A stretch of 61,615 nucleotides of DNA, from contig CALDSV010000028.1 of NCBI GenBank assembly GCA_937924475.1, forward strand, positions 1 to 61,615, written 5' to 3'. How positions within the stretch are numbered: position 1 is the stretch's first letter; each line of letters opens with the position of its first letter. The notes beneath the pieces are model-generated. The model ran no database searches and was not told the origin of the DNA. It worked only from the letters and a program-made list of their open reading frames with translations. Origin of the DNA: an uncultured bacterium (GTDB taxonomy: Bacteria > Nitrospirota > Thermodesulfovibrionia > Thermodesulfovibrionales > Thermodesulfovibrionaceae). Both the position numbers and the translations under genes were made by a program. Positions 1 through 61,615 of the stretch are shown here, piece by piece.

Positions 1-984
1 AAGTCCTCCCAAGTCAGTGCATTTTATTTTGCCTGTTCTGTAAAGTACCGCTCCCATTGACATAACAAGCAAAGCCTTATACAGAATGTGACAGAATACA
101 TGGGAAAAGGTTCCATTTAGGGAGAGTTGAGTTCCAATACCGATGCCTGTAACCATGTATCCAAGCTGGTTTATAAGACTATAGGAAAGAACCTTCCTAA
201 GGTCATTTTCAATAACAGCAAAAAATATAGGAAATACTGTCATAGTTGCTCCTATCCAGACAAGAAGCTCTGTTCCTGGAAAACCTCTTGCAAGAACATA
301 TACTGCTGTTTTTGTCGTAAAAGTCCACATAAAAACTCCGCCTGTAGGAGTTGTTCTTGGGTAGGCATCAGGTAGCCATGCATGCAGTCCAGGAAAAGCA
401 CAGTTTAGACCAAATCCTATAAATATAAGCCATGAACTTACTCCTTTAAGACCAATAAAACTAAACTCTAAGGAACCTGTCTCATAAAAGTGCATGACAA
501 TTCCGACAAGAAGGCATAATCCACCGAATATGTGAACTAAAATATATCTTAATCCTGCTCCATAAGACTCTTTTGTTCTTGAAGCCCAGACAAGATAAAA
601 AGCACTAAATGCCATTATTTCCCAAAATATAAATAGAGTCAACAAATCTCCAGCAAAAACTACTCCCAGGGCTGAACCTGCATAAATTAGTGCAGCCATG
701 TGCTGGGCAGTTTCTTTAACATGAAGGGAGTAGAGTAAGGCAAGAAAAGTGATTATGTGATAAATATATCCGAAGAGTATGCTTATTTTATCAACCTTCA
801 CAAGAATAAGGTTATAATCTAAAAACTTTAATGTCCAGTGAACTCCTTCTGGGATATTTATAAAGTTAATAAAACCTAACACAGGCAAAAACAGTAAATA
901 AGCACTCTGGAGTTTACCCCTGAAAAGAGGAAGCAGCAAAGCACCAATTATGAAGACCAAAGCAGGAGGAATTGTATTAATCAT
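1..984 (-). CDS. MrpD/NuoN-like antiporter subunit, C-terminus outside window
   Basis: The reverse strand reads open for 328 codons from an ATG at 984 to the window edge, so only the N-terminal part is present. The product is a multi-helix membrane protein of the proton-translocating antiporter family shared by Mrp and complex I. Family marks are the membrane glutamate in FWEIMAF, the HAWLPDAYPRTTPTGG loop and the YSLINQLGYM motif near residue 270. Its ATG overlaps the stop of the upstream small gene by 8 bp, so translation is probably coupled. It is the third such subunit in this operon. It may use H+ or Na+; the sequence does not decide which. Confidence 0.88.
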   Translation of the reverse strand, partial: MINTIPPALVFIIGALLLPLFRGKLQSAYLLFLPVLGFINFINIPEGVHWTLKFLDYNLILVKVDKISILFGYIYHIITFLALLYSLHVKETAQHMAALIYAGSALGVVFAGDLLTLFIFWEIMAFSAFYLVWASRTKESYGAGLRYILVHIFGGLCLLVGIVMHFYETGSLEFSFIGLKGVSSWLIFIGFGLNCAFPGLHAWLPDAYPRTTPTGGVFMWTFTTKTAVYVLARGFPGTELLVWIGATMTVFPIFFAVIENDLRKVLSYSLINQLGYMVTGIGIGTQLSLNGTFSHVFCHILYKALLVMSMGAVLYRTGKIKCTDLGGL

Positions 985-1222
985 TGTAGTAATCCTCCTT
1001 CCTCTTAACTATTGGTCTCAGAATATGTTTTGCAATCATTATTAGAAAAACAAAGGCTATGAAGCCAAAGGATGCATAAAAGAATGGATATTCCTCCCAG
1101 GGGAAATAGATATGCTTGTGGATGAACAACTCAGAGATAAGAAAGATTATTACAACTATATATAAGGCAGTAAAGAATTTCTTCACATTTTTAGGGTCAT
1201 CAAAGAAATATTTTTTTTCCAT
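977..1222 (-). CDS. small two-helix membrane protein of the antiporter operon
   Basis: An 81-residue protein with a charged N-terminus, two hydrophobic segments (about residues 19-34 and 46-66) and a basic tail. A strong ribosome binding site (GAGGAGG) precedes the ATG. It lies between two MrpD-like genes and overlaps the next one, so it is probably an accessory subunit of the antiporter complex. I do not recognise a named family. The function is inferred from position only. Confidence 0.7.
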   Translation of the reverse strand: MEKKYFFDDPKNVKKFFTALYIVVIIFLISELFIHKHIYFPWEEYPFFYASFGFIAFVFLIMIAKHILRPIVKRKEDYYND

Positions 1223-1234
1223 ATTTTACCTCCT

Positions 1235-1366
1235 CTACAGGGTATTCCAGAGAATATAGGCTAAATAAATAAAAAGAACTGTAAAAACAATGTAAAAGAG
1301 CTTCCTGTATGTAGGGTCTGCTTTATGAGCAAGTTCTGTTATTTCTTTCTGAAGGTCTTCTGTCAT
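1235..1366 (-). CDS. 43-residue single-helix membrane protein
   Basis: A short open frame with an AGGAGG site correctly spaced before its ATG at 1366. The protein begins MTEDLQKEITELAH and has one hydrophobic helix (FYIVFTVLFIYLAYIL) ending close to the C-terminus. Its ribosome binding site lies inside the last codons of the preceding MrpD-like gene, 1 bp before whose stop it starts. Tight packing between antiporter genes argues that it is real and co-translated. It is probably a small accessory subunit. No family is recognised. Confidence 0.6.
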   Translation of the reverse strand: MTEDLQKEITELAHKADPTYRKLFYIVFTVLFIYLAYILWNTL

Positions 1367-1367
1367 A

Positions 1368-2870
1368 TCAATTACCTCCTGTCACATTGGCTACAATAAT
1401 TTTTATTATTTCAAGGAAAAAGGAAGGATAGAAGAATATCAAGACCGTTCCTATAGCAGTAAGCACAAGAGGAGCAACAGCAAATACTGGTGCTTCATGT
1501 ATTGCAGTGCTATTATATCCATGATGATGAGGATCAGGCTTGGGCTCTTTCATAAAAGCCACATATACTATGGGCATGAAATAGCAGGCATTGAGTATTG
1601 TACTTGTGGCTAATACGGCAAGCACGAAAATATCCCCTGCCTCAAGGGCTCCAAGACTTAAGTACCATTTACTGATAAATCCAGAAAATGGTGGAATTCC
1701 GATCATTGAAAGGGCACCCACTGTGAATGCTCCCATTGTAAAGGGCATCTGCCTTCCTATTCCATCAAGTTCGCTTATTTTGGTTTTATGGGTTGCTATA
1801 TATATGGCTCCTGCAGTAAAAAAGAGGGTTATTTTACCAAAAGCATGTGCCACAATGTGCATTACACTTCCAGTAATCCCTGAAGGAGTAAGGAGAGCCA
1901 CTCCTAAAACTATATATGAAAGCTGGCTAACTGTAGAATAGGCAAGCCTTAATTTAAGATTATCCTGTCTTAAAGCTATTACTGATGCAGATATTATTGT
2001 AAAAGAAGCTATTACAGCAAGAATTGTTCCTAAGTCCAGGTTTTTAAGTAAATCTATTCCAAAGATATGGAGAACTACTCTTATAACCATAAATACACCA
2101 GTTTTAACAACAGCGACTGCATGAAGAAGAGCACTTACAGGAGTGGGTGCAACCATTGCTGCAGGTAGCCAGCTGTGAAGAGGCATTATGGCTGCCTTTG
2201 TTATTCCTGCGATATAGAGTAAAAAGGTTATTGTTATTATCAAATGAGAGACATTTCCACCAAAAACTCCTTTATAGGAAAAATTAAGATTACCACTGAT
2301 ATTATAGGTTATTACAATCGCTGTTAGTTGAAATGCCACAGATGTACCAAGAAGATATGTTAAATACTTTCTTGCACCTCTTTTAGCCTCCTCTGTTTCT
2401 TTATGGGCAACGAGAGGAAAGGTTGAAACTGTTATTATTTCGTAGAATAGAAAGGCTGTAAAAATATTTGCCGAAAAAGCTACACCCATTGTAGCTGAGA
2501 GTGCTATGGCAAAATAGGCAAAATATCTGGTCTGAGCATGTTCTTTTAGTCCTCTCATGTAGCCTATTGAGTAGAAAGAAGTTATTATCCATAGAAATGA
2601 AGCGGTGATAGCAAAAAATATTCCCAAGGCATCAACTTTAAACTGCAGTATTAGCTCAGGAGTAATTTTAAGCAAAGTGTATTCAATTACTTTTCCATTT
2701 AGAATGTCAGGCAACATTGAAATGACTATACCAAATTTTGTCACTGCAGCAAGAATAGTCCATGTTTCTCTTAGATTTCTTGCTCTTTCACCTGTAATTG
2801 CAATTAGAATAGTTGCAATTAGAGAAACTAAAACAGCTAATAATGGTTTAGTTGAAATTATCGTCTCCAT
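1368..2870 (-). CDS. MrpD/NuoM-like antiporter subunit
   Basis: A 500-residue polytopic membrane protein of the proton_antipo_M family. Visible marks are YSIGYMRGLKEHAQTRYFAYF (membrane loop), FLFYEIITVSTFPLVAHKE with the conserved membrane glutamate, KAAIMPLHSWLPAAMVAPTPVSALLHAVAVVK with the family's lysines and histidine, and a second HIVAHAFGKITLF helix. It is about the usual MrpD length. The AGGAGG site ends 10 bp before the ATG. It probably forms one of the cation/proton channels of the complex, together with the genes at 1 and 2874. Confidence 0.9.
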   Translation of the reverse strand: METIISTKPLLAVLVSLIATILIAITGERARNLRETWTILAAVTKFGIVISMLPDILNGKVIEYTLLKITPELILQFKVDALGIFFAITASFLWIITSFYSIGYMRGLKEHAQTRYFAYFAIALSATMGVAFSANIFTAFLFYEIITVSTFPLVAHKETEEAKRGARKYLTYLLGTSVAFQLTAIVITYNISGNLNFSYKGVFGGNVSHLIITITFLLYIAGITKAAIMPLHSWLPAAMVAPTPVSALLHAVAVVKTGVFMVIRVVLHIFGIDLLKNLDLGTILAVIASFTIISASVIALRQDNLKLRLAYSTVSQLSYIVLGVALLTPSGITGSVMHIVAHAFGKITLFFTAGAIYIATHKTKISELDGIGRQMPFTMGAFTVGALSMIGIPPFSGFISKWYLSLGALEAGDIFVLAVLATSTILNACYFMPIVYVAFMKEPKPDPHHHGYNSTAIHEAPVFAVAPLVLTAIGTVLIFFYPSFFLEIIKIIVANVTGGN

Positions 2871-2873
2871 GGC

Positions 2874-4355
2874 TTAAAATCCTCCTGGCACAGTAAACTG
2901 AATCACCTTAGAGATAATTTTTCCGGTGGATGCTCCTATCACAAGAATTGACAAAGCTAGTATTACTATAGGAGCAAGCATGCTGAAGGGTAATTCTGGG
3001 AATTTGTGTTTTGGTATATTATCCTTTTTCGCAAAATAAATTTTCTCAAGGAGCTTAAAGAAAATTATCGCATTTACTAAACTACTAAATAGTAAAGCTA
3101 TAGCACCAATCCACTGTTCTGCTTCAATAGCTCCAAGAATTAAATACCACTTACTAAAAAATCCTGCAGTAGGAGGAATTCCAATCATTGAGAGGGCTGC
3201 TATTGTAAAAGCAGCCATTGTTATGGGCATGCTTTTGTTGAGACCAAGAAAATTCTCAAGATTTCTGCTCCCTACTCTATACATAAGTCCACCTGCGATC
3301 ATAAAAAGACAGGCAATCATCACCGCATCATTGAGTATGTGAAGGACTGCTCCGATGAATCCTTGTTTGTTTCCCAGGCTTACACCAAAAACCATGTAAC
3401 CAACTTCTGCTATGAGTATATAGGAAAGAGTTCTCTTAAAGTCTGTCTGGGCTAGAGCAATTATGCTACCAAAGAATATGGCTACTATAGCCCACCAGAC
3501 AAGAATTGATGAAAGGGGAGTTATCTCAGTAAAAAATCTTGGTTCAAAGAGCGTGAAAGACACTCTTATCAAAACATATATTCCCACTTTAGTCATGGTG
3601 GCTGATGCGAAGGCGCTAACAGCAGAAGGAGCAAAGGTATAGGAGTCAGGTAGCCATCTATGAAGAGGGAAAAGGGCAATTTTTATTGCTACACCAACAA
3701 CTAAAAATGCCAGTGCAGCGAGCATTACCTTTGATTCGTAAAGATTTGGAAGTAAAAGACTCAAATCAGTGATGTTAAGAGAACCTGTCATTATGTAAAT
3801 ATAGCCAACACCTAAAAGATAAAAGCAGGCTCCTATTGTCCCCATTATTATATAATTGAAACTTGCTAAAACAGAACGTTTCTCACCAATTGCAATTAGA
3901 GCATAACCTGCAAGAGAAGCTATCTCAAGAAATACATAAAGGTTAAAAATATCACCAGTTATTGCTATGCCAAGAAGTCCTGTGGTAAGAAGTAGATAGG
4001 TTGAATAAAAATAGGGAAGTTTTGGCTCAGGAACCTCTTGCTTAATGCTTTCCTTAGAATAAACTGCTATGATCAAACTCATTGTAGAAACAATAGCTAT
4101 TATATAGGCATTTAGATGGTCTACCACATACTCAATACCCCAAGGTGGCATCCATCCGCCAAGTTTATATCTGATTGTTCCAGAGTTAATAACATTAGAG
4201 AGAATATCAATTGACAATATTACACATATTCCCAGAATGAGCAAGAAGAAAGAATAACATAGAGACCTCTTAAATAGAGATATGAATATGTTGATAATTG
4301 ATGCAATTAATGGAATGACTATGATTAATATTGAGGAATGGTCACTGATATTCAT
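2874..4355 (-). CDS. MrpD/NuoN-like antiporter subunit
   Basis: A polytopic subunit of the same family, about 493 residues. It contains FNLYVFLEIASLAGYALIAIGEKR (key glutamate), KIALFPLHRWLPDSYTFAPSAVSAFASATMTKVG and a HILNDAVMIACLF helix. I place the start at the ATG at 4355 (MNISDHSS) because TTGGAGTG precedes it and it lies 4 bp after the stop of mrpC. A longer start at 4376 would run into the upstream gene. It is one of three paralogous channel subunits here, an arrangement closer to membrane-bound hydrogenase/Mrp group complexes than to the simple Bacillus mrp operon. Confidence 0.9.
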   Translation of the reverse strand: MNISDHSSILIIVIPLIASIINIFISLFKRSLCYSFFLLILGICVILSIDILSNVINSGTIRYKLGGWMPPWGIEYVVDHLNAYIIAIVSTMSLIIAVYSKESIKQEVPEPKLPYFYSTYLLLTTGLLGIAITGDIFNLYVFLEIASLAGYALIAIGEKRSVLASFNYIIMGTIGACFYLLGVGYIYIMTGSLNITDLSLLLPNLYESKVMLAALAFLVVGVAIKIALFPLHRWLPDSYTFAPSAVSAFASATMTKVGIYVLIRVSFTLFEPRFFTEITPLSSILVWWAIVAIFFGSIIALAQTDFKRTLSYILIAEVGYMVFGVSLGNKQGFIGAVLHILNDAVMIACLFMIAGGLMYRVGSRNLENFLGLNKSMPITMAAFTIAALSMIGIPPTAGFFSKWYLILGAIEAEQWIGAIALLFSSLVNAIIFFKLLEKIYFAKKDNIPKHKFPELPFSMLAPIVILALSILVIGASTGKIISKVIQFTVPGGF

Positions 4356-4359
4356 TTTT

Positions 4360-4725
4360 TCACTCCAACTGTTCAATTATTTCATCTTCATCAAGGGTTT
4401 TATATTGTTTATAGAGCATGATAATTACAGCGAGAGCGACTCCAAAGGTGCTGACCATAACAACTATAGCAGTAAGCATCAAAACATGAGGGAGAGGATT
4501 TATGTATTGTGCAGGATCAATAACTTCCTGGGATTTAATTAAAATTGGAATTGTAGCGTTCTTCTTATATGCTGTGGATATGAAGAACAAAATTATGGCA
4601 GTCTGAAAAATATTCATTCCTACTAACTTCTTAACGAGATTCCTTTTGGTTATCATGGCATAAAAGCCTATCATCATAAGAGCTATATAAATCCAGTAGT
4701 TATATTTACCAATTATTATCTCCAT
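4360..4725 (-). CDS. mrpC: MrpC/NuoK-like antiporter subunit
   Basis: A 121-residue protein with three hydrophobic helices. It carries the NuoK/MrpC pattern of GFYAMITKRNLVKKLVGMNIFQTAIILFF followed by the PLPHVLMLTAIVVMVSTFGVALAVII helix. I prefer the ATG at 4725 (MEIIIG), which follows AAGGTGAGG and lies 1 bp after the upstream stop, over an upstream start inside the previous gene. Known MrpC subunits are essential parts of the Mrp antiporter membrane complex. Confidence 0.88.
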   Translation of the reverse strand: MEIIIGKYNYWIYIALMMIGFYAMITKRNLVKKLVGMNIFQTAIILFFISTAYKKNATIPILIKSQEVIDPAQYINPLPHVLMLTAIVVMVSTFGVALAVIIMLYKQYKTLDEDEIIEQLE

Positions 4726-4726
4726 C

Positions 4727-5182
4727 TCACACCTCACCTTTTTCATGTCTACCATAGGTGGTAAGATTTAGGAATATAGAAACCATTACTGCCATAACAG
4801 TAATACCAACTCCGATCTCTATTCCGAGGGTTCCTAAGGCACGGACTTTAATAGGATCAGCAGGTAGAATCTTATGGAGAATTCCGTAATTAAGATATTC
4901 AGCACCAAGTAGAATACAGATAAGTCCTATAAGAGCATAGATAAAAATACCAAGAGCTACCATAAATGTATTTTTTATCTCTGAAAATCTCTTTTTCATC
5001 CAATCTAAATCATAAGCTATTACCATCAGGATAAAAGAAGCAGCAAGTATGCATCCTCCTTGGAATCCCCCACCCGGGCTATAATGTCCGTGGGCAATAA
5101 CATATAGAGCAAAAAACTGTATGAGGGGAATCATTATTCTACATACAACTTGGATTATTAAATCATCATACAGTCTTATCAT
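4727..5182 (-). CDS. mrpB: MnhB/MrpB-like antiporter subunit
   Basis: About 151 residues with four hydrophobic stretches. It carries the conserved MnhB signature YVIAHGHYSPGGGFQGGCILAASFIL, then LGTLGIEIGVGITVM near the C-terminus. A clean AGGAGG site precedes the ATG at 5182 (MIRLYDDL). This start overlaps the end of the MbhE-like gene by 17 bp, so the pair is probably translationally coupled. In Mrp complexes this subunit is needed for assembly and activity. Confidence 0.88.
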   Translation of the reverse strand: MIRLYDDLIIQVVCRIMIPLIQFFALYVIAHGHYSPGGGFQGGCILAASFILMVIAYDLDWMKKRFSEIKNTFMVALGIFIYALIGLICILLGAEYLNYGILHKILPADPIKVRALGTLGIEIGVGITVMAVMVSIFLNLTTYGRHEKGEV

Positions 5183-5450
5183 TTTCAAACCTCCTAAGTA
5201 GCAGAATGCAGACTACAGCAGCAGTAAATATAACTGTAGTTTCACCAAGTGTGTCATATCCTCTGTAATCTGCAAGAACACTTGTTACCGCATTGGGTGT
5301 TGCAGCCTCTTCAATAGTTTTTTGGATATAACGGGGAGATACATGTAAACTTGCTGGAGAGTTTGGGTCTCCCCAATCAGGCATATCAAGGGTGCTGTAA
5401 ATTAGGGCAGCACCTGTCATAAAAACAATTATAATAGCAAAGAGTTTCAA
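5166..5450 (-). CDS. MbhE-like antiporter subunit (part of split MrpA)
   Basis: A 94-residue protein with one N-terminal helix, a soluble loop and a C-terminal helix. The loop text TPNAVTSVLADYRGYDTLGETTVIFTA matches the domain at the C-terminal end of MrpA, which is a separate protein (MbhE) in archaeal-type membrane-bound hydrogenases. Here it is a free-standing gene with 4-bp and 17-bp overlaps to its neighbours, so the giant MrpA of other bacteria is split into several polypeptides. Confidence 0.82.
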   Translation of the reverse strand: MKLFAIIIVFMTGAALIYSTLDMPDWGDPNSPASLHVSPRYIQKTIEEAATPNAVTSVLADYRGYDTLGETTVIFTAAVVCILLLRRFENDKTV

Positions 5451-5692
5451 TCTTTTGTCCTCCTTGTTGTTTGATAAATAGCCCCAATAAAGAAGGCTGT
5501 GCTTATGCCTGCACCAACAGCTGCTTCTGTAAATGCCACATCAACAGCTCCCATCTCGGTCCAAAGAATACACATTAAGAAACTATAAGCTCCTAAGAGT
5601 ATGGCAGAACTCAATAAGTCTCTTACATTAATTGCTCCCAAAGCACAAATTACAACTATTGTTAGTATTAATATGTCAACAAGCCAAATCAT
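5447..5692 (-). CDS. DUF4040 / MbhD-like antiporter subunit
   Basis: An 81-residue membrane protein with three short helices and the diagnostic AVDVAFTEAAVGAGISTAFFIGAI motif of DUF4040 (MbhD). In classical Mrp operons this sequence is fused inside MrpA. Here it stands alone, sharing 4-bp overlaps (ATGA type) with mrpG upstream and the MbhE-like gene downstream. It probably supplies a membrane half-helix of the cation path, as proposed for MbhD; that role is known for the family and not shown here. Confidence 0.85.
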   Translation of the reverse strand: MIWLVDILILTIVVICALGAINVRDLLSSAILLGAYSFLMCILWTEMGAVDVAFTEAAVGAGISTAFFIGAIYQTTRRTKD

Positions 5693-6036
5693 TTTTTCAG
5701 GTCCTCCTTTGTAAGCGGTATTATGCCACTGTCTAAGCCTGCCTTTGTAATTGCATGGGTGGCAGTAGGATTAGCATGGAAAATGAAGAATATTATGAAA
5801 AGAATTTTCAAAGTCACAAGAAAAGTTGCAAAGGAAAAATCTTCCTTTAAAATATAAACTACAACTCCAAGCAGAATCAATATAGCTCCAAGAGTGTCTC
5901 CCTTCCCTGTTGCCTGAAGCTTGCAATAGAAGTCAGGAAATCTTAGTAGCCCAAGTGTGGCAGTAAAGAAAAAGAAAATTCCAAGAAATAAAAGCACTAT
6001 TATTACAAAATTTAGAAAATATTCAAGCAGAATCAT
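5689..6036 (-). CDS. mrpG: MrpG/MnhG antiporter subunit
   Basis: A 115-residue protein with three transmembrane helices. It has the MnhG signature LGLLRFPDFYCKLQATGKGDTLGAILILLG. It overlaps mrpF by 14 bp upstream and the DUF4040 gene by 4 bp downstream. MrpG is a small structural subunit of the Mrp Na+/H+ antiporter. Length and helix order are normal for the family. Confidence 0.9.
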   Translation of the reverse strand: MILLEYFLNFVIIVLLFLGIFFFFTATLGLLRFPDFYCKLQATGKGDTLGAILILLGVVVYILKEDFSFATFLVTLKILFIIFFIFHANPTATHAITKAGLDSGIIPLTKEDLKK

Positions 6037-6340
6037 TTGTCTGCCTCCTGTCTTTTAAAAATTTAACTCCCGGGAAAATGCTTCTCCTCACTCTAAAAAA
6101 TTTAGCTGCTGCAAGGGTAGTAATGAAATTCAAAAGAGCATAGGCAAGAGAAATGTCAACAAACATCTCGATACGTTTATAGTAAATGCCTAACAAAACA
6201 AGGATTATAGTGGTTTTTGTTCCTATAACACCGACAGCTACAATGCGGTCCATAACTGTGGGGCCGAAAACTGCTCTGTAAAGACATAGGATTACCATTA
6301 ATCCAAGAAATACTATAGTTAAAATAAAAAAGGTCTCCAT
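6023..6340 (-). CDS. mrpF: MrpF/MnhF antiporter subunit
   Basis: A 105-residue protein with three hydrophobic helices and the MnhF core LYRAVFGPTVMDRIVAVGVIGTKTTIILVL, including the DRIVA motif. It lies 3 bp after mrpE and overlaps mrpG. The C-terminus is a basic soluble tail. In known antiporters MrpF is one of the small subunits next to MrpA and MrpE. Confidence 0.9.
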   Translation of the reverse strand: METFFILTIVFLGLMVILCLYRAVFGPTVMDRIVAVGVIGTKTTIILVLLGIYYKRIEMFVDISLAYALLNFITTLAAAKFFRVRRSIFPGVKFLKDRRQTNDSA

Positions 6341-6343
6341 AGA

Positions 6344-6844
6344 CTATTCGCTCCTTTTGATATCTTCATTAAATACATGAGCAACTCTTTCCTCCATTTC
6401 ACCAGTATATAAGTCATCGGCAACTTTTTGACTAATGCAGTGAACTATGAACTCATTATTCTCTGTGATGTCCATTGTAATTGTTCCAGGTGTAAGGATA
6501 ATTGAATTTGCAAATACTACCTTTGATATGTCTTTTTTAAGTTTTGATTTGTATTGGATTACAGAGGGTTCAATAGGCATTTTTGGATGTAATACCAGAT
6601 AAGCTAAATGAATATTGGCAAGAAGTATCTGATACAAAAGCCAGGGAATATATTTTATAAAATTTATACCTTCCCTAACATGTTCTGCAGTAACCTTTTT
6701 ATTTTTGAATATCAAATCTCCAGATATTAAAGTAACTATTAAGCAAGAAATTACTCCCAAAGATAGATGAAACGCATCAAACATGCCTGAGAAAATGCAC
6801 CATAAAGTAAATAATATAATAAAAGTAACCACCCTTCTACTCAT
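6344..6844 (-). CDS. mrpE: MrpE/MnhE antiporter subunit
   Basis: About 166 residues: two N-terminal helices, a third around residues 70-85, then a soluble domain ending SIILTPGTITMDITENNEFIVHCI, which is the standard MnhE signature. I take the ATG at 6844 (MSRRVV) because AAGGAG sits 8 bp upstream. The longer frame starts only with a TTG. It is the first gene of the mrp set, 20 bp after the SLC13 carrier, so the carrier and the antiporter are probably one transcription unit. Confidence 0.9.
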   Translation of the reverse strand: MSRRVVTFIILFTLWCIFSGMFDAFHLSLGVISCLIVTLISGDLIFKNKKVTAEHVREGINFIKYIPWLLYQILLANIHLAYLVLHPKMPIEPSVIQYKSKLKKDISKVVFANSIILTPGTITMDITENNEFIVHCISQKVADDLYTGEMEERVAHVFNEDIKRSE

Positions 6845-6864
6845 TGGCAATCTCCTTTATTTTC

Positions 6865-8361
6865 TTATCTAATTCCCAAAAATGGTAATTCTGGAAACAC
6901 TACAAGAGGCCAATAGATTCCAGCCGCTATTGTAACAACTATTATCATCAGGATTGCCCAAGGGATAGCTACTTTTACGAATTCAAGCTGGGAGAAGTAT
7001 CCTGTAGAATAGGCAATTATTGTAGGTGGACAGCCAATTACAAGCATTATAAAGGATGTTGTTATAGGAGCAGAAAGAGCAATAGCAGCCTCTGGAATTC
7101 CAAGGCTTGTTGCCATAGGAATTGTAATTGGAAGAATTAATGCAGTAGCAGCTGAGTTTGACATAAAACTTGACATAACAGCGCCAAGAAATCCTGCACC
7201 TGCAAATACCACTGTCCATGGTTGACCCTCAAGAAGTGGTAGAAATTGCATAGCAATCCATTTACCTGCTCCTGTATCAAGCATTGCTGTACCAAGAGAC
7301 ACTCCAGCACCGAAGACTATCCAGGACTCCCAAGGAAATTTTTTAAACACTTCAGAGGCGCTTACAAGCTGAAATCCGAAAATTAGAGCCAAGACAAAAG
7401 CTGCAATTACACTGTAATGAACCTTTGTGATATCAGTGAGACTCCAGAGAATGAAAGCAAGAGCAAAAAAAGCAATAACTCCCTTTTCCTTCTTATCCAT
7501 TGGGGGCAACTTATCACCAAAAGCTTCCATAGGAATCTCTTTAACCTTTGGTGGATAAATTAGATATACAACTATCCATGTAGCAAAGGCTGTGAAAAGT
7601 GCAAGGGGAAGATTGCATACAAGAAATTCTATAAATCCCATTTTATAGCCTGTTATTTGTTCAAGAATTTCAACCATAACCGGATTTCTACCACCTCCGA
7701 GGAGAGTTCCAAAACCACCAGCTGAAGCTGCAAGAGGAATGAGAAGAACGAAAAATTTGCTAAGATTGTTACTTTTCTGAGGTGTAATACCAAGGGCAGT
7801 GAGAACTGGAAGAATACAGAAAATAAGAATAATTGTGATTGTAGCGTCATGGAATACAGTTGAAAGAAGCGTGGCAGAGACAGCCATAAAGAGGCTAAGT
7901 TTTTTTACATTTCTTCCAGCTGCTTTAATAATAAGATATAGCAGTCTTTTCGCAACTCCTGCCTCATTAAGTACTACACCAAACATCATAATCATGAGAA
8001 CAAACATAACTGCAGGGCTTGCAAAGGGATTCCAGGCTTTAGCAGGAGGCTGAATTTTAAATAAGATGAGTCCTCCTGCAGCAATTAAAGCAGTAACTCC
8101 AATTGGCACAGCCTCTGTTACCCATAACAATATCACCGCAATTAAAAGCGCTAAAAATTTATGTCCTTCCGGTGAAAGACCAGCCGGTGTTGGGAGTATG
8201 GCAATCAAAATTCCTGCTCCAAGGGAAATTAAAACAGATATGATAATACTTTTAACAGACTTTTTCGGTACCTCAGGATGTTCTTCAATTTCGGGGGCAA
8301 CTTTAATTTCTGGTGGCGGTGGTGGTAATCCTTTAGTTTTGTCAAAATCTTTCTCTGCCAT
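6865..8361 (-). CDS. SLC13/DASS-family sodium:anion symporter
   Basis: About 498 residues with roughly 11-12 transmembrane helices after a proline-rich cytoplasmic N-terminus (GLPPPPPEIK). Family marks are two pseudo-symmetric repeats: the first with ASAGGFGTLLGGGRNPVMVEIL, the second with SSFMSNSAATALILPITIPMA. The second repeat keeps the SN of the SNT sodium/substrate motif, while the first has RN. DASS carriers import sulfate or dicarboxylates with sodium, and the first-motif change leaves the substrate open. The start at 8361 is chosen because GAGGAGGAG precedes it and it directly follows the CBS gene stop. Linkage to a sodium antiporter suggests a shared sodium cycle. Confidence 0.85.
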   Translation of the reverse strand: MAEKDFDKTKGLPPPPPEIKVAPEIEEHPEVPKKSVKSIIISVLISLGAGILIAILPTPAGLSPEGHKFLALLIAVILLWVTEAVPIGVTALIAAGGLILFKIQPPAKAWNPFASPAVMFVLMIMMFGVVLNEAGVAKRLLYLIIKAAGRNVKKLSLFMAVSATLLSTVFHDATITIILIFCILPVLTALGITPQKSNNLSKFFVLLIPLAASAGGFGTLLGGGRNPVMVEILEQITGYKMGFIEFLVCNLPLALFTAFATWIVVYLIYPPKVKEIPMEAFGDKLPPMDKKEKGVIAFFALAFILWSLTDITKVHYSVIAAFVLALIFGFQLVSASEVFKKFPWESWIVFGAGVSLGTAMLDTGAGKWIAMQFLPLLEGQPWTVVFAGAGFLGAVMSSFMSNSAATALILPITIPMATSLGIPEAAIALSAPITTSFIMLVIGCPPTIIAYSTGYFSQLEFVKVAIPWAILMIIVVTIAAGIYWPLVVFPELPFLGIR

Positions 8362-8362
8362 T

Positions 8363-8887
8363 TTACTCCTCCTCAATTATTAATTTTGATATCTCATTGA
8401 ATAAATCCATCATTTTTACTACTCCAACAAACTTATTATTTTCAATTACTGGCAGCACTGAAAGCTTATGATGAATCATCAAAAAAGCTGCCTTCGTTAC
8501 TGTCGCATTCGGTGAGATAAATAGTTTTGCTGGAACCATTACCTCACTGACTGGTCTCTCACATAAATTTTTCGCCTCTGATAAAAACAATCCTGCCTCT
8601 ACCTCTGCAAGGGAGTTCTCATCAATGTAGACTACTTCTGCATCCTTTACCTGAAACTGCTTAATCTTAGGCTCTAAACCCCTTATTATCTCGTAAGGTG
8701 TCAAAGTCCCAAGTAGGTCATACTTCTCATTGAATACAAAGATTACATGCGGAAAAATTGCTTTTTCATTATCAATAAAGGATTTTTTCATGATCGCTAT
8801 CGCCTGTCTGATTGTGAACCAATAGGGTATGTGCGGATAGTTAAATACTCCTACCATTAATTCTCTTACCTTCTTTTCTTCTCTCAT
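8363..8887 (-). CDS. tandem CBS-domain protein
   Basis: A 174-residue soluble protein with two CBS motifs. The first is around residues 5-70 (IRQAIAIMKKS, HVIFVFNEKYDLLGTLTPYEII). The second is around residues 112-168 (VSEVMVPAKLFISPNATVTKAAFLMIHHKLSVLPVIENNKFVGVVKMMDLFNEI). CBS pairs bind adenine nucleotides and regulate carriers or enzymes. Its stop nearly touches the SLC13 start, so it probably tunes that transporter to cell energy status; this link is inferred from position. A good AGGAGG site precedes the ATG. Confidence 0.85.
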   Translation of the reverse strand: MREEKKVRELMVGVFNYPHIPYWFTIRQAIAIMKKSFIDNEKAIFPHVIFVFNEKYDLLGTLTPYEIIRGLEPKIKQFQVKDAEVVYIDENSLAEVEAGLFLSEAKNLCERPVSEVMVPAKLFISPNATVTKAAFLMIHHKLSVLPVIENNKFVGVVKMMDLFNEISKLIIEEE

Positions 8888-8931
8888 AATTCATTCCTCC
8901 TTGTTTTTGACCTTTATAAGTATAAGCCCTA

Positions 8932-9666
8932 TCAGCTTAATATAAGTTCTACAAAAAGTTTAATATTATCGTGCTTTTTTAGTGTCTTTGTGTAATAGAC
9001 CTTTCTTCTGTAAGAATAGTAAAACTGTTCAAGCATAATAGCGTGAGGAAGCCCCTGACAACCAAGCATTTGTATTTCATCTTCTTTTAGGGTATCTATA
9101 CCGATGTAATTATGAATGGTTGTAATGTTTATTTTGCAGACTTTATCTATTATATCAATGAGAAAATTCTTCTCTAAATCTTCATCCATTATTCTTGGAC
9201 AGTAATAGTATGGAATATATGAGTATTGAAGAATGACAGGCTCATTGTTAAAAAAACATAATCTTTTTATAAAAATAACATGAGTATTCTCTGAAACTTC
9301 AAGCTTCTCTATTAAATCTTCCGTTGGCATAATGACAGTTTTTGCAAGAACCTTTGTGGCAAAGCTACCAGATTCCATCATAATTTCTTTTAAGTTTAAA
9401 ACTACTGAAAACTTGTCAGAGATTACTTTTTTACTTACAAAAGTTCCCTTTCCCTGGATTCTTCTGATAAATCCTTGCCTGACGAGTTCAGCTATTGCAT
9501 TTCTTACAGTTACACGACTTACCTCATACTGTTTACATAATTCAGACTCTGTAGGAATTTGATCTCCCACAGACCACTCTCCTTTTTCTATTTTATTTTT
9601 TAAAATTTCATAAAGCTTTAGATATAATTTTTCATGTTCATCTCTTCTTAGATATTCATTTTCCAT
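8932..9666 (-). CDS. GntR/HutC-family transcription regulator with UTRA domain
   Basis: About 244 residues. Residues 10-75 form the winged helix of GntR regulators (YEILKNKIEKGEWSVGDQIPTESELCKQYEVSRVTVRNAIAELVRQGFIRRIQGKGTFVS). The rest is a UTRA effector-binding domain (FIKRLCFFNNEPVILQYSYIPYYYCP). The ATG at 9666 is preceded by GAGG; a TTG 15 bp upstream is less likely. It lies at the head of the CBS-carrier-antiporter genes, 44 bp upstream, and probably controls them and itself. The upstream 9690-9740 AT-rich stretch has two TATTATAAC copies that could be operators. Confidence 0.88.
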   Translation of the reverse strand: MENEYLRRDEHEKLYLKLYEILKNKIEKGEWSVGDQIPTESELCKQYEVSRVTVRNAIAELVRQGFIRRIQGKGTFVSKKVISDKFSVVLNLKEIMMESGSFATKVLAKTVIMPTEDLIEKLEVSENTHVIFIKRLCFFNNEPVILQYSYIPYYYCPRIMDEDLEKNFLIDIIDKVCKINITTIHNYIGIDTLKEDEIQMLGCQGLPHAIMLEQFYYSYRRKVYYTKTLKKHDNIKLFVELILS

Positions 9667-9810
9667 TGTAATAACCCTCAACGTTTTTATTTATTATAAC
9701 ATTATAATATAATAATATATGAAATATTATAACAATAATACATTTTAGTTGAAATGTCAAAAAAAACTTTTTTATTGATGTATAAAAATTTATAATATTT
9801 TGTTAAAAAA

Positions 9811-9996
9811 GAGGGAGCAGGACAGTATCATGGGACAATGAGAGAGGAGCTTCTTCTGCTGAAGGAGTTTGAAAGTCTGAATGAGGCTAAGGAGAGGATA
9901 AAGGAATGAGTAAGAATTTATAACTCAGAGAGGTCGCATTCAGCACCGTGGTATAAAACACCACAGGAGGTGTGGGATGAATACTATAAGAGTTGA
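9811..9996 (+). pseudogene. decayed IS3-type transposase C-terminus
   Basis: Translation gives a recognisable end of an integrase-core transposase: YHGTMREELLLLKEFESLN, then YNSERSHSAPWYKTPQEVW before a stop at 9994. An in-frame TGA at 9907 interrupts it and nothing upstream encodes the catalytic core. The YN..R.H..P..TP.E spacing is typical of IS3/IS481-group OrfB. A 15-bp palindrome (GACACAACATGTGTC) follows directly and may be an insertion sequence end. Just beyond, at about 10043-10064, lies a copy of the ribosome binding site and start region of the CBS gene (8880-8901), a sign of a local duplication cut by the insertion. Confidence 0.6.
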
Positions 9997-10078
9997 CACA
10001 ACATGTGTCTCAAAAAGGGGAGCAAATGGAAGTAAAAAAGGTCTCTCATAATTCATTCCTCCTTTTCACTTTGATTTT

Positions 10079-10107
10079 TGTAATATATTATTAAAAATGG
10101 ATATAAT
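10079..10107 (+). promoter_or_regulatory. sigma-70-like promoter, possibly leaderless
   Basis: A TTGTAA box and a perfect TATAAT (10102-10107) are separated by about 18 bp. The ATG of the next gene begins only 7 bp after the TATAAT, so the transcript would start at or next to the start codon. No ribosome binding site is visible. A leaderless mRNA is inferred. Confidence 0.5.
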
Positions 10108-10113
10108 TAGAGT

Positions 10114-12660
10114 ATGGGAGGATTTTTTTCAATATTCCAAAAAAGAAAGGCAGAAAGGTCCATGAAGGCAAAAATGCTTCTAAAAGAAAAATATGAATAT
10201 TTTCAGAACCTACTTAAATCAAATAATGAAGTTCTCTCTCTAATGGCTGAAATATCTGATAAGCTTATGGGAGAGTATGTCTTTGACAATCATTTCATAA
10301 AAACAACAGTAGATAAGACCTCGCAGGGTGTTGTAGAAATAATAAATAATCTAAATTATCTTACGGACAATAAGTATCTAAAATTATTGGATAAGTATTC
10401 ACAAATAAAGGAAAAAATTGAAAAAGCCCTCTCTCAAAAAATTGAGATTCCTGCAACTGATTATACCATACCTTTAGAATCGCTCTCAAAGGAATCTATT
10501 TTAATTGCCGGTGGTAAAATATCCAATCTTGCAGAAATAAAAAATACCCTAAAATTACCAGTTCCCGATGGTTTTGTAGTAACTTCCTATGCTTTTTTAA
10601 AAGTGATAGAGTACAACAATTTAAGAGATGAAATTTTAAGAATTATTGAAAATATTGACATCAATAAACTTGAGGAATTAGAAAAAAGCAGCAGAAAAAT
10701 AAAGGAAATTATTATTAATCTTAAACTTCCGGAAGAACTTATAAGGTCAATATATAATTCTTATGAAGAATTATGCAAAAAAGTTGGCTACAGATGCAGA
10801 GTGTCTGTTAGAAGTAGCGCAATTTATGAAGATTCATTTTTTAGCTTTGCAGGTCAGTACTCGTCATTTTTAAATGTCCCGGAAGATAAAATATTACAGA
10901 AATACAAGGAAGTAATGGCAAGTCTTTTTAATCCAAGAGCAGTATTTTACTATAAAACAAAAGGCTTTTCAGATGCTGATATGGTAATGGCTGTAGGGAT
11001 TCTCCCTATGATTAATGCCAAAGCTGGTGGTGTAATGTATACAAAGGACCCTAATAATCCTGAAAGTGGCAACTACATTATAAATTCAGTTAAAGGATTA
11101 GGCAAGCTTGTAGTAGATGGAAGCATATCACCTGATATTTTCTATGTAAAAAAAGATAATTTTTCCATAGCTGAGAAAAAAAGAGGGAATCAAGACAAAG
11201 TTTTAATATGCGAAGATGAAGGTGATATAAAGGAATTATTCATAGAAACAGAAATTTATGAGCCCTCCATTGATGATGAAATAATTATAAAACTATCAAA
11301 AATTGGCAAAGAAATTGAAGATTACTATAAGACACCTCAAGATATTGAATGGGTTGTAGATAAAGAGGATAATATTTTTATTCTTCAAACAAGACAATTA
11401 AGAGTTTTTGAAAAAATTGAAGACCCAAAAGTTTTATTACCCACAAGACTTCCTAATTATACAATAATCCTTGACAGAGGATTTACTGCTTGCAAAGGCA
11501 TTGGTTATGGCAAGGCATTTATATTAAAAAGTGAGGATGAACTTGATAACTTTCCAGAAGGACATGTACTGATAGCAAAACATATAAATCCTAAGTATGT
11601 AGTTGTTATGAAAAAAGCAACCGCTATAATTACTGATGTAGGTAGCCCTACTAGTCATATGGCTTCAATCGCAAGAGAATACAGAATTCCGACAATTATA
11701 AATGCAGAGATTGCCACAAAATCAATAAAACATGGACAGGAAATAACCGTTGATGCAACTAATTGTATTGTTTATGAAGGGAGAGTAAGTGAATTATTAG
11801 AGGCTATGGACTTGTCAAGAGATTCATTCAGAGAAACTCTTACCTTTAAAATTTTAGACAATGTCTCCAAATATATAGTGCCATTAAATCTGATTGATCC
11901 AAACCAATCTAATTTTAATATTGAAAGCTGTGAAACCTATCATGACATCACAAGATATTGCCACGAAATGGTTATGCATGAAATGTTTACCATGTGGGAA
12001 AGTTATGATAGCGAAATACACGCTATTCCTCTTGTTGCAAAAATTCCAATTTCCGTATTAATTCTTGATATAGAGGGTGGACTAAAAGAGGATCTCAAAA
12101 AAGCAAAATATGAAGATATTGAGTCAATACCCTTTAAGGCTATACTTGAAGGTATGACCAGCATGAGATGGCCTGAACCACCTCCAGTTGACACAGGAGG
12201 AATTCTGGGTATAATAGCTAATACAGCAACTATTCCAGAGGAACAACTTCGAGAGACAGGTAAGAAAAGTTTTTGTGTTATTACCAAGAACTATATGAAT
12301 TTCAGTATAAGACTTGGCTATCATTTTTCAATGATAGAAGCATATGCCGGAGAAAACATAAATGATAACTATATAAAATTTTTCTTCAAAGGTGGTGGTG
12401 CTGCCTTAGATAGACGACTGAGGAGGGTTAAATTAATTAGTGAAATACTCAAGAAAATGGATTTCATAGTTAAAGTAAAAGATGATATTATTGATGCAAT
12501 ACTTGCAAAGTATCCTATGGAAACAATAAAGAAAAAGCTCGAAATACTTGGGAAATTAACAGCTTATACTAAACAATTAGATATGACACTTTTTAATGAC
12601 GCTGTGACAGAAATGTTTACTGAGGATTTTATAAAACAGCACATACCAAAGGATTTATAA
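10114..12660 (+). CDS. PEP-synthase-like phosphotransferase with unknown C-terminal domain
   Basis: An 848-residue soluble protein. Residues 1-120 are a helical region. About 125-430 are a PPDK/PEP-synthase nucleotide-binding domain (GGKISNLAEIKN, RVSVRSSAIYEDSFFSFAGQYSSF). About 455-560 are the swivelling phosphohistidine domain with the catalytic histidine in GSPTSHMASIAREYRIPTI. The usual C-terminal PEP/pyruvate TIM barrel is missing. Instead residues 600-848 form a domain I do not recognise, with YHDITRYCHEMVMHEM and a possible metal site. It is therefore not an ordinary pyruvate,water dikinase; the final acceptor is unknown. It diverges from the GntR-CBS-SLC13 genes and precedes a YeiH carrier, so a link to anion metabolism is possible. 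An alternative start is the ATG at 10162. Confidence 0.75.
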   Translation: MGGFFSIFQKRKAERSMKAKMLLKEKYEYFQNLLKSNNEVLSLMAEISDKLMGEYVFDNHFIKTTVDKTSQGVVEIINNLNYLTDNKYLKLLDKYSQIKEKIEKALSQKIEIPATDYTIPLESLSKESILIAGGKISNLAEIKNTLKLPVPDGFVVTSYAFLKVIEYNNLRDEILRIIENIDINKLEELEKSSRKIKEIIINLKLPEELIRSIYNSYEELCKKVGYRCRVSVRSSAIYEDSFFSFAGQYSSFLNVPEDKILQKYKEVMASLFNPRAVFYYKTKGFSDADMVMAVGILPMINAKAGGVMYTKDPNNPESGNYIINSVKGLGKLVVDGSISPDIFYVKKDNFSIAEKKRGNQDKVLICEDEGDIKELFIETEIYEPSIDDEIIIKLSKIGKEIEDYYKTPQDIEWVVDKEDNIFILQTRQLRVFEKIEDPKVLLPTRLPNYTIILDRGFTACKGIGYGKAFILKSEDELDNFPEGHVLIAKHINPKYVVVMKKATAIITDVGSPTSHMASIAREYRIPTIINAEIATKSIKHGQEITVDATNCIVYEGRVSELLEAMDLSRDSFRETLTFKILDNVSKYIVPLNLIDPNQSNFNIESCETYHDITRYCHEMVMHEMFTMWESYDSEIHAIPLVAKIPISVLILDIEGGLKEDLKKAKYEDIESIPFKAILEGMTSMRWPEPPPVDTGGILGIIANTATIPEEQLRETGKKSFCVITKNYMNFSIRLGYHFSMIEAYAGENINDNYIKFFFKGGGAALDRRLRRVKLISEILKKMDFIVKVKDDIIDAILAKYPMETIKKKLEILGKLTAYTKQLDMTLFNDAVTEMFTEDFIKQHIPKDL

Positions 12661-12734
12661 GCAACCCATTTCCCCAATAATTCTTATCAATTAAAAACTA
12701 TTTGGATAGCATTAAAAGATTCTTGACTGTAAAG

Positions 12735-12790
12735 ATATCATATGGTAAACTTCATAATATATCATATGGTAAATGGTAAACTTTATAATT
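12735..12790 (+). repeat. short direct repeat upstream of the yeiH-like gene
   Basis: The sequence TATCATATGGTAAAC occurs, followed 23 bp later by TATCATATGGTAAA and then another TGGTAAAC. Each copy contains the palindrome CATATG. The spacing suggests a tandem regulator site or a small duplication. No protein can be assigned to it. Confidence 0.4.
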
Positions 12791-12928
12791 ATGACAAAAA
12801 AGACTTTTAAAATTAGTCGTAATAAGGAAGTTTTTAATAGAAAGTATGAAGAAGGAAAATCTTATCAAAAGTCCTCAGATGGTCAATCTTTCAGATTTAT
12901 TAAATCAAGACTCAAAATAAATCCTTAG
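12791..12928 (+). CDS. possible 45-residue basic protein
   Basis: An open frame of 45 codons starting MTKKTFKISRNKEVFNRKY and ending LKINP, rich in Lys, Arg and Ser. It fills the gap between two genes and its stop falls just before the GAGGAGG site of the yeiH-like gene. There is no convincing ribosome binding site before its ATG. It may be a real leader-type small gene or a chance frame. No family is recognised. Confidence 0.25.
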   Translation: MTKKTFKISRNKEVFNRKYEEGKSYQKSSDGQSFRFIKSRLKINP

Positions 12929-12940
12929 AGGAGGTTTTTT

Positions 12941-14707
12941 ATGCCAGAAGAAAAAGAGAAGTTTGAAACATGTGCAATTCCCAGAGTTTCTTTCCGTTCA
13001 GAAGACTACATGGCAATATGGCTTGGACTTCTGTTATTAGTAGTTGGAATGTTGATTTTTTTCCCAAACCCTCCTGCAGATCTTGACTCGAAGATTTCAA
13101 AATATGTTTCAATCATTGAAAAGGAAAAAGAAAGAGCACCTTTTAAAACTGTTGCTGCCTATGAGGCTGAAGATGCCCTTGCAAAGCTAAGAGCAAGAGA
13201 TGTCGAACCAGGAAAGACAATCAGTTCTTATTTAGTTACAACTTCGAAATGGAAAGACAACCCCATTGAAGCTATCTATTTAAGCGAAGAAGAAGCTAAA
13301 CAGCGTGCAGAGAAAGTAAAAGAGAAAAGAGAAGCTGCGGAAGCAAAAAAGAAAGAAGCTAAACAAAAAGCCATAGAGGCTGAAGCAAAAGCAGCAGAGG
13401 CTAATTTTACTGATTCCGCTCTTAATGAAGCTGCAAAGAAAGCCATAGAGGAATGGAGAGCTGTTAAGGTTCCATCCTTACCAAAAGCTTACAATCACAT
13501 TCCAAAATACATAGTTCTTTTAATTGGATTTTTAATTATTATTGGTATTTCTGTAGCTATAATGGGTAGGAATATCTTAGATTTTGCAAAAGGATTTCCT
13601 ATAATCTTCATTCTTGCACTTATTGCCTATGCAATAGGTAATCAAGAAGACATGAGAACGCTTGGATTTTCATATGTTCTCTGGGCAATTATTATTGGAT
13701 TAATAATAGCTAATACAGTAGGAACTCCTAAATGGCTAATGCCAGCAGCTCTTACAGAGTTTTATATAAAGACTGGTCTTGTTCTTCTTGGTGCAGAGAT
13801 TTTATTTGGGAAAATTCTACTAATAGGTATCCCTGGTATTTTCGTAACCTGGGTGGTAACTCCCATAGTTTTAATTATTACTTATATCTTTGGACAGAAA
13901 GTTTTGAAGATGGATTCAAAAGAACTTAATATTACAATATCGTCTGACATGTCAGTGTCAGGTGTCTCTGCCGCAATTGCCACAGCATGTGCTTGTGGAG
14001 CTAAGAAAGAAGAACTTACTCTTGCTGTTGGATTATCCATGGCCTTTACATCAATCATGATTTTTGCCATGCCTGCCTTTATTAAAATTATTGGAATGCC
14101 AAGCTGGTGGGATGGTATGGGTATTGTTGTTGCAGGTGCCTGGATAGGAGGAGTTATTGATAATACTGGCTCCGTTGTGGCAGCTGGTGAAATGCTTGGG
14201 CCTCTTGGCATGTATACAGCCGCAACAATAAAAATGATACAGAACATAATGATTGGTGTTATCGCCTTTGGTGTTGCAGCCTACTGGGCACTTAAAATTA
14301 TTCCCCAAAGAACAGGTGTTGCAGGGCAAGTAGACCTGAGCCTTGGTGCTGCTTTGAGAGAAATTTGGGCGAGATTTCCAAGATTTATCCTTGGATTCAT
14401 AACTGCATCAATTATCTTTTCTCTGATTTTCCAGTTCAAGGGAATGCAATGGGGAGCTGCCATGGTAGAAGAAGGAGTTTTGAAAGGCTGGGCTGATGGT
14501 ATTCGTGGTTGGTTATTCGGTTTAGCCTTTGTTAGTATTGGACTATCAACTAACTTTAAAGAACTTGCCAAATATTTCAAAGGCGGTAAACCTTTTACAC
14601 TATATGTGGTCGGTCAAACTATTAATATTATCCTTACAGTCAGTATGGCAATACTCATGTTCATCATAATATTCCCAAATATTACAAAACGCATCATGGG
14701 AATGTAG
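12941..14707 (+). CDS. YeiH-family putative sulfate/anion exporter with coiled-coil insert
   Basis: A 588-residue membrane protein. One helix (about 26-42) is followed by a long charged alanine/lysine/glutamate-rich coiled coil (about 100-170). Around ten more helices then carry the UPF0324/YeiH core: LIIANTVGTPKWLMPAALTEFYIKTGLVLLGAEILFG, SDMSVSGVSAAIATACACGAKKEEL and GAWIGGVIDNTGSVVAAGE. The coiled-coil insertion makes it much longer than E. coli YeiH (about 350). The family is annotated as putative sulfate exporters, but transport direction and substrate are unproven. A strong GAGGAGG site precedes the ATG. It is co-directional with the next two small membrane protein genes. Confidence 0.85.
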   Translation: MPEEKEKFETCAIPRVSFRSEDYMAIWLGLLLLVVGMLIFFPNPPADLDSKISKYVSIIEKEKERAPFKTVAAYEAEDALAKLRARDVEPGKTISSYLVTTSKWKDNPIEAIYLSEEEAKQRAEKVKEKREAAEAKKKEAKQKAIEAEAKAAEANFTDSALNEAAKKAIEEWRAVKVPSLPKAYNHIPKYIVLLIGFLIIIGISVAIMGRNILDFAKGFPIIFILALIAYAIGNQEDMRTLGFSYVLWAIIIGLIIANTVGTPKWLMPAALTEFYIKTGLVLLGAEILFGKILLIGIPGIFVTWVVTPIVLIITYIFGQKVLKMDSKELNITISSDMSVSGVSAAIATACACGAKKEELTLAVGLSMAFTSIMIFAMPAFIKIIGMPSWWDGMGIVVAGAWIGGVIDNTGSVVAAGEMLGPLGMYTAATIKMIQNIMIGVIAFGVAAYWALKIIPQRTGVAGQVDLSLGAALREIWARFPRFILGFITASIIFSLIFQFKGMQWGAAMVEEGVLKGWADGIRGWLFGLAFVSIGLSTNFKELAKYFKGGKPFTLYVVGQTINIILTVSMAILMFIIIFPNITKRIMGM

Positions 14708-14708
14708 A

Positions 14709-15044
14709 ATGAATAAAAATTCTCATTGCAATACCAAAATGGGTGGGACATCTGTCCCACCCAAAAAACTTAAAGGATTGCTAAAGCTACTAATATCCAT
14801 CTTAATTATAATAATATTTATCAGAGTTGCTTCTTTTTCAGAGAATCTTCCATTTATAAAAAATGAATTTAAAGCACTTAGAGATCGTGGCATACAAACA
14901 GGACTTTTCTGGTGGGCTGATGTTCAGGAGGTGGCAGAAGCTGAAAAACATTTTAAAAGACTTAATCTAATCAGACAAAGCAGTAATGAATTATCAAAAT
15001 CTGAAAAAAGTTCTATACCACAAAATGTTGAAAAAGAAAAATAA
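14709..15044 (+). CDS. single-helix membrane protein downstream of yeiH
   Basis: A 111-residue protein with one hydrophobic helix (about residues 24-41, LLKLLISILIIIIFIRVASF) and a charged C-terminal part with FWWADVQEVAEAEKHFKRL. It starts 1 bp after the yeiH stop, suggesting coupling. The first 20 codons contain a perfect hairpin (14741-14762), so a later start is possible. I do not recognise the family; co-location suggests an accessory subunit for the carrier. Confidence 0.6.
   Translation: MNKNSHCNTKMGGTSVPPKKLKGLLKLLISILIIIIFIRVASFSENLPFIKNEFKALRDRGIQTGLFWWADVQEVAEAEKHFKRLNLIRQSSNELSKSEKSSIPQNVEKEK
14741..14762. promoter_or_regulatory. strong hairpin inside the start of an ORF
   Basis: GGGTGGGAC and GTCCCACCC form a perfect 9-bp stem with a 4-base loop (ATCT). 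This is conspicuous in such AT-rich DNA. The plus strand has A residues after it, not T, so it is not a standard terminator for the yeiH transcript. It could act on translation of the following ORF or stabilise the upstream mRNA. Confidence 0.5.
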
Positions 15045-15059
15045 GGGAGATTTATTAGC

Positions 15060-15659
15060 TTGTCACTATTAGAGCAAAATTATGTTATAATTCTCTCTCA
15101 TGAAGAGAATTTCTCAAGAACTGTTGCCTCTCAGGTGATTGAAAAACCTGCTGTTTCAGCCTGGATGATTTTTTTTCCCTTTATTTTTATTCATTATTTT
15201 CTCAATCTAAAAAGATTTAAAGCAGGAGTTGAAGAGTTTACCAAGCAATTCCTGCATAATAAAAAGATTGCCCTTGATGCAGCAATGAATAGCTTAAAAT
15301 TTAGAGAGGAGAAAAATAAAGCCATTGAAATTGGGTTGTCAAAAATTAATAAATATGAGGATTCTGAAAAGTTCAAATTATTAAAGCAAAAACAACTTAG
15401 AGAGGTAGAAATTTTATTTGACCATTATGAAAAACTTCTAAAAACAAAAGGAGAGAATTTTGAAAATTTGATAAAAAGAGTATATTTAACAGAATTTAGC
15501 TACAGGCAATTCTTAACCAAACTACAAAAAGCAGAAAGGGAAGTTTATGAGGAAATCTTAAATTTATCAGATATTAATCAAGAATTTATTATGATAATCT
15601 CAAAAATTGAATCAACCGTAGAAAAATTAAGAGAGCAGGAAATAAGGACAATATTCTGA
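15060..15659 (+). CDS. coiled-coil membrane-anchored protein
   Basis: A 199-residue protein starting with TTG after GGGAG. A hydrophobic helix at about 36-50 (MIFFPFIFIHYFLNL) is followed by a long charged helical domain with coiled-coil character to the C-terminus. The pattern VIEKPAVSAWMIFFPFIFIHYF resembles a conserved uncharacterised family of sulfate reducers (I recall an NCBI NF038143-type model, not checked). It ends the yeiH gene set. Function is unknown. Confidence 0.65.
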   Translation: MSLLEQNYVIILSHEENFSRTVASQVIEKPAVSAWMIFFPFIFIHYFLNLKRFKAGVEEFTKQFLHNKKIALDAAMNSLKFREEKNKAIEIGLSKINKYEDSEKFKLLKQKQLREVEILFDHYEKLLKTKGENFENLIKRVYLTEFSYRQFLTKLQKAEREVYEEILNLSDINQEFIMIISKIESTVEKLREQEIRTIF

Positions 15660-15666
15660 TTTTATA

Positions 15667-16089
15667 TTAATTAGTCCCTGACTTTAATTTTTCCTTCAAT
15701 GCTCTATTTTCTCTGCATAATTTCAGCCACTTGAGAGCTTTCTCAATTGTAAAAATAATTTGTTCCTTTCTAAAAGGCTTTGTTATAAAGTCAAATCCAC
15801 CTTTATTAATCGCCTCCATTGCAGCCTCAATTGTTCCATAAGCTGTAATTATGATAACAGGTATATCTTCCTCTTTTTTCTTTACTTGCTCTAAAAGTTG
15901 AAGCCCGTCAAGTCCTGGCATTTTTAGATCAGTTATAACAAGGTCAAAATTTTCATTTTGCACTAAACTGACAGCTTCAAGGGGATTATTTGTTGTAACT
16001 ACATCATAGGGAGTTTTTTCTTTTAAAATCATTGAAAGTAGTCTCAACATATCTGGTTCATCATCTACAATTAAAATTTTTTCTGCCAT
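15667..16089 (-). CDS. single-domain response regulator
   Basis: About 140 residues, a receiver domain only: KILIVDDEPDML (acidic pocket), DLVITDLKMPGLDG (phosphorylated aspartate), IIITAYG and FITKPF (conserved lysine). A short helix follows, so there is no DNA-binding output domain. I choose the ATG at 16089 (MAEKIL), which has GGAGGG upstream; the frame extends further but into the kinase gene. It lies directly after the histidine kinase and is its likely partner. Confidence 0.9.
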   Translation of the reverse strand: MAEKILIVDDEPDMLRLLSMILKEKTPYDVVTTNNPLEAVSLVQNENFDLVITDLKMPGLDGLQLLEQVKKKEEDIPVIIITAYGTIEAAMEAINKGGFDFITKPFRKEQIIFTIEKALKWLKLCRENRALKEKLKSGTN

Positions 16090-16111
16090 TTGATTTCCCT
16101 CCTTATAAAAT

Positions 16112-18298
16112 TCATCTTTCATAGGCTGGTAATTTTATTAAAAAAGTTGTACCTGTCTCTTCCGATTCTTCTTTAGTCTTAGTCTTGAAAGTAATTATTC
16201 CATCATGTTTATCTATTATATTATAGGAAATCCATAGCCCTAAACCAGTTCCCTTTCCTTCTTCCTTTGTTGTAAAGAAAGGTTCAAAAATTCTATTTCT
16301 GTATTGCTTTAGAATTCCAGGACCTGTGTCGGATATAAATATTTCAACCCAGTATTTATCATACTTTGTTGCAACCTTAAGCATGCCTCCATTTTTCATC
16401 TCGTAAAGTGCATTATTGATTATATTAAAAAATACTTGCTGTAACTCCCCAGCGTCTCCTTTGACCGGTGGTAAATTTTCTTGAAATTCTCGCTTTATCT
16501 CAATCATTTTCAATAAGGCAGTATTTTGAACTATTTTTAAAACTCTATCCAAACATTCATTTATATCAACAAGTTCTTCTTTATGTTCTCTTCTTCTTAC
16601 AAAACTTAGTAAATTCTCCACGCTATTTTTTGCATTAATCGCCTGTTTTTCAATTATTTTAAGAATTTCATAGGTTTCCGAATCTTTTGGTGTCTTTTCA
16701 AGCAGCATATCTGTAAAACCCAATATAACAGCCATAGGATTATTTATCTCATGGGCAACACATGCACCCAATGTGCCAAGAGAAGCTAAAATCTCAAGAT
16801 GATAGCTCTGTTGCTCCATTTTCTTTCTCTCTGTAATATCTCGAGATATACCAAGAACAGCATAAATTTCTCCTTTTTCATCTCTGAGCTCTCTTAGTTT
16901 TGTATTGAACCAGTAATCTTTACCATTTATTGAAAGTTTATGAGTTAGTTCCATTGGTTCCTTTTCCTTGAATACATGTTGAATATTCATCATCAATATC
17001 TCTCCTTCTGGTGGAAATATGTCACACACAGGTTCATTTATCAATTGATTTATTTCCTTATTTAATATCTCTAATCCCTTTTTATTGATTGATACTAATC
17101 TATATTTATTATCAGTCATAAAAATTATATCATCAGCGTTTTCCACCAATGATCTATATTTTTCTTCAGATTTTTCAATAACTTTCGACCATTTGACAAG
17201 AGTAAAGATGAAAAACCATCCACCTGCGAGTATCAAAAATACAATTATTGCCTGTAATAAAATATGTTGCATCTGAATACTGCTAATACTTCCTTTAATT
17301 TCACTAACGGGAGCTACAACAGCAACATGCCATTGCATCTTATTTTTGAAGCTATCAATATTAATAGGTGCATAGGCTATTAATTTTTTTATTTCTCCCT
17401 TTAAATCTCTATGCCAACCTGATATATACCAGCCTTTCCCTTCATCACCCTTTAGAATCATTTCTTTCTGAATCTTTTCAATCTTTTCAAAGGAGATACC
17501 CGGTTCTTTTAACTTTCTAATCTCAAAGGCATTGTGTCCGATAAATGATTCCTCTGGATGATAAAGAAAAATTCCCTCGTTATCAATTACCCAGGCATAA
17601 CCAGTTTTGCCAGAGTGAATTTTCTCCGTTATCTTATATATTAGAGAAGGAATATCTATTTTAAAGACAATTAAACCTGAAAATTGACCTGTTGGTATTG
17701 GATGGGCTTCATCAATAGATATCTGCCAGACGGGTGTGAGCAATTCCATTATAACCCTCTTTGTTAAATTTTCATTAGGAGAAGCTTTTTCAATTAATAT
17801 CCAATCTCTTCTTTTGACATCCCTTGCAAAATTTAATAATTCTTGTTCATGCTCATTTATATTACACTGAGTATATCCTGTGTCTTCATTAATTCTGTGA
17901 GTCTTTTTTCTTTTGTAGTCAATAAATAATAATTCATATACACCTAAATCTTTAACACTTATGAAGGTATTATTTAATCTATTTAGAAATCCAGGATTTT
18001 CCTGATATTGAATTGTTGGCGATAGTCTAAGGAGAGTAACTTCCCTTTTCAGAAAATTCACTGTATTTTCAATCTGCGAAGCTGCATGCCTTGCAAGGAT
18101 CAGTTGTTGTTCATTAAAATCATTTATTACAGTATCTACAATTCTTTTATAAGTAATCCATCCAAGGAAAATCACTATCCCTATTATTAGCAACATGAAT
18201 GATACGATGATTATTTTTAGATGTCTTACATTAAGAGAATGATATTTTTCGAAAAAATTTCTTATGTCACTTAAAAATATTTTTTTTATTTTTTTCAT
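16112..18298 (-). CDS. membrane sensor histidine kinase with Cache and PAS domains
   Basis: A 728-residue kinase. A transmembrane helix at about 28-50 and another at about 345-368 frame an extracytoplasmic Cache-type sensor (SGKTGYAWVIDNEGIFLYHPEESFIGHNAFEI). A PAS domain (about 378-495) follows. HisKA has the phosphorylated histidine in CVAHEINNPMAVILGF. The ATPase domain has NALYEM, DTGPGI and GKGTGLGLWISYNII. The N-terminal 150 residues are clearly related to the truncated gene at 29542. It forms an operon with the following response regulator. The ligand is unknown. Confidence 0.92.
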   Translation of the reverse strand: MKKIKKIFLSDIRNFFEKYHSLNVRHLKIIIVSFMLLIIGIVIFLGWITYKRIVDTVINDFNEQQLILARHAASQIENTVNFLKREVTLLRLSPTIQYQENPGFLNRLNNTFISVKDLGVYELLFIDYKRKKTHRINEDTGYTQCNINEHEQELLNFARDVKRRDWILIEKASPNENLTKRVIMELLTPVWQISIDEAHPIPTGQFSGLIVFKIDIPSLIYKITEKIHSGKTGYAWVIDNEGIFLYHPEESFIGHNAFEIRKLKEPGISFEKIEKIQKEMILKGDEGKGWYISGWHRDLKGEIKKLIAYAPINIDSFKNKMQWHVAVVAPVSEIKGSISSIQMQHILLQAIIVFLILAGGWFFIFTLVKWSKVIEKSEEKYRSLVENADDIIFMTDNKYRLVSINKKGLEILNKEINQLINEPVCDIFPPEGEILMMNIQHVFKEKEPMELTHKLSINGKDYWFNTKLRELRDEKGEIYAVLGISRDITERKKMEQQSYHLEILASLGTLGACVAHEINNPMAVILGFTDMLLEKTPKDSETYEILKIIEKQAINAKNSVENLLSFVRRREHKEELVDINECLDRVLKIVQNTALLKMIEIKREFQENLPPVKGDAGELQQVFFNIINNALYEMKNGGMLKVATKYDKYWVEIFISDTGPGILKQYRNRIFEPFFTTKEEGKGTGLGLWISYNIIDKHDGIITFKTKTKEESEETGTTFLIKLPAYER

Positions 18299-18885
18299 CT
18301 TTTTCCTGAATAATTAAAATTATAATAAATTTTATATTTTTTTCAATTTTTAAAATAACATTTTATTTAGAATCTAAAGTGATTGTCAGGAAGATTAGCT
18401 AATTTAAACATTTCAAAAGAACCAGCACTATGCTTGAAAATGTATAATAAAGTAAGAATTTTTCACTCTTTTATTGTTTTGTTTTTTTGTTTATTTTTAA
18501 ATTTTTTTGTGCTATTTTTATCACAGTTTTATTACAGATTTAAATTCCTAATGGTTCATATATAACCCCCTCCTTATCAAAGATCACTTCTTACTTAACT
18601 TATATATTACTACTTTACTACTTTTATATTACTTTTTATATTACTATTTTCCCCATTAATGTTACAATTATAATTTTCAATTTTTTGCATTGAACCTCTC
18701 TTTCTGAAGATGCTCTAAAATTCATCAAAGAAAAACTTACATTTGTCTTGCTTAGCAGCCAAATTGATTCATCTACGATTCATTCCTTCATGGAAGCCCA
18801 CGAAGAGAATAAGCAGTAGTAAATAATAAGAAAAAACAATAAAAAATAATAAACATAATAAACAAAAAACAAAAAGGAGGGGCTA
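18299..18885. other. 587-bp stretch without an intact gene
   Basis: Very AT-rich, with repeated TATTACTACTT-like words around 18600-18650. At 18515-18537 there are two tandem TTATCACAG-like words, the same as those found beside the integrases (see 19947 and 41981). A frame running about 18700-18820 reads SEDALKFIKEKLTFVLLSS before two stops and may be the tail of a lost gene. The end (18871-18885) holds the AAGGAGGGG site of the dead integrase. Confidence 0.5.
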
Positions 18886-19910
18886 ATGGGCTTATACAAA
18901 AGAGAAAGCTCAAGTGTATTGTGGATGTGTTTTTCAACAATACAGACGGAGCACTGCAACAGTAGACAGAAAACTTGCAGAGAAAATCTACACAAAGGTT
19001 ATGACTATGGTTGCTAAAGGAAAATGGTTTGAGTTTGATACAGCAAGTAGATACAGTTTTGACGAACTCATAGAAAGATATATAGAATACTCAAAGTTAA
19101 ATCCCCATAAGAGAACATTTAAAAATATTCTTACTTATATGAAACAACTACTTAGTGAGTTTTCAGTTTATACACTTAATCAAATCACTCCTGAGCTAAT
19201 TTCACGATACAGGGATAAAAGACTTTTAGAAGGTAAAGCACCTCAAAAAGTTTTACACGATCTTAATTTTCTTAACTGCGCATTTAACATGGCTATATAA
19301 GAATGGGGATGGTGTAAAGAAAACCCTTGTGTGAAAATAAAAAAACCTCGTGTAAAAAATGAAATAACTAGATATCTCATGGAAGATGAGGAAAAACAAT
19401 TGCTTACATCTTGTCAGGGGTTACTAAATGGGCAGCTACAGGATATTGTCACAGTTGCCTTAGAACAGGATTGAGGCAGTCTGAAATACTCGAATTAAGC
19501 TGGGATAATGTAGATTTAAAAAACAAAATCATCGTGATTAAGCAAAGTAAAACCCTTGAAAGCAAGACTATTCCTATGACCAAGAGGTGTTGGAAATTTT
19601 AAGGAGAAGACTTGAAAGAAAAACAATCAGTATTCACAGAAACGTCTTTACAACTACAAACGAAACTCGGATTCTTAACTCTAACTTGCAAAGAGAGTTT
19701 AAAAAGGCACTAAAGAAAGCAAATATAAAAAAATTCCGCTTTCATGACTTAAGACATACTTTCGCAAGCAGATTGGTTCAACAAGGTGTGGATATATACA
19801 CTGTGGCAAAACTTTTAGGACATAAGGATATTAAAACAACTCAGAGGTATTCTCATTTAAGTGTGGAATCTACAAAGGCGGCTATGGCAAAACTGGTGAA
19901 AAACTATTGA
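18886..19910 (+). pseudogene. inactivated tyrosine integrase
   Basis: Pieces in three frames align with the intact integrase at 42008-43048. It begins MGLYKRESSSVLWMCFS with the same ribosome binding site arrangement, then [75 protein letters not shown] and the nucleophile region TTQRYSHLS. There are three frameshifts (near 18935, 19460 and 19584) and one in-frame TAA at 19298. All catalytic motifs (R, HxxR, H, Y) are still readable, so decay is recent. It sits upstream of and co-directional with tRNA-Gly, the same layout as the intact integrase with tRNA-Arg. Confidence 0.9.
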
Positions 19911-19946
19911 AAAAATGTCTCTTAAATTTATAAAATTTAAACATGT

Positions 19947-19968
19947 TATCACAATTTTATCACAGTTA
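19947..19968 (+). promoter_or_regulatory. tandem TTATCACA motif between integrase remnant and tRNA-Gly
   Basis: TTATCACA occurs twice, 11 bp apart. The stretch TCACAATTTTATCACAGTT differs in a single base from the one found between the intact integrase and tRNA-Arg (41981-42003). It may be an integrase arm-type site or part of the tRNA promoter region supplied by the element. Confidence 0.5.
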
Positions 19969-19997
19969 CTTTTAATAAGTTCGTAAACTCTTGATTT

Positions 19998-20069
19998 GCG
20001 GGCGTAACTCAGCGGGAGAGTGTCAGCTTCCCAAGCTGAAGGTCGCGGGTTCGAATCCCGTCGCCCGCT
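19998..20069 (+). tRNA. tRNA-Gly(CCC)
   Basis: A full cloverleaf can be folded by eye. The acceptor stem is GCGGGCG/CGCCCGC, the anticodon stem TCAGC/GCTGA with loop TTCCCAA (anticodon CCC, glycine), and the T-loop TTCGAAT. The discriminator is T and CCA is not encoded. A T-tract follows directly and probably ends transcription. It lies just downstream of a dead integrase, so it is a likely former attachment site. Confidence 0.93.
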
Positions 20070-20087
20070 TTTTTATTGGAGGATTAA

Positions 20088-20873
20088 TTGGCAGTTTTCA
20101 AAGAAGGGGAATTAGCTATTTTAATTGATCAAAAGGGAAGAAAATACCTCATTTCTCTTAAAAAGGATAGTGTTTTTTCTTTTCACAAGGGAAATGTACA
20201 AATAAATGAAATTATTGGAAAGGAAGAAGGCTCAAGAGTAGTCTCCACCAAAGGAGAACATTTGCTTGTTTTCCGTCCAACTCTTGAAGAATATATATTA
20301 AAAATGAAAAGAGGAGCCCAAATTATTTATCCGAAGGACATTTCAAGAATTCTTACTGCTTTAGATATATTTCCTGGGGCAAAGGTTTTCGAAGCAGGCA
20401 CTGGTTCTGGTGCTTTAACGCTCTACTTAATCAGAGCTGTAGGTACTTATGGTAAAGTGGTATCCTATGAAAAAAGGGAAGATTTCTATAACACAGCAAA
20501 AGAAAACATTGAAAGATTCTTATTACCTGATTTGAGAAATGTATTGATTTTAGAGAACAAGGATATCTCAGAAGGCATTGAAGAAGGCGATTTTGACAGA
20601 GTAATTCTTGATCTTACTGAACCATGGCTATTTCTTGACAAGGTTTTATCGGTACTTAAACCTGGAGGAATTCTTGGATGTTACTTGACAACAGTTTTGC
20701 AAATATACAATTTAATGGAGGAGTTTGAAAAAAATTATTCACAAAGCCTATATAAAATAGGAATTTTTGAACTACTTGAGAGAAATTGGGAAAAACAAGG
20801 ACTAAGTTTAAGACCTGCTTTAAGGATGATTGCCCATACAGGATTTATTGTTTTATTTCGTAAATTTTCATGA
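20088..20873 (+). CDS. trmI: tRNA (adenine-58-N1)-methyltransferase TrmI
   Basis: A 261-residue protein starting with TTG after GGAGG. The N-terminal beta domain ends in YPKDISRILTALDIFPGAKVFEAGTGSGALTLYLIRAVG, the typical TrmI link plus SAM-binding motif I (EAGTGSG). It then has EKREDFYNTAKENIE and DRVILDLTEPW. It methylates A58 in the tRNA T-loop, a modification important for thermal stability. The length is normal. It overlaps the next gene by 4 bp. Confidence 0.92.
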   Translation: MAVFKEGELAILIDQKGRKYLISLKKDSVFSFHKGNVQINEIIGKEEGSRVVSTKGEHLLVFRPTLEEYILKMKRGAQIIYPKDISRILTALDIFPGAKVFEAGTGSGALTLYLIRAVGTYGKVVSYEKREDFYNTAKENIERFLLPDLRNVLILENKDISEGIEEGDFDRVILDLTEPWLFLDKVLSVLKPGGILGCYLTTVLQIYNLMEEFEKNYSQSLYKIGIFELLERNWEKQGLSLRPALRMIAHTGFIVLFRKFS

Positions 20874-22174
20874 GTTTTCATATACTCCTGATAAATCCTT
20901 GGATTTATGATTTTGCTGCCTATAATTTTTGGGCAAGACCACTTGGATTGCTTAAAGTTGCTGAATTTTTAAGTCAATTCAACGTTAAAATCACATTGAT
21001 TGACTGTTGTGATTCTTTCCATGTGAGGAAATTCGGAACTGGTAAATACACTTCAGTGGAGGTAGAAAAACCACCACTTATTCAATTTATCCCAAGAAAA
21101 TATAAAAGATATGGTATACCAGAAAGCGAATTTGTTGAAAAAGTTAGAAACTTAGGTAAAGTAGATTTAATCCTGGTTACATCAATTATGTCCTATTGGT
21201 GGTATGGAGTAAAGCATGTAGTGGATATTCTAAGGAAATTCTTACCTCAGACCCCTATTATTCTTGGAGGAATATATGCCTCTCTTTATAAGAATCATGC
21301 CGAAAAAAATATAGAAGCAGATTATGTCTATAGTGGAGAGATTGACGAGACTTTTATTGATGTATTGAAGAAGTTTGCGATAAATATAAAAAAAATCTAT
21401 GATAAGCCCAACTATTGGTGGCAGATGGGATTTTATGAAAAAATGCCTTATTCTCCTATACTGACATCAAAAGGTTGTCCTTTTAGATGTGCTTACTGTG
21501 CTTCTTCTCTGCTTAATAAATCTTTTGAACAGAGAAATATTGAAGAAGTCTTTGAAGAGATTAAGGAATTGTATAGTTTAGGAGTCAGAGAATTTGCTTT
21601 TTATGATGACGCATTGCTTTTTAGGGCTGAAGAACATATAAAACCCCTTTTACGGAAAATAATAAAGGAAAAATTAAATGCTCATTTTCATACTCCCAAT
21701 GGTCTTCATGCTCGTTTTATTGATGAAGAGCTTGCTAAATTAATGAAAAATTCAGGATTTAAAACCGTAAGAATTAGTCTTGAGACTGTTGATATAAAAA
21801 GACAGATGGAAAGTGGTGGTAAGGTTACAAATGAAGATGTTGAAAGGGCTGTATTTAATCTTAAAAAAGCAGGAATTTCTTCTCAAGAGATAGGAATTTA
21901 TCTAATTTATGGTTTACCTCAACAGAGTCTTCAGGAAGTAAGAGATGGTATAGAATTCATAAAAAAACTAAAAGTAAGAATTCATCTTACAGAGTTTTCT
22001 CCAATAAAGGATACTTTTTATTGGCATCAGCTAATAGAAAATGGAGTCATTAGTGAGGATATGGATCCTCTTCTTACAAATAACTCTATATTCTACAGGA
22101 TTTTTTGCCAATATGACACAGAGGAATTAGAAGATTTAAAAATTGATGTTCAGAAATACAATTTGCTATTATAG
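20870..22174 (+). CDS. radical SAM protein with N-terminal B12-binding-like domain
   Basis: A 434-residue protein. The N-terminal about 160 residues resemble a cobalamin-binding Rossmann domain (LLINPWIYDFAAYNFWARPLGLLKVAEFL, PIILGGIYASLY). The radical SAM core has the iron-sulfur motif CPFRCAYC near residue 205. It overlaps trmI by 4 bp, so the two are co-translated. The substrate is unknown; such proteins often perform methylation or ring rearrangements. It lacks an obvious auxiliary Cys cluster. Confidence 0.85.
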   Translation: MSFHILLINPWIYDFAAYNFWARPLGLLKVAEFLSQFNVKITLIDCCDSFHVRKFGTGKYTSVEVEKPPLIQFIPRKYKRYGIPESEFVEKVRNLGKVDLILVTSIMSYWWYGVKHVVDILRKFLPQTPIILGGIYASLYKNHAEKNIEADYVYSGEIDETFIDVLKKFAINIKKIYDKPNYWWQMGFYEKMPYSPILTSKGCPFRCAYCASSLLNKSFEQRNIEEVFEEIKELYSLGVREFAFYDDALLFRAEEHIKPLLRKIIKEKLNAHFHTPNGLHARFIDEELAKLMKNSGFKTVRISLETVDIKRQMESGGKVTNEDVERAVFNLKKAGISSQEIGIYLIYGLPQQSLQEVRDGIEFIKKLKVRIHLTEFSPIKDTFYWHQLIENGVISEDMDPLLTNNSIFYRIFCQYDTEELEDLKIDVQKYNLLL

Positions 22175-22197
22175 AAAAATCAGGGAGAAAGAGTAAT

Positions 22198-22856
22198 ATG
22201 ATTGCTTTTTTTTTGCCACAAAGCTGGAAAGCGAAATTTTAATAAAAGAGCTTAAGGTAAAGAAAGAAATCAGTATTAAAAATTTCAAATTTTTAGAAGG
22301 AAAGATAAAAAATTACGATCTCCTCCTTTGTATAAGTGGAATTGGAAAGGTAAATGCAGCCATCTCAGCTACCTTAGCATTTCAGAGCTTTTCTATAAAA
22401 AAATCAATTATATCAGGAATTGCCGGTGCCTATCCTTCCTCGGGTCTGAAGGTAGGTGATATTGTAGTAGCAGAAAAAGAGATCAATGCAGATGAAGGAA
22501 TATTAATTGACAATAAATCTTTCGTTTTTATAGATTCTGAAGAGATTTCTTTAGTTGTACCAAAATTTTTAAGTAATTTTAGAAAAGGCATTTTTCTTAC
22601 AGTATCTTCATGTAGCGGCAGTTTGCAGAGAGCAGAATTTTTAGAAAAAAGATTTAATGCTCTCTGTGAAAATATGGAAGGTTTCTCTATAGCAAAAGCT
22701 TCTATGATGAACAATATCTCTGTAATGGAAATAAGAAGCATTAGTAATATTGTTACTGACCGATATGAACTTTTAAAACTTGAAGAGGTAAGAAAACCTG
22801 CTAAAAAAGTGCAAGAATTTATACTTGATTATTTGCTTTATTTTGATTTTCTTTAA
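22198..22856 (+). pseudogene. mqnB: futalosine hydrolase (MqnB) with frameshift in a T9 run
   Basis: From codon GCC at 22215 an open frame reads a complete nucleoside hydrolase to the stop at 22854: ATKLESEILIKEL, ISGIAGAYPSSGLKVGDIVVAE, then CENMEGFSIAKA with the phosphorylase-family glutamate. The only usable start, the ATG at 22198 behind GGGAG, reads MIAFF and is one base out of frame across nine T residues (22206-22214). One extra T would restore the gene. It may be a sequencing error, a slippage-controlled gene or a fresh mutation. MqnB cleaves futalosine in the alternative menaquinone pathway. The 3' end overlaps the convergent TPR gene. Confidence 0.8.
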
Positions 22857-23325
22857 TTTGGTTTATAATTTTTTTTACACTCTCCTTTAAATTTTTGTAA
22901 TCCTCACCTGCGTAATTTATGAAAAATTCATAGTGTTTTAATGCTTCTGTTTTCTCATTTGTTCTATAAAAAGTAACAGCAAGATTATAGTGAGTTTCAG
23001 GGTTGTGCGGATCTAACTGTAAAGCTTTAAGAAAAAACTCTTTTGCCTTATCATACTCACTTTTGTTAAGATAGACAAGTCCAATATTAGCATAGGGAAG
23101 AGAAAAGGAATTGTCAAGATTAATAGCTTTTTTGAATTCCTCTATAGCTTTATCAAATCTATCAAGATAAAAGAGGGCAAGTCCATAATTATTGAATACC
23201 TCTGGTGAGTAAAATTCATTAGAAATTAAATCTTCATAGATTTTGCAAGCTTCTTCAAATTCTCTATAAGTAAGAAGCAAATTTGCCTCTTCTAATTTAT
23301 CTTTCCAAGTAGCTTCCTTTTCCAT
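22819..23325 (-). CDS. TPR-repeat protein
   Basis: A 168-residue soluble protein with about three to four tetratricopeptide repeats (FNNYGLALFYLDRFDKAIEEFKKAINLD, PYANIGLVYLNKSEYDKAKEFFLKALQLDP, THYNLAVTFYRTNEKTEALKHYEFF). It probably mediates protein contacts. It overlaps the mqnB 3' end by 38 bp in the convergent direction and starts 20 bp after the receiver-like gene, so it belongs to the same minus-strand unit. Confidence 0.88.
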   Translation of the reverse strand: MEKEATWKDKLEEANLLLTYREFEEACKIYEDLISNEFYSPEVFNNYGLALFYLDRFDKAIEEFKKAINLDNSFSLPYANIGLVYLNKSEYDKAKEFFLKALQLDPHNPETHYNLAVTFYRTNEKTEALKHYEFFINYAGEDYKNLKESVKKIINQIKENQNKANNQV

Positions 23326-23344
23326 AGGGAAAATTATAACAAAC

Positions 23345-23758
23345 TTACTCTTTTTTTGTATACATATACCAAGGTTTTTCAGATGGCTTATCTATCCCAC
23401 AAAGCTTTGCAACTGCCTCTACAATTTGATTTGCATTGAAGGGTCTTATAATTACATTGTCAACTAATTTGTTTTGAATTAGTTCAACCACTTCTTTCTT
23501 TACTGTATCCTGAGGAATTATGAGAAGAATTTTAATTTTGGATTTTTCCTTTATTGTTTTTAAAATAGGTATTGTGCTTTGTCCATCAAGAAAGGAATCA
23601 ATTACTAAAAGGGAAAAGTTTTCATTATTTTCAATTGCTTTCTCAAGTTGATGTATGTGATCATAAATTTGGATAGAAATAGAGGTTAAATCTTTCAATG
23701 CCCAATTCACTACGTTGGTGATGTCTTTTTGTAGACAAAGAATTACTTTCTTTTTCAT
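23345..23758 (-). CDS. receiver-like domain protein
   Basis: A 137-residue CheY-like fold: ILCLQKD at strand 1, the aspartate in LLVIDSFLDGQ at strand 3, ILLIIPQD at strand 4 and IIRPFNANQIVEAVAKL at the end (Arg-Pro in place of the usual Lys-Pro). The first acidic pair is missing (QKD instead of DD), so phosphorylation is doubtful. It overlaps trmB by 4 bp. A regulatory role is inferred. Confidence 0.7.
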   Translation of the reverse strand: MKKKVILCLQKDITNVVNWALKDLTSISIQIYDHIHQLEKAIENNENFSLLVIDSFLDGQSTIPILKTIKEKSKIKILLIIPQDTVKKEVVELIQNKLVDNVIIRPFNANQIVEAVAKLCGIDKPSEKPWYMYTKKE

Positions 23759-24660
23759 TGATTCTCCTTTCTAAGAATTTTAGCCAAGAAATCTAAGGAT
23801 TTCTTTATACCTTCTGTTTTTAAAATTTCACTAAACTTAGATACATCTATTATAAAATAACCGTCTTTTTTCTTAATAGTAACGAGAAAAGCTTGCAAAT
23901 AGCCCTTTTCTGAAAGTAAGGCTTCGAGGGCATAATCATTATCTCTTTTCCACGCAGAAAAACATTTAAGATAGAGACTCTCTTCTATTTTAAATTCTCT
24001 ATGACATATTTCCTCTATGCAAAGATTTTCTATATCTACTTTTACGGGAAACAAAGCTGTCACCTCCCTTATTTTTCTTGTATCCATAGGTTTTGGTTCT
24101 CTTTCTTTAATAAGTATTAGTTCCCAGATGGTTTTGCCCATTGATATCCATTTTTTTTCGTATTTTGTAAGAGGCCTTTCTACTTGTGGGGTTTGTATTT
24201 TCCAAGAAAAAGATTCTAAGATACGACATTCCTCCAAGGTAAAATTTAGAAAGAGATAATCATCGGTTCTAATTTTAATTGCTCCTCCATGTATCAATTT
24301 TTTTCCGTAAATATATAAATTCTCTCTTGTAGTAAGTCTCTTTTCTTTATGGGATTCTTTAAACCAAGGATCTGGGTAATTAATGATTATTCTTTTTACA
24401 CTCTTATCTCTAAATAAAAATTGAAATGCCCAATATGCATCAAGTTTTGTGCAAAAAATATTTTTCAAGTTTTCTCTTTCACATTTCTTAAGGAGTTTAT
24501 TAATAGGAATCCATGACTTTTCAATTCCAAAAAATGTTTCATCTCTATTTTCTTTTGCTAATTGGATAAGGTAATCACCAGAGCCAAATCCTATCTCTAC
24601 TGTAAAATTCTCGAATTTTAGAGGTTTACTGACTTTACGATAATTAATATAATTTTTCAT
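23755..24660 (-). CDS. trmB: tRNA (guanine-46-N7)-methyltransferase TrmB with C-terminal extension
   Basis: A 301-residue protein. Motifs are VEIGFGSGDYLIQLAKEN (SAM site), FFGIEKSWIPINKLLKKC, and RIIINYPDPWFKESHKEKRL, the hallmark of TrmB. Residues after about 200 are an added domain not present in the short E. coli-type enzyme, as seen in some thermophiles. It makes m7G46 in the tRNA variable loop. It is translationally linked to the downstream receiver-like gene. Confidence 0.9.
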   Translation of the reverse strand: MKNYINYRKVSKPLKFENFTVEIGFGSGDYLIQLAKENRDETFFGIEKSWIPINKLLKKCERENLKNIFCTKLDAYWAFQFLFRDKSVKRIIINYPDPWFKESHKEKRLTTRENLYIYGKKLIHGGAIKIRTDDYLFLNFTLEECRILESFSWKIQTPQVERPLTKYEKKWISMGKTIWELILIKEREPKPMDTRKIREVTALFPVKVDIENLCIEEICHREFKIEESLYLKCFSAWKRDNDYALEALLSEKGYLQAFLVTIKKKDGYFIIDVSKFSEILKTEGIKKSLDFLAKILRKENQ

Positions 24661-24722
24661 ATTTTGATGCTTAGCAGAAAAGATCCTTTTTGTAAGAAAT
24701 ATATGATGAGAATTTTACAAAT

Positions 24723-27140
24723 TTAATCTTTGTCATTGTTTCTTTTATCATTTTCCTTTTCTTTTTTTCTTAATAATTCTGACATTTCTTCAAGTTTTTT
24801 CGTAACTATATAGTTTATAGTGCCTTCGGGATAAGTTCCATCAGGTTTAAGTTCTCCAGCTTTTATGTCTGTGAGTATTTCGAGGCCTTCCTCCACATTT
24901 TCAATAGCATATATATGAAATTTGCCTTCATCTATTGCCTTTTGTACTTCCTCTTTTAGCATTAAATTTTTAATATTTCTTTTAGGAATGATTACTCCAT
25001 GACTTCCATCTAAACCTCTAATTTTACATAATTCAAAAAATCCCTCAATTTTTTCATTAATTCCACCTACTGGTTGTACTTCACCTTTCTGATCCATTGA
25101 ACCTGTTACTGCAATGTTTTGCTTAAGAGGAATATCTCCAATACTGCTTATAAGAGCATAGAGTTCAGCGCATGTTGCACTGTCACCTTCTATCATTTCA
25201 TAAAGTTGTTCGAAGGTAATAGAGGCACTAAGACTAAAAGGCTTTTTAATGGCATATTTACTCCAAAGATAGCTTGATAAAATCATAACTGCCTTTTCAT
25301 GAATTTTCCCTGACATTTTTGTTTCTCTTTCAATGTTAACTATCCCGCCTTTACCTAAGTAAACTCTTGCAGTAATTCGTGATGGCTTTCCAAAACTGTA
25401 ATCACCCAAATCAATCACTGCCAGTCCATTAATTTGTCCCACCTTTTTCCCTGAGGTGTTGACAATTAGAACGTCTTCAACAATGAGCTCCCTTAATTTT
25501 TCTTCTATACTTGAAGATCTGTAAACTCTCTGTTCTAAGGCTTTAATTACATGGCGTGCTTCAACTTTATCTTGCCCTTCCTTTTTAGCCCAGTAATGAG
25601 ACTCTCTAATGAGATCGGCAATTGAGCTAAATTGAGTAGAAAGCTTTTCTTGATGTTCTGCAAGTCTTGAGCCATACTCTACAATTCTTGCTACTGCTGA
25701 ACGATGGAAAGGTAAAAGTCCTTCTTCTTTTTGACATAGAGACACAAATTGAGCATATTTTTTTATATTTTCCTCATTTCTTGCCATGCGTGTATCAAAA
25801 TCAGCTTTTACTTTAAAAAGCTCTCTGTATTCATCGTCATAATTATATAGCAAGTAATAAAGGAATGGAGTACCTATAAGAATTACTTTTATATTTAGTG
25901 GTATTGGCTCTGGTCTAAGTGTTGAAGTGGTTATAAGTCTATATTGCTCCCATACATCTTCAATACGTATTTCTCTATTTCTTAGAGCACGTTTAAGTGA
26001 ATCGTAGGAAAAAAGATTTTTTAAAAGTGCCAAAGCATCTATTACAATATAGCCACCGTTTGCTTTATGAAGAGAACCTGGCTTAATCATCGTAAAATCA
26101 GTAATTGCCATTCCATATTGAATCTTGTACTCAATACTTCCAAAAAGATTGAAATAGGTAGGATTAGTTTCATATACAACAGGAGCTCCCTCTGTATTAG
26201 CATTATCTACAATAATATTAACGGTATATTTAACGAAAGAAGCCTCTCTTGGTAATTTCATAAAAGGTGGCATAGGAGGAGCCACATCTTCCTGTATTTT
26301 AAAATCTTGAAGATTATTCAGGATATCCTCTCTCACAGAATCAAGATATTGCAATATTTTTTCACTAAAGGAATATTTTTTTTTCAGCTCATCAATGGGT
26401 TGTTCTATCACATCAAGAGCAATCTGTTTTTCTAATTTGTTAAGCATTTCTTTCACCATTTTATCTGCTTCTCTAACAGCTCTTACAACATCATCAAGCT
26501 TTTCTTGGAGCATTTTACCGAGTTCATCAATCCTTTTTCTTGTATCTGGTTCAAGAGCCTGAAATTCTTCCTCTGTGAGAGGTTCTCCATCTCTCTTTAT
26601 TGGCACAATTATAAGACCAGCAAGAGCTTTTCTTATGGCAAAGCCTTTACCTCTGGCTTCTTCTTCTATTGCTGAAAACCATTCTTTTTGCTTTTGTTGA
26701 AAGTCTTCTAATATTTTGTTCCTCTGTTTATCGTATTCCTTTGATTCGAAGGCTTTGGGAATCTCTGATTTTAGCATAGTTATAAGATTTTGCATATCTG
26801 CCTGAAATTCTCTTGCCTTACCTGCTGGAAGACTAACAGCCATGGGAGCATCAGGCTTTTTAAAGTTGTAAAGATAACACCAATCTGGTGGAACTGCTTC
26901 GCTTTTAGCTTTTTCTGAAAGTAGGGTTCTGATGGCTCGCATTTTGCCCGTGCCTTGAGCACCTAAGGCATATATATTGAAACCTTTTGCCGTTAAATTT
27001 AAACCAAAATCTAAAGAGGCTATTGCTCTTTCTTGCCCAATTGTACCCCTTAAAGGTGTTTCCTCCAAGGTAGTTTCAAATTTGAAATGAAACTCATCGC
27101 ACTTTTTATAAACATCCTTAGATGTAAGCTTCCTTATCAT
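24723..27140 (-). CDS. Lon-like ATP-dependent protease (AAA_32 type)
   Basis: About 805 residues. There is an N-terminal domain with a Walker-A-like loop GAQGTGKM near residue 60 (methionine replaces the usual Ser/Thr), a coiled-coil insertion (about 140-300), a central AAA core (GGYIVIDALALLKN, Walker B-like) and a C-terminal Lon protease domain. The protease domain has the catalytic serine in EGDSATCAELYALI and lysine in NEKIEGFFELCK. The start is set at the ATG at 27140 because GGAGGTGG precedes it. It is about as long as LonB/LonC-like relatives. It probably degrades damaged proteins at high temperature. Confidence 0.9.
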   Translation of the reverse strand: MIRKLTSKDVYKKCDEFHFKFETTLEETPLRGTIGQERAIASLDFGLNLTAKGFNIYALGAQGTGKMRAIRTLLSEKAKSEAVPPDWCYLYNFKKPDAPMAVSLPAGKAREFQADMQNLITMLKSEIPKAFESKEYDKQRNKILEDFQQKQKEWFSAIEEEARGKGFAIRKALAGLIIVPIKRDGEPLTEEEFQALEPDTRKRIDELGKMLQEKLDDVVRAVREADKMVKEMLNKLEKQIALDVIEQPIDELKKKYSFSEKILQYLDSVREDILNNLQDFKIQEDVAPPMPPFMKLPREASFVKYTVNIIVDNANTEGAPVVYETNPTYFNLFGSIEYKIQYGMAITDFTMIKPGSLHKANGGYIVIDALALLKNLFSYDSLKRALRNREIRIEDVWEQYRLITTSTLRPEPIPLNIKVILIGTPFLYYLLYNYDDEYRELFKVKADFDTRMARNEENIKKYAQFVSLCQKEEGLLPFHRSAVARIVEYGSRLAEHQEKLSTQFSSIADLIRESHYWAKKEGQDKVEARHVIKALEQRVYRSSSIEEKLRELIVEDVLIVNTSGKKVGQINGLAVIDLGDYSFGKPSRITARVYLGKGGIVNIERETKMSGKIHEKAVMILSSYLWSKYAIKKPFSLSASITFEQLYEMIEGDSATCAELYALISSIGDIPLKQNIAVTGSMDQKGEVQPVGGINEKIEGFFELCKIRGLDGSHGVIIPKRNIKNLMLKEEVQKAIDEGKFHIYAIENVEEGLEILTDIKAGELKPDGTYPEGTINYIVTKKLEEMSELLRKKEKENDKRNNDKD

Positions 27141-27262
27141 CTTTTCCACCTCCGTGGCAATTTTTTTATTATACCAATTTATCAAAAACAAAGTGTTTAA
27201 TTGACAAAATGATTCATTAAGATTTATTCTTAAACTATGATTTTAAAAATTTGGAGGTAATG

Positions 27263-27595
27263 ATGGCAGAAGGTATCTTGGAATTAACAACTTCATCTTG
27301 GGAAAAAGAAGTATTAAACTCAAAAGGTGTAGTAATGGTTGATTTTTGGGCACCCTGGTGTGGACCTTGTAGAATTATAGCTCCAACCATTGAAGAGCTT
27401 GCCAAAGAATATGCAGACAAAATTAAAGTTGGTAAACTTAATACGGATGAAAATCCAGAAATAGCAACACGTTACGGGATCATGGGAATTCCTACTATAA
27501 TGTTTTTCAAAGATGGACAAAGAGTTGATCAAATAGTGGGTGTTGTTCCAAAATCTACTCTGAAGAGTAAATTAGACAATCTTTTAAATACTTAA
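27263..27595 (+). CDS. trxA: thioredoxin
   Basis: A 110-residue thioredoxin with the active site FWAPWCGPCRIIAP and the cis-proline loop IMGIPTIMFFKDG. The start chosen is the ATG at 27263, 7 bp after GGAGG; the frame also allows an ATG 3 bp earlier. Its stop abuts the GTG start of a secreted thioredoxin-fold protein, so the two probably share a transcript. It reduces cytoplasmic protein disulfides. Confidence 0.95.
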   Translation: MAEGILELTTSSWEKEVLNSKGVVMVDFWAPWCGPCRIIAPTIEELAKEYADKIKVGKLNTDENPEIATRYGIMGIPTIMFFKDGQRVDQIVGVVPKSTLKSKLDNLLNT

Positions 27596-28108
27596 GTGGT
27601 AAAAAAAAACCTACTTTTAATTCTATTTATTTTTTTCCTACTGTCAAAGGAAGGGCAGGGAGCATTAAAGAAAGGTGACCCTGCCCCTGATTTTAAAATT
27701 AGGGGCACAGATAACAATGTTTTAAATTTGTATCAATTCAAAAGCAAGGTCATTCTAATAGAATTTCTATCTAAAAAATGTTTTGCCTGTGATATGGTTA
27801 TTCCTGACATAAATCGTTTAAGAGAGAAATTTTCTCAAGATCAACTTGCAATAGTGGGAGTATTATTTGATGATGAGATAGATAATGCTTCAAACCTCTA
27901 TGCTTTTTCAAAAGAAAGAGGTATAAATTACGCTATTTATGTAACAGATATGAAGACTAAAAAACTTTATAATGTCTTTGGTTTCCCGAATTTTTATATT
28001 CTCAATGAAAAAAAACAAATTATTCAAATATATAGAGGTATAACAAAAGATACCTTTGGACTTTTAAATAGAGAAATTGAAAAGCTTTTGAACAAAGGAG
28101 GTAAATAG
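27596..28108 (+). CDS. secreted TlpA/ResA-like thiol-disulfide protein
   Basis: A 170-residue protein from a GTG start, immediately after trxA. It has a signal peptide (KKNLLLILFIFFLLSKEGQG), then GDPAPDFKIRGTDNNVLNLYQFKSKVILIEFLSKKCFACDMV with a CFAC active site, and the cis-proline loop VFGFPNFYILNE. It probably acts outside the cytoplasmic membrane in thiol redox exchange, possibly cytochrome c maturation. The CFAC pair differs from the common CxPC form. Confidence 0.85.
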   Translation: MVKKNLLLILFIFFLLSKEGQGALKKGDPAPDFKIRGTDNNVLNLYQFKSKVILIEFLSKKCFACDMVIPDINRLREKFSQDQLAIVGVLFDDEIDNASNLYAFSKERGINYAIYVTDMKTKKLYNVFGFPNFYILNEKKQIIQIYRGITKDTFGLLNREIEKLLNKGGK

Positions 28109-29431
28109 GTGTTTGAAGCCTTATCAGATAAATTAGAAAGCATATTTAAAAAACTTAAAGGCAAAGGAATCCTTAAAGAAGAAGATGTAGATGCTGCCTT
28201 AAAAGAAATAAGAATTGCTCTTTTGGAGGCAGATGTAAATTTCAGAGTAGTAAAGTCTTTTATTGAAAGAGTAAGAAGTAAGGCTATTGGGAGCGAAATA
28301 CTCGAAAGTCTCTCACCCGCTCAACAAGTAATTAAAATTGTTTATGAAGAAATTTGTGAGCTTCTGGGAGGCAGTACCTCTAAGATTTTATTAAGTCCAA
28401 ATCCACCAACAGTGATTATGATGGTAGGATTACATGGTTCTGGGAAGACCACCACCTCAGCTAAACTGGCAAGAATGTTTAAAAAGGAAGGCAGAAGACC
28501 TATGCTTGTAGCAGCAGACTTACAGAGACCAGCAGCAATTGAACAGTTAATCACCTTAGGTAAGACAATAGATGTTAAAGTGTTTCATTCTTTCGAGATT
28601 AAAGACCCAAGACAACTCTGCAAAGAAGCCCTTAGGATTGCAAAAATAGAAAGAATGGATCCTCTCATAGTTGACACAGCTGGTAGAATGCATGTTGACG
28701 ATGAGCTCATGAATGAATTAAAGGAAATGAAAGAAATTCTCCAACCAAAGGAAATACTCTTTGTTGCCGATGCTATGACTGGTCAGGATGCAGTAAATAT
28801 TGCGAAGACTTTTAATGAAAGAATCGGGATAGATGGAGTAATACTTACAAAAATGGACGGTGATGCCAGAGGTGGAGCTGCTTTATCTATAAAAGAAGTC
28901 ACTGGTAAACCTATAAAATTAATCGGAACGGGTGAAAAAATTGATGCCCTGGAAGAATTTTATCCAGATAGAATAGCAAAAAGAATATTGGGAATGGGTG
29001 ATGTTTTATCTCTAATAGAACAGGCTCAAAAAGCCTTTGATCAAAAAGAAGCAGAAAAATTAAAAGAGAAAATTGATAAAGAAAATTTCACTTTCGATGA
29101 CTTAAAAGAACAGATAAGAAAAATGAGAAAAATGGGACCTCTTGAGAATATTTTATCTATGCTTCCAGGAGCAAATAAATTAATGAAAGATATTAAAATT
29201 GACGAAAGAGAATTTATTAAAGTAGAGGCTATAATAAATTCTATGACTCCTGAAGAGAGAAGAAATCCCAAAATAATAAACGCCAGCAGAAGAATAAGAA
29301 TTGCTAAAGGAAGCGGTACTACTATTACAGATGTAAACAGACTAATAAAGCAGTTTAATGAAATGAAAAAAATGATGAAAAAATTAAAACATGGTAAAGG
29401 TTTTAAATTACCAAAGATTTTTCCTTTTTGA
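28109..29431 (+). CDS. ffh: signal recognition particle GTPase Ffh
   Basis: A 440-residue protein with a GTG start. The N domain is followed by the G domain with GLHGSGKTTTSAKLAR (P-loop), VDTAGRMHVDDELM, TKMDGDARGGAALS and GTGEKIDALEEF, then the methionine-rich M domain ending MKKLKHGKGFKLPKIFPF. It binds 4.5S RNA and signal sequences at the ribosome. Length and motifs are fully normal. It directly follows the TlpA-like gene. Confidence 0.97.
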   Translation: MFEALSDKLESIFKKLKGKGILKEEDVDAALKEIRIALLEADVNFRVVKSFIERVRSKAIGSEILESLSPAQQVIKIVYEEICELLGGSTSKILLSPNPPTVIMMVGLHGSGKTTTSAKLARMFKKEGRRPMLVAADLQRPAAIEQLITLGKTIDVKVFHSFEIKDPRQLCKEALRIAKIERMDPLIVDTAGRMHVDDELMNELKEMKEILQPKEILFVADAMTGQDAVNIAKTFNERIGIDGVILTKMDGDARGGAALSIKEVTGKPIKLIGTGEKIDALEEFYPDRIAKRILGMGDVLSLIEQAQKAFDQKEAEKLKEKIDKENFTFDDLKEQIRKMRKMGPLENILSMLPGANKLMKDIKIDEREFIKVEAIINSMTPEERRNPKIINASRRIRIAKGSGTTITDVNRLIKQFNEMKKMMKKLKHGKGFKLPKIFPF

Positions 29432-29541
29432 GACCTATCGGGCATTCTATTTTTTGCCAAAAAGCCGATTAAGTGACAATTTTACAGGATAATATCTAAG
29501 AAGGCATAATCAATTTTTATAAAATATTTTATAATTAAAAA

Positions 29542-30015
29542 ATGCCTTTTCAAAAGCTAATAGGCAAATTACTCACCTTTATAGAAAAATATCATCCCTT
29601 TAATCTACGTTATTTCAAATTTTTAGTTACTATCGTAATGATTGTTTTGCTTGGAATGGTCTTAGTATTGGGATGGATGTCAACCCGTAAAATTAAAGAG
29701 ATTGTAACTGAAGACTTTAATCAACAGCAATTAATGATTGCAAAGCATTCAGCAAGTCAAATTGAAAACTCCATAGAATTAATAAAAAGAGAGTTAACTC
29801 TTCTTAGTTTGTCGCCTTCAATTCAATATTTTGAAAAACCTGCGTTGAAAAATAGAATAAATATTGCTTTTTCAACTGTTAAATTTGAAGGCGTAATAGA
29901 AATAGCCCTTATAGAAGCAAAAAGGAAAAAAACTTATAAAATAATGGAAGATAATCATTTGTATATGATAATAAGTGTAGCGATTTGTAATGTTTGGCTA
30001 TTACTTTTCTATTAA
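29542..30015 (+). pseudogene. truncated histidine kinase paralogue (N-terminus only)
   Basis: The first about 130 residues (FIEKYHPFNLRYFKFLVTI, EDFNQQQLMIAKHSASQIENSIELIKRELTLLSLSPSIQYFEK) align closely with the N-terminus of the kinase at 16112-18298. After about KKTYKIMEDN the similarity stops and the frame ends at 30013 after an unrelated tail. No PAS, HisKA or ATPase domain follows. This looks like a duplicated kinase gene cut by a deletion, with only the transmembrane anchor and part of the sensor left. Confidence 0.75.
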
Positions 30016-30032
30016 AAAAAGGAGGTTACAAT

Positions 30033-30962
30033 ATGACAAAATGTGCCTTTGAAAAAGTTTTGCTACCTGTTGATAGAAGCGAAAACTCTCTTAGAGCTAT
30101 AAAGTTTGTAGGTTCTTTACTTTCTGGATTAGACAGAACAGCTATAACGCTTCTTTATGTGATGTCAGGGGGTTATTTGGGTGAACACATGAAAAACATT
30201 GATTTCAGAGCAGAATTAATAAAAGAAACTGAAGTATTCAAAAAAATCAAATCAAAACATATTGAAGAAAACATTATGCCTTTTCTTAAAGAGTATGAAA
30301 AAATACTTAGGGATAGAGGAGTTAAAGGAGAAATAGCAAGAAAAATTGAGGAAGGAGACCCTGGTAACAAAATAATAGAAATTGCTACTAAAGAAAGTTT
30401 TAAAACTACTATGCTTGCAAGAAGAGGGATGCCTCAATTAAAAGGGTTAGTTTTAGGAAGCGTTTCAAACAAAGTTATTCATGGGCTGTTAAATCAAAAT
30501 ATCTACCTTGTTGGGCAAAAAATTTCAGAGCAAAGCCCTATTAGTAAAATTCTTTTACCTGTGGATGACTCAGAGTATTCAATGAAAGCTCTGGAACATG
30601 CTGTTTGTCTTGCTATAACCGTAAAAGGAATTAAAAAAATAACAATTCTTAGAGTAATTAATGTTTCTCTTTATCTTGAAAGAGTAAGACAGGGAATTGA
30701 CCCTGAAGCAGAGGCAGAGGAAATTCTTAGTAGAGCTAAGAGGAGATTCACAGAAGAAGGATTAGAAAATATTATTGAAGCAAAAACAAAGGTTGGATTT
30801 CCAAAAGATGAAATTATCAAAGAAGTAGAGGAAGGCGGATATGACCTTATAATTATGGGAAGAAGAGGACGCTCTACACTCAAAGACATTGTTCTTGGTG
30901 GAGTAAGTTCAGCAGTAATAAATAGCTGTTTGGTGTCTTCAATTGCCATAATAAATAATTAA
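30033..30962 (+). CDS. two-domain universal stress protein (UspA family)
   Basis: About 309 residues: two UspA folds in tandem. The first starts KVLLPVDRSENSLRAIKFV and ends MLARRGMPQLKGLVLGSVSNKVIH. The second starts KILLPVDDSEYSMKALEHAV and ends IIMGRRGRSTLKDIVLGGVSSAVIN, with the ATP-binding GRRGRS-x9-GSVS pattern. The start at 30033 follows AAAGGAGG. It lies in the gap left by the truncated kinase. Stress survival is the known family role. Confidence 0.9.
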   Translation: MTKCAFEKVLLPVDRSENSLRAIKFVGSLLSGLDRTAITLLYVMSGGYLGEHMKNIDFRAELIKETEVFKKIKSKHIEENIMPFLKEYEKILRDRGVKGEIARKIEEGDPGNKIIEIATKESFKTTMLARRGMPQLKGLVLGSVSNKVIHGLLNQNIYLVGQKISEQSPISKILLPVDDSEYSMKALEHAVCLAITVKGIKKITILRVINVSLYLERVRQGIDPEAEAEEILSRAKRRFTEEGLENIIEAKTKVGFPKDEIIKEVEEGGYDLIIMGRRGRSTLKDIVLGGVSSAVINSCLVSSIAIINN

Positions 30963-30969
30963 ACTAATA

Positions 30970-31569
30970 ATGAAACTTTTTATCTCTGGCTGGGCAGGAT
31001 TTAAAGAGGCTTTAGGAGATATTCCTGAAGAGTTGTATTTTATAAATCCCTTCCTTGATTTTAATGAGGAAGGGATTTTAGATTTTTTAAAAGATAAATC
31101 TGGCGATGTAGTAATAGGTTGGTCAACAGGTGGACACATAGTTTTAAAGAATCTCTCTTTTTTTAGTGAAAGATTTAAAAAAATTGTCATTTTAGCAGGT
31201 TTTAAAAAATTTATAGATTATGTCCCTGCAAGAATTCTCCTCAGAATGATTCAAAAGATGCAAAAGGAACCTGTTAATGTTATTAGAGAATTTCTTTACA
31301 AGGCAGGAGCTATAAATAGAATTCCTACGGATATTAATTCAGCAAGATTAATAAAAGGTTTAGAATTTTTGATAGAATCTGATATACAGAACATTAAAAG
31401 TCATATAAAAGTAAAAAATTTATTGCTAATTCATGGTAAATTTGATAAAATTTTACCAATTAAAGCAGTTTTTGATTTAAAAAAACTCTTTCCTCAGGCA
31501 AAGATAAGTCTTGTGGAGAAAAATCATTGGATTACCTTTAAAGAGATAAATAATCTATTACTCTCATAG
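30970..31569 (+). CDS. alpha/beta hydrolase-like protein (BioH/BioG-type)
   Basis: A 199-residue protein. The nucleophile elbow is GWSTGG, the likely acid is in LLIHGKFDKILPI and the histidine in LVEKNHWITF, so a full Ser-Asp-His triad is present. It is short, without the usual large lid. It resembles small pimeloyl-ester esterases of biotin synthesis, but no biotin gene is adjacent, so the substrate is open. It starts 7 bp after the Usp gene with a weak ribosome binding site. Confidence 0.7.
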   Translation: MKLFISGWAGFKEALGDIPEELYFINPFLDFNEEGILDFLKDKSGDVVIGWSTGGHIVLKNLSFFSERFKKIVILAGFKKFIDYVPARILLRMIQKMQKEPVNVIREFLYKAGAINRIPTDINSARLIKGLEFLIESDIQNIKSHIKVKNLLLIHGKFDKILPIKAVFDLKKLFPQAKISLVEKNHWITFKEINNLLLS

Positions 31570-31749
31570 TTAAAATCCTTCTAACTGTCAAACATCTACA
31601 AAAGACAGGGGATTACTAAAAATTTAATAAATAGTAACGGGGATATTCCTTAAGTAAAGTCACACTCCATCATTCCTTTGAAATGTCATATTTATCATGA
31701 TTCATCCTTTCTTATATTCCCTTTTCGTTATTGCGATATATTTTTCCCT

Positions 31750-31925
31750 GTCATTGCGAGCCTGCATTTCTTTTCCCGTCATTGCGAGGGCACCGCAAGG
31801 TGCCCGAAGCAATCCCATTGCAATCTTTTCCCTTAAAGGCGTGGAAGACGAGATTGCTTTGCTTCGCTCGCAACGCCGGATTGCTTCGCTCCGCTTTTGC
31901 TACGCTCGCAATGATAGAGAAGGCG
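31750..31925. repeat. GC-rich palindromic repeat element
   Basis: Contains TCATTGCGAGGGCACC, a hairpin GGGCACC-GCAA-GGTGCCC, GAGATTGCTTTGCTTCGCTCGC and a closing GCTACGCTCGCAATGA, so the two ends (TCATTGCGAG and CTCGCAATGA) are inverted. This is the dispersed CATTGCGAG/GATTGCTTCGCTTCG repeat type common in Nitrospirota and related genomes. It stands out by its GC content. A related copy lies at 36615. The ORFs crossing it are not genes. Confidence 0.75.
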
Positions 31926-32116
31926 CACCGGCGGATTGGTCCAAAAGGTATCCTTAACATTAGAGGCTTAGAAAATGCCTTAATTTACTAAAATCCCTTT
32001 TAGATAAAGAATTTTCAAATATCTGTAAAAAACCTTAAGAAGTATTCTAAAGCTGCAAAGCAAATACTATCAATTTAAAAAAGTAACATTTTCGTCTTTG
32101 TGTTCGTAATTCCCTC

Positions 32117-32372
32117 TTCTTTTTAATGTTGGAAATTTTTGATTTTAAAAGGTTATATAAATATTCTGCACTGTTTCCCTGACTTTTTAGAATCTCTAAA
32201 AATATATCTCTCATATCATGAGGAACCTTTTGGAACTTAGATTCCTTTTTTGATAGAGATTAATATTGTCTTCTTCATAAAAGGCATCAGAATCTAATTA
32301 ACATAATACTTCGAATACTTCACACAAAGACCATAGCTATCTTTAACAAACATGCTGTGTCTAAAAGGAAGG
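32117..32372 (-). pseudogene. decayed copy of the membrane gene at 33894
   Basis: Base-by-base comparison on the plus strand shows long shared words with 33880-34180, for example TTTTTGATTTTA, TTCATAAAAGGCATCAGAATC (TTCGTAAAAGGCATCAGAATC in the intact copy) and ATGCTGTGTCT. Stops and indels break the reading frame throughout. It is a degenerate paralogue, in the same orientation as the intact gene, and ends just before the frameshifted gene at 32380. The pair suggests a past tandem duplication of the unknown cluster. Confidence 0.7.
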
Positions 32373-32379
32373 TTTCTGG

Positions 32380-33218
32380 ATGATTGATATAATTTCTACT
32401 TCAGCAGATCCAGTATCTGATTACAGATTAAACGCGGGTGGAACTGGCTGGACTATGTTGGAGAACACATCTGTTACGAGTTTTATGGCTCCTACTCATT
32501 TTAATATGTTCAGCTTGTATATTTTACCACCCAGTTACTTGGGCTGGATCCTAAGAATGTTGCTCATACACAAGAAGTAGCAGCTATTCTTACAAAGCTG
32601 GCTGGAAGCAGCAATAAAGAAGATCAGCAATTGCTTAGAGATTTAATAGATGGTTATGCAGACCATAGAGTATTAAATAAGGATATTAATAAGATAAAAG
32701 AAAGTATGCATAGTAAAAGAGAAGATCTGGAAGAGAAATTTAATTCAATTAAAGCGGAAGTAGAAGCGAATGCTAATAATAACCCTCCAGAAGTTGTTCC
32801 TTCTGATCCAATTTCAGGACTTGATACAAGCGGTACTAAAAAAAGGATTAAAGATATCGGAAAGGCTATAGATTTTAAAACAAGGGTGCAAAACATAGCT
32901 GCTTTTCCTATCCTTGGATATCCTTTAGCTGTGCTTGGAATGAGCACGTATGCAGCTAGAGGAGCCTTTGGGACTGGTGATCCTACTGGGGGTCTATTTA
33001 AAACCCCAGGTGAATTGTGGGAAAATCCTTCTCCTAGAAATATTTACGAGCTTCAAAGGAATATAGATCAATTATGGGGTCCTGTTGCAAGGGATATTAA
33101 AGATTTCTGGGCATATGGCTTGCCTGATCCGCTTAATCCACCAGCAATACAAGAAGAAAAGAGAAGCAAACTTAGAGAAATGCTTGATTATGAAATTTCC
33201 AAAACATTTGGAAAGTAA
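32380..33218 (+). pseudogene. unrecognised protein, split by a frameshift
   Basis: The 5' frame reads MIDIISTSADPVSDYRLNAG and stops at 32578. A second frame overlapping it from about 32506 reads VYFTTQLLGLDPKNVAHTQEVAAILTKLAG and continues without break to the stop at 33216 with KTPGELWENPSPRNIYELQRN and LRDLIDGYADHR. The second frame has no start codon of its own before 32631 (a TTG), so a single gene with one frameshift near 32505 fits best. A central segment AFPILGYPLAVLGMSTYAARG is mildly hydrophobic. No family is recognised; it heads a cluster of similar unknown genes. Confidence 0.5.
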
Positions 33219-33245
33219 TATTTAAAATAACAACAGGAGAGAGCA

Positions 33246-33683
33246 ATGGTAAAAACACAAGAAATGGAAAGCACTTTGCAAGAAGATTCTGCATTTATTC
33301 CAATGTTATGTTTCATCCGTTCGCCCGAAGGGTATGTTGTAATTTACCCTGAAGTAGAAGTTCTGGAGGGAAGGATAAAGTATATGGATATAGCAATAAT
33401 GGAAAATAGTGATGCGTATGTAGTGTTCAGTGATGAACAAAAAAAGTTTAACTTTCTTTTTCCTTTTGGCGAAATTGAAAAATTTGTAAGCAATGGAAAG
33501 GCTTCCTCTGTGAAGCTTATAGCTTATAGAGCATCTCAAATAGGGCAAGAGGCAAGTCGTCTTTTTAATATGGAAATACCATTAGAAGCCATTTATGAAT
33601 TTCGAGGAGCTCTATCCGTAATAAAGAGATCTAGGCTAAGCTACACACAGGAAGCCAACGAATTAGCAAAAAGTGCAGTGTAG
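33246..33683 (+). CDS. unrecognised soluble protein
   Basis: A 145-residue protein with a good CAGGAGAG site. It has an alternating beta-rich first half (FIPMLCFIRSPEGYVVIYPEVEVLEG, AYVVFSDEQKKFNFLFPFGE) and a helical C-terminus (GQEASRLFNMEIPLEAIYEFRGAL). No signal peptide or membrane helix. It lies 27 bp after the frameshifted gene and converges on two minus-strand membrane genes. No function can be assigned. Confidence 0.6.
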   Translation: MVKTQEMESTLQEDSAFIPMLCFIRSPEGYVVIYPEVEVLEGRIKYMDIAIMENSDAYVVFSDEQKKFNFLFPFGEIEKFVSNGKASSVKLIAYRASQIGQEASRLFNMEIPLEAIYEFRGALSVIKRSRLSYTQEANELAKSAV

Positions 33684-33690
33684 AGAGTTG

Positions 33691-33879
33691 TTAAAACAAA
33701 CCTCTTCTTATAGTTTGGTTTGCTATTTGTTTAATAGTTTGTTCATTGACGCTATCTATGGTTCTGCCTTCAGGAAGTCTAACTTCAACAGTTGCTTTAA
33801 ACCCACCCCATATACGATGACACTTTTTAAAGAGAACAACGATAAGAACAATGCCAAGTAAAAAAAGCAATATTTTCAT
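33691..33879 (-). CDS. small single-helix membrane protein
   Basis: A 62-residue protein with an N-terminal hydrophobic helix (ILLFLLGIVLIVVLF) and a soluble tail (EVRLPEGRTIDSVNEQTIKQIANQTIRRGLF). A perfect AAAGGAGG site precedes the ATG. It follows the 33894-34271 gene by 14 bp and is probably co-transcribed with it. The tail could assemble into a beta-rich domain. Family unknown. Confidence 0.6.
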   Translation of the reverse strand: MKILLFLLGIVLIVVLFKKCHRIWGGFKATVEVRLPEGRTIDSVNEQTIKQIANQTIRRGLF

Positions 33880-33893
33880 AATGCCTCCTTTTT

Positions 33894-34271
33894 TTACTTT
33901 TTAATATTGGCAGTTTTTGATTTTACAAGTTTATATAAACTTTCTGCATTACCTTCATAACCTTTTAAGGTATCCATAACCATTTTTTCTGTGCTATTTG
34001 AGATCTTGTCTGAAAGTTTTTTAATTATGGACTTCTTTTTTGGGAGAAAACGCAAATTAATAGCACGGTCTTCTTCGTAAAAGGCATCAGAATCTAAGTA
34101 GTATGCTATTTCATACATTTCACGAGAACGACCATATTGGTCTCTAACAACTATGCTGTGTCTGAAAGGAGAGTTTCGCATCCTTTTAATAAGAAGCCCT
34201 AAAAGGTATACAAATAGCAAAGTAAGTACAATACAACCTTCCATGACGAGCAATAAATCAAAATTACTCAT
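33894..34271 (-). CDS. membrane-anchored unknown protein
   Basis: A 125-residue protein with one N-terminal helix (LLLVMEGCIVLTLLFVYLLGLLI) and a soluble, charged domain (HSIVVRDQYGRSREMYEIAYYLDSDAFYEEDRAINLRFLPKKK). An AAAGGGGG site precedes the ATG at 34271. A degenerate second copy lies at 32117-32372. It is divergent from 34483. No family is recognised. Confidence 0.65.
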   Translation of the reverse strand: MSNFDLLLVMEGCIVLTLLFVYLLGLLIKRMRNSPFRHSIVVRDQYGRSREMYEIAYYLDSDAFYEEDRAINLRFLPKKKSIIKKLSDKISNSTEKMVMDTLKGYEGNAESLYKLVKSKTANIKK

Positions 34272-34482
34272 AGTTTTACCCCCTTTTTACTTTTTTGTCC
34301 CTTATATTAATATTACTTCTATTTTGGGATTTAAAGGATTTAGAAATATATATAGAAAACGTTCATAAACTTAAAAACATTAAAACATTCCCTGAATTTT
34401 TCCAGTTTATAAAATCTATAGATCAAAAGCTGTGATATTCTTACAGCGGCTGGAATTTATATAAAAAAAGATTAAAGCAGTA

Positions 34483-34911
34483 ATGGAGAGAAAGCAGCTA
34501 AAGGAATCAGAAGCCAAACTAAACTATGCTTGGGGCTTAGTGTTTGAAGATCTTGACTTAAGAGTAGTTGAGGGTTGTTATCTCATTTCAGGGGATACAG
34601 AGGCAACCTTAAACTTACAGGAACAAGTGTTTTGTGTAGGATTTGAATGTTACAATAAGGAACAGATCAAGTATTTACAAGATCATTTCAAGGCAATAGT
34701 AAGAGAAAACAGGTCAGCCATAGGAGTAGAGATAAACACAAGAGAGCCTTTAGCTCCAACGGCAGTAGTAAAAAATGGTATAATTTTAGACCTAATAGAT
34801 GAAGTAATGTCAGGAAGTTTTTCAATAAACAGCCCAGAAGATTTAGATGACTATGCAAGTTTACATAAAGTCTATTTGGAGGTAAATGGACAGGAAATAT
34901 GGAAAAAATAG
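34483..34911 (+). CDS. unrecognised soluble protein
   Basis: A 142-residue acidic protein without membrane helices (FEDLDLRVVEGCYLISGDTEATLNLQEQVFCVGFEC). Only a weak ribosome binding site is visible. It overlaps the next gene by 13 bp, so the two form a translational pair. In the gap before it, 34320-34433 contains a 35-codon open tail (DLKDLEIYIENVHKLKNIKT) ending in TGA, maybe the end of a lost gene. Confidence 0.55.
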   Translation: MERKQLKESEAKLNYAWGLVFEDLDLRVVEGCYLISGDTEATLNLQEQVFCVGFECYNKEQIKYLQDHFKAIVRENRSAIGVEINTREPLAPTAVVKNGIILDLIDEVMSGSFSINSPEDLDDYASLHKVYLEVNGQEIWKK

Positions 34912-35780
34912 GGATAATAGTAAGTTTTAACATTGAAAAACTTGAAAAAGAAATTAAAACAAAAGAAATCCCCATGACCTGGAGCAGTTATGCTATTGCA
35001 CTCACATTTTGGAAGATAGATTTAACAAGCCTGGAGGGTGTAGAAATAGCCTGTGTAAACTTAGAAGAAGATGGTAAAGATTTTAGTATTATCTTTTTAT
35101 GCAAGGACAGCTCGCAAGTAGATCATTTAAAGGATATCTTAAAAGACATTCACAAAAACACAATAGCAGCATTAGAAGTATCTGATTATATAGCAAAAGG
35201 CGATGAGAAAATATATGTCAAAGTAGAGAAAGGCAAATTTGTAAGTAAGGATTCAAAACACAAGTGGGCTGAAAAGCTATTTTTAGATTCATACAAATAT
35301 GCAAAGGGGGACACTTTATTTTATGCAATGGCTTATTATTTAGGGGTTCCTGTACCGATTAAAGGGCTAAGTTTAAAAGATCTTCAAAGTAAGATTTTAG
35401 ATAAAGCAGTGCTTTGGGGAACTTACAGCCCTAAAAAAGCATTTTATTTATCTGTAAAGACCAGCATCTTTGTATTACTTGTTTTTCTGGCAGGGCTTTT
35501 TTCCGTAGATTTAATAAAGAAGGGATACATTTTACAAGCTCTTATAAGTGGAGCTTTGGGATTTATGTGCTGGTGTATAGTAGTTAAAAACGCATTAGTT
35601 TTATGGTTACTTAAGGAGTATAGCTTAGTTATATTTGTAGTGCCCAAAATTAAAAAGATAACATATTCTACCCCCACATGGCTTGTTGATAAAGAAATAC
35701 CGATATTAGGATTTTTCCTTCCTAAGTTCATTGTAGCTGCAAGAAAGAGAAGAAAAGACGTAATAGAAGCCACTTCTTAA
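34899..35780 (+). CDS. membrane protein with two central helices, unknown
   Basis: A 293-residue protein. The first about 180 residues are soluble (IGIIVSFNIEKLEKEIKTKEIPMTWSSYAIALTFWKIDL). Two hydrophobic hairpin helices (about 188-207 and 213-235) and a third weaker one around 245-255 follow, then a basic tail (AARKRRKDVIEATS). The early section resembles the preceding protein in composition and in the pattern of an acidic sensor-like domain. It is the last gene of this unknown cluster. No family is recognised. Confidence 0.6.
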   Translation: MEKIGIIVSFNIEKLEKEIKTKEIPMTWSSYAIALTFWKIDLTSLEGVEIACVNLEEDGKDFSIIFLCKDSSQVDHLKDILKDIHKNTIAALEVSDYIAKGDEKIYVKVEKGKFVSKDSKHKWAEKLFLDSYKYAKGDTLFYAMAYYLGVPVPIKGLSLKDLQSKILDKAVLWGTYSPKKAFYLSVKTSIFVLLVFLAGLFSVDLIKKGYILQALISGALGFMCWCIVVKNALVLWLLKEYSLVIFVVPKIKKITYSTPTWLVDKEIPILGFFLPKFIVAARKRRKDVIEATS

Positions 35781-36000
35781 GACTGGCTAAGTTGGTGGAC
35801 GACCTTCTTCTAACTTTCTACTTCTTAATTGAGTTACGTTTTTTAGTTTTATTGACCTGTCTATCCTCTTTTCTATGGGGGCATATTAGTCCAATCAAAA
35901 AACTGGCATCAACCAGAAAATTGTATGAAGAATTCATACTAATTTTAAAACTTAAAATTAAGAAGGTATAACATATCAAAGAGAGGAAGAAAATTAAAAC
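35781..36000. other. gap without visible gene
   Basis: AT-rich DNA with no frame longer than about 35 codons that has a start and ribosome site. I see no structure in it beyond short A/T runs. It leads into an IS256-type transposase remnant. Confidence 0.5.
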
Positions 36001-36397
36001 CTTAGAAAGAGTCTAAAAAATTCATTCATTCCATGGAAAAATTCCTTTAAAAAAGGTAAAGTTCCAAGCCTTATCCTTCTAATGGAAGGGATTCTAACTA
36101 ATTCATAAAGAAAGAGAATTTTAGTTAAAACAAAAACCTAAAGAGTAAGCAATCGGACAATACAAAAGAACTCTCGCAACAAAGTTTGGACAGCTCTCTT
36201 TTAAAATCGCCAAAGTAAGACAAGGAGGCAAATTCAAATCCCAAAATTTCATATTAAAAGGCTTACGTAAAGTATGCATATTTATAACAGATCAATTCAC
36301 TGGAATGGACAAGCTTATAGCAAAACTTTTTCCTGTAAGTGATCATCAGTTTTGTGTTTTATATCTATACAGAAATCTTAAAAAAAGTAAACCTTAG
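36001..36397 (+). pseudogene. IS256/mutator-type transposase remnant, copy 1
   Basis: Reading frame pieces include FIPWKNSFKKGK and LMEGILTNS, then IGQYKRTLATKFGQLSFKIAKVRQGGKFKS (the N-terminal YKRTL...GKF.S signature) and, after a deletion, ITDQFTGMDKLIAKLFPVSDHQFCVLYLYRNLKKS. The last piece is the mutator pattern of SD.G.., FP...Q.C..H..RN with H replaced by Y. Stops break the first half, the DDE core is largely deleted and the frame ends at 36395. The 5' part aligns in DNA with 60886-61056 (opposite strand). Confidence 0.75.
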
Positions 36398-36614
36398 GAA
36401 AAGGAGAGAGCTGTAAAGAATATGGGAGAGCATAAAAAATGCATAAGACATAGAAGTGGGAGAAAGGAATTTAATTTAATAACTCTCTTGTTTTTATGAA
36501 ATGCCAAGAAGATATAAAGAATAGGAGGGATAGATAATGCATAAGAAAGGAAGGAAAGGAGGTCCTGTTATAAGGGATTTGCATATTTATTAAATTTTAT
36601 AGTATAGGCTAAGC

Positions 36615-36720
36615 TAAGACGAGATTGCTTTGCTTCGCTTGCAACGGCGGATTGCCACGGCTCACTTCGTGATCCTCGCAATGACAGGAAAGGAAAGGCT
36701 CTCTCGCAACGGCGGATTTT
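36615..36720. repeat. second GC-rich palindromic repeat
   Basis: Contains GACGAGATTGCTTTGCTTCGCTTGCAACGGCGGATTGCC and ends CCTCGCAATGACAGG, then a second CTCGCAACGGCGGATTTTT. It matches the repeat at 31750-31925 in core words (GAGATTGCTTTGCTTCGCT, TCGCAATGA), so both belong to one dispersed family. From 36720 to 37000 I see no gene. Confidence 0.7.
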
Positions 36721-37020
36721 TTTGTCTATTAAGGTCGTTTCAATGCCAGTGAGGTTATTTGTTCAATGACCTTGGAGAAATTTCTCTAAATGAAAGAAAA
36801 AGAAAACCTCGCAATTATGCCCACTATTCTTTTATTTCGACCAAGAGTCTTGCGAGGGAGAAGTAGTTTAATCGTTAAGATTTTAAGAAGGCTATAATAA
36901 TTTTGAGATTTTAAAACATTAACCACAAATTAGATAATAACAGTTGACAAACAATCTATTTACTGATACAATCCAAAAAACGGAAGGTTTTCTATGTCTT
37001 TCGAAAAAAGGAGGTAAAAA

Positions 37021-37476
37021 ATGTTTAGGTTTTTTGTTTTTACTATTGTTTGTGTCTCTATCATATTTACAGCCTGTTCCAAAAAAGAGGAGGGTGTCAA
37101 GGAGAAAGCCTTTAAAGAAGACAGAGTAAGTGTAAGTGAAATTAAAGAAGGGCTCTGGGAGATTACAACTACTATGGAAGCCACTGGTAATTTGCCTACT
37201 ACAATGCCCTCTCAGACTATCACTCAGTGCATAACTAAAAATAATTCTGTTCCGCATAAAGTAGAGCCGAATCAGGATTGTAAATTCACAAAGAATGAAG
37301 TTAAAGGAAACACAGTATCCTGGATTGTGGAGTGTAAGACTGAAGAGGGTCCTGTTACAACAGAAGGCACCGTTACCTACAAGGGAACAAATTTTGATGG
37401 AAAGATAAAGACAAAACAAAAAGATATGGTGTTTACAATGATAATGAAGGGTAAATGGATAGGAGAATGTAAATAA
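37021..37476 (+). CDS. DUF3617-family lipoprotein
   Basis: A 151-residue protein with a lipoprotein signal (FVFTIVCVSIIFTAC, cysteine at residue 19), then EIKEGLWEITTTMEATGNLPTTMPSQTITQCI, the typical start of DUF3617, a beta-rich domain with further cysteines (C at QDCKF, VECKT, GECK). AAAGGAGG precedes the ATG. It probably sits at the membrane surface or outer membrane. Biological role is unknown for the whole family. Confidence 0.85.
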   Translation: MFRFFVFTIVCVSIIFTACSKKEEGVKEKAFKEDRVSVSEIKEGLWEITTTMEATGNLPTTMPSQTITQCITKNNSVPHKVEPNQDCKFTKNEVKGNTVSWIVECKTEEGPVTTEGTVTYKGTNFDGKIKTKQKDMVFTMIMKGKWIGECK

Positions 37477-37487
37477 GGAGGTTTTAT

Positions 37488-38088
37488 ATGAATATTGTTG
37501 AGAGAGCAAAAAATATAATTTTGAAACCTTCTAAGACATGGGCTGAAATTAAAGAGGAACAGATGAGCATAGGAGAGGTTTATCTTTCCTATGCTATAAT
37601 TCTTGCAGCGATACCTGCAATAGCTCAGTTTATTGGTAATGCTCTAATCGGGTACTCTGTCATGGGAATTACCTTCAGAATGGGCATAGTAAACGCTTTT
37701 GGATATTCCATAGTTTTCTATGTTTTATCCCTTGTAGGAGTTTATATTCTGGCTTTGATTGCTAATGCTTTAGCACCAAGTTTTGGTTCTGAACAAAATC
37801 TTTCAAATGCTTTTAAAGCAGTAACATTTTCAATGACTCCTTCATGGATAGCTGGAGTACTTTATATAATATATAATACCTCAACTTTCACCTCTTGTTA
37901 TTTTGGCAGGTATTTATGGAATTTATCTTTTTTATTTAGGGTTACCTCTTTTGATGAATACCCCAAAGGATAAAGCTCTTGTTTATTTTATTGTGGTCAT
38001 CGTGGTAACAATAATAGTCTATATTCTAATAGGAGTAATCACTTCAGCAATATTTGTTAGCACACCTGCTATGAGAGGAATGATGTGA
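37488..38088 (+). pseudogene. Yip1-family membrane protein, frameshifted
   Basis: The first frame reads IVERAKNIILKPSKTWAEIKEEQMSIGEVYLSYAIILAAIPAIAQFIG, the usual start of bacterial Yip1 proteins. It continues through SWIAGVLYIIYN and then runs out of frame. The other frame supplies PQLSPLVILAGIYGIYLFYLGLPLLMNTPKDKALVYF to the stop at 38086. A one- or two-base indel in the AT-repeat near 37870-37885 explains it. A sequencing error is also possible. It follows the DUF3617 gene by 11 bp. Confidence 0.75.
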
Positions 38089-38117
38089 TATTTAATAACG
38101 ATTAAAAGGAGTTTAAG

Positions 38118-38963
38118 ATGAGAAGAATCTTAATTTTAGTATTTTTAGTACTTCCTTTATTTCTCTTATCTTCTCCGCTTTTTGGCCAAAATGACAAGCC
38201 TGGCTGCAAGGACCATCCGATGTTTACAAGGATGGAAAATTTCTATATTGAAAATTGCGAAGAAATAAAATTTGATGAGGTTAAATTCAAAAATGAAAAA
38301 GGAAAGGAAATAAAGGTTGATGGAAGAGTATTTAGAATTCACTATGTATCAAAAAAAGGCGTTTCCCCGCCCAGTGGATTACAAGTGATTAGAAACTATG
38401 AAAACGCCATCAAAAAAATTGGCGGAAGCAAGGTATTTCAAGAGGGTTCATACCAGATATGGTTAAAGTTAGACAAACCTGGTAAGACCTTTTGGGTATA
38501 TGTGGATTCATGGGATGGAGGTGGAAAGGGCGAGACTTATATGTTGACAATTGTGGAAAAAGATGTAATGGCACAAGAGGTAGTTGCTGATGCTACGAGT
38601 CTAATGAAAGACATTCAGGCAACTGGTCATGCCTCTATATATGGTATCTATTTTGATTTTGATAAGGCGGATATTAAGCCTGAGTCTGAGCCGGCGATTA
38701 AAGAGATTGCAAAACTCCTTCAGGGAAACAAAGGACTGAAGCTATATGTGGTTGGTCATACAGATAATGTTGGCAATTTTGATTACAACATGAAGCTTTC
38801 AAAGGCAAGGGCAGATGCTGTGGTAAAAGAGCTTGTAACAAAGTATAAAATATCCCCAGACAGACTCAAAGCCTATGGATTGGGTTGTCTTGCTCCTCTT
38901 GCATCAAACAAAACTGATGAAGGTCGTGCCAAAAACAGGCGAGTTGAGTTGGTAGAACAGTAA
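38118..38963 (+). CDS. OmpA-family outer membrane / peptidoglycan-binding protein
   Basis: A 281-residue protein with a signal peptide (RRILILVFLVLPLFLLSSPLFG), a variable N-terminal domain and a C-terminal OmpA domain from about residue 170: YFDFDKADIKPESEPAIKEIAKLL, VVGHTDNVGNFDYNMKLSKARADAV and AKNRRVELV. The peptidoglycan-binding Asp and Arg are in place (SKARA, NRRVE). AAAAGGAG precedes the ATG. It anchors the envelope; the N-terminal domain is not recognised. Confidence 0.9.
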   Translation: MRRILILVFLVLPLFLLSSPLFGQNDKPGCKDHPMFTRMENFYIENCEEIKFDEVKFKNEKGKEIKVDGRVFRIHYVSKKGVSPPSGLQVIRNYENAIKKIGGSKVFQEGSYQIWLKLDKPGKTFWVYVDSWDGGGKGETYMLTIVEKDVMAQEVVADATSLMKDIQATGHASIYGIYFDFDKADIKPESEPAIKEIAKLLQGNKGLKLYVVGHTDNVGNFDYNMKLSKARADAVVKELVTKYKISPDRLKAYGLGCLAPLASNKTDEGRAKNRRVELVEQ

Positions 38964-39063
38964 TTAAAAAAATCCTCACTCTTTACTCTCACACAGCAAG
39001 AGGCAGAGTTGACAACGGGGTGATATACATCACAGGAAGAAAACTGAGGATTCTTAGATAGAA

Positions 39064-39282
39064 ATGTGCAGAAAAGAAGCCTTTGAAGAATATCGCAAAT
39101 CCATAGAGGATTTGAATTGGATAACAAAACAGGTGATATACCATAAAACAATAATGCAACTGTTTCCCTCTGACCAAAGGAGAGATTTCCCAATAAAACA
39201 AGATGATGAAAAAAGCAGTATAAAAAATGTTAGGAGCCAGAAGGATGCTATGGAGACTATTCAGAATCTATCCGGCAATTGA
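39064..39282 (+). CDS. doubtful 72-residue ORF
   Basis: An open frame (MCRKEAFEEYRKSIEDLNW) in a 361-bp gap after the OmpA gene. The composition is charged and soluble, with no convincing ribosome binding site and no known domain. It could be a small hypothetical protein or chance. Nothing else is visible in 38964-39324. Confidence 0.25.
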   Translation: MCRKEAFEEYRKSIEDLNWITKQVIYHKTIMQLFPSDQRRDFPIKQDDEKSSIKNVRSQKDAMETIQNLSGN

Positions 39283-39324
39283 ATTGGTAAGAGTCCATTG
39301 TAAGACGCATAATAGGAGTTAAAA

Positions 39325-40347
39325 ATGGCTTTAAAGAAGATGAAAAGATTATTTTTACTAATTTTCATGGGAATGATTTTTGTCTCTTTCTCATTCGGTA
39401 AAGATAAATCGGTTATAAATAACTTAAATAAGGTTTGTAAATCTTATAGCCAGACCAATGTATTGGAAGTGATGAGAGCAAAGTTTGGAACCGGGTCAGA
39501 CAATATCGGTGTGACTATGGGTAAAGAGGCTGCTTCAGAAGGTCCTATGAGCTTTGCCTTAGGTAAAGATGATGAAATCTATATCCTTGATCAGGTAAAC
39601 TCCCGTATTCAAGTATTTAAAAACGGTAAAAGAATAAATTCCATTCATCTCATGAGGGATATTAGATTCAAAGACATTGCTTTGACTTCTGACAGTAAAA
39701 TCATATTATTAGAGAGTTTTTTTAAAGATGGTTATGAAAAAACATCTATTCATATTTTAGATTCCAATGGGAAAACTATAAATGTCATTCCACTTGAAGA
39801 TAGAAAATTTATTCCAAATTCTGGTGAGGTTTTAGGAATTCAGATAGTCAATGAAGGTAAATTTTCAGGAATATGGGTTGATTTAGGAGATTTCTCAGTA
39901 AGAGTAGCCTCTTTGAAGGGAGAGGCTGTTGAAAGGTGGATAGTTCCTGGGAAATTATCTTTAAATGGAAGGAGAGTCTTTTATGCTAAAAGAGTTGGAG
40001 ATATAACAGGAGTGATTTATCTTTCTGAAAAAGATAGCATTTCCAACTGGGAGCCAGAAATAATGGTTTATTTTAAAACATTTTTAGAAGGCCTTCTGGG
40101 TATCTGGGTTGATCAAAAAGAAAGAATTTATCTTGGTGCAAATCTTTTAGATGGTCAGTCTAAATCTTCCAATCTCATAGTGATTTTTAACGCGGAAGGG
40201 AAAGAATTAGGATGTGTAAAACTCTTTGTTCAGAGAATGGAACATGAGGTCTGGCAATCTATTAGAGTATCTCCAGAGGGAAATATTTTCCAGATGGCTG
40301 TTGACGAAAAAGGCGTTTTTGTAAGGAAATACACTCTAAAGAAATGA
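39325..40347 (+). CDS. secreted beta-propeller (NHL-like) protein
   Basis: A 340-residue protein with a signal peptide (KRLFLLIFMGMIFVSFSFG). The rest shows repeated four-strand units such as GPMSFALGKDDEIYILDQVNSRIQVFKNGKR, IALTSDSKIILLES and SIRVSPEGNIFQMAVDEKGVFVRKY, as in NHL or 6-bladed propellers. TAGGAG precedes the ATG. It is probably periplasmic or surface-located; the ligand is unknown. It is followed by another secreted protein. Confidence 0.75.
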   Translation: MALKKMKRLFLLIFMGMIFVSFSFGKDKSVINNLNKVCKSYSQTNVLEVMRAKFGTGSDNIGVTMGKEAASEGPMSFALGKDDEIYILDQVNSRIQVFKNGKRINSIHLMRDIRFKDIALTSDSKIILLESFFKDGYEKTSIHILDSNGKTINVIPLEDRKFIPNSGEVLGIQIVNEGKFSGIWVDLGDFSVRVASLKGEAVERWIVPGKLSLNGRRVFYAKRVGDITGVIYLSEKDSISNWEPEIMVYFKTFLEGLLGIWVDQKERIYLGANLLDGQSKSSNLIVIFNAEGKELGCVKLFVQRMEHEVWQSIRVSPEGNIFQMAVDEKGVFVRKYTLKK

Positions 40348-40471
40348 AATTTAAATATTTCAAGAGAGAGGCAAAAGCATTATTTTGAAACCTTTGAAGA
40401 CCAGAAATACAATCAGAGATTTTGGGTAAATAGAATAATATATAAAGCCAAAATAGAAGGAGATTTTCAAA

Positions 40472-41485
40472 ATGAGAAGATATTTATTTTTAATTTTTGT
40501 TAGTATTTTCACAATAATTTTGTCTTTTAATCTCTATGCACAACAATCTTGTGATGAAACTTTAAAAGAATGCCTATCAATTTCAGAAAAAACATACAGA
40601 GAATGTCTTGACAATAAAGCCTTGGCTGAATTTAGATGTAAAAGTATGGGCTATAAACCCTATTCAAAGGATTTTACCTTTTGTGTTGACTCTATAAATA
40701 GCTATTGGGACAAGGAATGTAAAAAAAATTATCATCAATATACGGAAAGTTGTTACAAACTTCAAAAAAACTGTAAAAAAGGGGATATAGTTGGTATTAT
40801 TAATGTATCTTTTAAGGAAAAAAGTAATATATGTGCAAGTCCTTATATTGAGTCTCAGGGTTCTTATACACTGTTAGGCTTTTGGAAATATGAATCTTCA
40901 GAGTCCTATGGATTTATTAAAAGTTTTAAGCCTCAAGAACCTCAAATATTTTATAATTTTAATGAAACCGCTTTACAACATAATGAGTATTGCTCTTCAC
41001 TGACTCAACATACACATGATTGTCCAATACTTTTATGGGAATTACAAGATAGCAGTGCTAAGATTTATGCCTTAGATACTCGTTATGATGGTCCTGCCAG
41101 TCGGCTTCAGATTCATAGCATACCTAATATGGGGCAAATTTATAGAGCGAGCTTGCCAGGAATGGTTGTAAACATTACAGGAAAGAAACGAAAAGGAAAT
41201 AATCCTCCCTATTGTATGCAATATGATAATTATAGCCGACAGATAAGTGTAGGAAGCTTTAGTATTTCTGATAATCTACTACCAAATGGGGAAATGAAAG
41301 GTTCTCAGTCATGGAAAAGCTGTGGGCATCCTTTTAGAGATAAAATGGGTTTTGGCATAGGAAAGGATAGATTAAGTAGCAAAAGCGAAGCAAAAAATAA
41401 ATATAGCCCCAGAAAGGAAGATATTTGCCCCACTGGAGAAGAAGTTTTAATAAATGCCAGTTGGAAATTTTATTTAATTCGATAA
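40472..41485 (+). CDS. secreted cysteine-rich protein, unknown
   Basis: A 337-residue protein with a signal peptide ending around SFNLYAQQ. The mature part has about 14 cysteines, eight of them in the first about 105 residues with regular spacing (CDETLKEC, YRECLDN, FRCKSM, DKECKKN, ESCYKLQKNC), so disulfide-bonded helical hairpins are likely. The second half is beta-rich with a distinct CMQYDNYSRQISVGSF region. AGAAGGAG precedes the ATG. No family is recognised. Confidence 0.7.
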   Translation: MRRYLFLIFVSIFTIILSFNLYAQQSCDETLKECLSISEKTYRECLDNKALAEFRCKSMGYKPYSKDFTFCVDSINSYWDKECKKNYHQYTESCYKLQKNCKKGDIVGIINVSFKEKSNICASPYIESQGSYTLLGFWKYESSESYGFIKSFKPQEPQIFYNFNETALQHNEYCSSLTQHTHDCPILLWELQDSSAKIYALDTRYDGPASRLQIHSIPNMGQIYRASLPGMVVNITGKKRKGNNPPYCMQYDNYSRQISVGSFSISDNLLPNGEMKGSQSWKSCGHPFRDKMGFGIGKDRLSSKSEAKNKYSPRKEDICPTGEEVLINASWKFYLIR

Positions 41486-41855
41486 GGTTCCTTAACCGGC
41501 TTATTCTAAAAAAAAGAAAGTTTATTGTCTTAAGAAGAAAGCCTTCCGAAAGAGAAAACAAAAGTTAAAGTTAATTTTCATATGTCAATATTAAATCTTT
41601 TAGGTATGTGGCACAAAATTAAATGCTTTTCTTATTTAGTAGCATTTCTTGTTAAAGAAAAAGGAGGAAAAAGTAGAAATATTTCTGCAGGGGTTTTATT
41701 TTTAAAGATTTAAAAGAGATAAGAATATTAAGGCTTCCTGTGCGGTCTGAGCTCTATGAAAAATGGCGTCAGTGAAAGTTTCATCTAAAATAAATTATAG
41801 CCAAAAATAGTGAAAATTTTGAGGTATAATTTGTTTTATAAAAAAGATTTTTAAA
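41486..41855. other. 370-bp stretch between cysteine-rich gene and tRNA-Arg
   Basis: AT-rich with scattered short frames. One around 41710-41775 reads LKEIRILRLPVRSELYEKW before a stop and may be the tail of a degraded gene. I see no promoter or repeat that I can support. Confidence 0.4.
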
Positions 41856-41929
41856 TGCGCCCAGGAGGATTTGAACCCCCGACCTGCGGATTCGTAGTCC
41901 GACGCTCTATCCAACTGAGCTATGGGCGC
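41856..41929 (-). tRNA. tRNA-Arg(ACG)
   Basis: On the reverse strand a complete cloverleaf folds: acceptor GCGCCCA/TGGGCGC, anticodon stem TCGGA/TCCGC with loop CTACGAA (anticodon ACG, arginine CGN codons after A-to-I editing), T-loop TTCAAAT, discriminator A, no encoded CCA. The 5' half (39 nt) is repeated at 59348-59386, so this is the integration target. The intact gene now combines a chromosomal 3' half with an element-derived 5' half and upstream region. Confidence 0.95.
41891..41929 (-). repeat. attL, left 39-bp direct repeat
   Basis: The 39 bp from the tRNA 5' end through the anticodon loop are identical to 59348-59386. The identity stops at 41890 (a) versus 59347 (t), and after 41929 (aaagc) versus 59386 (ttaag). 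The crossover therefore took place in the 5' half or anticodon loop of the tRNA gene, not at the more common 3' end. Confidence 0.9.
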
Positions 41930-41980
41930 AAAGCTTTTAATTTCAGATATTTTTGATATACTGATAATATAATTATAACA

Positions 41981-42003
41981 TAAACTGTGATAAAATCGTG
42001 ACA
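41981..42003 (-). promoter_or_regulatory. tandem TTATCACAG-type motif between integrase and tRNA-Arg
   Basis: Read on the reverse strand, TTGTCACGATTTTATCACAG contains two TTRTCAC words 11 bp apart. It matches 19947-19968 next to the dead integrase in 18 of 19 central bases. Further downstream on the same strand is TGTTATAAT, an extended -10 box that could drive tRNA-Arg. It may be an integrase arm site, the new tRNA promoter region, or both. Confidence 0.5.
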
Positions 42004-42007
42004 ATTA

Positions 42008-43048
42008 TCACCTTTCCAGAACACTTTTTGCGTCCAGAACTTCAACAAACTGCCTAAGACTTTCCGTATTATAATGTGCGTACCTTTGAGTGCTTTTGAG
42101 ATCTTTGTGCCCCATTAGCTTTGCAACTGTGTATATATCCACTCCAGCCTGAACCAGCCTTGTCGCGAAAGTATGCCTTAGATCGTGAAATCTAAAATTA
42201 TGGATGTTCGCTTTTTTAAGCGCCTTGTAAAACTCCCTTAAAAGGTTTCGATTCATAATTTTTGTTCCGTTACCAGTTGTCCAAATGTATCCTGAGATAT
42301 TCCTGATTTTTTTGCCCATTAAAACCTTGCAGGCGATGTTGTTTAGCGGTATGGCTCTTGGCTTCGTTTTTGTCTCCCTGATTATGGCTACTTTATTTTT
42401 CAGATCTACATCTTCCCATTTTAGGTTTAGAATCTCGCTCTGTCTGAGCCCAGTATTTAGCGCAAAAATAACAATTTCCTTTAATTGTCCATGTAGATAC
42501 GGTGTGAATGTACACGCATCTAGTAGCCTTATCTCTTCATCTTCAGATAGATATCTAACTCTTTCATTGTCTTCTTTGAGAGCACTTACCTTTTCGCAAT
42601 GATTCTCTTTAATCCATTCCCATTGCCTCTTCGCAAGACTCATAGCTCTACTCATAGTCCTAAATTCCCTATTAACTGTCCCTGGTTTTGCTCCCTGCTG
42701 TAATCTTAGCTGCATATATTCCACAATAACCCGTGGTGTTATGTCTTCAAGATATAAACCAGAGAAGTATTCTTTTAGGTGCGTGATTGCTGCTTTGTAT
42801 CGCTTTTGTGTTGATTGTCTTTGTTGTTTTGCATGAGTTTGCATAAAACGTTCTATAAGCTCGTCAAAAGTATGTTTGGCTCTTTCAAAATCAAACCATT
42901 TGCCTTCTGCAATTATTGTTTGGACTTTTGCATAGATTTTCTCTGCAAGTGCTTTATTGGTTGTTCCTGTGCTACGTCTATAGTGCTTATTGCCGACAGA
43001 AAAACACATCCACCAAAACTTAGAGTCTTTTCTTTTATATAATCCCAT
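42008..43048 (-). CDS. tyrosine integrase of the element
   Basis: About 346 residues. The N-terminal AP2-like arm-binding part (MGLYKRKDSKFWWMCFSVGNKHYRRSTGT) and SAM-like core-binding domain (about 60-150) are followed by the catalytic domain with Arg in NTGLRQSEIL, Lys in ETKTKPRAIPL, HxxR in [11 protein letters not shown], His in MGHKDLKS and Tyr in TQRYAHYN. The ATG at 43048 follows AAGGAGGAGGG. A longer frame to 43099 is unlikely. It catalyses integration into tRNA-Arg. Its 3' end is 78 bp from the tRNA. A decayed relative sits at tRNA-Gly. Confidence 0.95.
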   Translation of the reverse strand: MGLYKRKDSKFWWMCFSVGNKHYRRSTGTTNKALAEKIYAKVQTIIAEGKWFDFERAKHTFDELIERFMQTHAKQQRQSTQKRYKAAITHLKEYFSGLYLEDITPRVIVEYMQLRLQQGAKPGTVNREFRTMSRAMSLAKRQWEWIKENHCEKVSALKEDNERVRYLSEDEEIRLLDACTFTPYLHGQLKEIVIFALNTGLRQSEILNLKWEDVDLKNKVAIIRETKTKPRAIPLNNIACKVLMGKKIRNISGYIWTTGNGTKIMNRNLLREFYKALKKANIHNFRFHDLRHTFATRLVQAGVDIYTVAKLMGHKDLKSTQRYAHYNTESLRQFVEVLDAKSVLER

Positions 43049-43129
43049 TAGTCCCTCCTCCTTATAAGGGGGACCAACACTATACTTTTCAATGAACAAA
43101 AGAAGTATAAGTATAATATCATAAAAATC

Positions 43130-43420
43130 TTACCTCAGAATCTCTTTCTTGGCTTGTTCTATGATTTTATTTATTTGTTGTTTGTCTATTTTTTTGTGTG
43201 ATGTATGTGTGATTGTTTGTTTTGTATGTGTGATTGTTTGTTTTGTATTATGTAGGCATTTTTGTATCCACTCATCTATATCCTGCTTTCTAAACCTGAG
43301 CATTTTGGAAGATATTTTTAGTACTGGAATTCTTTTTTCATACACGAGTTTATACACAGTTGTTTTTTTTATTTGCAGTAATTCTGCAACATCAGCAACT
43401 GTGAGAAGTTTTTCTTCCAT
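43130..43420 (-). CDS. xis: excisionase-type helix-turn-helix protein
   Basis: About 96 residues. Residues 1-55 form a MerR-like winged HTH of the excisionase family (LLTVADVAELLQIKKTTVYKLVYEKRIPVLKISSKMLRFRKQDIDEWI). A repeated segment (two copies of KQTITHT, encoded by a 21-bp tandem repeat at about 43204-43250) and a lysine-rich helix follow. The start at 43420 follows CAAGGAGGAGG. It lies directly upstream of the integrase and should steer excision and regulate int. The upstream leader has two strong hairpins. Confidence 0.85.
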   Translation of the reverse strand: MEEKLLTVADVAELLQIKKTTVYKLVYEKRIPVLKISSKMLRFRKQDIDEWIQKCLHNTKQTITHTKQTITHTSHKKIDKQQINKIIEQAKKEILR

Positions 43421-43444
43421 TATTCCTCCTCCTTGCTTGTGGAA

Positions 43445-43507
43445 AGAGGACAGATGGTTTAGTCCATCTGTCCTCTCTAGAGTGCGGGGGGCAAACACGC
43501 ACTCTAG
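43445..43507 (-). promoter_or_regulatory. two adjacent perfect hairpins upstream of xis
   Basis: First: AGAGGACAGATGG and CCATCTGTCCTCT, a 13-bp stem with a 6-base loop (43445-43476). Second: CTAGAGTGCG and CGCACTCTAG, a 10-bp stem with an 11-base loop (43477-43507), which includes the TAG stop of the gene upstream. They touch without a gap. Neither is followed by a long T-run on the reverse strand. They may separate or regulate the outer-membrane gene and xis transcripts, or be protein-binding palindromes. Confidence 0.7.
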
Positions 43508-44490
43508 AAAGTATATTTAATACTTGCTGTGAGTCCTTTGTTGGAAAAATCCTTACTCTTCAATATGTTACATTCAATGGAAAGTGAAAAATCCTTGTAC
43601 TTTCCTGTAATTCCTCCTGCAATTTGGAAAGTGTTAGCGGTCACCTCTATGGTCCTTTTTTTGGTGGTGTAAAAAGAAAATTCCTCTCCTCCTGGCATAG
43701 TAAATATCTCTTTTTGTAGCATTAGAACTTCAAACTGATCTTTTCCCTTGCTGTTTCTTATCATAGCATCACTCCATGCTTGTAGCTTCAGTTTGCCGAG
43801 CTGGAACTCTCGGGCTATTCCTATTCCTGCAACTGTATATGTATTCTTGACCCTATTTGCAATATTTTTCCACCCTATGCCACCCCTTGGCGTGACCTTA
43901 ATACCTACAATTTCTCCGTTCCAACCAATTGTGTTTTCGCTTACAAACCCAAAACCCCATTTATACGGTAGTGAAGTGAAATAAGATACATGAGCGATGT
44001 TATTTGTTTGAATTTGGAAGTCTCGGTATATGTCGACTTTTCCTGTAAGCCTTAATCCTCCTCCAATGTCTTTTTTGTCCCCTTTACTGGTAATAGTAAT
44101 ATTACCGACACCAAAATCAAGTTTGTGGTCAAATTTTGCGTATTCTGTGTATATTGCGCTTAGCAATATGGAAGCTGGATCAAACTCTCGGATGTAGTCT
44201 ATGCCTATATGTTTTATGCTGACATTTGACTTCACAACATCTATATCTCCCTGTATTTTTTTTATTCCTCCCCATACCTGTATAGAGTCACTATTCTTTC
44301 CTGTCTGCATACCTGGCGTGTTTAGTAATGAAAGATGCGCAATATGTGAAACATAAGAATTTACCCCCCGAAGCGCTTTTTGCGCGGCGTAAATCATCAT
44401 ATTTTCTAAGAAGGGATCTTGCGCCCACGCAGTTGAAAATGAAAAAAACACTACCAACACTAATACTAGAGTAGATATAACTTTTTTCAT
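43504..44490 (-). CDS. outer-membrane beta-barrel-like protein
   Basis: About 328 residues from the ATG at 44490, which follows AAGGAGGC. The signal peptide is MKKVISTLVLVLVVFFSFSTAWA. The mature protein has alternating beta strands (KLDFGVGNITITSKGDKKDIGGGLRLTGKVDIYR, GFGFVSENTIGWNGEIVGIKV) and ends KGLTASIKYTF with a terminal phenylalanine, as in barrels inserted by the BAM complex. It is probably a surface porin or autotransporter-like protein carried by the element. A possible role is in mating contact or exclusion; not shown. Confidence 0.7.
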   Translation of the reverse strand: MKKVISTLVLVLVVFFSFSTAWAQDPFLENMMIYAAQKALRGVNSYVSHIAHLSLLNTPGMQTGKNSDSIQVWGGIKKIQGDIDVVKSNVSIKHIGIDYIREFDPASILLSAIYTEYAKFDHKLDFGVGNITITSKGDKKDIGGGLRLTGKVDIYRDFQIQTNNIAHVSYFTSLPYKWGFGFVSENTIGWNGEIVGIKVTPRGGIGWKNIANRVKNTYTVAGIGIAREFQLGKLKLQAWSDAMIRNSKGKDQFEVLMLQKEIFTMPGGEEFSFYTTKKRTIEVTANTFQIAGGITGKYKDFSLSIECNILKSKDFSNKGLTASIKYTF

Positions 44491-44510
44491 GCATGCCTCC
44501 TTTTCATATA

Positions 44511-44663
44511 CTTTTATATACATAATGCAACCAAAAGAAAAAATCTCTGTAATCGTTTTAGAGATGATTTTTTTGTGCGGGTAATAAAAACTATGGCTTG
44601 GAAAAAAAAGTGGCTTAAAATTGATTTTATAGCGATTGATAAGTTGCATTATGTATATAAAAG
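44511..44663. promoter_or_regulatory. divergent control region with 21-bp inverted repeat
   Basis: A 21-bp sequence at 44511-44531 is repeated in perfect inverse at 44643-44663. Each copy reads outward as GTTGCATTATGTATATAAAA before the two divergent genes and lies 20-30 bp before their ribosome sites. GTTGCATTAT also precedes 48923 and 53312. The inner 111 bp contain an ATCTCT/AGAGAT hairpin followed by T residues. The pair is probably a mirrored promoter/operator for an element-specific regulator. Confidence 0.75.
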
Positions 44664-44692
44664 ATATAAAAAATAAAAAAGGGGGAAAGAAA

Positions 44693-45559
44693 ATGAAAAA
44701 AATAATAAGTATACTTGTATGTCTTCTTCTTATGGCATCAACTATACAAGCGCAAGTAAACACTGGAGTAGATGCGAATAAGCAAGTTAGAAAAAGTCAA
44801 GAAAAAGCATTGCAATACCGAAAATCTCGGAGTATAAGCATTGGTGAGTCTGAAAGGAACGCAAGTAGTAATGCAAGAAATTACGCAATGGAGGTAGATA
44901 TGATCTCGCTTATAATGGCAAAAATAGCTAAGTCCGATGATAGATGTAACCTGATAGAAAACCCCCCTCTGTATTCTGATATCTTCCAAACTGAAAGCCC
45001 TGCTTTGATAAACCTGACAAAGCTAAAGTATATAGAAAACCTGGCTAAGATTGGCGGGGAAATAGATATAGTAAATCCTGATGCTTATATTGAAATAGAA
45101 AGGATCGTACAATGTATAAGGTATTATGCTTCTATAATTGACAAAGTCTCAAATACAATTAAACCAAAATATAAATCATATGAAGAGTTAGATAGGCACG
45201 TAGAAAAAATAATCCAAAAGATTAAAGAACAAAAAATAGATAAGATAAGTGTAAAAAATTGTAGATATGCCGGGGACGTAAAGCAAATTGTCTGCACTGG
45301 TGGTATACTAATAGAGTATGCTTTGCCGTTACCAAATGTAACAATTGGGGGTAAGGTGGTGTACCACGGGGCTAAAGCAATTGTAAACAACAAACATATG
45401 AGATATAGTATTATTGCTTCAAATGCAAATGAATTTGCAAAAGTAAAAGATGCAACAGATAACGCGCAAAAAGATCTGACTATAGCTATAAGAGCCTCTG
45501 AAGAGAAAAGTAAGTCTTCTTCTTTTGGGACCAAAATATCTCCCCCTTCATTACAATAG
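44693..45559 (+). CDS. secreted protein of unknown family
   Basis: About 288 residues from the ATG at 44693 behind GGGGGAAAG. The signal peptide is MKKIISILVCLLLMASTIQA. The mature part is largely helical (ALQYRKSRSISIGESERNASSNARNYAMEVDMISLIMAKIAK) with single cysteines (RCNLIEN, VQCIRYY, NCRYAGD, VCTGG). It is the only plus-strand gene of the transfer half, driven by the mirrored promoter, and ends at a palindromic terminator. Unrecognised; it may interact with the outer-membrane protein next door. Confidence 0.65.
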   Translation: MKKIISILVCLLLMASTIQAQVNTGVDANKQVRKSQEKALQYRKSRSISIGESERNASSNARNYAMEVDMISLIMAKIAKSDDRCNLIENPPLYSDIFQTESPALINLTKLKYIENLAKIGGEIDIVNPDAYIEIERIVQCIRYYASIIDKVSNTIKPKYKSYEELDRHVEKIIQKIKEQKIDKISVKNCRYAGDVKQIVCTGGILIEYALPLPNVTIGGKVVYHGAKAIVNNKHMRYSIIASNANEFAKVKDATDNAQKDLTIAIRASEEKSKSSSFGTKISPPSLQ

Positions 45560-45561
45560 AT

Positions 45562-45591
45562 AAGATAGCCCTCTTTAAAGAGGGCTATCTT
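45562..45591. terminator. bidirectional terminator
   Basis: A 30-bp perfect palindrome: AAGATAGCCCTCTTT and its exact complement, flanked by A-rich and TTATTTTGATTTT sequence. It lies between the convergent genes ending at 45559 and 45618 and can stop transcription from both sides. Confidence 0.85.
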
Positions 45592-45617
45592 ATTTTGATT
45601 TTAGTCTTAATAAGTGA

Positions 45618-46364
45618 TTATTTTTGCTTCCTTTTTATGTTATTAACTTTAGGCTTATTATATTTTGCTTGCAAATATTCAAACAACAAAGGCTTGATTT
45701 TTGCAACTTTACTAGGGTCAACTAGGTAATGTACAAAAATACTAATAGCAATGTTATCTTTAGCTAAAAAGTTAAAGTAAATATCGTTCAAAAATTCTAT
45801 AATTCTATTTTCAGTGATTTCCTCGTTTGGCGTAAGATATTGTCGCATCATTTGTGCTACATAAGGTAGTTTTGCGGCAATGATCATTTTGTCGACAACT
45901 CTGAAGTCTGCACCTTCAGTTTGTATGTTATACTGTATTCCTGCTTGCGATCCTTCTGGTGATTCTATATACATCTTAACAAAATTGTTCCCGTCGTAAT
46001 AGGTGTAATACATTCCATCTTCTACAAACTTATAGTCTGTAACTTTAAAGCCTGACGGGGTTTCTGCCGGTATTAATCTTATGTATATATAATTTCCTAT
46101 TTTTTCAATTGTTCCTCCATATATACAATTAAAGCTTCCAGATAACCAGTCTTTGTCAGGCGCTATTAACATATAAGGGAGGCTCCGTGCTAGTGAACAA
46201 CCACGTACAATAAATGATGATAGTATATTATCCATATTTTTTTTGTGTAGCATAATGATAGTTCTGTCCACCTCGTCACTATCCATATATCGGGGGTCAG
46301 TGGCTGCGCTAGAAATCGTTACAAAGAGTAACATAAACAATAGTATAGTTATTATTTTTCTCAT
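45618..46364 (-). CDS. secreted protein of unknown family
   Basis: A 248-residue protein with a signal peptide (KIITILLFMLLFVTISSA) and a mature mixed alpha/beta part (DKDWLSGSFNCIYGGTIEKIGNYIYIRLIP, FVEDGMYYTYYDGNNFVKMYI). It has a single pair of cysteines (GCSLARS, FNCIYGG), maybe a disulfide. It overlaps the preceding coiled-coil gene by 4 bp and belongs to the coupling-protein operon. Unrecognised; a periplasmic role in transfer is inferred from operon position. Confidence 0.65.
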   Translation of the reverse strand: MRKIITILLFMLLFVTISSAATDPRYMDSDEVDRTIIMLHKKNMDNILSSFIVRGCSLARSLPYMLIAPDKDWLSGSFNCIYGGTIEKIGNYIYIRLIPAETPSGFKVTDYKFVEDGMYYTYYDGNNFVKMYIESPEGSQAGIQYNIQTEGADFRVVDKMIIAAKLPYVAQMMRQYLTPNEEITENRIIEFLNDIYFNFLAKDNIAISIFVHYLVDPSKVAKIKPLLFEYLQAKYNKPKVNNIKRKQK

Positions 46365-46687
46365 TTTTCCTCCTTTTTCTGATTTTCTTCGACTAGTGCT
46401 CTTTCAAACTCCTGAATGTATTCCTGTTCTTTCTTTTCCTTTTCTTTTTGTTTCTGCCTCATTTCCGTTACCTCTTTTTCTGCTTCCTTAGCCTTAGCCT
46501 CATACGTTTCTTTTAGTGCTTTGTCTCTCGTAAAATCTCGCTCAAACTCATTGATTTTTTGTTCCATTCTTGCATCTTCAATCTTCATCTCTGCATCAAT
46601 TTTTTGTTGCTGAATCGTGACGTAATAGAATATTATCATTGCTATAGGTGCTAGCACTATAGCAATCTTAAAAAGATTACCAAGCAT
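46361..46687 (-). CDS. inner-membrane coiled-coil protein
   Basis: A 108-residue protein: one N-terminal helix (IAIVLAPIAMIIFYYVTI) and then a continuous charged coiled coil (KIDAEMKIEDARMEQKINEFERDF to ALVEENQKKEEK). It lies 23 bp after the coupling protein and overlaps the next secreted protein by 4 bp. The design resembles small scaffold proteins that bridge membrane complexes. Family unknown. Confidence 0.65.
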   Translation of the reverse strand: MLGNLFKIAIVLAPIAMIIFYYVTIQQQKIDAEMKIEDARMEQKINEFERDFTRDKALKETYEAKAKEAEKEVTEMRQKQKEKEKKEQEYIQEFERALVEENQKKEEK

Positions 46688-46710
46688 TTCGCCTCCTTTC
46701 TAATTTAATG

Positions 46711-48363
46711 TTAATTTAATAATATAAATCTGTCGTTAAAGATTAGACTCTGATTTTTCACGTCCCGATGTGTATACGCAATCCTCGTCTGTGTTATATC
46801 GTAATTTAAGACTTTAATGTAGAAGTTTAAGTCCCGTAACTTTGAAAACTCAGATGGTAATATTACTCGGTCTGTCTTTCTTCTTCGTGTGATGCTAACC
46901 CCATCTCTAAGGTCTGCGGGTCCCATAGAGTAGCTTTCGTCAGTTTCCACGATCTCTCTATCTCCAAAAAGTTTTGAGATGTAGTCGCAACTAATCGTGT
47001 CGCCTAGAGCAAAACAACATATTGTATTACAATTATTCACTATGGTATTGCAAACCTCATTTCCGTATACCTTTTGCACTTGCGATATGTCCTGGCTTGC
47101 GATCCATACGCTTGCACCTTTGCTTCTTCCTAATTCCAAACACTTGACGATGGTGGGTAACTTCTGAAGGTTAGCAAACTCATCGAGTATAAAAAATATC
47201 TTCCTGCCTGGACTTTCGTCCGAGGAAAGTAAATGCTTCATCGAAATATCCACAAAAAGTGAAAGAATGGGGCGCAAAGTGTCTTGAATGTTGATGTAGT
47301 TTGTGAGGAAAATAATCCCGGGCTGATCATTTATAATCCATTCCTTGATGGAAAAGTTAGAACCTAGATGTCTCATATAATAAAAGCAATTTGTATACTG
47401 TCTCATTGTGGAAAGTACATCTGACGCTACCTTGCTTCCGCTTTCTTTCCCTTGAAGGTACCCTATCGCACGCCTCAAGACGTCTATCTGCACGGCTGCC
47501 TGAGAGAGGACTGCAATGATGTCGTTCTCGGGCATACTACAGTGGCGGTATAAACTTTCATTGCTGGTCTCACCAGATCTAACAAGTAAGTGTAAGATTG
47601 AGGCAAAAACATCTCTTGCACCATCGACCCAGAACTTGTCGTCCCTGTTGCTATGGGGAATCAATGATGCTGCAACTGAGTCTATGTCTGCATCGTTTTT
47701 GATTTCATTGAACAGGTTCCAATGCACGCACCTTATGTCGAGAGGGTTAAAGACTACGTCCCGTTCTGGTACAAAAAAGTGACTTAAGTAGTCTCCCTTA
47801 AGGTCGTGTATTACGACCTTTGCCCTTTCTTTGATTAATTGTTCAATTACATTACATAGCAATGTTGTCTTACCTGTTCCAGACCTTCCTACCAAGAAGA
47901 AGTGCCTAGTTTCCGCCCAGGGGGGTACGGGAATATTCCCAAGCTTTATTCTGTTTTTGCCTCCTCTAGTCCGCATATCTTGTTCTATCTGTTTTTGTAC
48001 CTCTTCCTCACTTGCAAGTTTTACTCCTCTAAGATGCATATCTTGCATTACTTCCATTGCTTTTTTTTGGTATCTTTTAAGTAACTTTGGGAAAATAGCC
48101 CATACTGGGGTTGTGATAAGAAAAAAAATAAAACTTTTTTTTGCGATAATAAAACATACCTGTAGTAACAAGCTAGGTTGTACTGATAAGACCTGCATAG
48201 CATTGCTGAGAGTACCACCACGGAAAAGCAAAAGCAACAAAAAAGTTAGCACCAAGTGAAGCAATAGGCATAACAAAAAAGTGTAAACATATGCCTTTGC
48301 CTCCATTTGCAATTGATGCCATAAAATTTCAAAACCTTTATATTTTTTTGCCTCTTTATACAT
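46711..48363 (-). CDS. type IV coupling protein (VirD4/TrwB/TraD type)
   Basis: A 550-residue ATPase. Two N-terminal membrane helices (about 28-50 and 68-92) precede a DNA-pump domain with Walker A GRSGTGKTTLL near residue 159, the VVIHDLKGDYLSHFF strand, Walker B FFILDEFANL near 391, and WIASQDISQVQKVYG (sensor). It matches TrwB/TraD-type coupling proteins that bring the relaxase-DNA complex to a secretion channel. GGGGAGTGG precedes the ATG. It fits with the MobF relaxase at 49529. Confidence 0.92.
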   Translation of the reverse strand: MYKEAKKYKGFEILWHQLQMEAKAYVYTFLLCLLLHLVLTFLLLLLFRGGTLSNAMQVLSVQPSLLLQVCFIIAKKSFIFFLITTPVWAIFPKLLKRYQKKAMEVMQDMHLRGVKLASEEEVQKQIEQDMRTRGGKNRIKLGNIPVPPWAETRHFFLVGRSGTGKTTLLCNVIEQLIKERAKVVIHDLKGDYLSHFFVPERDVVFNPLDIRCVHWNLFNEIKNDADIDSVAASLIPHSNRDDKFWVDGARDVFASILHLLVRSGETSNESLYRHCSMPENDIIAVLSQAAVQIDVLRRAIGYLQGKESGSKVASDVLSTMRQYTNCFYYMRHLGSNFSIKEWIINDQPGIIFLTNYINIQDTLRPILSLFVDISMKHLLSSDESPGRKIFFILDEFANLQKLPTIVKCLELGRSKGASVWIASQDISQVQKVYGNEVCNTIVNNCNTICCFALGDTISCDYISKLFGDREIVETDESYSMGPADLRDGVSITRRRKTDRVILPSEFSKLRDLNFYIKVLNYDITQTRIAYTHRDVKNQSLIFNDRFILLN

Positions 48364-48364
48364 A

Positions 48365-48571
48365 TTATTCCACTCCCCATTTTTGTTTAATTGCTATGAT
48401 TTTTTCTCGTATTTCTTCCATAGTTATGTTATCTTGTGTAATCATCTTTTCTACCTCCTTGGCAATTTCCAGATAGCAACTTTGTTGTGCAAGTTGTAGC
48501 ATTTCCTGCATCCTTTTAATTCTCTTTTGAAGCATCATTGCATTTACCCTTTTTTTTCTGTTATTCATCAT
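48365..48571 (-). CDS. small basic protein of the relaxosome operon
   Basis: About 68 residues, highly basic at the start (NNRKKRVNAMMLQKRIKRMQEMLQL) and helical throughout. I choose the ATG at 48571 behind GGAGGTG; a GTG lies 6 bp upstream. It overlaps the ribbon-helix-helix gene by 11 bp and ends 1 bp before the coupling protein ATG. A DNA- or relaxase-binding accessory role is likely but no family is recognised. Confidence 0.6.
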   Translation of the reverse strand: MMNNRKKRVNAMMLQKRIKRMQEMLQLAQQSCYLEIAKEVEKMITQDNITMEEIREKIIAIKQKWGVE

Positions 48572-48923
48572 TTTCACCTCCCTTCATTTGTGCGATAATG
48601 TCTGAAATATATTGCCGCAATTTTTCTGCTTTGGTGCGCTCGATGAAGAGAAGGTCCCCCAGTGCATTGATAACAGTAAGCACCACTATAGTATTTATGT
48701 TTATATGTTTTTGAACCTCGCTTGTTATACTGTATACATCTGGAAGCCTCTCCAAAACATCAATGAACTTTTGTACCGCAATGGTATCTTTCATTTCCGC
48801 TTTAACCGCTTGCAACGCTTTCTCTCGGACAAAAGTTGATATTTTCTTTTTTTCCATTTGCGCTAATTTAGAGATCGTTTCGTATTCCTCATCTCGCAAA
48901 TATACGTCTACGTATTTCCCCAT
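48561..48923 (-). CDS. ribbon-helix-helix relaxosome protein
   Basis: About 120 residues. The N-terminus GKYVDVYLRDEEYETISKLAQMEKKKISTFVREKALQAV has the strand-helix-helix pattern of MobC/NikA/TraY-type DNA-binding proteins. The C-terminal half is helical. The ATG at 48923 follows AAGGAGG and lies about 10 bp after the shared GTTGCATTAT...TATATA motif. It should bind near oriT in the adjacent 48955-49140 region and assist the relaxase. Confidence 0.75.
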   Translation of the reverse strand: MGKYVDVYLRDEEYETISKLAQMEKKKISTFVREKALQAVKAEMKDTIAVQKFIDVLERLPDVYSITSEVQKHININTIVVLTVINALGDLLFIERTKAEKLRQYISDIIAQMKGGENDE

Positions 48924-48934
48924 TTTTACCTCCT

Positions 48935-48954
48935 TATATATATAATAATGCAAC
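48935..48954 (-). promoter_or_regulatory. GTTGCATTAT motif, copy 3
   Basis: Reverse strand reads GTTGCATTATTATATATATA, directly before the AAGGAGG of the ribbon-helix-helix gene. The same arrangement stands before 44490, 44693 and 53312. Likely start region of the coupling-protein operon transcript. Confidence 0.6.
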
Positions 48955-49140
48955 AAAGGGTATATCCGATAATACTGGGTATCACGACTCAAAATCATAT
49001 ACGGTATATATAAGGCTTGATTTCCTTATATCTAGCTAGGGAAAAGCCTTCAAATATCTGGTATATTGAGGCTTCAATTTCCCTTTCAAGATCAATGGGT
49101 TTTTAAAAAACTTGCCATTGCAAAATGGCGTCGGGTGTGA
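48955..49140. other. candidate oriT region
   Basis: Non-coding DNA between the relaxosome gene and the iterons, with several inverted repeats: AAGGCT...AGCCTT around 49013-49062, and GCCATT-GCAA-AATGGC at 49114-49129, followed by GTCGGGTGTGAACGG. MobF relaxases nick next to such inverted repeats, and the flanking genes encode relaxosome parts. I cannot name the nick site. Confidence 0.4.
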
Positions 49141-49153
49141 ACGGTAAACGAGC

Positions 49154-49470
49154 GAGGTGTAACTATCTACTGAAGTGTAACTGTCTATCGAGGTGCAAAG
49201 AAAAGAGGTGTAACTATCAATTGAGGTGTAAATATCTATGCGAGGTGCAAAGGGAAGAGGTGTAACTGTCTAGGCGAGGTGTAACTATCTATCGAGGTTA
49301 AAAAAAAGAGGTGTAACTATCCCGTGAGGTGTAACTGTCTATTTGAGGCTAAAAAAAAGAGGTGTAACTGTCTTTTGTTGAGGTGTAACTTTTTTTATTG
49401 AGGTAAAAAAAAGAAAAAAAAAATAATTGTTATTTTTGTTGAGGTGTAACTTTTTTTATTGAGGATTATG
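49154..49470 (+). repeat. iteron array with 51-bp super-repeat (candidate oriV)
   Basis: About eleven copies of GAGGTGTAACTRTCTAT-like 18-19-bp units. They are ordered as two long units followed by one short unit (GAGGTGCAAAGAAAA or GAGGYTAAAAAAAA). This triplet starts at 49154, 49205, 49257, 49308 and 49359, a period of 51-52 bp. The right end degenerates into long A and T runs (49385-49460), which would suit a DNA-unwinding element. With a prim-pol/helicase and an initiator encoded by the element, this is most simply a replication origin; a role in transfer is possible because it adjoins the relaxase gene. Confidence 0.75.
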
Positions 49471-49528
49471 TTGTTCCATTTAATAATAAAAAAGACTACA
49501 ACATTGTTTTGAGATATTTTATAGATGT

Positions 49529-52500
49529 CTAAATTGTTCTGGAAGGTGTAATTGTTTGTTCCACATTTGTTTCTTTGGCTTGTTCCACGTTTGTTTCTTT
49601 GGTTTGTTCTAACTGCCGTAATTGCTTTTCTACCTTTTCAATAGCCTCAAACATTTTTTTTGCGTCTTTTATGTTTTGTCTTTTCTCTACCTTCCGCTGC
49701 AATTTTTCTATATTTTTTGCCGTGTTTTTCATACCATTTTTCCTAAGGTTTTCAATTAGTTTCTGTAAGTCTTCCTTTTTGACCGTCTTTATTTTAGTGC
49801 CTCCTGATGGTGTAAGTCTCCCAAAAAGTCCCCTCTTCATTTCCCCCTGAATGAGAGAGATATTATGCGGGGTAACTCTTACGGTAGTCACTGTATAGGT
49901 TCTAACCGTTAAGGGCTTCTTTATGATTTCTGTTTTTGATTTTGCGTTTCCTTTTATTGAATATTCGGTCTTTTGTGTGACAACTTTGTCCCTGAGAATG
50001 CCTTTTTTAACGTATGTTTTTCGATCAAAACTCCCCTGCCCAAGTCCAAGTTTGGAAAGGTCCAAGCCCCACTGGAACTTAACCCCTTGAGAGCGTGTTT
50101 CTGTCATAATGATTTCATTTTTTCCTTTTTGGGCGTCATCCAAGACTGTATGGTGAATTATGCTTTGTTGTGATTGGAGTTGTTGTGATTGTGATTGCAA
50201 TGATTGCTGCAATGATTGCTGTAATGATTGCTGTTGTTGTTGCTGTTGCTGTTGTTGCTGTTGCTGTGACTGTTGTTGCTGTTGTTGTGATTGCTGTTGC
50301 TGTTCTTGTGATTGCTGTTGTAACTGTTGTTGTTGTTGCTGTTGTAATTGTTGTTGTAATAGCTGTGATTGTTGTAGCAACTGCGATAAATCCACATTGT
50401 AATCCAAGGATGAGGTCTTTAGTATTTCTTCTTGCGCTTTTTCGATAAACTGTTTCTTGTCCGTCGTGTAGATTTTTATGTTTTCCCTCCCTCGCGTGAG
50501 GGCTACATAGACCTCGTTAAACGACGCCTTTTCAGGATCGGCGTAGTATATCACATTTTGAGCCGTGGCCCCCTGCGATTTATAAGCGGTTATGGCGTAG
50601 CCGAGATCAAAATAACTGTATTGTTCCGGGTCGATATCTACTAGTCTCTCATCCACTTTGAAAGTGATTGAGTGTTGCGTTATACTTACTATTTCGCCTA
50701 TCTGGCCGTTCCTGACCCCTATTTTTTTGTCATTTTTTAAGAAAATTACTTTGTCGCCTTGGTAAAACTTTTGTTCCCTTTCCTTAAATGCTGTAAAGTT
50801 TCTTCCATATTCAACCAGGCTGATTTCTTTCTGAGTTTCATCTTTCTTTCTCACGGTTATGGTATGGTTCTTGGTATCCCCGTGTACCACCCGTACCTCT
50901 TCTCCTAGTCTAAAACCTGGCATTGGCGCGGTACAAATGAGGATATCTCCCCATTTAAAATTATGCGCAAACATTTTATCAGTGGCGGACAAGTTTTTGG
51001 GCACCCTAATATTATATGTGTACATCCTTGGGGACTTATTTTTGTTTCCGTGTTTTTTCGCTTGAATTGTGGTGTTTATCCAACCGCGGATGTTGTTTGT
51101 GGGTACTACTATCAACGTTTGGTCAGGGTTTTTCATATATTCCTTTACAATGGCTTTCACTGCGCTGTCTTGGCTTGCTTGATAAATGAGCCCGCTAATC
51201 CTCCTTAATGCCTCTTCCATATTTTTTTGACTTGCCGCCGTGGTTGCCTTAAGGTAGCCCAGATTTTTTTGTCTTTTTATAGTTGTAAGTTTTGCTGTTG
51301 TCACTCCTGCTTTTTGCATATCTGCAAAAATCCTTCCTGCCTCAATAGATTGGAACTGCTTGACGTCTCCGATCATCACTATTTTTGCACTCGGGTTAAG
51401 GGCATTTATTCTTTTTAATACTTCATACATTTTCAAACTTCCTACCATACCTGCCTCATCAATTATGTACACATCTGCCTTTTCATCAGTTTTTTCATTG
51501 GTTTTTATATCAGTTTTTTCATTGGTTTTTTCATTAGTTTTTACCTTTGTATTTGCTTGACGTAAAAAAGAGTCTATAGTTTCTGCTTGCCTCGTCGCTA
51601 CTACAAGTTCCTGTGCTGCTTTTCCTGTTGGCGCGAGCCCATACACTGTTTTCCCCATAGCTTGACAAGCTTGTCTGACCACCTGCATCACGGTTGTCTT
51701 TCCTGTGCCTGCGTCCCCTTGTACTAATACAAGTCGGTCCGAGGAAGAGAGTATCGTGTGTGCTACCTCTTTTTGGTCCTCACTTAACTGGTATCCCTTT
51801 AGTGCCTCAAAGTTCTTTATAACTTCTTCTATTTTTTCCTTCTCCATTATTGGTGTGAGTTTCCCTTGGCCTTGCTTCGCAAAAGCAACAATTTCTCTCT
51901 CCTTCGCCGCTACTTCTCGGGTTGTGTAATATTTTGTCCACTGGTCTTTTGCTAGATATATAATTTCCTTTTCGAGCATCAAGCTTTGTAGTGCCTTTTG
52001 CACGTCGTCTATATTATAACGCCCTATTGAAAGTTTTAATGCCTCGCGGAGTAACTCTTCCTTTGTAAAAACTGACTCTTGGGTTGTAATGTTTTGTGCT
52101 GCAATTTTGATTGCATCTTCTGCTTTTACTATGAGGGTTTCTTGTTGATTTTGTTGATTTTGTTGCAAAAGAGAGTCGACCGTTAAAAAAAAATTTTTTT
52201 CAATCTCTCTGTTCCACTTTCGTCTGATTGCCTCAATATCTATGTTCTTTTCCTTGGTTTTTCTACTGGAAAGCGTGGCGTACTCACGTATTTTTGATTC
52301 ATTAGCACGGATATAGCTTTCCCGTATTTCCTGTGCTTTTCGTGCAATTTCTTCTGATCTACTGGAAAAATAATGCATTACTTCTGTTGGAACCCCCAGA
52401 ACCTCAAATAATCCTTTATGATCATATACCACCCTAAACCCTTTCTCAACCAAAGCTTTTGCGAGCTCATTTCTGTAGACTTGACCCAAGAAAAGTTTAT

Positions 52501-53014
52501 TTTCCAATATTTTTTCATTGCTTATGCTTCTCCACTCGCCGTCATACCTGGTCTTGTTCACAAAAAAAGCGTGTGTGTGGATCTGGGGGTCAAGGTTTCT
52601 TGATGTATAGTGTAAAAATTTTGCGACTATTGCATTGCCTGTTTTAACAGTCTCTCTCACATTGTTTTTTTGGATCCTTGTTGCCATAAAGTTTTTTTCT
52701 ACATATTCCAGTACTTGGTCTACTGCCCGTTGATGCACTGCGAGGATCTCGTCTCTAAACCTTCCATTGTCCATTTCTGCAAGCACGCTTACGGATTTTG
52801 GCGCCGAGAACGTAAGATCTAACCCTGCGCGGGTATATCCTTGTTCTTTTAGTCCTTCAAGAAGTTTTTGGAAGTCTTCGTGTTTTACCTCGCCGGTCAT
52901 ACCTAGTTCTTCGGCACCTATTCCATACCATACACCTGGGTCCGAAGTATAATAGCTATCACGCTGGAAGTAAGAAGCCGCCTGGTTTATGTGAATGTTC
53001 GCGATGCTAAGCAC
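49529..53014 (-). CDS. MobF relaxase-helicase (TrwC/TraI type) with poly-Q tract
   Basis: 1161 residues from a GTG behind AGGAG. Residues 1-300 are the relaxase: RAGLDLTFSAPKSVSVLAEM and the metal site DPQIHTHAFFVN. Residues about 395-850 are the helicase: Walker A GDAGTGKTTV near 433, IIDEAGMVGS near 520, GDVKQFQSIEAG and TAYKSQGATAQN near 813. Between Walker A and B lies an insert of repeated KTNEKTD. Residues about 872-951 are almost pure Gln with a few Leu and Ser. The C-terminus repeats ETNVEQAK. It nicks oriT and unwinds the transferred strand. A homologous pair with the coupling protein at 46711. Confidence 0.93.
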   Translation of the reverse strand: MLSIANIHINQAASYFQRDSYYTSDPGVWYGIGAEELGMTGEVKHEDFQKLLEGLKEQGYTRAGLDLTFSAPKSVSVLAEMDNGRFRDEILAVHQRAVDQVLEYVEKNFMATRIQKNNVRETVKTGNAIVAKFLHYTSRNLDPQIHTHAFFVNKTRYDGEWRSISNEKILENKLFLGQVYRNELAKALVEKGFRVVYDHKGLFEVLGVPTEVMHYFSSRSEEIARKAQEIRESYIRANESKIREYATLSSRKTKEKNIDIEAIRRKWNREIEKNFFLTVDSLLQQNQQNQQETLIVKAEDAIKIAAQNITTQESVFTKEELLREALKLSIGRYNIDDVQKALQSLMLEKEIIYLAKDQWTKYYTTREVAAKEREIVAFAKQGQGKLTPIMEKEKIEEVIKNFEALKGYQLSEDQKEVAHTILSSSDRLVLVQGDAGTGKTTVMQVVRQACQAMGKTVYGLAPTGKAAQELVVATRQAETIDSFLRQANTKVKTNEKTNEKTDIKTNEKTDEKADVYIIDEAGMVGSLKMYEVLKRINALNPSAKIVMIGDVKQFQSIEAGRIFADMQKAGVTTAKLTTIKRQKNLGYLKATTAASQKNMEEALRRISGLIYQASQDSAVKAIVKEYMKNPDQTLIVVPTNNIRGWINTTIQAKKHGNKNKSPRMYTYNIRVPKNLSATDKMFAHNFKWGDILICTAPMPGFRLGEEVRVVHGDTKNHTITVRKKDETQKEISLVEYGRNFTAFKEREQKFYQGDKVIFLKNDKKIGVRNGQIGEIVSITQHSITFKVDERLVDIDPEQYSYFDLGYAITAYKSQGATAQNVIYYADPEKASFNEVYVALTRGRENIKIYTTDKKQFIEKAQEEILKTSSLDYNVDLSQLLQQSQLLQQQLQQQQQQQLQQQSQEQQQQSQQQQQQSQQQQQQQQQQQQQSLQQSLQQSLQSQSQQLQSQQSIIHHTVLDDAQKGKNEIIMTETRSQGVKFQWGLDLSKLGLGQGSFDRKTYVKKGILRDKVVTQKTEYSIKGNAKSKTEIIKKPLTVRTYTVTTVRVTPHNISLIQGEMKRGLFGRLTPSGGTKIKTVKKEDLQKLIENLRKNGMKNTAKNIEKLQRKVEKRQNIKDAKKMFEAIEKVEKQLRQLEQTKETNVEQAKETNVEQTITPSRTI
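50175..50400 (-). repeat. CAA/CAG trinucleotide tract encoding poly-Gln
   Basis: The plus strand shows long runs of TTG/CTG triplets; on the coding strand these are CAA and CAG codons with occasional Leu and Ser codons. Mixed codons indicate an old, stable tract that has been selected at protein level, while adjacent perfect blocks suggest ongoing slippage. Confidence 0.85.
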
Positions 53015-53244
53015 TATACTCCTAGCTTATCTCTGATGTAATATAATTTCTCAAACAGGTTGTTCAACTCACACCTGATGAACTCCAGATCTCTCTCGAT
53101 GCGAGTGAAATGCATTGCGAACTCTTCGCAGCTGTCGTATAAAAGATCAATTTGGAACTCTATTCTAGATATGAGTTCTTTCCTTATGTTTTCCATTATT
53201 TCCTCTTTAATTTTTTGCATTTCCAATATTTTTTCTTCGATCAT
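53014..53244 (-). CDS. small coiled-coil protein before the relaxase
   Basis: A 76-residue protein, all helical and charged (EEKILEMQKIKEEIMENIRKELISRIEFQIDLLYDSCEEFAMHFTRIERDLEFIRCEL). Its stop overlaps the GTG of the relaxase (TAGTG) and its ATG overlaps the stop of the 23-residue ORF. It probably binds the relaxase or DNA as an accessory factor. Family unknown. Confidence 0.65.
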   Translation of the reverse strand: MIEEKILEMQKIKEEIMENIRKELISRIEFQIDLLYDSCEEFAMHFTRIERDLEFIRCELNNLFEKLYYIRDKLGV

Positions 53245-53312
53245 CTTGCACCTCCTATTGCTATAAAGAATAAGAAAAGCATTGAACCCAGTAAAAACAT
53301 GCTTTCAAACAT
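53241..53312 (-). CDS. 23-residue hydrophobic peptide
   Basis: ATG at 53312 behind a perfect AAAGGAGGT site, reading MFESMFLLGSMLFLFFIAIG and then GAR, stop. The ATGA overlap with the next ATG shows that translation of both is coupled. One transmembrane helix. It may be a leader peptide or a tiny membrane component of the relaxase operon. Confidence 0.6.
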   Translation of the reverse strand: MFESMFLLGSMLFLFFIAIGGAR

Positions 53313-53341
53313 TTTTATACCTCCTTTTTTAGTTTTATTCT

Positions 53342-53357
53342 CTATATATAATGCAAC
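53342..53357 (-). promoter_or_regulatory. GTTGCATTAT motif, copy 4
   Basis: Reverse strand GTTGCATTATATATAG, about 30 bp before the first ATG of the relaxase operon. Matches the mirrored copies at 44511 and 44643 and the copy at 48935 in the GTTGCATTAT core followed by a TATATA run. Confidence 0.6.
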
Positions 53358-53410
53358 AATCGCAACAACAAAAAATCAAAAAAAAGTATGAACAAATCAA
53401 AAAAAAGGTA

Positions 53411-53706
53411 TTGACAATTTTTTTAGAAAAATGTACCATACGTATATAGATAGTTATTTCTCTCACGGCTTTGCCGTGTCTATTTTTTTAGCCTATTATG
53501 ATGGGCTAAAGAGGATTAAGCCGCAATTTTCCTCCTTTTTTTTCCCAGGGACTCTCCCTGGATAGGGGAGTTTTTCATTTTTTTCGGGCATACATAGCTG
53601 GCGGTCTTCCCGACTGATTCTCCATGCTTTTTCTCCTATGGGACCACGCAGGACAGACACATAGTGGCTGTCTTGCGTGGAAAAATACCCACATAGGGGG
53701 CAAAGA
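53411..53706 (+). promoter_or_regulatory. promoter and long structured leader of the replication operon
   Basis: A promoter TTGACA (53411) and TACCAT with a 17-bp spacer starts a 260-base leader. It holds CACGGC-TTT-GCCGTG with a T-tract (53464-53490), an intrinsic terminator. TTTAGCC...GGCTAAA (53487-53510) would capture that T-tract. CCAGGGA-CTC-TCCCTGG (53544-53560) is exclusive with ACTCTCCC...GGGGAGT plus T-tract, a terminator/antiterminator pair. A 13-bp imperfect stem lies at 53644-53680. CCTATGGG (about 53636-53643) can pair with CCC-AC-ATAGG at the ribosome site of the next gene. This is a strong candidate for attenuation or antisense copy-number control. Confidence 0.65.
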
Positions 53707-54141
53707 ATGAAGCAAAAAGCCCAAAAAATCAATGAGTTTTTTCACACCAACTACGCGCGTCTGCGTGCAATCTGCCAGTCAAGGTGGAACGGCAAAGGAG
53801 AGGATGTGTTACACGAGGTTTACGTCTGCATGATGGAGCGAAATATACGATGCCTTGACGAAAAGTACATCTGGAAGACCTTCCATATTTTCGCGAAGGA
53901 AATTGCCGCAAGGAAATATCCAGAAATCATGCCGTACGGGGAAGACATGACATACGAGGAATGCAGAACCAGCCGAGATCGCAGAAAAACAAGAGAAAGG
54001 ATAGCCAAACACATATACACAGTGTGTGATGAAGATGGGGAGCAAGATCAGGAAAAGAAAAAAATACATAAGCACATAGCCAAACTGGTAGAGCAACACA
54101 AAAAATCCCAAATGTGCCTATTCCTAGTGGGGGTGGAGTGA
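53707..54141 (+). CDS. sigma-70 region-2-like protein
   Basis: About 144 residues from the ATG at 53707 behind AGGGGG. Residues 8-75 (INEFFHTNYARLRAICQSRWNGKGEDVLHEVYVCMMERN, YIWKTFHIFAKEIAARKYPE) follow the pattern of sigma region 2: helix, acidic DVLHEVYVCM, then IW...FAKEIAAR. No region 4 follows; the rest is a charged tail. The stop overlaps the primase start. It could be a minimal sigma factor, an anti-sigma decoy or another nucleic-acid binder. It heads the replication operon. Confidence 0.5.
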   Translation: MKQKAQKINEFFHTNYARLRAICQSRWNGKGEDVLHEVYVCMMERNIRCLDEKYIWKTFHIFAKEIAARKYPEIMPYGEDMTYEECRTSRDRRKTRERIAKHIYTVCDEDGEQDQEKKKIHKHIAKLVEQHKKSQMCLFLVGVE

Positions 54142-55877
54142 TGAAAATTGAGGCAATCCCTGAAATCCTAAAACAAAAGAAGCAATGGTGCTACTGGAAA
54201 GGCATAGATGGAAAAAAAATACCATGCAACGAATATGGAAAACCAATAGATATAACAAATCAAGAGAACTTGCTAAGTTTTGAAGTCATACAGAATGATA
54301 TACATAATGGAAAATACGATGGAATAGGCTTTGTTTTGACAGAAGCTGATGGTATTGTAGCAATTGATCTCGACAATTGCTTAGATGGAGAGATAAGCGA
54401 GTATGCGCAATATATCGTGGAATACATGCAGTCATACACCGAGATATCCCCATCTGGGAAAGGATTACATATTCTTCTAATCACCAAAGATAAGTCACAA
54501 TACCAGAACATTAAGAAGAATGGGATTGAAATATACTTTTGGAAAAGATTTATTACCGTCACAGCGAAAACATATCAAAATTATAACACCATTCACGATA
54601 GAACAGAACAGTTGCGTCATCTTATATCTGCAACCACTACACATGTTTTGCCACAGCAAATATGTCCACAAATAAGTCCAGAAGATATGCAAATAATAAG
54701 GCAAAGCATGCATGAAAACCCCAAGATGAAAGACATTTGGGAAGGAAAGTGGAATATGTATTATGCCTCGCATAGTGAAGCTGACCTTGCCTTATGCGCC
54801 TACCTTGCCCGCATTTTCCGAGGTAATGTAAACAAAATAGATGCAGCATTCCGTGCATCAATGTTGTACCGATATAAATGGGACGAAAAAAGAGGAAACG
54901 TAACATATGGGGAACTAACAATACAAAAAGCAATACAAAATATGCATAATATACAAAGCATACAAAGCATACAGAACAATATAGAAAATGATTCAAATAA
55001 AGATGAGATTGCCAAGCTTGCAGAGCACATACACATTACATGCAAAATAGATCTTTTTAGCCTCCCAAAAGAGAGAGAGTGGATCATATATCCTTTTATA
55101 CCGCGGGACTGCATTACACTTCTTGCGGGATATGGTGGAACGGGTAAGACAATGATATCACTATACATGATATTATGCGCACTACTCGGGAAACCAATAC
55201 ACAAGCAGTGCCAAACAAAGAAAATAGAAAGCGCAGTCATTGTTTCAGCAGAGGACGACATACACGAGATACACTCACGGTTGTTTAGAATTTCGCGCTA
55301 TATGATAGATACGAAAAAATGCACTATTGAAGAAATACAAGAGGTACAGAAAAAAATAATAATCATCACAAACGACTTTCAAGGATATGACTTCCTGATA
55401 AAGTCCAATAGGTATGATGTGGAAGCAAGTTCACTATACCATGCAATTAAGAGAATTGTTACAAGAGATACAATAGTATACATTGATGCTCTAACGTCCT
55501 GTATAAGCATCGAGTTCAACAATGCCATGCAAGTACAGAAGGCATTACAGATATTGCATAATCTAGGTTGCACGGTATTTATGAGCCATCATCTCAACAA
55601 AGCGTTTGAGACTGACATAGAAAAAATGCAAAATTACATCTTAGGATCTTCAAGCATCACCAACAGAGCAAGACAGGCTATAATTTTGTACCGAAATGTA
55701 ATGACAATAGCAAAATCGAACTACACTAGAAAAAAAGCAATACAAATATCTTATGACCCTCAATACAACATCATGCTCCCTACACAACAAGACATCATTG
55801 ATTTCCAAGACTTTAGCGCACTTTTTGAGGCAAAAACCATGAAGAGAAGGAGGGAGTATACATATGATCCATTCTGA
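54141..55877 (+). CDS. prim-pol / RepA-type helicase fusion
   Basis: About 578 residues. Residues 1-165 are an archaeo-eukaryotic primase/polymerase domain of the NrS-1 or plasmid type: DGIGFVLTEADGIVAIDLDNC with the DxD metal site, ISPSGKGLHIL, and IEIYFWKRFITVTAKTY. About 215-275 form a PriCT-like linker (DLALCAYLARIFRG, YRYKWDEKRGNVTYGELTIQKAI). From about 320 there is a RecA-fold hexameric helicase: GYGGTGKTMISLYM, VIVSAEDDIHEIHSR, DTIVYIDALTS and VFMSHHLNKAFE. It combines the primase and helicase roles that IncQ plasmids divide between RepB and RepA. Confidence 0.85.
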   Translation: MKIEAIPEILKQKKQWCYWKGIDGKKIPCNEYGKPIDITNQENLLSFEVIQNDIHNGKYDGIGFVLTEADGIVAIDLDNCLDGEISEYAQYIVEYMQSYTEISPSGKGLHILLITKDKSQYQNIKKNGIEIYFWKRFITVTAKTYQNYNTIHDRTEQLRHLISATTTHVLPQQICPQISPEDMQIIRQSMHENPKMKDIWEGKWNMYYASHSEADLALCAYLARIFRGNVNKIDAAFRASMLYRYKWDEKRGNVTYGELTIQKAIQNMHNIQSIQSIQNNIENDSNKDEIAKLAEHIHITCKIDLFSLPKEREWIIYPFIPRDCITLLAGYGGTGKTMISLYMILCALLGKPIHKQCQTKKIESAVIVSAEDDIHEIHSRLFRISRYMIDTKKCTIEEIQEVQKKIIIITNDFQGYDFLIKSNRYDVEASSLYHAIKRIVTRDTIVYIDALTSCISIEFNNAMQVQKALQILHNLGCTVFMSHHLNKAFETDIEKMQNYILGSSSITNRARQAIILYRNVMTIAKSNYTRKKAIQISYDPQYNIMLPTQQDIIDFQDFSALFEAKTMKRRREYTYDPF

Positions 55878-56607
55878 TAGTAAAAACAAAATAAATGGTA
55901 TAATCAATGTATATAGAAGAATAATAAAATACCCTTGCTGCGCTTTGCAACGCAAAAAAGGACCTATGATGCTAAAACATCACAGCAAAAATGGCACTGT
56001 AACAGTACAAGCCCCAGAATATGTTACAACTGAAGATTTTGAAAAGCTATACATTGTTTTAATGCTTGCGCAGCAAAAAAAGTGTAAGGTAGAGGAGACA
56101 GAATATACAATACACATAGAAACAAACATGAAAGATATTGCAGCAGTAATTAATAGTAACAACTATCCTTCCATCTTTGCATCTCTGGAACGCCTCGCAA
56201 AGATAACGGTGAAATATAACTTTTATAATGTGGTTGGTATATTACACGTTTTGGATTGCGTGGAGTGGAACAAACAAAATGGAAAGGTAAAAATTAACAT
56301 AAACAAAAACTTTTTTGATCTATGTCGCATGAAGTTTCTATCCCTAAACTGTATAACATATACAAAACTTTCACCAGCCGCAAGAAATATATATTGCTTT
56401 CTCATATCCAATTCTCAAAACACATATAACGAGGAAATACTTATAGAAAGGGGTGTGATCCAATGTACCAGGAGAGATAACGCTCGTAGACTTTTAAAGC
56501 AAGCTTTAGATGATCTTGTTCAAGCCAGAATCATACAATCATACAAAGTAAAAAAGTCAGAAAAAGGCTATATGTATAAAATTGTTCGTACAAATCCCCA
56601 GCGGTAG
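55864..56607 (+). CDS. replication initiator-like protein
   Basis: A 247-residue protein. The ATG at 55864 lies behind AAGGAGGG and overlaps the primase-helicase gene by 14 bp. The sequence shows two winged-helix-like parts (FEKLYIVLMLAQQKKCKV, DIAAVINSNNYPSIFASLERLAKITVKYNFYNVVGILHVLD, and TKLSPAARNIYCFLISNSQN...RDNARRLLKQALDDLVQARIIQSY), a layout shared by RepC/TrfA-type initiators. It probably binds the iterons at 49154 and loads the helicase. Assignment is by pattern and context. The last codons form the first arm of a hairpin. Confidence 0.65.
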   Translation: MIHSDSKNKINGIINVYRRIIKYPCCALQRKKGPMMLKHHSKNGTVTVQAPEYVTTEDFEKLYIVLMLAQQKKCKVEETEYTIHIETNMKDIAAVINSNNYPSIFASLERLAKITVKYNFYNVVGILHVLDCVEWNKQNGKVKININKNFFDLCRMKFLSLNCITYTKLSPAARNIYCFLISNSQNTYNEEILIERGVIQCTRRDNARRLLKQALDDLVQARIIQSYKVKKSEKGYMYKIVRTNPQR

Positions 56608-56655
56608 GAAAAATCCATCCCCAGCGGTAGGAAAATCCTACCACTGGGGATTTAT
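56592..56655 (+). terminator. terminator with duplicated arm after the initiator gene
   Basis: CCCCAGCGGTAGGA occurs twice (first copy contains the TAG stop), then TCCTACCACTGGGG, forming a 14-bp stem with one G-U pair and a short AAA loop, followed by ATTTATAAGTTATTGATTTTT. Either first-arm copy can pair with the last arm, so two alternative hairpins are possible. Confidence 0.75.
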
Positions 56656-57028
56656 AAGTTATTGATTTTTATAGTTTATTTGAACCTTAACAAAAAACGC
56701 ATAGTATATATATATAACACATAGAGTGTTATATATATAAAAAAACCGTGAAAAAAACTGTGTTTTGTGTGATTTTTTTTTATTATTACACACACACTAA
56801 CACAGTTTTTTTTTGTTTTTTTTTGCTATTATTATTATCACACACACAAAAAAAACCGTGTTTTTTGTATAAAAAAAATACATGAAAAGTTATTTAGTTT
56901 TCATGTAGAAAAAAAGTAGAAAATCATAAAAATAGAACCAAAACTGGTAAAAAAGAAAACAAACTACATGAAAATGGAGATTTTCATGTAGTAATATACT
57001 ATAAATGTGAGAAAAGGAGAGAAGGTCA
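56656..57028. other. repeat-rich control region before the R-M genes
   Basis: Contains TATATATATAACAC/GTGTTATATATATA (56708-56740), a nested stem AAAAACTGTGTT...AACACAGTTTTT (about 56752-56811) with inner GTGTG/CACAC, and two palindromes built from CTACATGAAAA: ACATGAAAA...TTTTCATGT (56880-56907) and ACTACATGAAAAT-GGAG-ATTTTCATGTAGT (about 56963-56992). The last lies 30-40 bp before the first coding frame and is a likely operator. Confidence 0.65.
56739..56758 (+). repeat. direct repeat framing the R-M cassette, left copy
   Basis: AAAAAAACCGTGAAAAAAAC, identical to 59203-59222. The 2.4 kb between the copies carry exactly the small peptide, methyltransferase and endonuclease genes. Low complexity reduces the weight, but the CCGTG core is shared. 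Confidence 0.5.
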
Positions 57029-57118
57029 ATGTCTAAATTGGGAAAGCTCTCAATTTTTATTTATTCTATTGGTTTAGTAATTGTCTTTCTTGAACCTGAT
57101 CTGGAGGGGATATTATGA
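57029..57118 (+). CDS. 29-residue membrane peptide before the methyltransferase
   Basis: An ATG behind AAAAGGAGAG starts a frame with hydrophobic core LSIFIYSIGLVIVFL and end EPDLEGIL. Its stop overlaps the methyltransferase start (ATGA). The DNA encoding its last codons (GGAGGGG) serves as the ribosome site for the methyltransferase. It is probably a leader peptide giving translational coupling; it may also be the head of a lost gene. Confidence 0.45.
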   Translation: MSKLGKLSIFIYSIGLVIVFLEPDLEGIL

Positions 57119-57963
57119 CTCACCATAAGTTAATAATTGGAAATTGTATGAGTATGCAAGAAATCCCAGATGAAAGTGTTCATTTAGTGGTCACTTCACC
57201 ACCATATTTTAATGCCCCATTTGACTATAAAGGATTATTTAAAAGTTATGACCAATACTTAGAGGTCTTAAATAGGACAGCTCAAGAAATATTTAGAGTT
57301 CTACAAAAAGGTAGAATTGCTGTAATAAATATTGATGATATGCTTGTAGACGGTGAGAAATTCCCGATTGTTGCTGATGCTACAAAGATATTTCAAAATG
57401 TTGGTTTTAGATACAGAGATCGGATTATTTGGAAAAAACCCGATGGCTATTTAAGGATTAGCCGAAGAAGTGGTGTTCTTTTACAAAATCCATATCCGAT
57501 GTATTTTTATCCTGATAATTTACTGGAAAGCATATTAATATTCCAAAAAGGCAAGTTTGACTATCGCACAATATCAAAAGAGTTAAAAGAAGCATCAAAG
57601 ATTGACACAAAAGAGTTTTCTGAAAACAAGTGGTATATGACGATCTGGGAAATGGTTAATGTTTTGCCTGGTTCACCATTAGAAAAAGAGATTGCTGCTT
57701 TTCCTGAGGAACTACCTTACAGAATTATAAAACTTTTTTCTTACAAAGGGGAGACAGTTTTAGACCCTTTTGTAGGAAGTGGAACAACTATGAAAGTGGC
57801 AAGGCAACTTGGAAGAAATAGCATCGGGATAGAAATTAAAAAATCATTAATTCCTATAATTAAGAAGAAACTGGGTTTTGACGAACAGTTAAATCTTGAT
57901 AATCAAGGTGATACTTTTGAACTGATAATAAGGAAAGGGGGCAAACATGGATGTATCAGCTAA
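57115..57963 (+). CDS. type II DNA methyltransferase (beta class)
   Basis: A 282-residue amino-methyltransferase. The catalytic motif IV TSPPYFNAPFDYKG is near residue 30 and SAM motif I DPFVGSGTTMKVARQLGRNSIGIEI near residue 225. This order (catalytic before SAM) and the SPPY motif mark N4-cytosine or N6-adenine enzymes of the beta class. It overlaps the endonuclease gene by 17 bp. It protects host DNA at the sites cut by its partner. The recognition site is unknown. Confidence 0.92.
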   Translation: MTHHKLIIGNCMSMQEIPDESVHLVVTSPPYFNAPFDYKGLFKSYDQYLEVLNRTAQEIFRVLQKGRIAVINIDDMLVDGEKFPIVADATKIFQNVGFRYRDRIIWKKPDGYLRISRRSGVLLQNPYPMYFYPDNLLESILIFQKGKFDYRTISKELKEASKIDTKEFSENKWYMTIWEMVNVLPGSPLEKEIAAFPEELPYRIIKLFSYKGETVLDPFVGSGTTMKVARQLGRNSIGIEIKKSLIPIIKKKLGFDEQLNLDNQGDTFELIIRKGGKHGCIS

Positions 57964-59017
57964 AATAACGGGTATAAACTATACTCCATTTCTAAGTCGT
58001 TTAATGAATCAACACAAAATAGATGAAATAGATTTTGCTTTTAGTAAAGACGCAGCATTTGTGTTAAATATTCAAGAAGACAAACAAGTTGCTTTAAGCT
58101 GGTGGGTATCTCCAAAGAGAACTAGATCATACCCTTATGCACGAGTTTATGACACTTTAAATTTTCAAGGTAAAAAAGTAACAATCATTCCTATATTTAA
58201 AGATGAGGGCAAAGATGGAGATAGAGATTTTATACAATGGGATACTGTTTCATTAATGAGTTTATTAGGTGTATATGTGATTATAACTTATTATAAAAGC
58301 GCTGAAAAAAGTTCAAGATACAAGCATAAAATAACAAATCAAAGATTTGATTATGATCATTTAAAAGAAGAACTAAAAAATATTTTGTCTTACCATTCCG
58401 ATGCTTTACACTGGAATCTTGCACAAATTGAAAAAGTTGGCGAGATTGCTCAGAAAGCTTTAAGTTCTTATAAAGAAATCTCAAAGCAACTTGGTGTTAA
58501 TATGCATTCAGAGGAATTAGTAAAAAAAAGAATTAATAAACTCTATAAAGAAAAAGAGACTTTTATGTCGTTTTCAAGAGAGTTAGCAAAGAAAGCTCAA
58601 AATAGAGAGTCCTTAACAGTTCAACCAAAAGAAAGATTAACTGGGGTTAAGGCTACCCTTACAATTGAAAATTATCTCGGAGGATATTATTTCTTTACTT
58701 GCGATGAGGTTAATATTGAGAAAGGAAATATTTATCTGGTGGAAGGAAAACATAGCCAGCAAAGGTTTCTTCCATCATTAGAAGATATAAAGGATGGTTT
58801 AGTAAAGATGATTTTATTTACAAATTTAAGAGAGGTAAAAATTGGAAACATTGAATACACTCCTATGCCTATATTAAAGCTTACAACAGATTTAAGCTTT
58901 TCAATCAATAAACTAAGAAGCTCGGATAGGGAGGTGCTAAAGCTTCTTCAACAAGAAGCAGAAAAAAATGGTTTTCAGGTATTAATTAATGATACAAATT
59001 TAGAAGATATTATTTAA
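57947..59017 (+). CDS. restriction endonuclease partner
   Basis: A 356-residue soluble protein overlapping the methyltransferase. GGGGGCAAAC lies before its ATG. A PD-(D/E)xK-like core may be NIEKGNIYLVEGKHSQQRF near residue 255, where E-G-K follows a beta strand; the earlier IDEIDFAFSKDAAFVLNI is also acidic. I do not recognise its exact family. The tight link to a beta-class methyltransferase makes a type II endonuclease the best call. Confidence 0.75.
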   Translation: MDVSAKITGINYTPFLSRLMNQHKIDEIDFAFSKDAAFVLNIQEDKQVALSWWVSPKRTRSYPYARVYDTLNFQGKKVTIIPIFKDEGKDGDRDFIQWDTVSLMSLLGVYVIITYYKSAEKSSRYKHKITNQRFDYDHLKEELKNILSYHSDALHWNLAQIEKVGEIAQKALSSYKEISKQLGVNMHSEELVKKRINKLYKEKETFMSFSRELAKKAQNRESLTVQPKERLTGVKATLTIENYLGGYYFFTCDEVNIEKGNIYLVEGKHSQQRFLPSLEDIKDGLVKMILFTNLREVKIGNIEYTPMPILKLTTDLSFSINKLRSSDREVLKLLQQEAEKNGFQVLINDTNLEDII

Positions 59018-59202
59018 GGACGAATATGAAAATAACCATTTTTTATTTTTGGATCCCATTTGGTCAAAGTATTTTTTTCAACTCTAAACAAATCACTTTT
59101 ATAATAACTCCAACAAAAAAGGGGGATATCTTATTATATCCCTTCCTCCAAAAATGTCTCTAAAATAATTACAGAGAGACTTTTTTGGGGGATAAGGTCC
59201 AA

Positions 59203-59222
59203 AAAAAAACCGTGAAAAAAAC
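59203..59222 (+). repeat. direct repeat framing the R-M cassette, right copy
   Basis: AAAAAAACCGTGAAAAAAAC, the same 20 bases as 56739-56758; the match continues as GTG with one base missing. Confidence 0.5.
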
Positions 59223-59300
59223 GTGAGAGAAAGGGAGAGAATATAACTAAAAATAATCAATCATATATAAAACAAGAATTACAAAAACCTCTTGATTTTA

Positions 59301-59343
59301 TTGAATTTTCAAGCATAGTGTTGGTCCCCCGAATGTTCTGGAT
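59301..59343 (-). repeat. remnant joining integrase upstream and downstream sequences
   Basis: Reverse strand reads TCCAGAACATTC followed by GGGGGACCAACACTAT and CTTGAAAATTCAA. The second piece matches 43068-43097 (GGGGGACCAACACTAT, CTTTTCAAT), the region before the integrase start. The first matches the integrase end (TCCAGAACACTT, 42016). It looks like an integrase locus reduced by internal deletion, in inverted orientation to the left end. Confidence 0.5.
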
Positions 59344-59347
59344 ATTT

Positions 59348-59386
59348 TTCGTAGTCCGACGCTCTATCCAACTGAGCTATGGGCGC
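59348..59386 (-). repeat. attR, right 39-bp direct repeat
   Basis: Exact copy of 41891-41929. It is the displaced original 5' half of the chromosomal tRNA-Arg gene, from the anticodon loop to the first base. It has no 3' half and is not a functional tRNA. Confidence 0.9.
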
Positions 59387-59418
59387 TTAAGAATATTATA
59401 ACATAGTTTATTTACAGT

Positions 59419-59709
59419 TTATTTATATTCAAAGGAAACTTTTATTATAGTTTTCACATTCCCTGCAGGATTAAAAACACCTATGACTTCTAAATCTCTT
59501 GGATTAAGATTATGTAAATCCGCATAATTTTGCTTATAACAGCTTCATGATAAATATATTTACCTTCATAATAATTAAAAAAAAGCTTTAAAGATGTAAG
59601 TTCCACGATTTTTCTGTCCGATATATAGCTTTATTGTTGCAAAATCAAGATATCCTAAGGGCTTACATAGACAAGTAAACTCATGGAAATTTTTAATTTC
59701 TGTTTCCAT
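59419..59709 (-). pseudogene. queF: decayed queF (7-cyano-7-deazaguanine reductase)
   Basis: The reverse strand starts METEIKNFHEFTCLCKPLGY and DFATIKLYIGQKNRG, close to the QueF motif EFT.LC...DFATI. After a frameshift in a T8 run it reads NYYEGKYIYHEAVISKI, and after another NLNPRDLEVIGVFNPAGN to the TAA at 59419. The pieces keep QueF order, but at least two indels destroy it. QueF makes preQ1 for queuosine in tRNA. Confidence 0.7.
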
Positions 59710-59744
59710 TTTTAACTTATAGAGAGCTGAATTAAATAAATTAA

Positions 59745-59810
59745 ATTTTTAATAAGTTTTTCAAGAAGCCTGATTCCGTAAATTATACCTGGAGATCCTC
59801 TTATCGCTAA
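59745..59810 (-). pseudogene. fragment of a ubiX-like flavin prenyltransferase
   Basis: Twenty-two codons read LAIRGSPGIIYGIRLLEKLI, which resembles the UbiX N-terminus (ITGASGxIYGxRLLExL), the FMN-binding loop. No start is visible and stops follow. It lies directly upstream of the queF remnant and in the same orientation, so both may derive from one decayed segment. Confidence 0.5.
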
Positions 59811-59894
59811 AAAACTTTTGTTTGTAATAACATATTGATGAAATGTTAGAAAGATGGTTTAAAATAACAAAAATTATTCGTAATAGGAGGATAA

Positions 59895-60752
59895 ATGATG
59901 AAAATAGGGTTCATAGGACTTGGAAATCTTGGAAAAGCTATGGCAAAAAGACTGATTTCAGAGGGAGTTGAATTGATTGTCTGGAATAAAACTATTGAGA
60001 AAGCAAAAGAATTAGGATGTCCTATAGCTAATACCCCAAAGGAGCTTATATCTGGAGTCGATATAATCATTCTAAATCTAAGAGATAGCAGTGCTGTAAA
60101 GGATGTATTAATAAAAGAAAATGGAATTATTTATGGTAATTGTGAAAATAAGATAGTTATTGATACCACAACAAATCATTTTGAGGAAGTCTTAGAATTT
60201 TATAATCTTCTAAAGGAGAAAGATGCTTATTATCTTGAATCTCCTGTTTTGGGCAGTGTAATTCCAGCTTCTCAGGGGCTTTTAACAATACTTGTTAGTG
60301 GTAATAAAACTGCTTTTGAAAGAGCAAAGTTTATACTGGAGAAAATGGGCAAAAATATCTTTTATCTTGAAAAAGAGGGAGTTGCAACTAAAATGAAGTT
60401 GATAAACAATCTTGTTCTTGGCAGCCTTATGGCAACTCTTTCAGAGGCGATTGTATTTGCAGAGCAATCAGGTATTGACAAAAAGCAGGTAATTGATATA
60501 CTCCTTTCTGGAGCTGGAAACTCTATGGTTCTCAATGCAAAAAAGCAGAAAATCATTGAAGAAGATTTTACGCCACACTTTACAAACGCTTTAATATATA
60601 AAGATTTAGATTATCTTCAGGATTTAGCAAAACTCTTGAAAAGACCATTATTTACTGGAAGTATTGTAAAGGAAATTTATGCTACAGCCATACTAAAAGG
60701 ACTTGAAAATGAGGACTTTTCCAGTATTTACAAGCTTTTTAAATACTTTTAA
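59895..60752 (+). CDS. 3-hydroxyisobutyrate/beta-hydroxyacid dehydrogenase family protein
   Basis: A 285-residue NAD(P) dehydrogenase. It has the Rossmann motif GFIGLGNLGKAMAKRLISEG, the substrate loop LESPVLGSVIPASQGLLTILVSG, and catalytic lysine context TKMKLINNLVLGSLMATLSEA. TAGGAGG precedes the double ATG (59895/59898). The family includes glyoxylate/succinic semialdehyde reductases; the SPVLGS loop fits that branch, but the substrate is not certain. It is intact among decayed neighbours. Confidence 0.88.
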   Translation: MMKIGFIGLGNLGKAMAKRLISEGVELIVWNKTIEKAKELGCPIANTPKELISGVDIIILNLRDSSAVKDVLIKENGIIYGNCENKIVIDTTTNHFEEVLEFYNLLKEKDAYYLESPVLGSVIPASQGLLTILVSGNKTAFERAKFILEKMGKNIFYLEKEGVATKMKLINNLVLGSLMATLSEAIVFAEQSGIDKKQVIDILLSGAGNSMVLNAKKQKIIEEDFTPHFTNALIYKDLDYLQDLAKLLKRPLFTGSIVKEIYATAILKGLENEDFSSIYKLFKYF

Positions 60753-60885
60753 AAGCAATTAAAACTAATAAAATTTTTCAAAAAGAGCTCTAATTTTTTC
60801 AAAAGCAAATTCTTGCTTTAAAAAGATTTATGTTCTAAAGCAAAAATCTGTTCTCCATTGGAGTGTGGGATTCTTAAGTATTTTC

Positions 60886-61056
60886 CATTTTCATACTCTT
60901 CGGGATTTTTCTTTAACTATAATTTTCTCTTTTTGCATTAGATAATTTAGAATCCCTTCCATTAGAACGACAAGGCTGAAAATTTTACCTTTCTTAAAGG
61001 AATTTTTCCATGGAGTGAATGAACTTTTAAACTCTTCCTTTGGTTTTGGTTTCTCT
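60886..61056 (-). pseudogene. IS256/mutator-type transposase remnant, copy 2
   Basis: Reverse strand reads EEFKSSFTPWKNSFKKGK and LMEGILNYLMQKEKIIVKEK, then breaks. DNA words such as CCATGGAAAAATTCCTTTAA and TTCTAATGGAAGGGATTCTA are shared with copy 1 at 36001-36130. Only the N-terminal part is left. The surrounding 60753-60885 and 61057-61255 contain no gene I can support. Confidence 0.65.
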
Positions 61057-61255
61057 CTAACTTTGAAATAGTATTACTTCTTAATTTTGAGTTTTTGAAT
61101 TTTACTATATTTTTACTAAGTATTCTGGTAAATCCACATGGCAGTTAAATAAGGTTAAGGGTATAGTAAGTATGAAAAAGCACCTATTGACATTAAGACT
61201 AATAGATGGTAAAAATTAGGAAATAGCAGAATTATGATTTACGTAGGAGGTCATC

Positions 61256-61615
61256 ATGGAGATAGAGAAGATTGCAGAGAAGTTGAAGGACTTAATAATT
61301 GGAGAGATAAGAGAGGAGTTTAGGGATTTTAAGTCATCTGTAACTGGTGAGCTTGCTGGATACAGGCTTGCCATAGAGTCTATGAATGGAAGGATATCAG
61401 GTATAGAGGCAAGGCAAGCAGCCTTAGAGTCTGAAATAAGGGATATAAGAAAGTCGATAGATAACCTAAGGGTAGAGCTAAAGACAGAGATAATGCTTAA
61501 TACCCAAAGGATAGACGAAACAAACAGAAGGATAGATGAAACTAACCAGAGGATAGATGACACCAATAAGAGAATAGATGACCTAATGATAGAAATCTCT
61601 CACATAAGGGGAGAT
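61256..61615 (+). CDS. coiled-coil protein with RIDETN repeats, C-terminus outside window
   Basis: ATG at 61256 behind TAGGAGG; 120 codons open to the window end. The protein is one long coiled coil (IEKIAEKLKDLIIGEIREEFRDF) with three seven-residue repeats RIDETNR, RIDETNQ, RIDDTNK encoded by 21-bp DNA repeats. Such proteins are common, often multi-copy, unannotated genes in this kind of genome. Function unknown. Confidence 0.75.
   Translation, partial: MEIEKIAEKLKDLIIGEIREEFRDFKSSVTGELAGYRLAIESMNGRISGIEARQAALESEIRDIRKSIDNLRVELKTEIMLNTQRIDETNRRIDETNQRIDDTNKRIDDLMIEISHIRGD

What the first reader, a model, noticed from the sequence alone, without database searches (positions are those of the whole stretch)
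41891..59386. Integrated mobilizable replicon combining MobF transfer, iterons, prim-pol replication and R-M cargo
Seen: 39-bp att repeats, integrase/xis, MobF relaxase, VirD4-type coupling protein, iteron array, prim-pol/helicase and initiator in one 17.5-kb unit. Known: MobF relaxases and IncQ-like replication modules normally occur on plasmids. Inference: this is a plasmid that became integrative, able to excise, replicate and be mobilised in a thermophile. I know of no described element with this exact set.
Basis: partly seen in the sequence, partly recalled or inferred. Interest (0 to 1): 0.82.

Follow-up and report, generated by a model that had tools for sequence, protein, structure and literature searches.

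The report
Hitchhiking replicon in hot-spring bacterium
A 17.5-kb mobile DNA element sits in an arginine tRNA gene of a heat-loving Thermodesulfovibrio bacterium; it carries genes that look able to cut it out, copy it and have it pulled into other cells through borrowed conjugation machinery, and it has relatives in the same genus.

Summary
Exact 39-bp repeats (41891-41929, 59348-59386) bound the element; the left one is the 5' half of tRNA-Arg(ACG). Inside are integrase, excisionase, an F-like MobF relaxase, its own TraD/TrwB coupling protein, a PrimPol-RepA fusion, a probable initiator, direct repeats and a type II R-M pair. Ten of 15 congeners show the uninterrupted site. I add: (1) a predicted oriT (hairpin plus F-like nic motif, 49114-49139), with similar features beside traI in relatives; (2) an element with the same backbone, in other block order, between 44-bp repeats of tRNA-Arg(CCT) in a congener; (3) a further relative with blocks 97.8-99.7% identical between species whose compared chromosomal locus is about 73% identical; (4) entry from the tRNA's 5' side, which displaces its promoter. 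No mating-channel gene was found in the element, nor two T4SS ATPase families in its genome; two congeners carry F-type machinery that could help. Best reading: an integrative and mobilizable element with its own replicon. MOBF IMEs and primase-RepA fusions are published separately, hence a new variant of a known kind. Open: whether the repeats are oriV or part of oriT; the initiator call is weak.

The parts
41891..41929 (-). attL core: 5' half of tRNA-Arg(ACG), 39 bp
   Evidence: exact repeat; tRNA
41930..42007 (-). element DNA upstream of the tRNA, with TGTTATAAT ending 42 nt before the tRNA (putative replacement promoter)
   Evidence: the consensus scan found other promoter-like pairs here but does not list this box
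42008..43099 (-). tyrosine integrase (likely start is the internal ATG near 43050, MGLYKRK...)
   Evidence: PF00589 1.9e-35; 58% identical in G009; leader sequence
43068..43087 (-). int-leader copy of a 20-bp site (95% match; 16 bp exact) repeated inverted beside attR
43130..43498 (-). excisionase-like HTH protein
   Evidence: HTH_17 9.1e-16; TIGR01764 1.5e-11, above cut-off
43504..44493 (-). probably exported protein (by eye) without family match; internal start assumed
   Evidence: no hit in Pfam, PHROGs or PADLOC, one insignificant NCBIfam hit
44690..45559 (+). probably exported protein (by eye); homology to relatives not supported
45618..46364 (-). probably exported protein (by eye), unknown
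   Evidence: two weak hits below cut-off
46361..46687 (-). 108-aa protein conserved in relatives (weak matches below cut-off to S49 peptidase N-terminus and Rz-like spanin)
   Evidence: 45-46% identical in G009, G004 and G046b
46711..48363 (-). type IV coupling protein, TraD/TrwB type
   Evidence: PF10412 2.1e-96; TIGR02759 7.2e-89, below its cut-off
48561..48926 (-). MobC/NikA-like relaxosome accessory protein (weak)
   Evidence: NikA-like 1.6e-4, below cut-off; homologues in G004 and G015
49114..49139 (+). predicted oriT: hairpin GCCATT-GCAA-AATGGC then GTCGGGTGT^G (nic predicted between 49138 and 49139)
   Evidence: F-plasmid nic sequence recalled
49154..49464 (.). direct-repeat array (GAGGTGTAAC-based units) with A/T-rich DNA: oriV iterons or relaxosome sites
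49529..53014 (-). MobF relaxase-helicase (TraI/TrwC type, 1161 aa)
   Evidence: PF08751 3e-74; PDB TraI 6.4e-59
53677..54141 (+). sigma-70-region-4-like regulator (inferred through the G009 homologue, itself just under cut-off)
54114..55877 (+). PrimPol (NrS-1/phage type) - HBD - RepA-like helicase fusion
55864..56607 (+). probable replication initiator (distant RepC-like family)
   Evidence: fold attempt uninformative
57115..57963 (+). type II DNA methyltransferase
57947..59017 (+). type II restriction endonuclease
   Evidence: PADLOC PDLC03572 4.7e-98; no hit in the other libraries or on plasmids
59311..59330 (+). attR-proximal copy of the int-leader site
59348..59386 (-). attR core: displaced 5' half of tRNA-Arg, followed by its native promoter

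Best explanation
An integrative and mobilizable element (iMOB type) with its own replicon. Int recombines attP with the 5' half/anticodon arm of tRNA-Arg(ACG) (shown: repeats, uninterrupted sites in congeners; crossover place inferred). Int with the HTH protein excises it (inferred). The circle is copied by the PrimPol-RepA fusion and the RepC-like protein (inferred). For transfer, the MobF relaxase with the small RHH-like protein nicks oriT at 49138/49139 (site predicted, supported by similar sites in relatives), its helicase unwinds the strand, and the element's own TraD-type coupling protein delivers it to a mating channel supplied by a helper, most likely an F-type element like those in two congeners (inferred). 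In the recipient it re-circularises, replicates and integrates; the R-M pair is cargo that can defend host and element (inferred). Because entry is from the 5' side, the tRNA's own promoter is moved 17.5 kb away and element DNA must supply a new one (displacement shown, function inferred).
For: Repeats and tRNA; tRNA and upstream flank contiguous in 10 of 15 congeners; families; same-backbone element in G009 between 44-bp repeats of the tRNA-Arg(CCT) 5' half; related element in G002 between 42-bp repeats, blocks of 97.8-99.7% identity with G004 and G011 against about 73% at one chromosomal locus; relaxase and coupling protein in the same 7 of 16 genus genomes; oriT motif by a strict rule in 5 of 9 loci in the expected gap and once elsewhere in 200.7 kb, and 7 hits in 32 coupling-protein loci, all within about 0.9 kb of traI or the coupling gene; 16 element proteins scanned with Pfam without a mating-channel family; PF03135 in 0 of 16 genus genomes; F-type TraC nearly full length in 2 of 16, not in the own genome, with TraU, TraH, TraG and TraT in G012.
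Against: No excision, copy-number or transfer data. TraC hits stay below the curated cut-off in 16 of 16 genomes. The initiator family is weak and its fold attempt failed. G009's element has no detectable initiator homologue, and no relative locus has the PrimPol domain. In the wider set of 32 coupling-protein loci only 2, both already known relatives, show an initiator homologue, so the replicon is not general there. The repeat array has no equal in the 8 relatives scanned. The own assembly is 94.7% complete, so a helper could be missed. The oriT rule was fixed after seeing the sequences.
Confidence: 0.85

Rival explanations
1. The repeat array is not a replication origin but the relaxosome-loading part of oriT: the RHH-like protein 48561-48926 binds the units next to nic, and the vegetative origin lies elsewhere (for example the A/T-rich gap 56607-57115 after the initiator gene).
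For: The array begins beside the predicted nic site and lies between traI and mobC; the replication genes are 4-7 kb away; 56607-57115 also holds repeated A/T-rich motifs.
Against: Relatives with an oriT-like motif have no comparable array (at most 5 copies of an 8-mer in 350 bp against 10), so it is not needed for mobilisation in them; short direct repeats next to A/T-rich DNA are typical of oriV (recalled).
Confidence: 0.45
2. A decayed integrative and conjugative element that lost its mating channel and is now immobile.
For: Coupling protein and relaxase normally accompany a T4SS (recalled); the G005 and G015 relatives have split coupling-protein frames.
Against: Core genes here are open with catalytic motifs; the G009 and G002/G004/G011 relatives were not seen to carry channel genes either (Pfam on chosen proteins; ORF lists), and one group shares nearly identical blocks between species.
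Confidence: 0.1
3. A phage satellite using PrimPol replication like SaPIs, packaged by a helper phage.
For: The PrimPol part matches PDB 7ola (labelled DNA primase; its SaPI5 origin is recalled) and phage primases; the 108-aa protein has a weak Rz-like spanin match, E 0.0013.
Against: No capsid or packaging family in PHROGs for the 8 element proteins scanned or in Pfam for 16; relaxase, oriT-like site and coupling protein present.
Confidence: 0.03
4. The replicon and the mobilisation block are two separate insertions that happen to be neighbours.
For: The PrimPol domain is confined to this element; block order differs between relatives.
Against: Regulator, RepA helicase, initiator, excisionase, relaxase and coupling protein lie together in G037 and G218, and most of them in G004; no second long repeat pair among the 20 families shown.
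Confidence: 0.03

Closest known systems
MOBF integrative and mobilizable elements of Mesorhizobium (PMC8627217, passages read)
   Same: integrase, MOBF relaxase, no T4SS, mostly tRNA sites; an excision-factor gene downstream of the relaxase in one group
   Different: there mostly Ti-type TraA with TraC/TraD accessory factors; here an F-like TraI, own TraD-type coupling protein, a replicon and an R-M pair
IMEs as reviewed in 2017 (PMC5704250, passages read)
   Same: integrated, relaxase-bearing; some with own VirD4 and replication genes
   Different: that review knew no MobF IME among canonical IMEs and says replication of excised IMEs had never been studied
Integrated mobile elements with AEP primases (PMC5862659, passages read)
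   Same: primase fused to RepA-family helicases, often tRNA-integrated, some mobilizable
   Different: the primase here is closest to NrS-1/phage primases; MobF relaxase and TraD-type coupling protein
pTN3-type archaeal integrases that use the 5' half of tRNA genes (PMC8371274, passages read)
   Same: att equals the 5' half; recombinant tRNA expressed from element DNA
   Different: archaeal; no MobF system recalled there
F plasmid relaxosome (TraI structures; sequence details recalled)
   Same: hairpin followed by GT-N-GGGTGT nic motif; TraI and TraD families
   Different: no mating-channel genes here; shorter relaxase; integrated life style
IncQ plasmids (RSF1010; recalled and via PMC5862659)
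   Same: RepA-type helicase, primase and a possible RepC-like initiator
   Different: primase fused to the helicase, MobF relaxase, initiator similarity below threshold

Membership tests
Integrative and mobilizable element (iMOB) | site-specific integration with own integrase, att repeats, uninterrupted site in relatives | tested here: met
Integrative and mobilizable element (iMOB) | relaxase present | tested here: met
Integrative and mobilizable element (iMOB) | oriT present | tested here: met
   at sequence level only; nicking not tested
Integrative and mobilizable element (iMOB) | no mating-pair-formation genes in the element | tested here: met
   16 element proteins scanned with Pfam, none a channel family; further antisense ORFs not scanned
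Integrative and mobilizable element (iMOB) | excises and is transferred by a helper | not testable with these tools
   no reads or cultures
MOBF relaxases | TrwC domain, N-terminal tyrosines, HUH motif, fused SF1 helicase | tested here: met
   NF041492 238.7 bits, cut-off 100; motifs
F-type coupling proteins (TraD) | TrwB/TraD ATPase domain and TraD_Ftype model over cut-off | tested here: inconclusive
   domain met; TIGR02759 299 bits, cut-off 521
tRNA 5'-half integrating elements | displaced fragment is the 5' part of the tRNA gene, on the 5' side | tested here: met
   also G009
NrS-1-like PrimPol | AEP domain with DxD and SGxGLH motifs plus helix-bundle domain | tested here: met
IncQ replicon | RepC initiator family member | tested here: inconclusive
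   own protein no RepC hit; G004 homologue 17.7 bits, cut-off 22.8; no plasmid match
IncQ replicon | separate RepA, RepB and RepC proteins (recalled) | tested here: not met
   primase and helicase are one protein
Type II restriction-modification system | adjacent MTase and REase of type II families | tested here: met
   activity not tested
Phage satellite | packaging or capsid-remodelling genes | tested here: not met
   none in PHROGs for 8 element proteins (one weak Rz-like spanin match, E 0.0013) or in Pfam for 16

The most novel reading that the evidence does not exclude
A conjugative hitchhiker lineage in thermophilic Nitrospirota in which conjugation and replication are merged at one locus: the MobF nic site runs straight into the replication iterons, so that relaxase and PrimPol-RepA replisome act on one shared origin. 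Its 5'-half integration also places the host's only detected full-length tRNA-Arg(ACG) gene under an element-borne promoter, so that careless deletion of that end would be lethal and the element is held in place.
Probability: 0.2. Interest if true: 0.75.

Novelty: new variant of a known kind. Interest (0 to 1): 0.52.

Why it matters
The top listings of two paper searches (20 of 1,789 and 20 of 668 papers) showed no work on conjugal elements of Thermodesulfovibrio. This family gives a bounded element with a predicted oriT, relatives in 7 of 16 genomes of the genus (the own included) and signs of recent spread between species. It makes a stated gap testable: how excised IMEs replicate (PMC5704250 says this had never been studied). 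It is also a case of the rare 5'-half tRNA integration (159 of 3919 islands in Islander, PMC4383910), where the element has to replace the promoter of a host tRNA gene. The PrimPol-RepA fusion and MobF relaxase from a thermophile could be useful heat-stable enzymes (inference).

Tried and rejected
Full-length relatives of the PrimPol-RepA protein: none by close-relative scans of genome contigs and viral contigs, none covering 80% among 122 matching plasmid records or 412 phage records; in 295 phylum genomes 9 had matches, the own genome with the full protein and 8 with parts. Initiator relatives in viral contigs and plasmids: none. Structure prediction of the initiator from a single sequence: mean pLDDT 40, not searched further. 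I did not give relatives' proteins to the structure tool because its stated rule does not list loci from the fetch from genomes.

Rejected: the idea that the exported-looking proteins next to the coupling gene form a conserved set. Pairwise tests gave no support; only the 108-aa protein is conserved. Rejected: that G013 carries the same element at this tRNA. In the 4.6 kb held upstream it has a different flank, a TraT gene and no integrase. Comparable repeat arrays in 8 relatives: none. Circular contigs among L044, L049, L050: no terminal overlap. att repeats for L115, L122, L129: none of 14 bp or more in the DNA held. REase relatives on plasmids: none.

Cautions. The pattern and the strict rule were written after seeing the window, and one search also after the loose matches, so the window hit is not independent. 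By the strict rule 4 of the 8 other loci meet it (G009, G037, G046, G005) and 4 do not; of these, G004, G015 and G218 have looser versions and G046b none. Loose matches with 2 mismatches also occur outside the gap in G037, G015, G218 and G046b. The random sequences are first-order Markov simulations, 60 per element. The background identity rests on one chromosomal locus.
Full report
What was checked. The window lies in an 80-contig, 1.87-Mb genome, 94.7% complete. The genus is Thermodesulfovibrio: two of its 16 held genomes contain contigs of the same lengths as named Thermodesulfovibrio records (24112 and 21499 bases), the second with a 100% protein match. The 39-bp repeats at 41891-41929 and 59348-59386 are identical. 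The left one is the start of the tRNA-Arg(ACG) gene, from its first base (Rfam) to two bases past the anticodon. G+C is 36.2% inside against 33.5% (left) and 30.9% (right) outside.

Empty site. I searched the tRNA in the genus and aligned the flanks. In 10 of the 15 other genomes (G001, G002, G004, G006, G007, G008, G009, G010, G012, G014) the sequence homologous to 59348 onward runs directly into a complete tRNA-Arg gene (alignments of 351-369 bp, 72-81% identity). G005, G011 and G015 show only 56-67 bp of it, G013 only the 39 bp, and G003 (56% complete) gave no full tRNA. So the 17.46 kb between the repeats is an insertion on the 5' side of the tRNA.

Promoter. In 13 of 13 loci other than the window and G013 a TG(T/G)TATAAT box ends 6-7 nt before the tRNA. 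In the window that native promoter is now beside attR, while the DNA at attL is the element's own and has TGTTATAAT ending 42 nt before the tRNA. G013, whose 5' flank also differs, has the same box 24 nt before the tRNA. A scan of 41850-42150 found 5 promoter-like pairs against 0.8 in shuffles, but the TGTTATAAT box is not one of the listed -10 hexamers. G009's attL side shows no such box. Expression is not shown. Apart from the attR half, the own genome's other matches to this tRNA are at most 80% identical. Islander counted 159 of 3919 islands with a 5' fragment (PMC4383910, passages). A review says that the recombinant tRNA of 5'-half integrating pTN3-like elements is expressed from the integrase promoter and that this is seldom met in bacteria (PMC8371274, passages).

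Sister elements. G009 holds an element of 15.2 kb between exact 44-bp repeats of the 5' half of tRNA-Arg(CCT): integrase 58% identical, sigma-like regulator, RepA-type helicase, excisionase, MobF relaxase, a 129-aa protein in the mobC position, coupling protein and the 108-aa protein. The block order and orientation differ from the window, and no initiator homologue or R-M pair was matched. G002 holds a related one at 283463-307783 between 42-bp repeats of the 3' part of tRNA-Ala(GGC). Against it, G004 has blocks of 99.6% (1.7 kb), 97.8% (2.3 kb) and 88.8% (12.3 kb), G011 blocks of 99.7%, 99.2%, 98.5% (6.9 kb) and 83.3% (3.7 kb), with smaller pieces from 74% up; the one chromosomal locus compared is about 73% identical. 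That is good evidence for transfer between species after they split, with mosaic exchange. Coupling protein and TrwC-domain relaxase occur in the same 7 of 16 genus genomes, the own included. Split frames in G005 and G015 show that some copies are decaying. A named-genome scan gave 32 coupling-protein loci, among them Nitrospirota, Nitrospinota, Deferribacteraceae, Deltaproteobacteria and Thermodesulfobacterium. Of these, 25 show a relaxase match, 9 an integrase match, 2 (both known relatives) an initiator match, and 0 an F-type TraC or TraU match within the DNA held.

Integrase side. In both 5'-entering elements a 15-16-bp site just inside attR recurs inverted in the leader of int (window ATAGTGTTGGTCCCCC, G009 GAGGGTTTGCTGGGA). 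Random sequences gave at most 12 and 11; the 3'-entering G002 element shows 9, within its null. I read this as a shared binding site that ties int expression to recombination (inference). Other integrase relatives just upstream of a tRNA 5' end: L126 (48% identical, tRNA-Pro), L129 (36%, tRNA-Val) and the relic at 18.9-19.9 kb (tRNA-Gly). L122 (44%) and more distant ones (L115, G002, G005) lie at the 3' side, so the habit is not universal.

oriT. Between mobC and traI lies a hairpin (GCCATT GCAA AATGGC) followed by GTCGGGTGTG. The 12-mer pattern, up to one mismatch, occurs once in the window, at 49128-49139; expected 0.04, and 4 of 100 shuffles had a match. Conjugative nic sites lie 3' of a hairpin, with 8 nt between arm and nic for TrwC (PMC4814116, passages); here 9. 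The F nic sequence is very similar (recalled). Loose matches occur in the corresponding gap of 7 of 8 relatives. A strict rule finds 5 in 3.3 kb of gaps (9 loci) and 1 in 200.7 kb elsewhere, and 7 hits in 32 coupling-protein loci, all within about 0.9 kb of traI or the coupling gene. The rule was made after seeing the data; see Tried and rejected.

Replication. The 587-aa protein is an AEP primase-polymerase (PDB 7ola 9.5e-28; NrS-1 6a9w 4.9e-24; DxD and SGxGLH aligned) fused to a RepA-like helicase. Relatives have the helicase alone or, in G004, with a DnaB-N domain. The next gene has homologues in G004 (31%), G037 and G218, and the G004 one hits RepC weakly. The repeats at 49154-49464 are real, but they start beside the predicted nic and have no equal in 8 relatives. 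So a replicon is well supported by gene content, while 'iterons of oriV' is only about an even bet.

Helper. PF03135 is absent from 16 of 16 genus genomes (control: 1 of 14). F-type TraC is nearly complete in G012 and G001 (512 and 503 bits, below the 567-bit cut-off), weak or partial in 4 others, and absent from the own genome. The neighbourhood adds TraU, TraH, TraG and TraT in G012, and in G001 a distant TraD-like protein next to an HD-domain protein that could be a MOBH relaxase (MOBH reading is inference). An F-type channel is therefore present in the genus, and the element's TraD-type coupling protein would fit it (inference).

Literature and verdict. In 2017 no MobF IME was known among canonical IMEs and excised-IME replication had never been studied (PMC5704250, passages). 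In 2021, 24 MOBF IMEs were delimited in Mesorhizobium (PMC8627217, passages). Primase-RepA fusions and primases in integrated mobilizable elements were described in 2018 (PMC5862659, passages). A 2024 review notes that hitchers often encode own relaxases and coupling proteins (PMC11389934, passages). A 2026 Vibrio paper shows MOBF plasmids with F-type channels in the passages seen; the relaxase family of its IMEs was not seen (PMC12824646). I judge this a new variant of a known kind. The combination, the oriT prediction, the 5'-half entry and the spread of a relative raise it above routine; no step of the life cycle is shown experimentally.

Noticed in passing
window 18868-19880 and 19998-20069: Broken integrase relic (pieces 42-66% identical to this Int) ending beside the 5' end of tRNA-Gly(CCC); no repeat of that tRNA of 13 bp or more found in the window.
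   Followed up: partly
window 50153-50377: The relaxase C-terminal part holds a very glutamine-rich stretch of about 75 residues encoded by a low-complexity repeat tract, odd for a relaxase.
   Followed up: no
window 59387-59895: The region upstream of the tRNA is about 1.4 kb shorter than in G002 between homologous ends: deletion here or insertion there.
   Followed up: partly
L102 2137-2883 (G013): A TraT gene (3.5e-60) about 1.7 kb from the 5' side of the same tRNA-Arg(ACG), where G013 lacks the usual flank; perhaps a remnant of a conjugative element.
   Followed up: partly
L077, L078 (G012) and L080, L081 (G001): F-type conjugation genes (TraC, TraU, TraH, TraG, TraT in G012; TraC and an HD-domain plus distant TraD-like pair in G001) in Thermodesulfovibrio; possibly ICEs, borders not sought.
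   Followed up: partly
window 43068-43087 and 59311-59330: Inverted 20-bp site in int leader and beside attR; different sequence but same places in G009.
   Followed up: yes
L108-L110, L111-L113 (G002, G011, G004): Mosaic element with nearly identical blocks next to 74-94% ones across three species.
   Followed up: partly
L115 (Thermodesulfobacterium thermophilum DSM 1276): Coupling protein 51% identical, the 108-aa protein (29%), an integrase (30%) near tRNA-Arg(ACG) and a strict oriT motif upstream of the coupling gene.
   Followed up: partly
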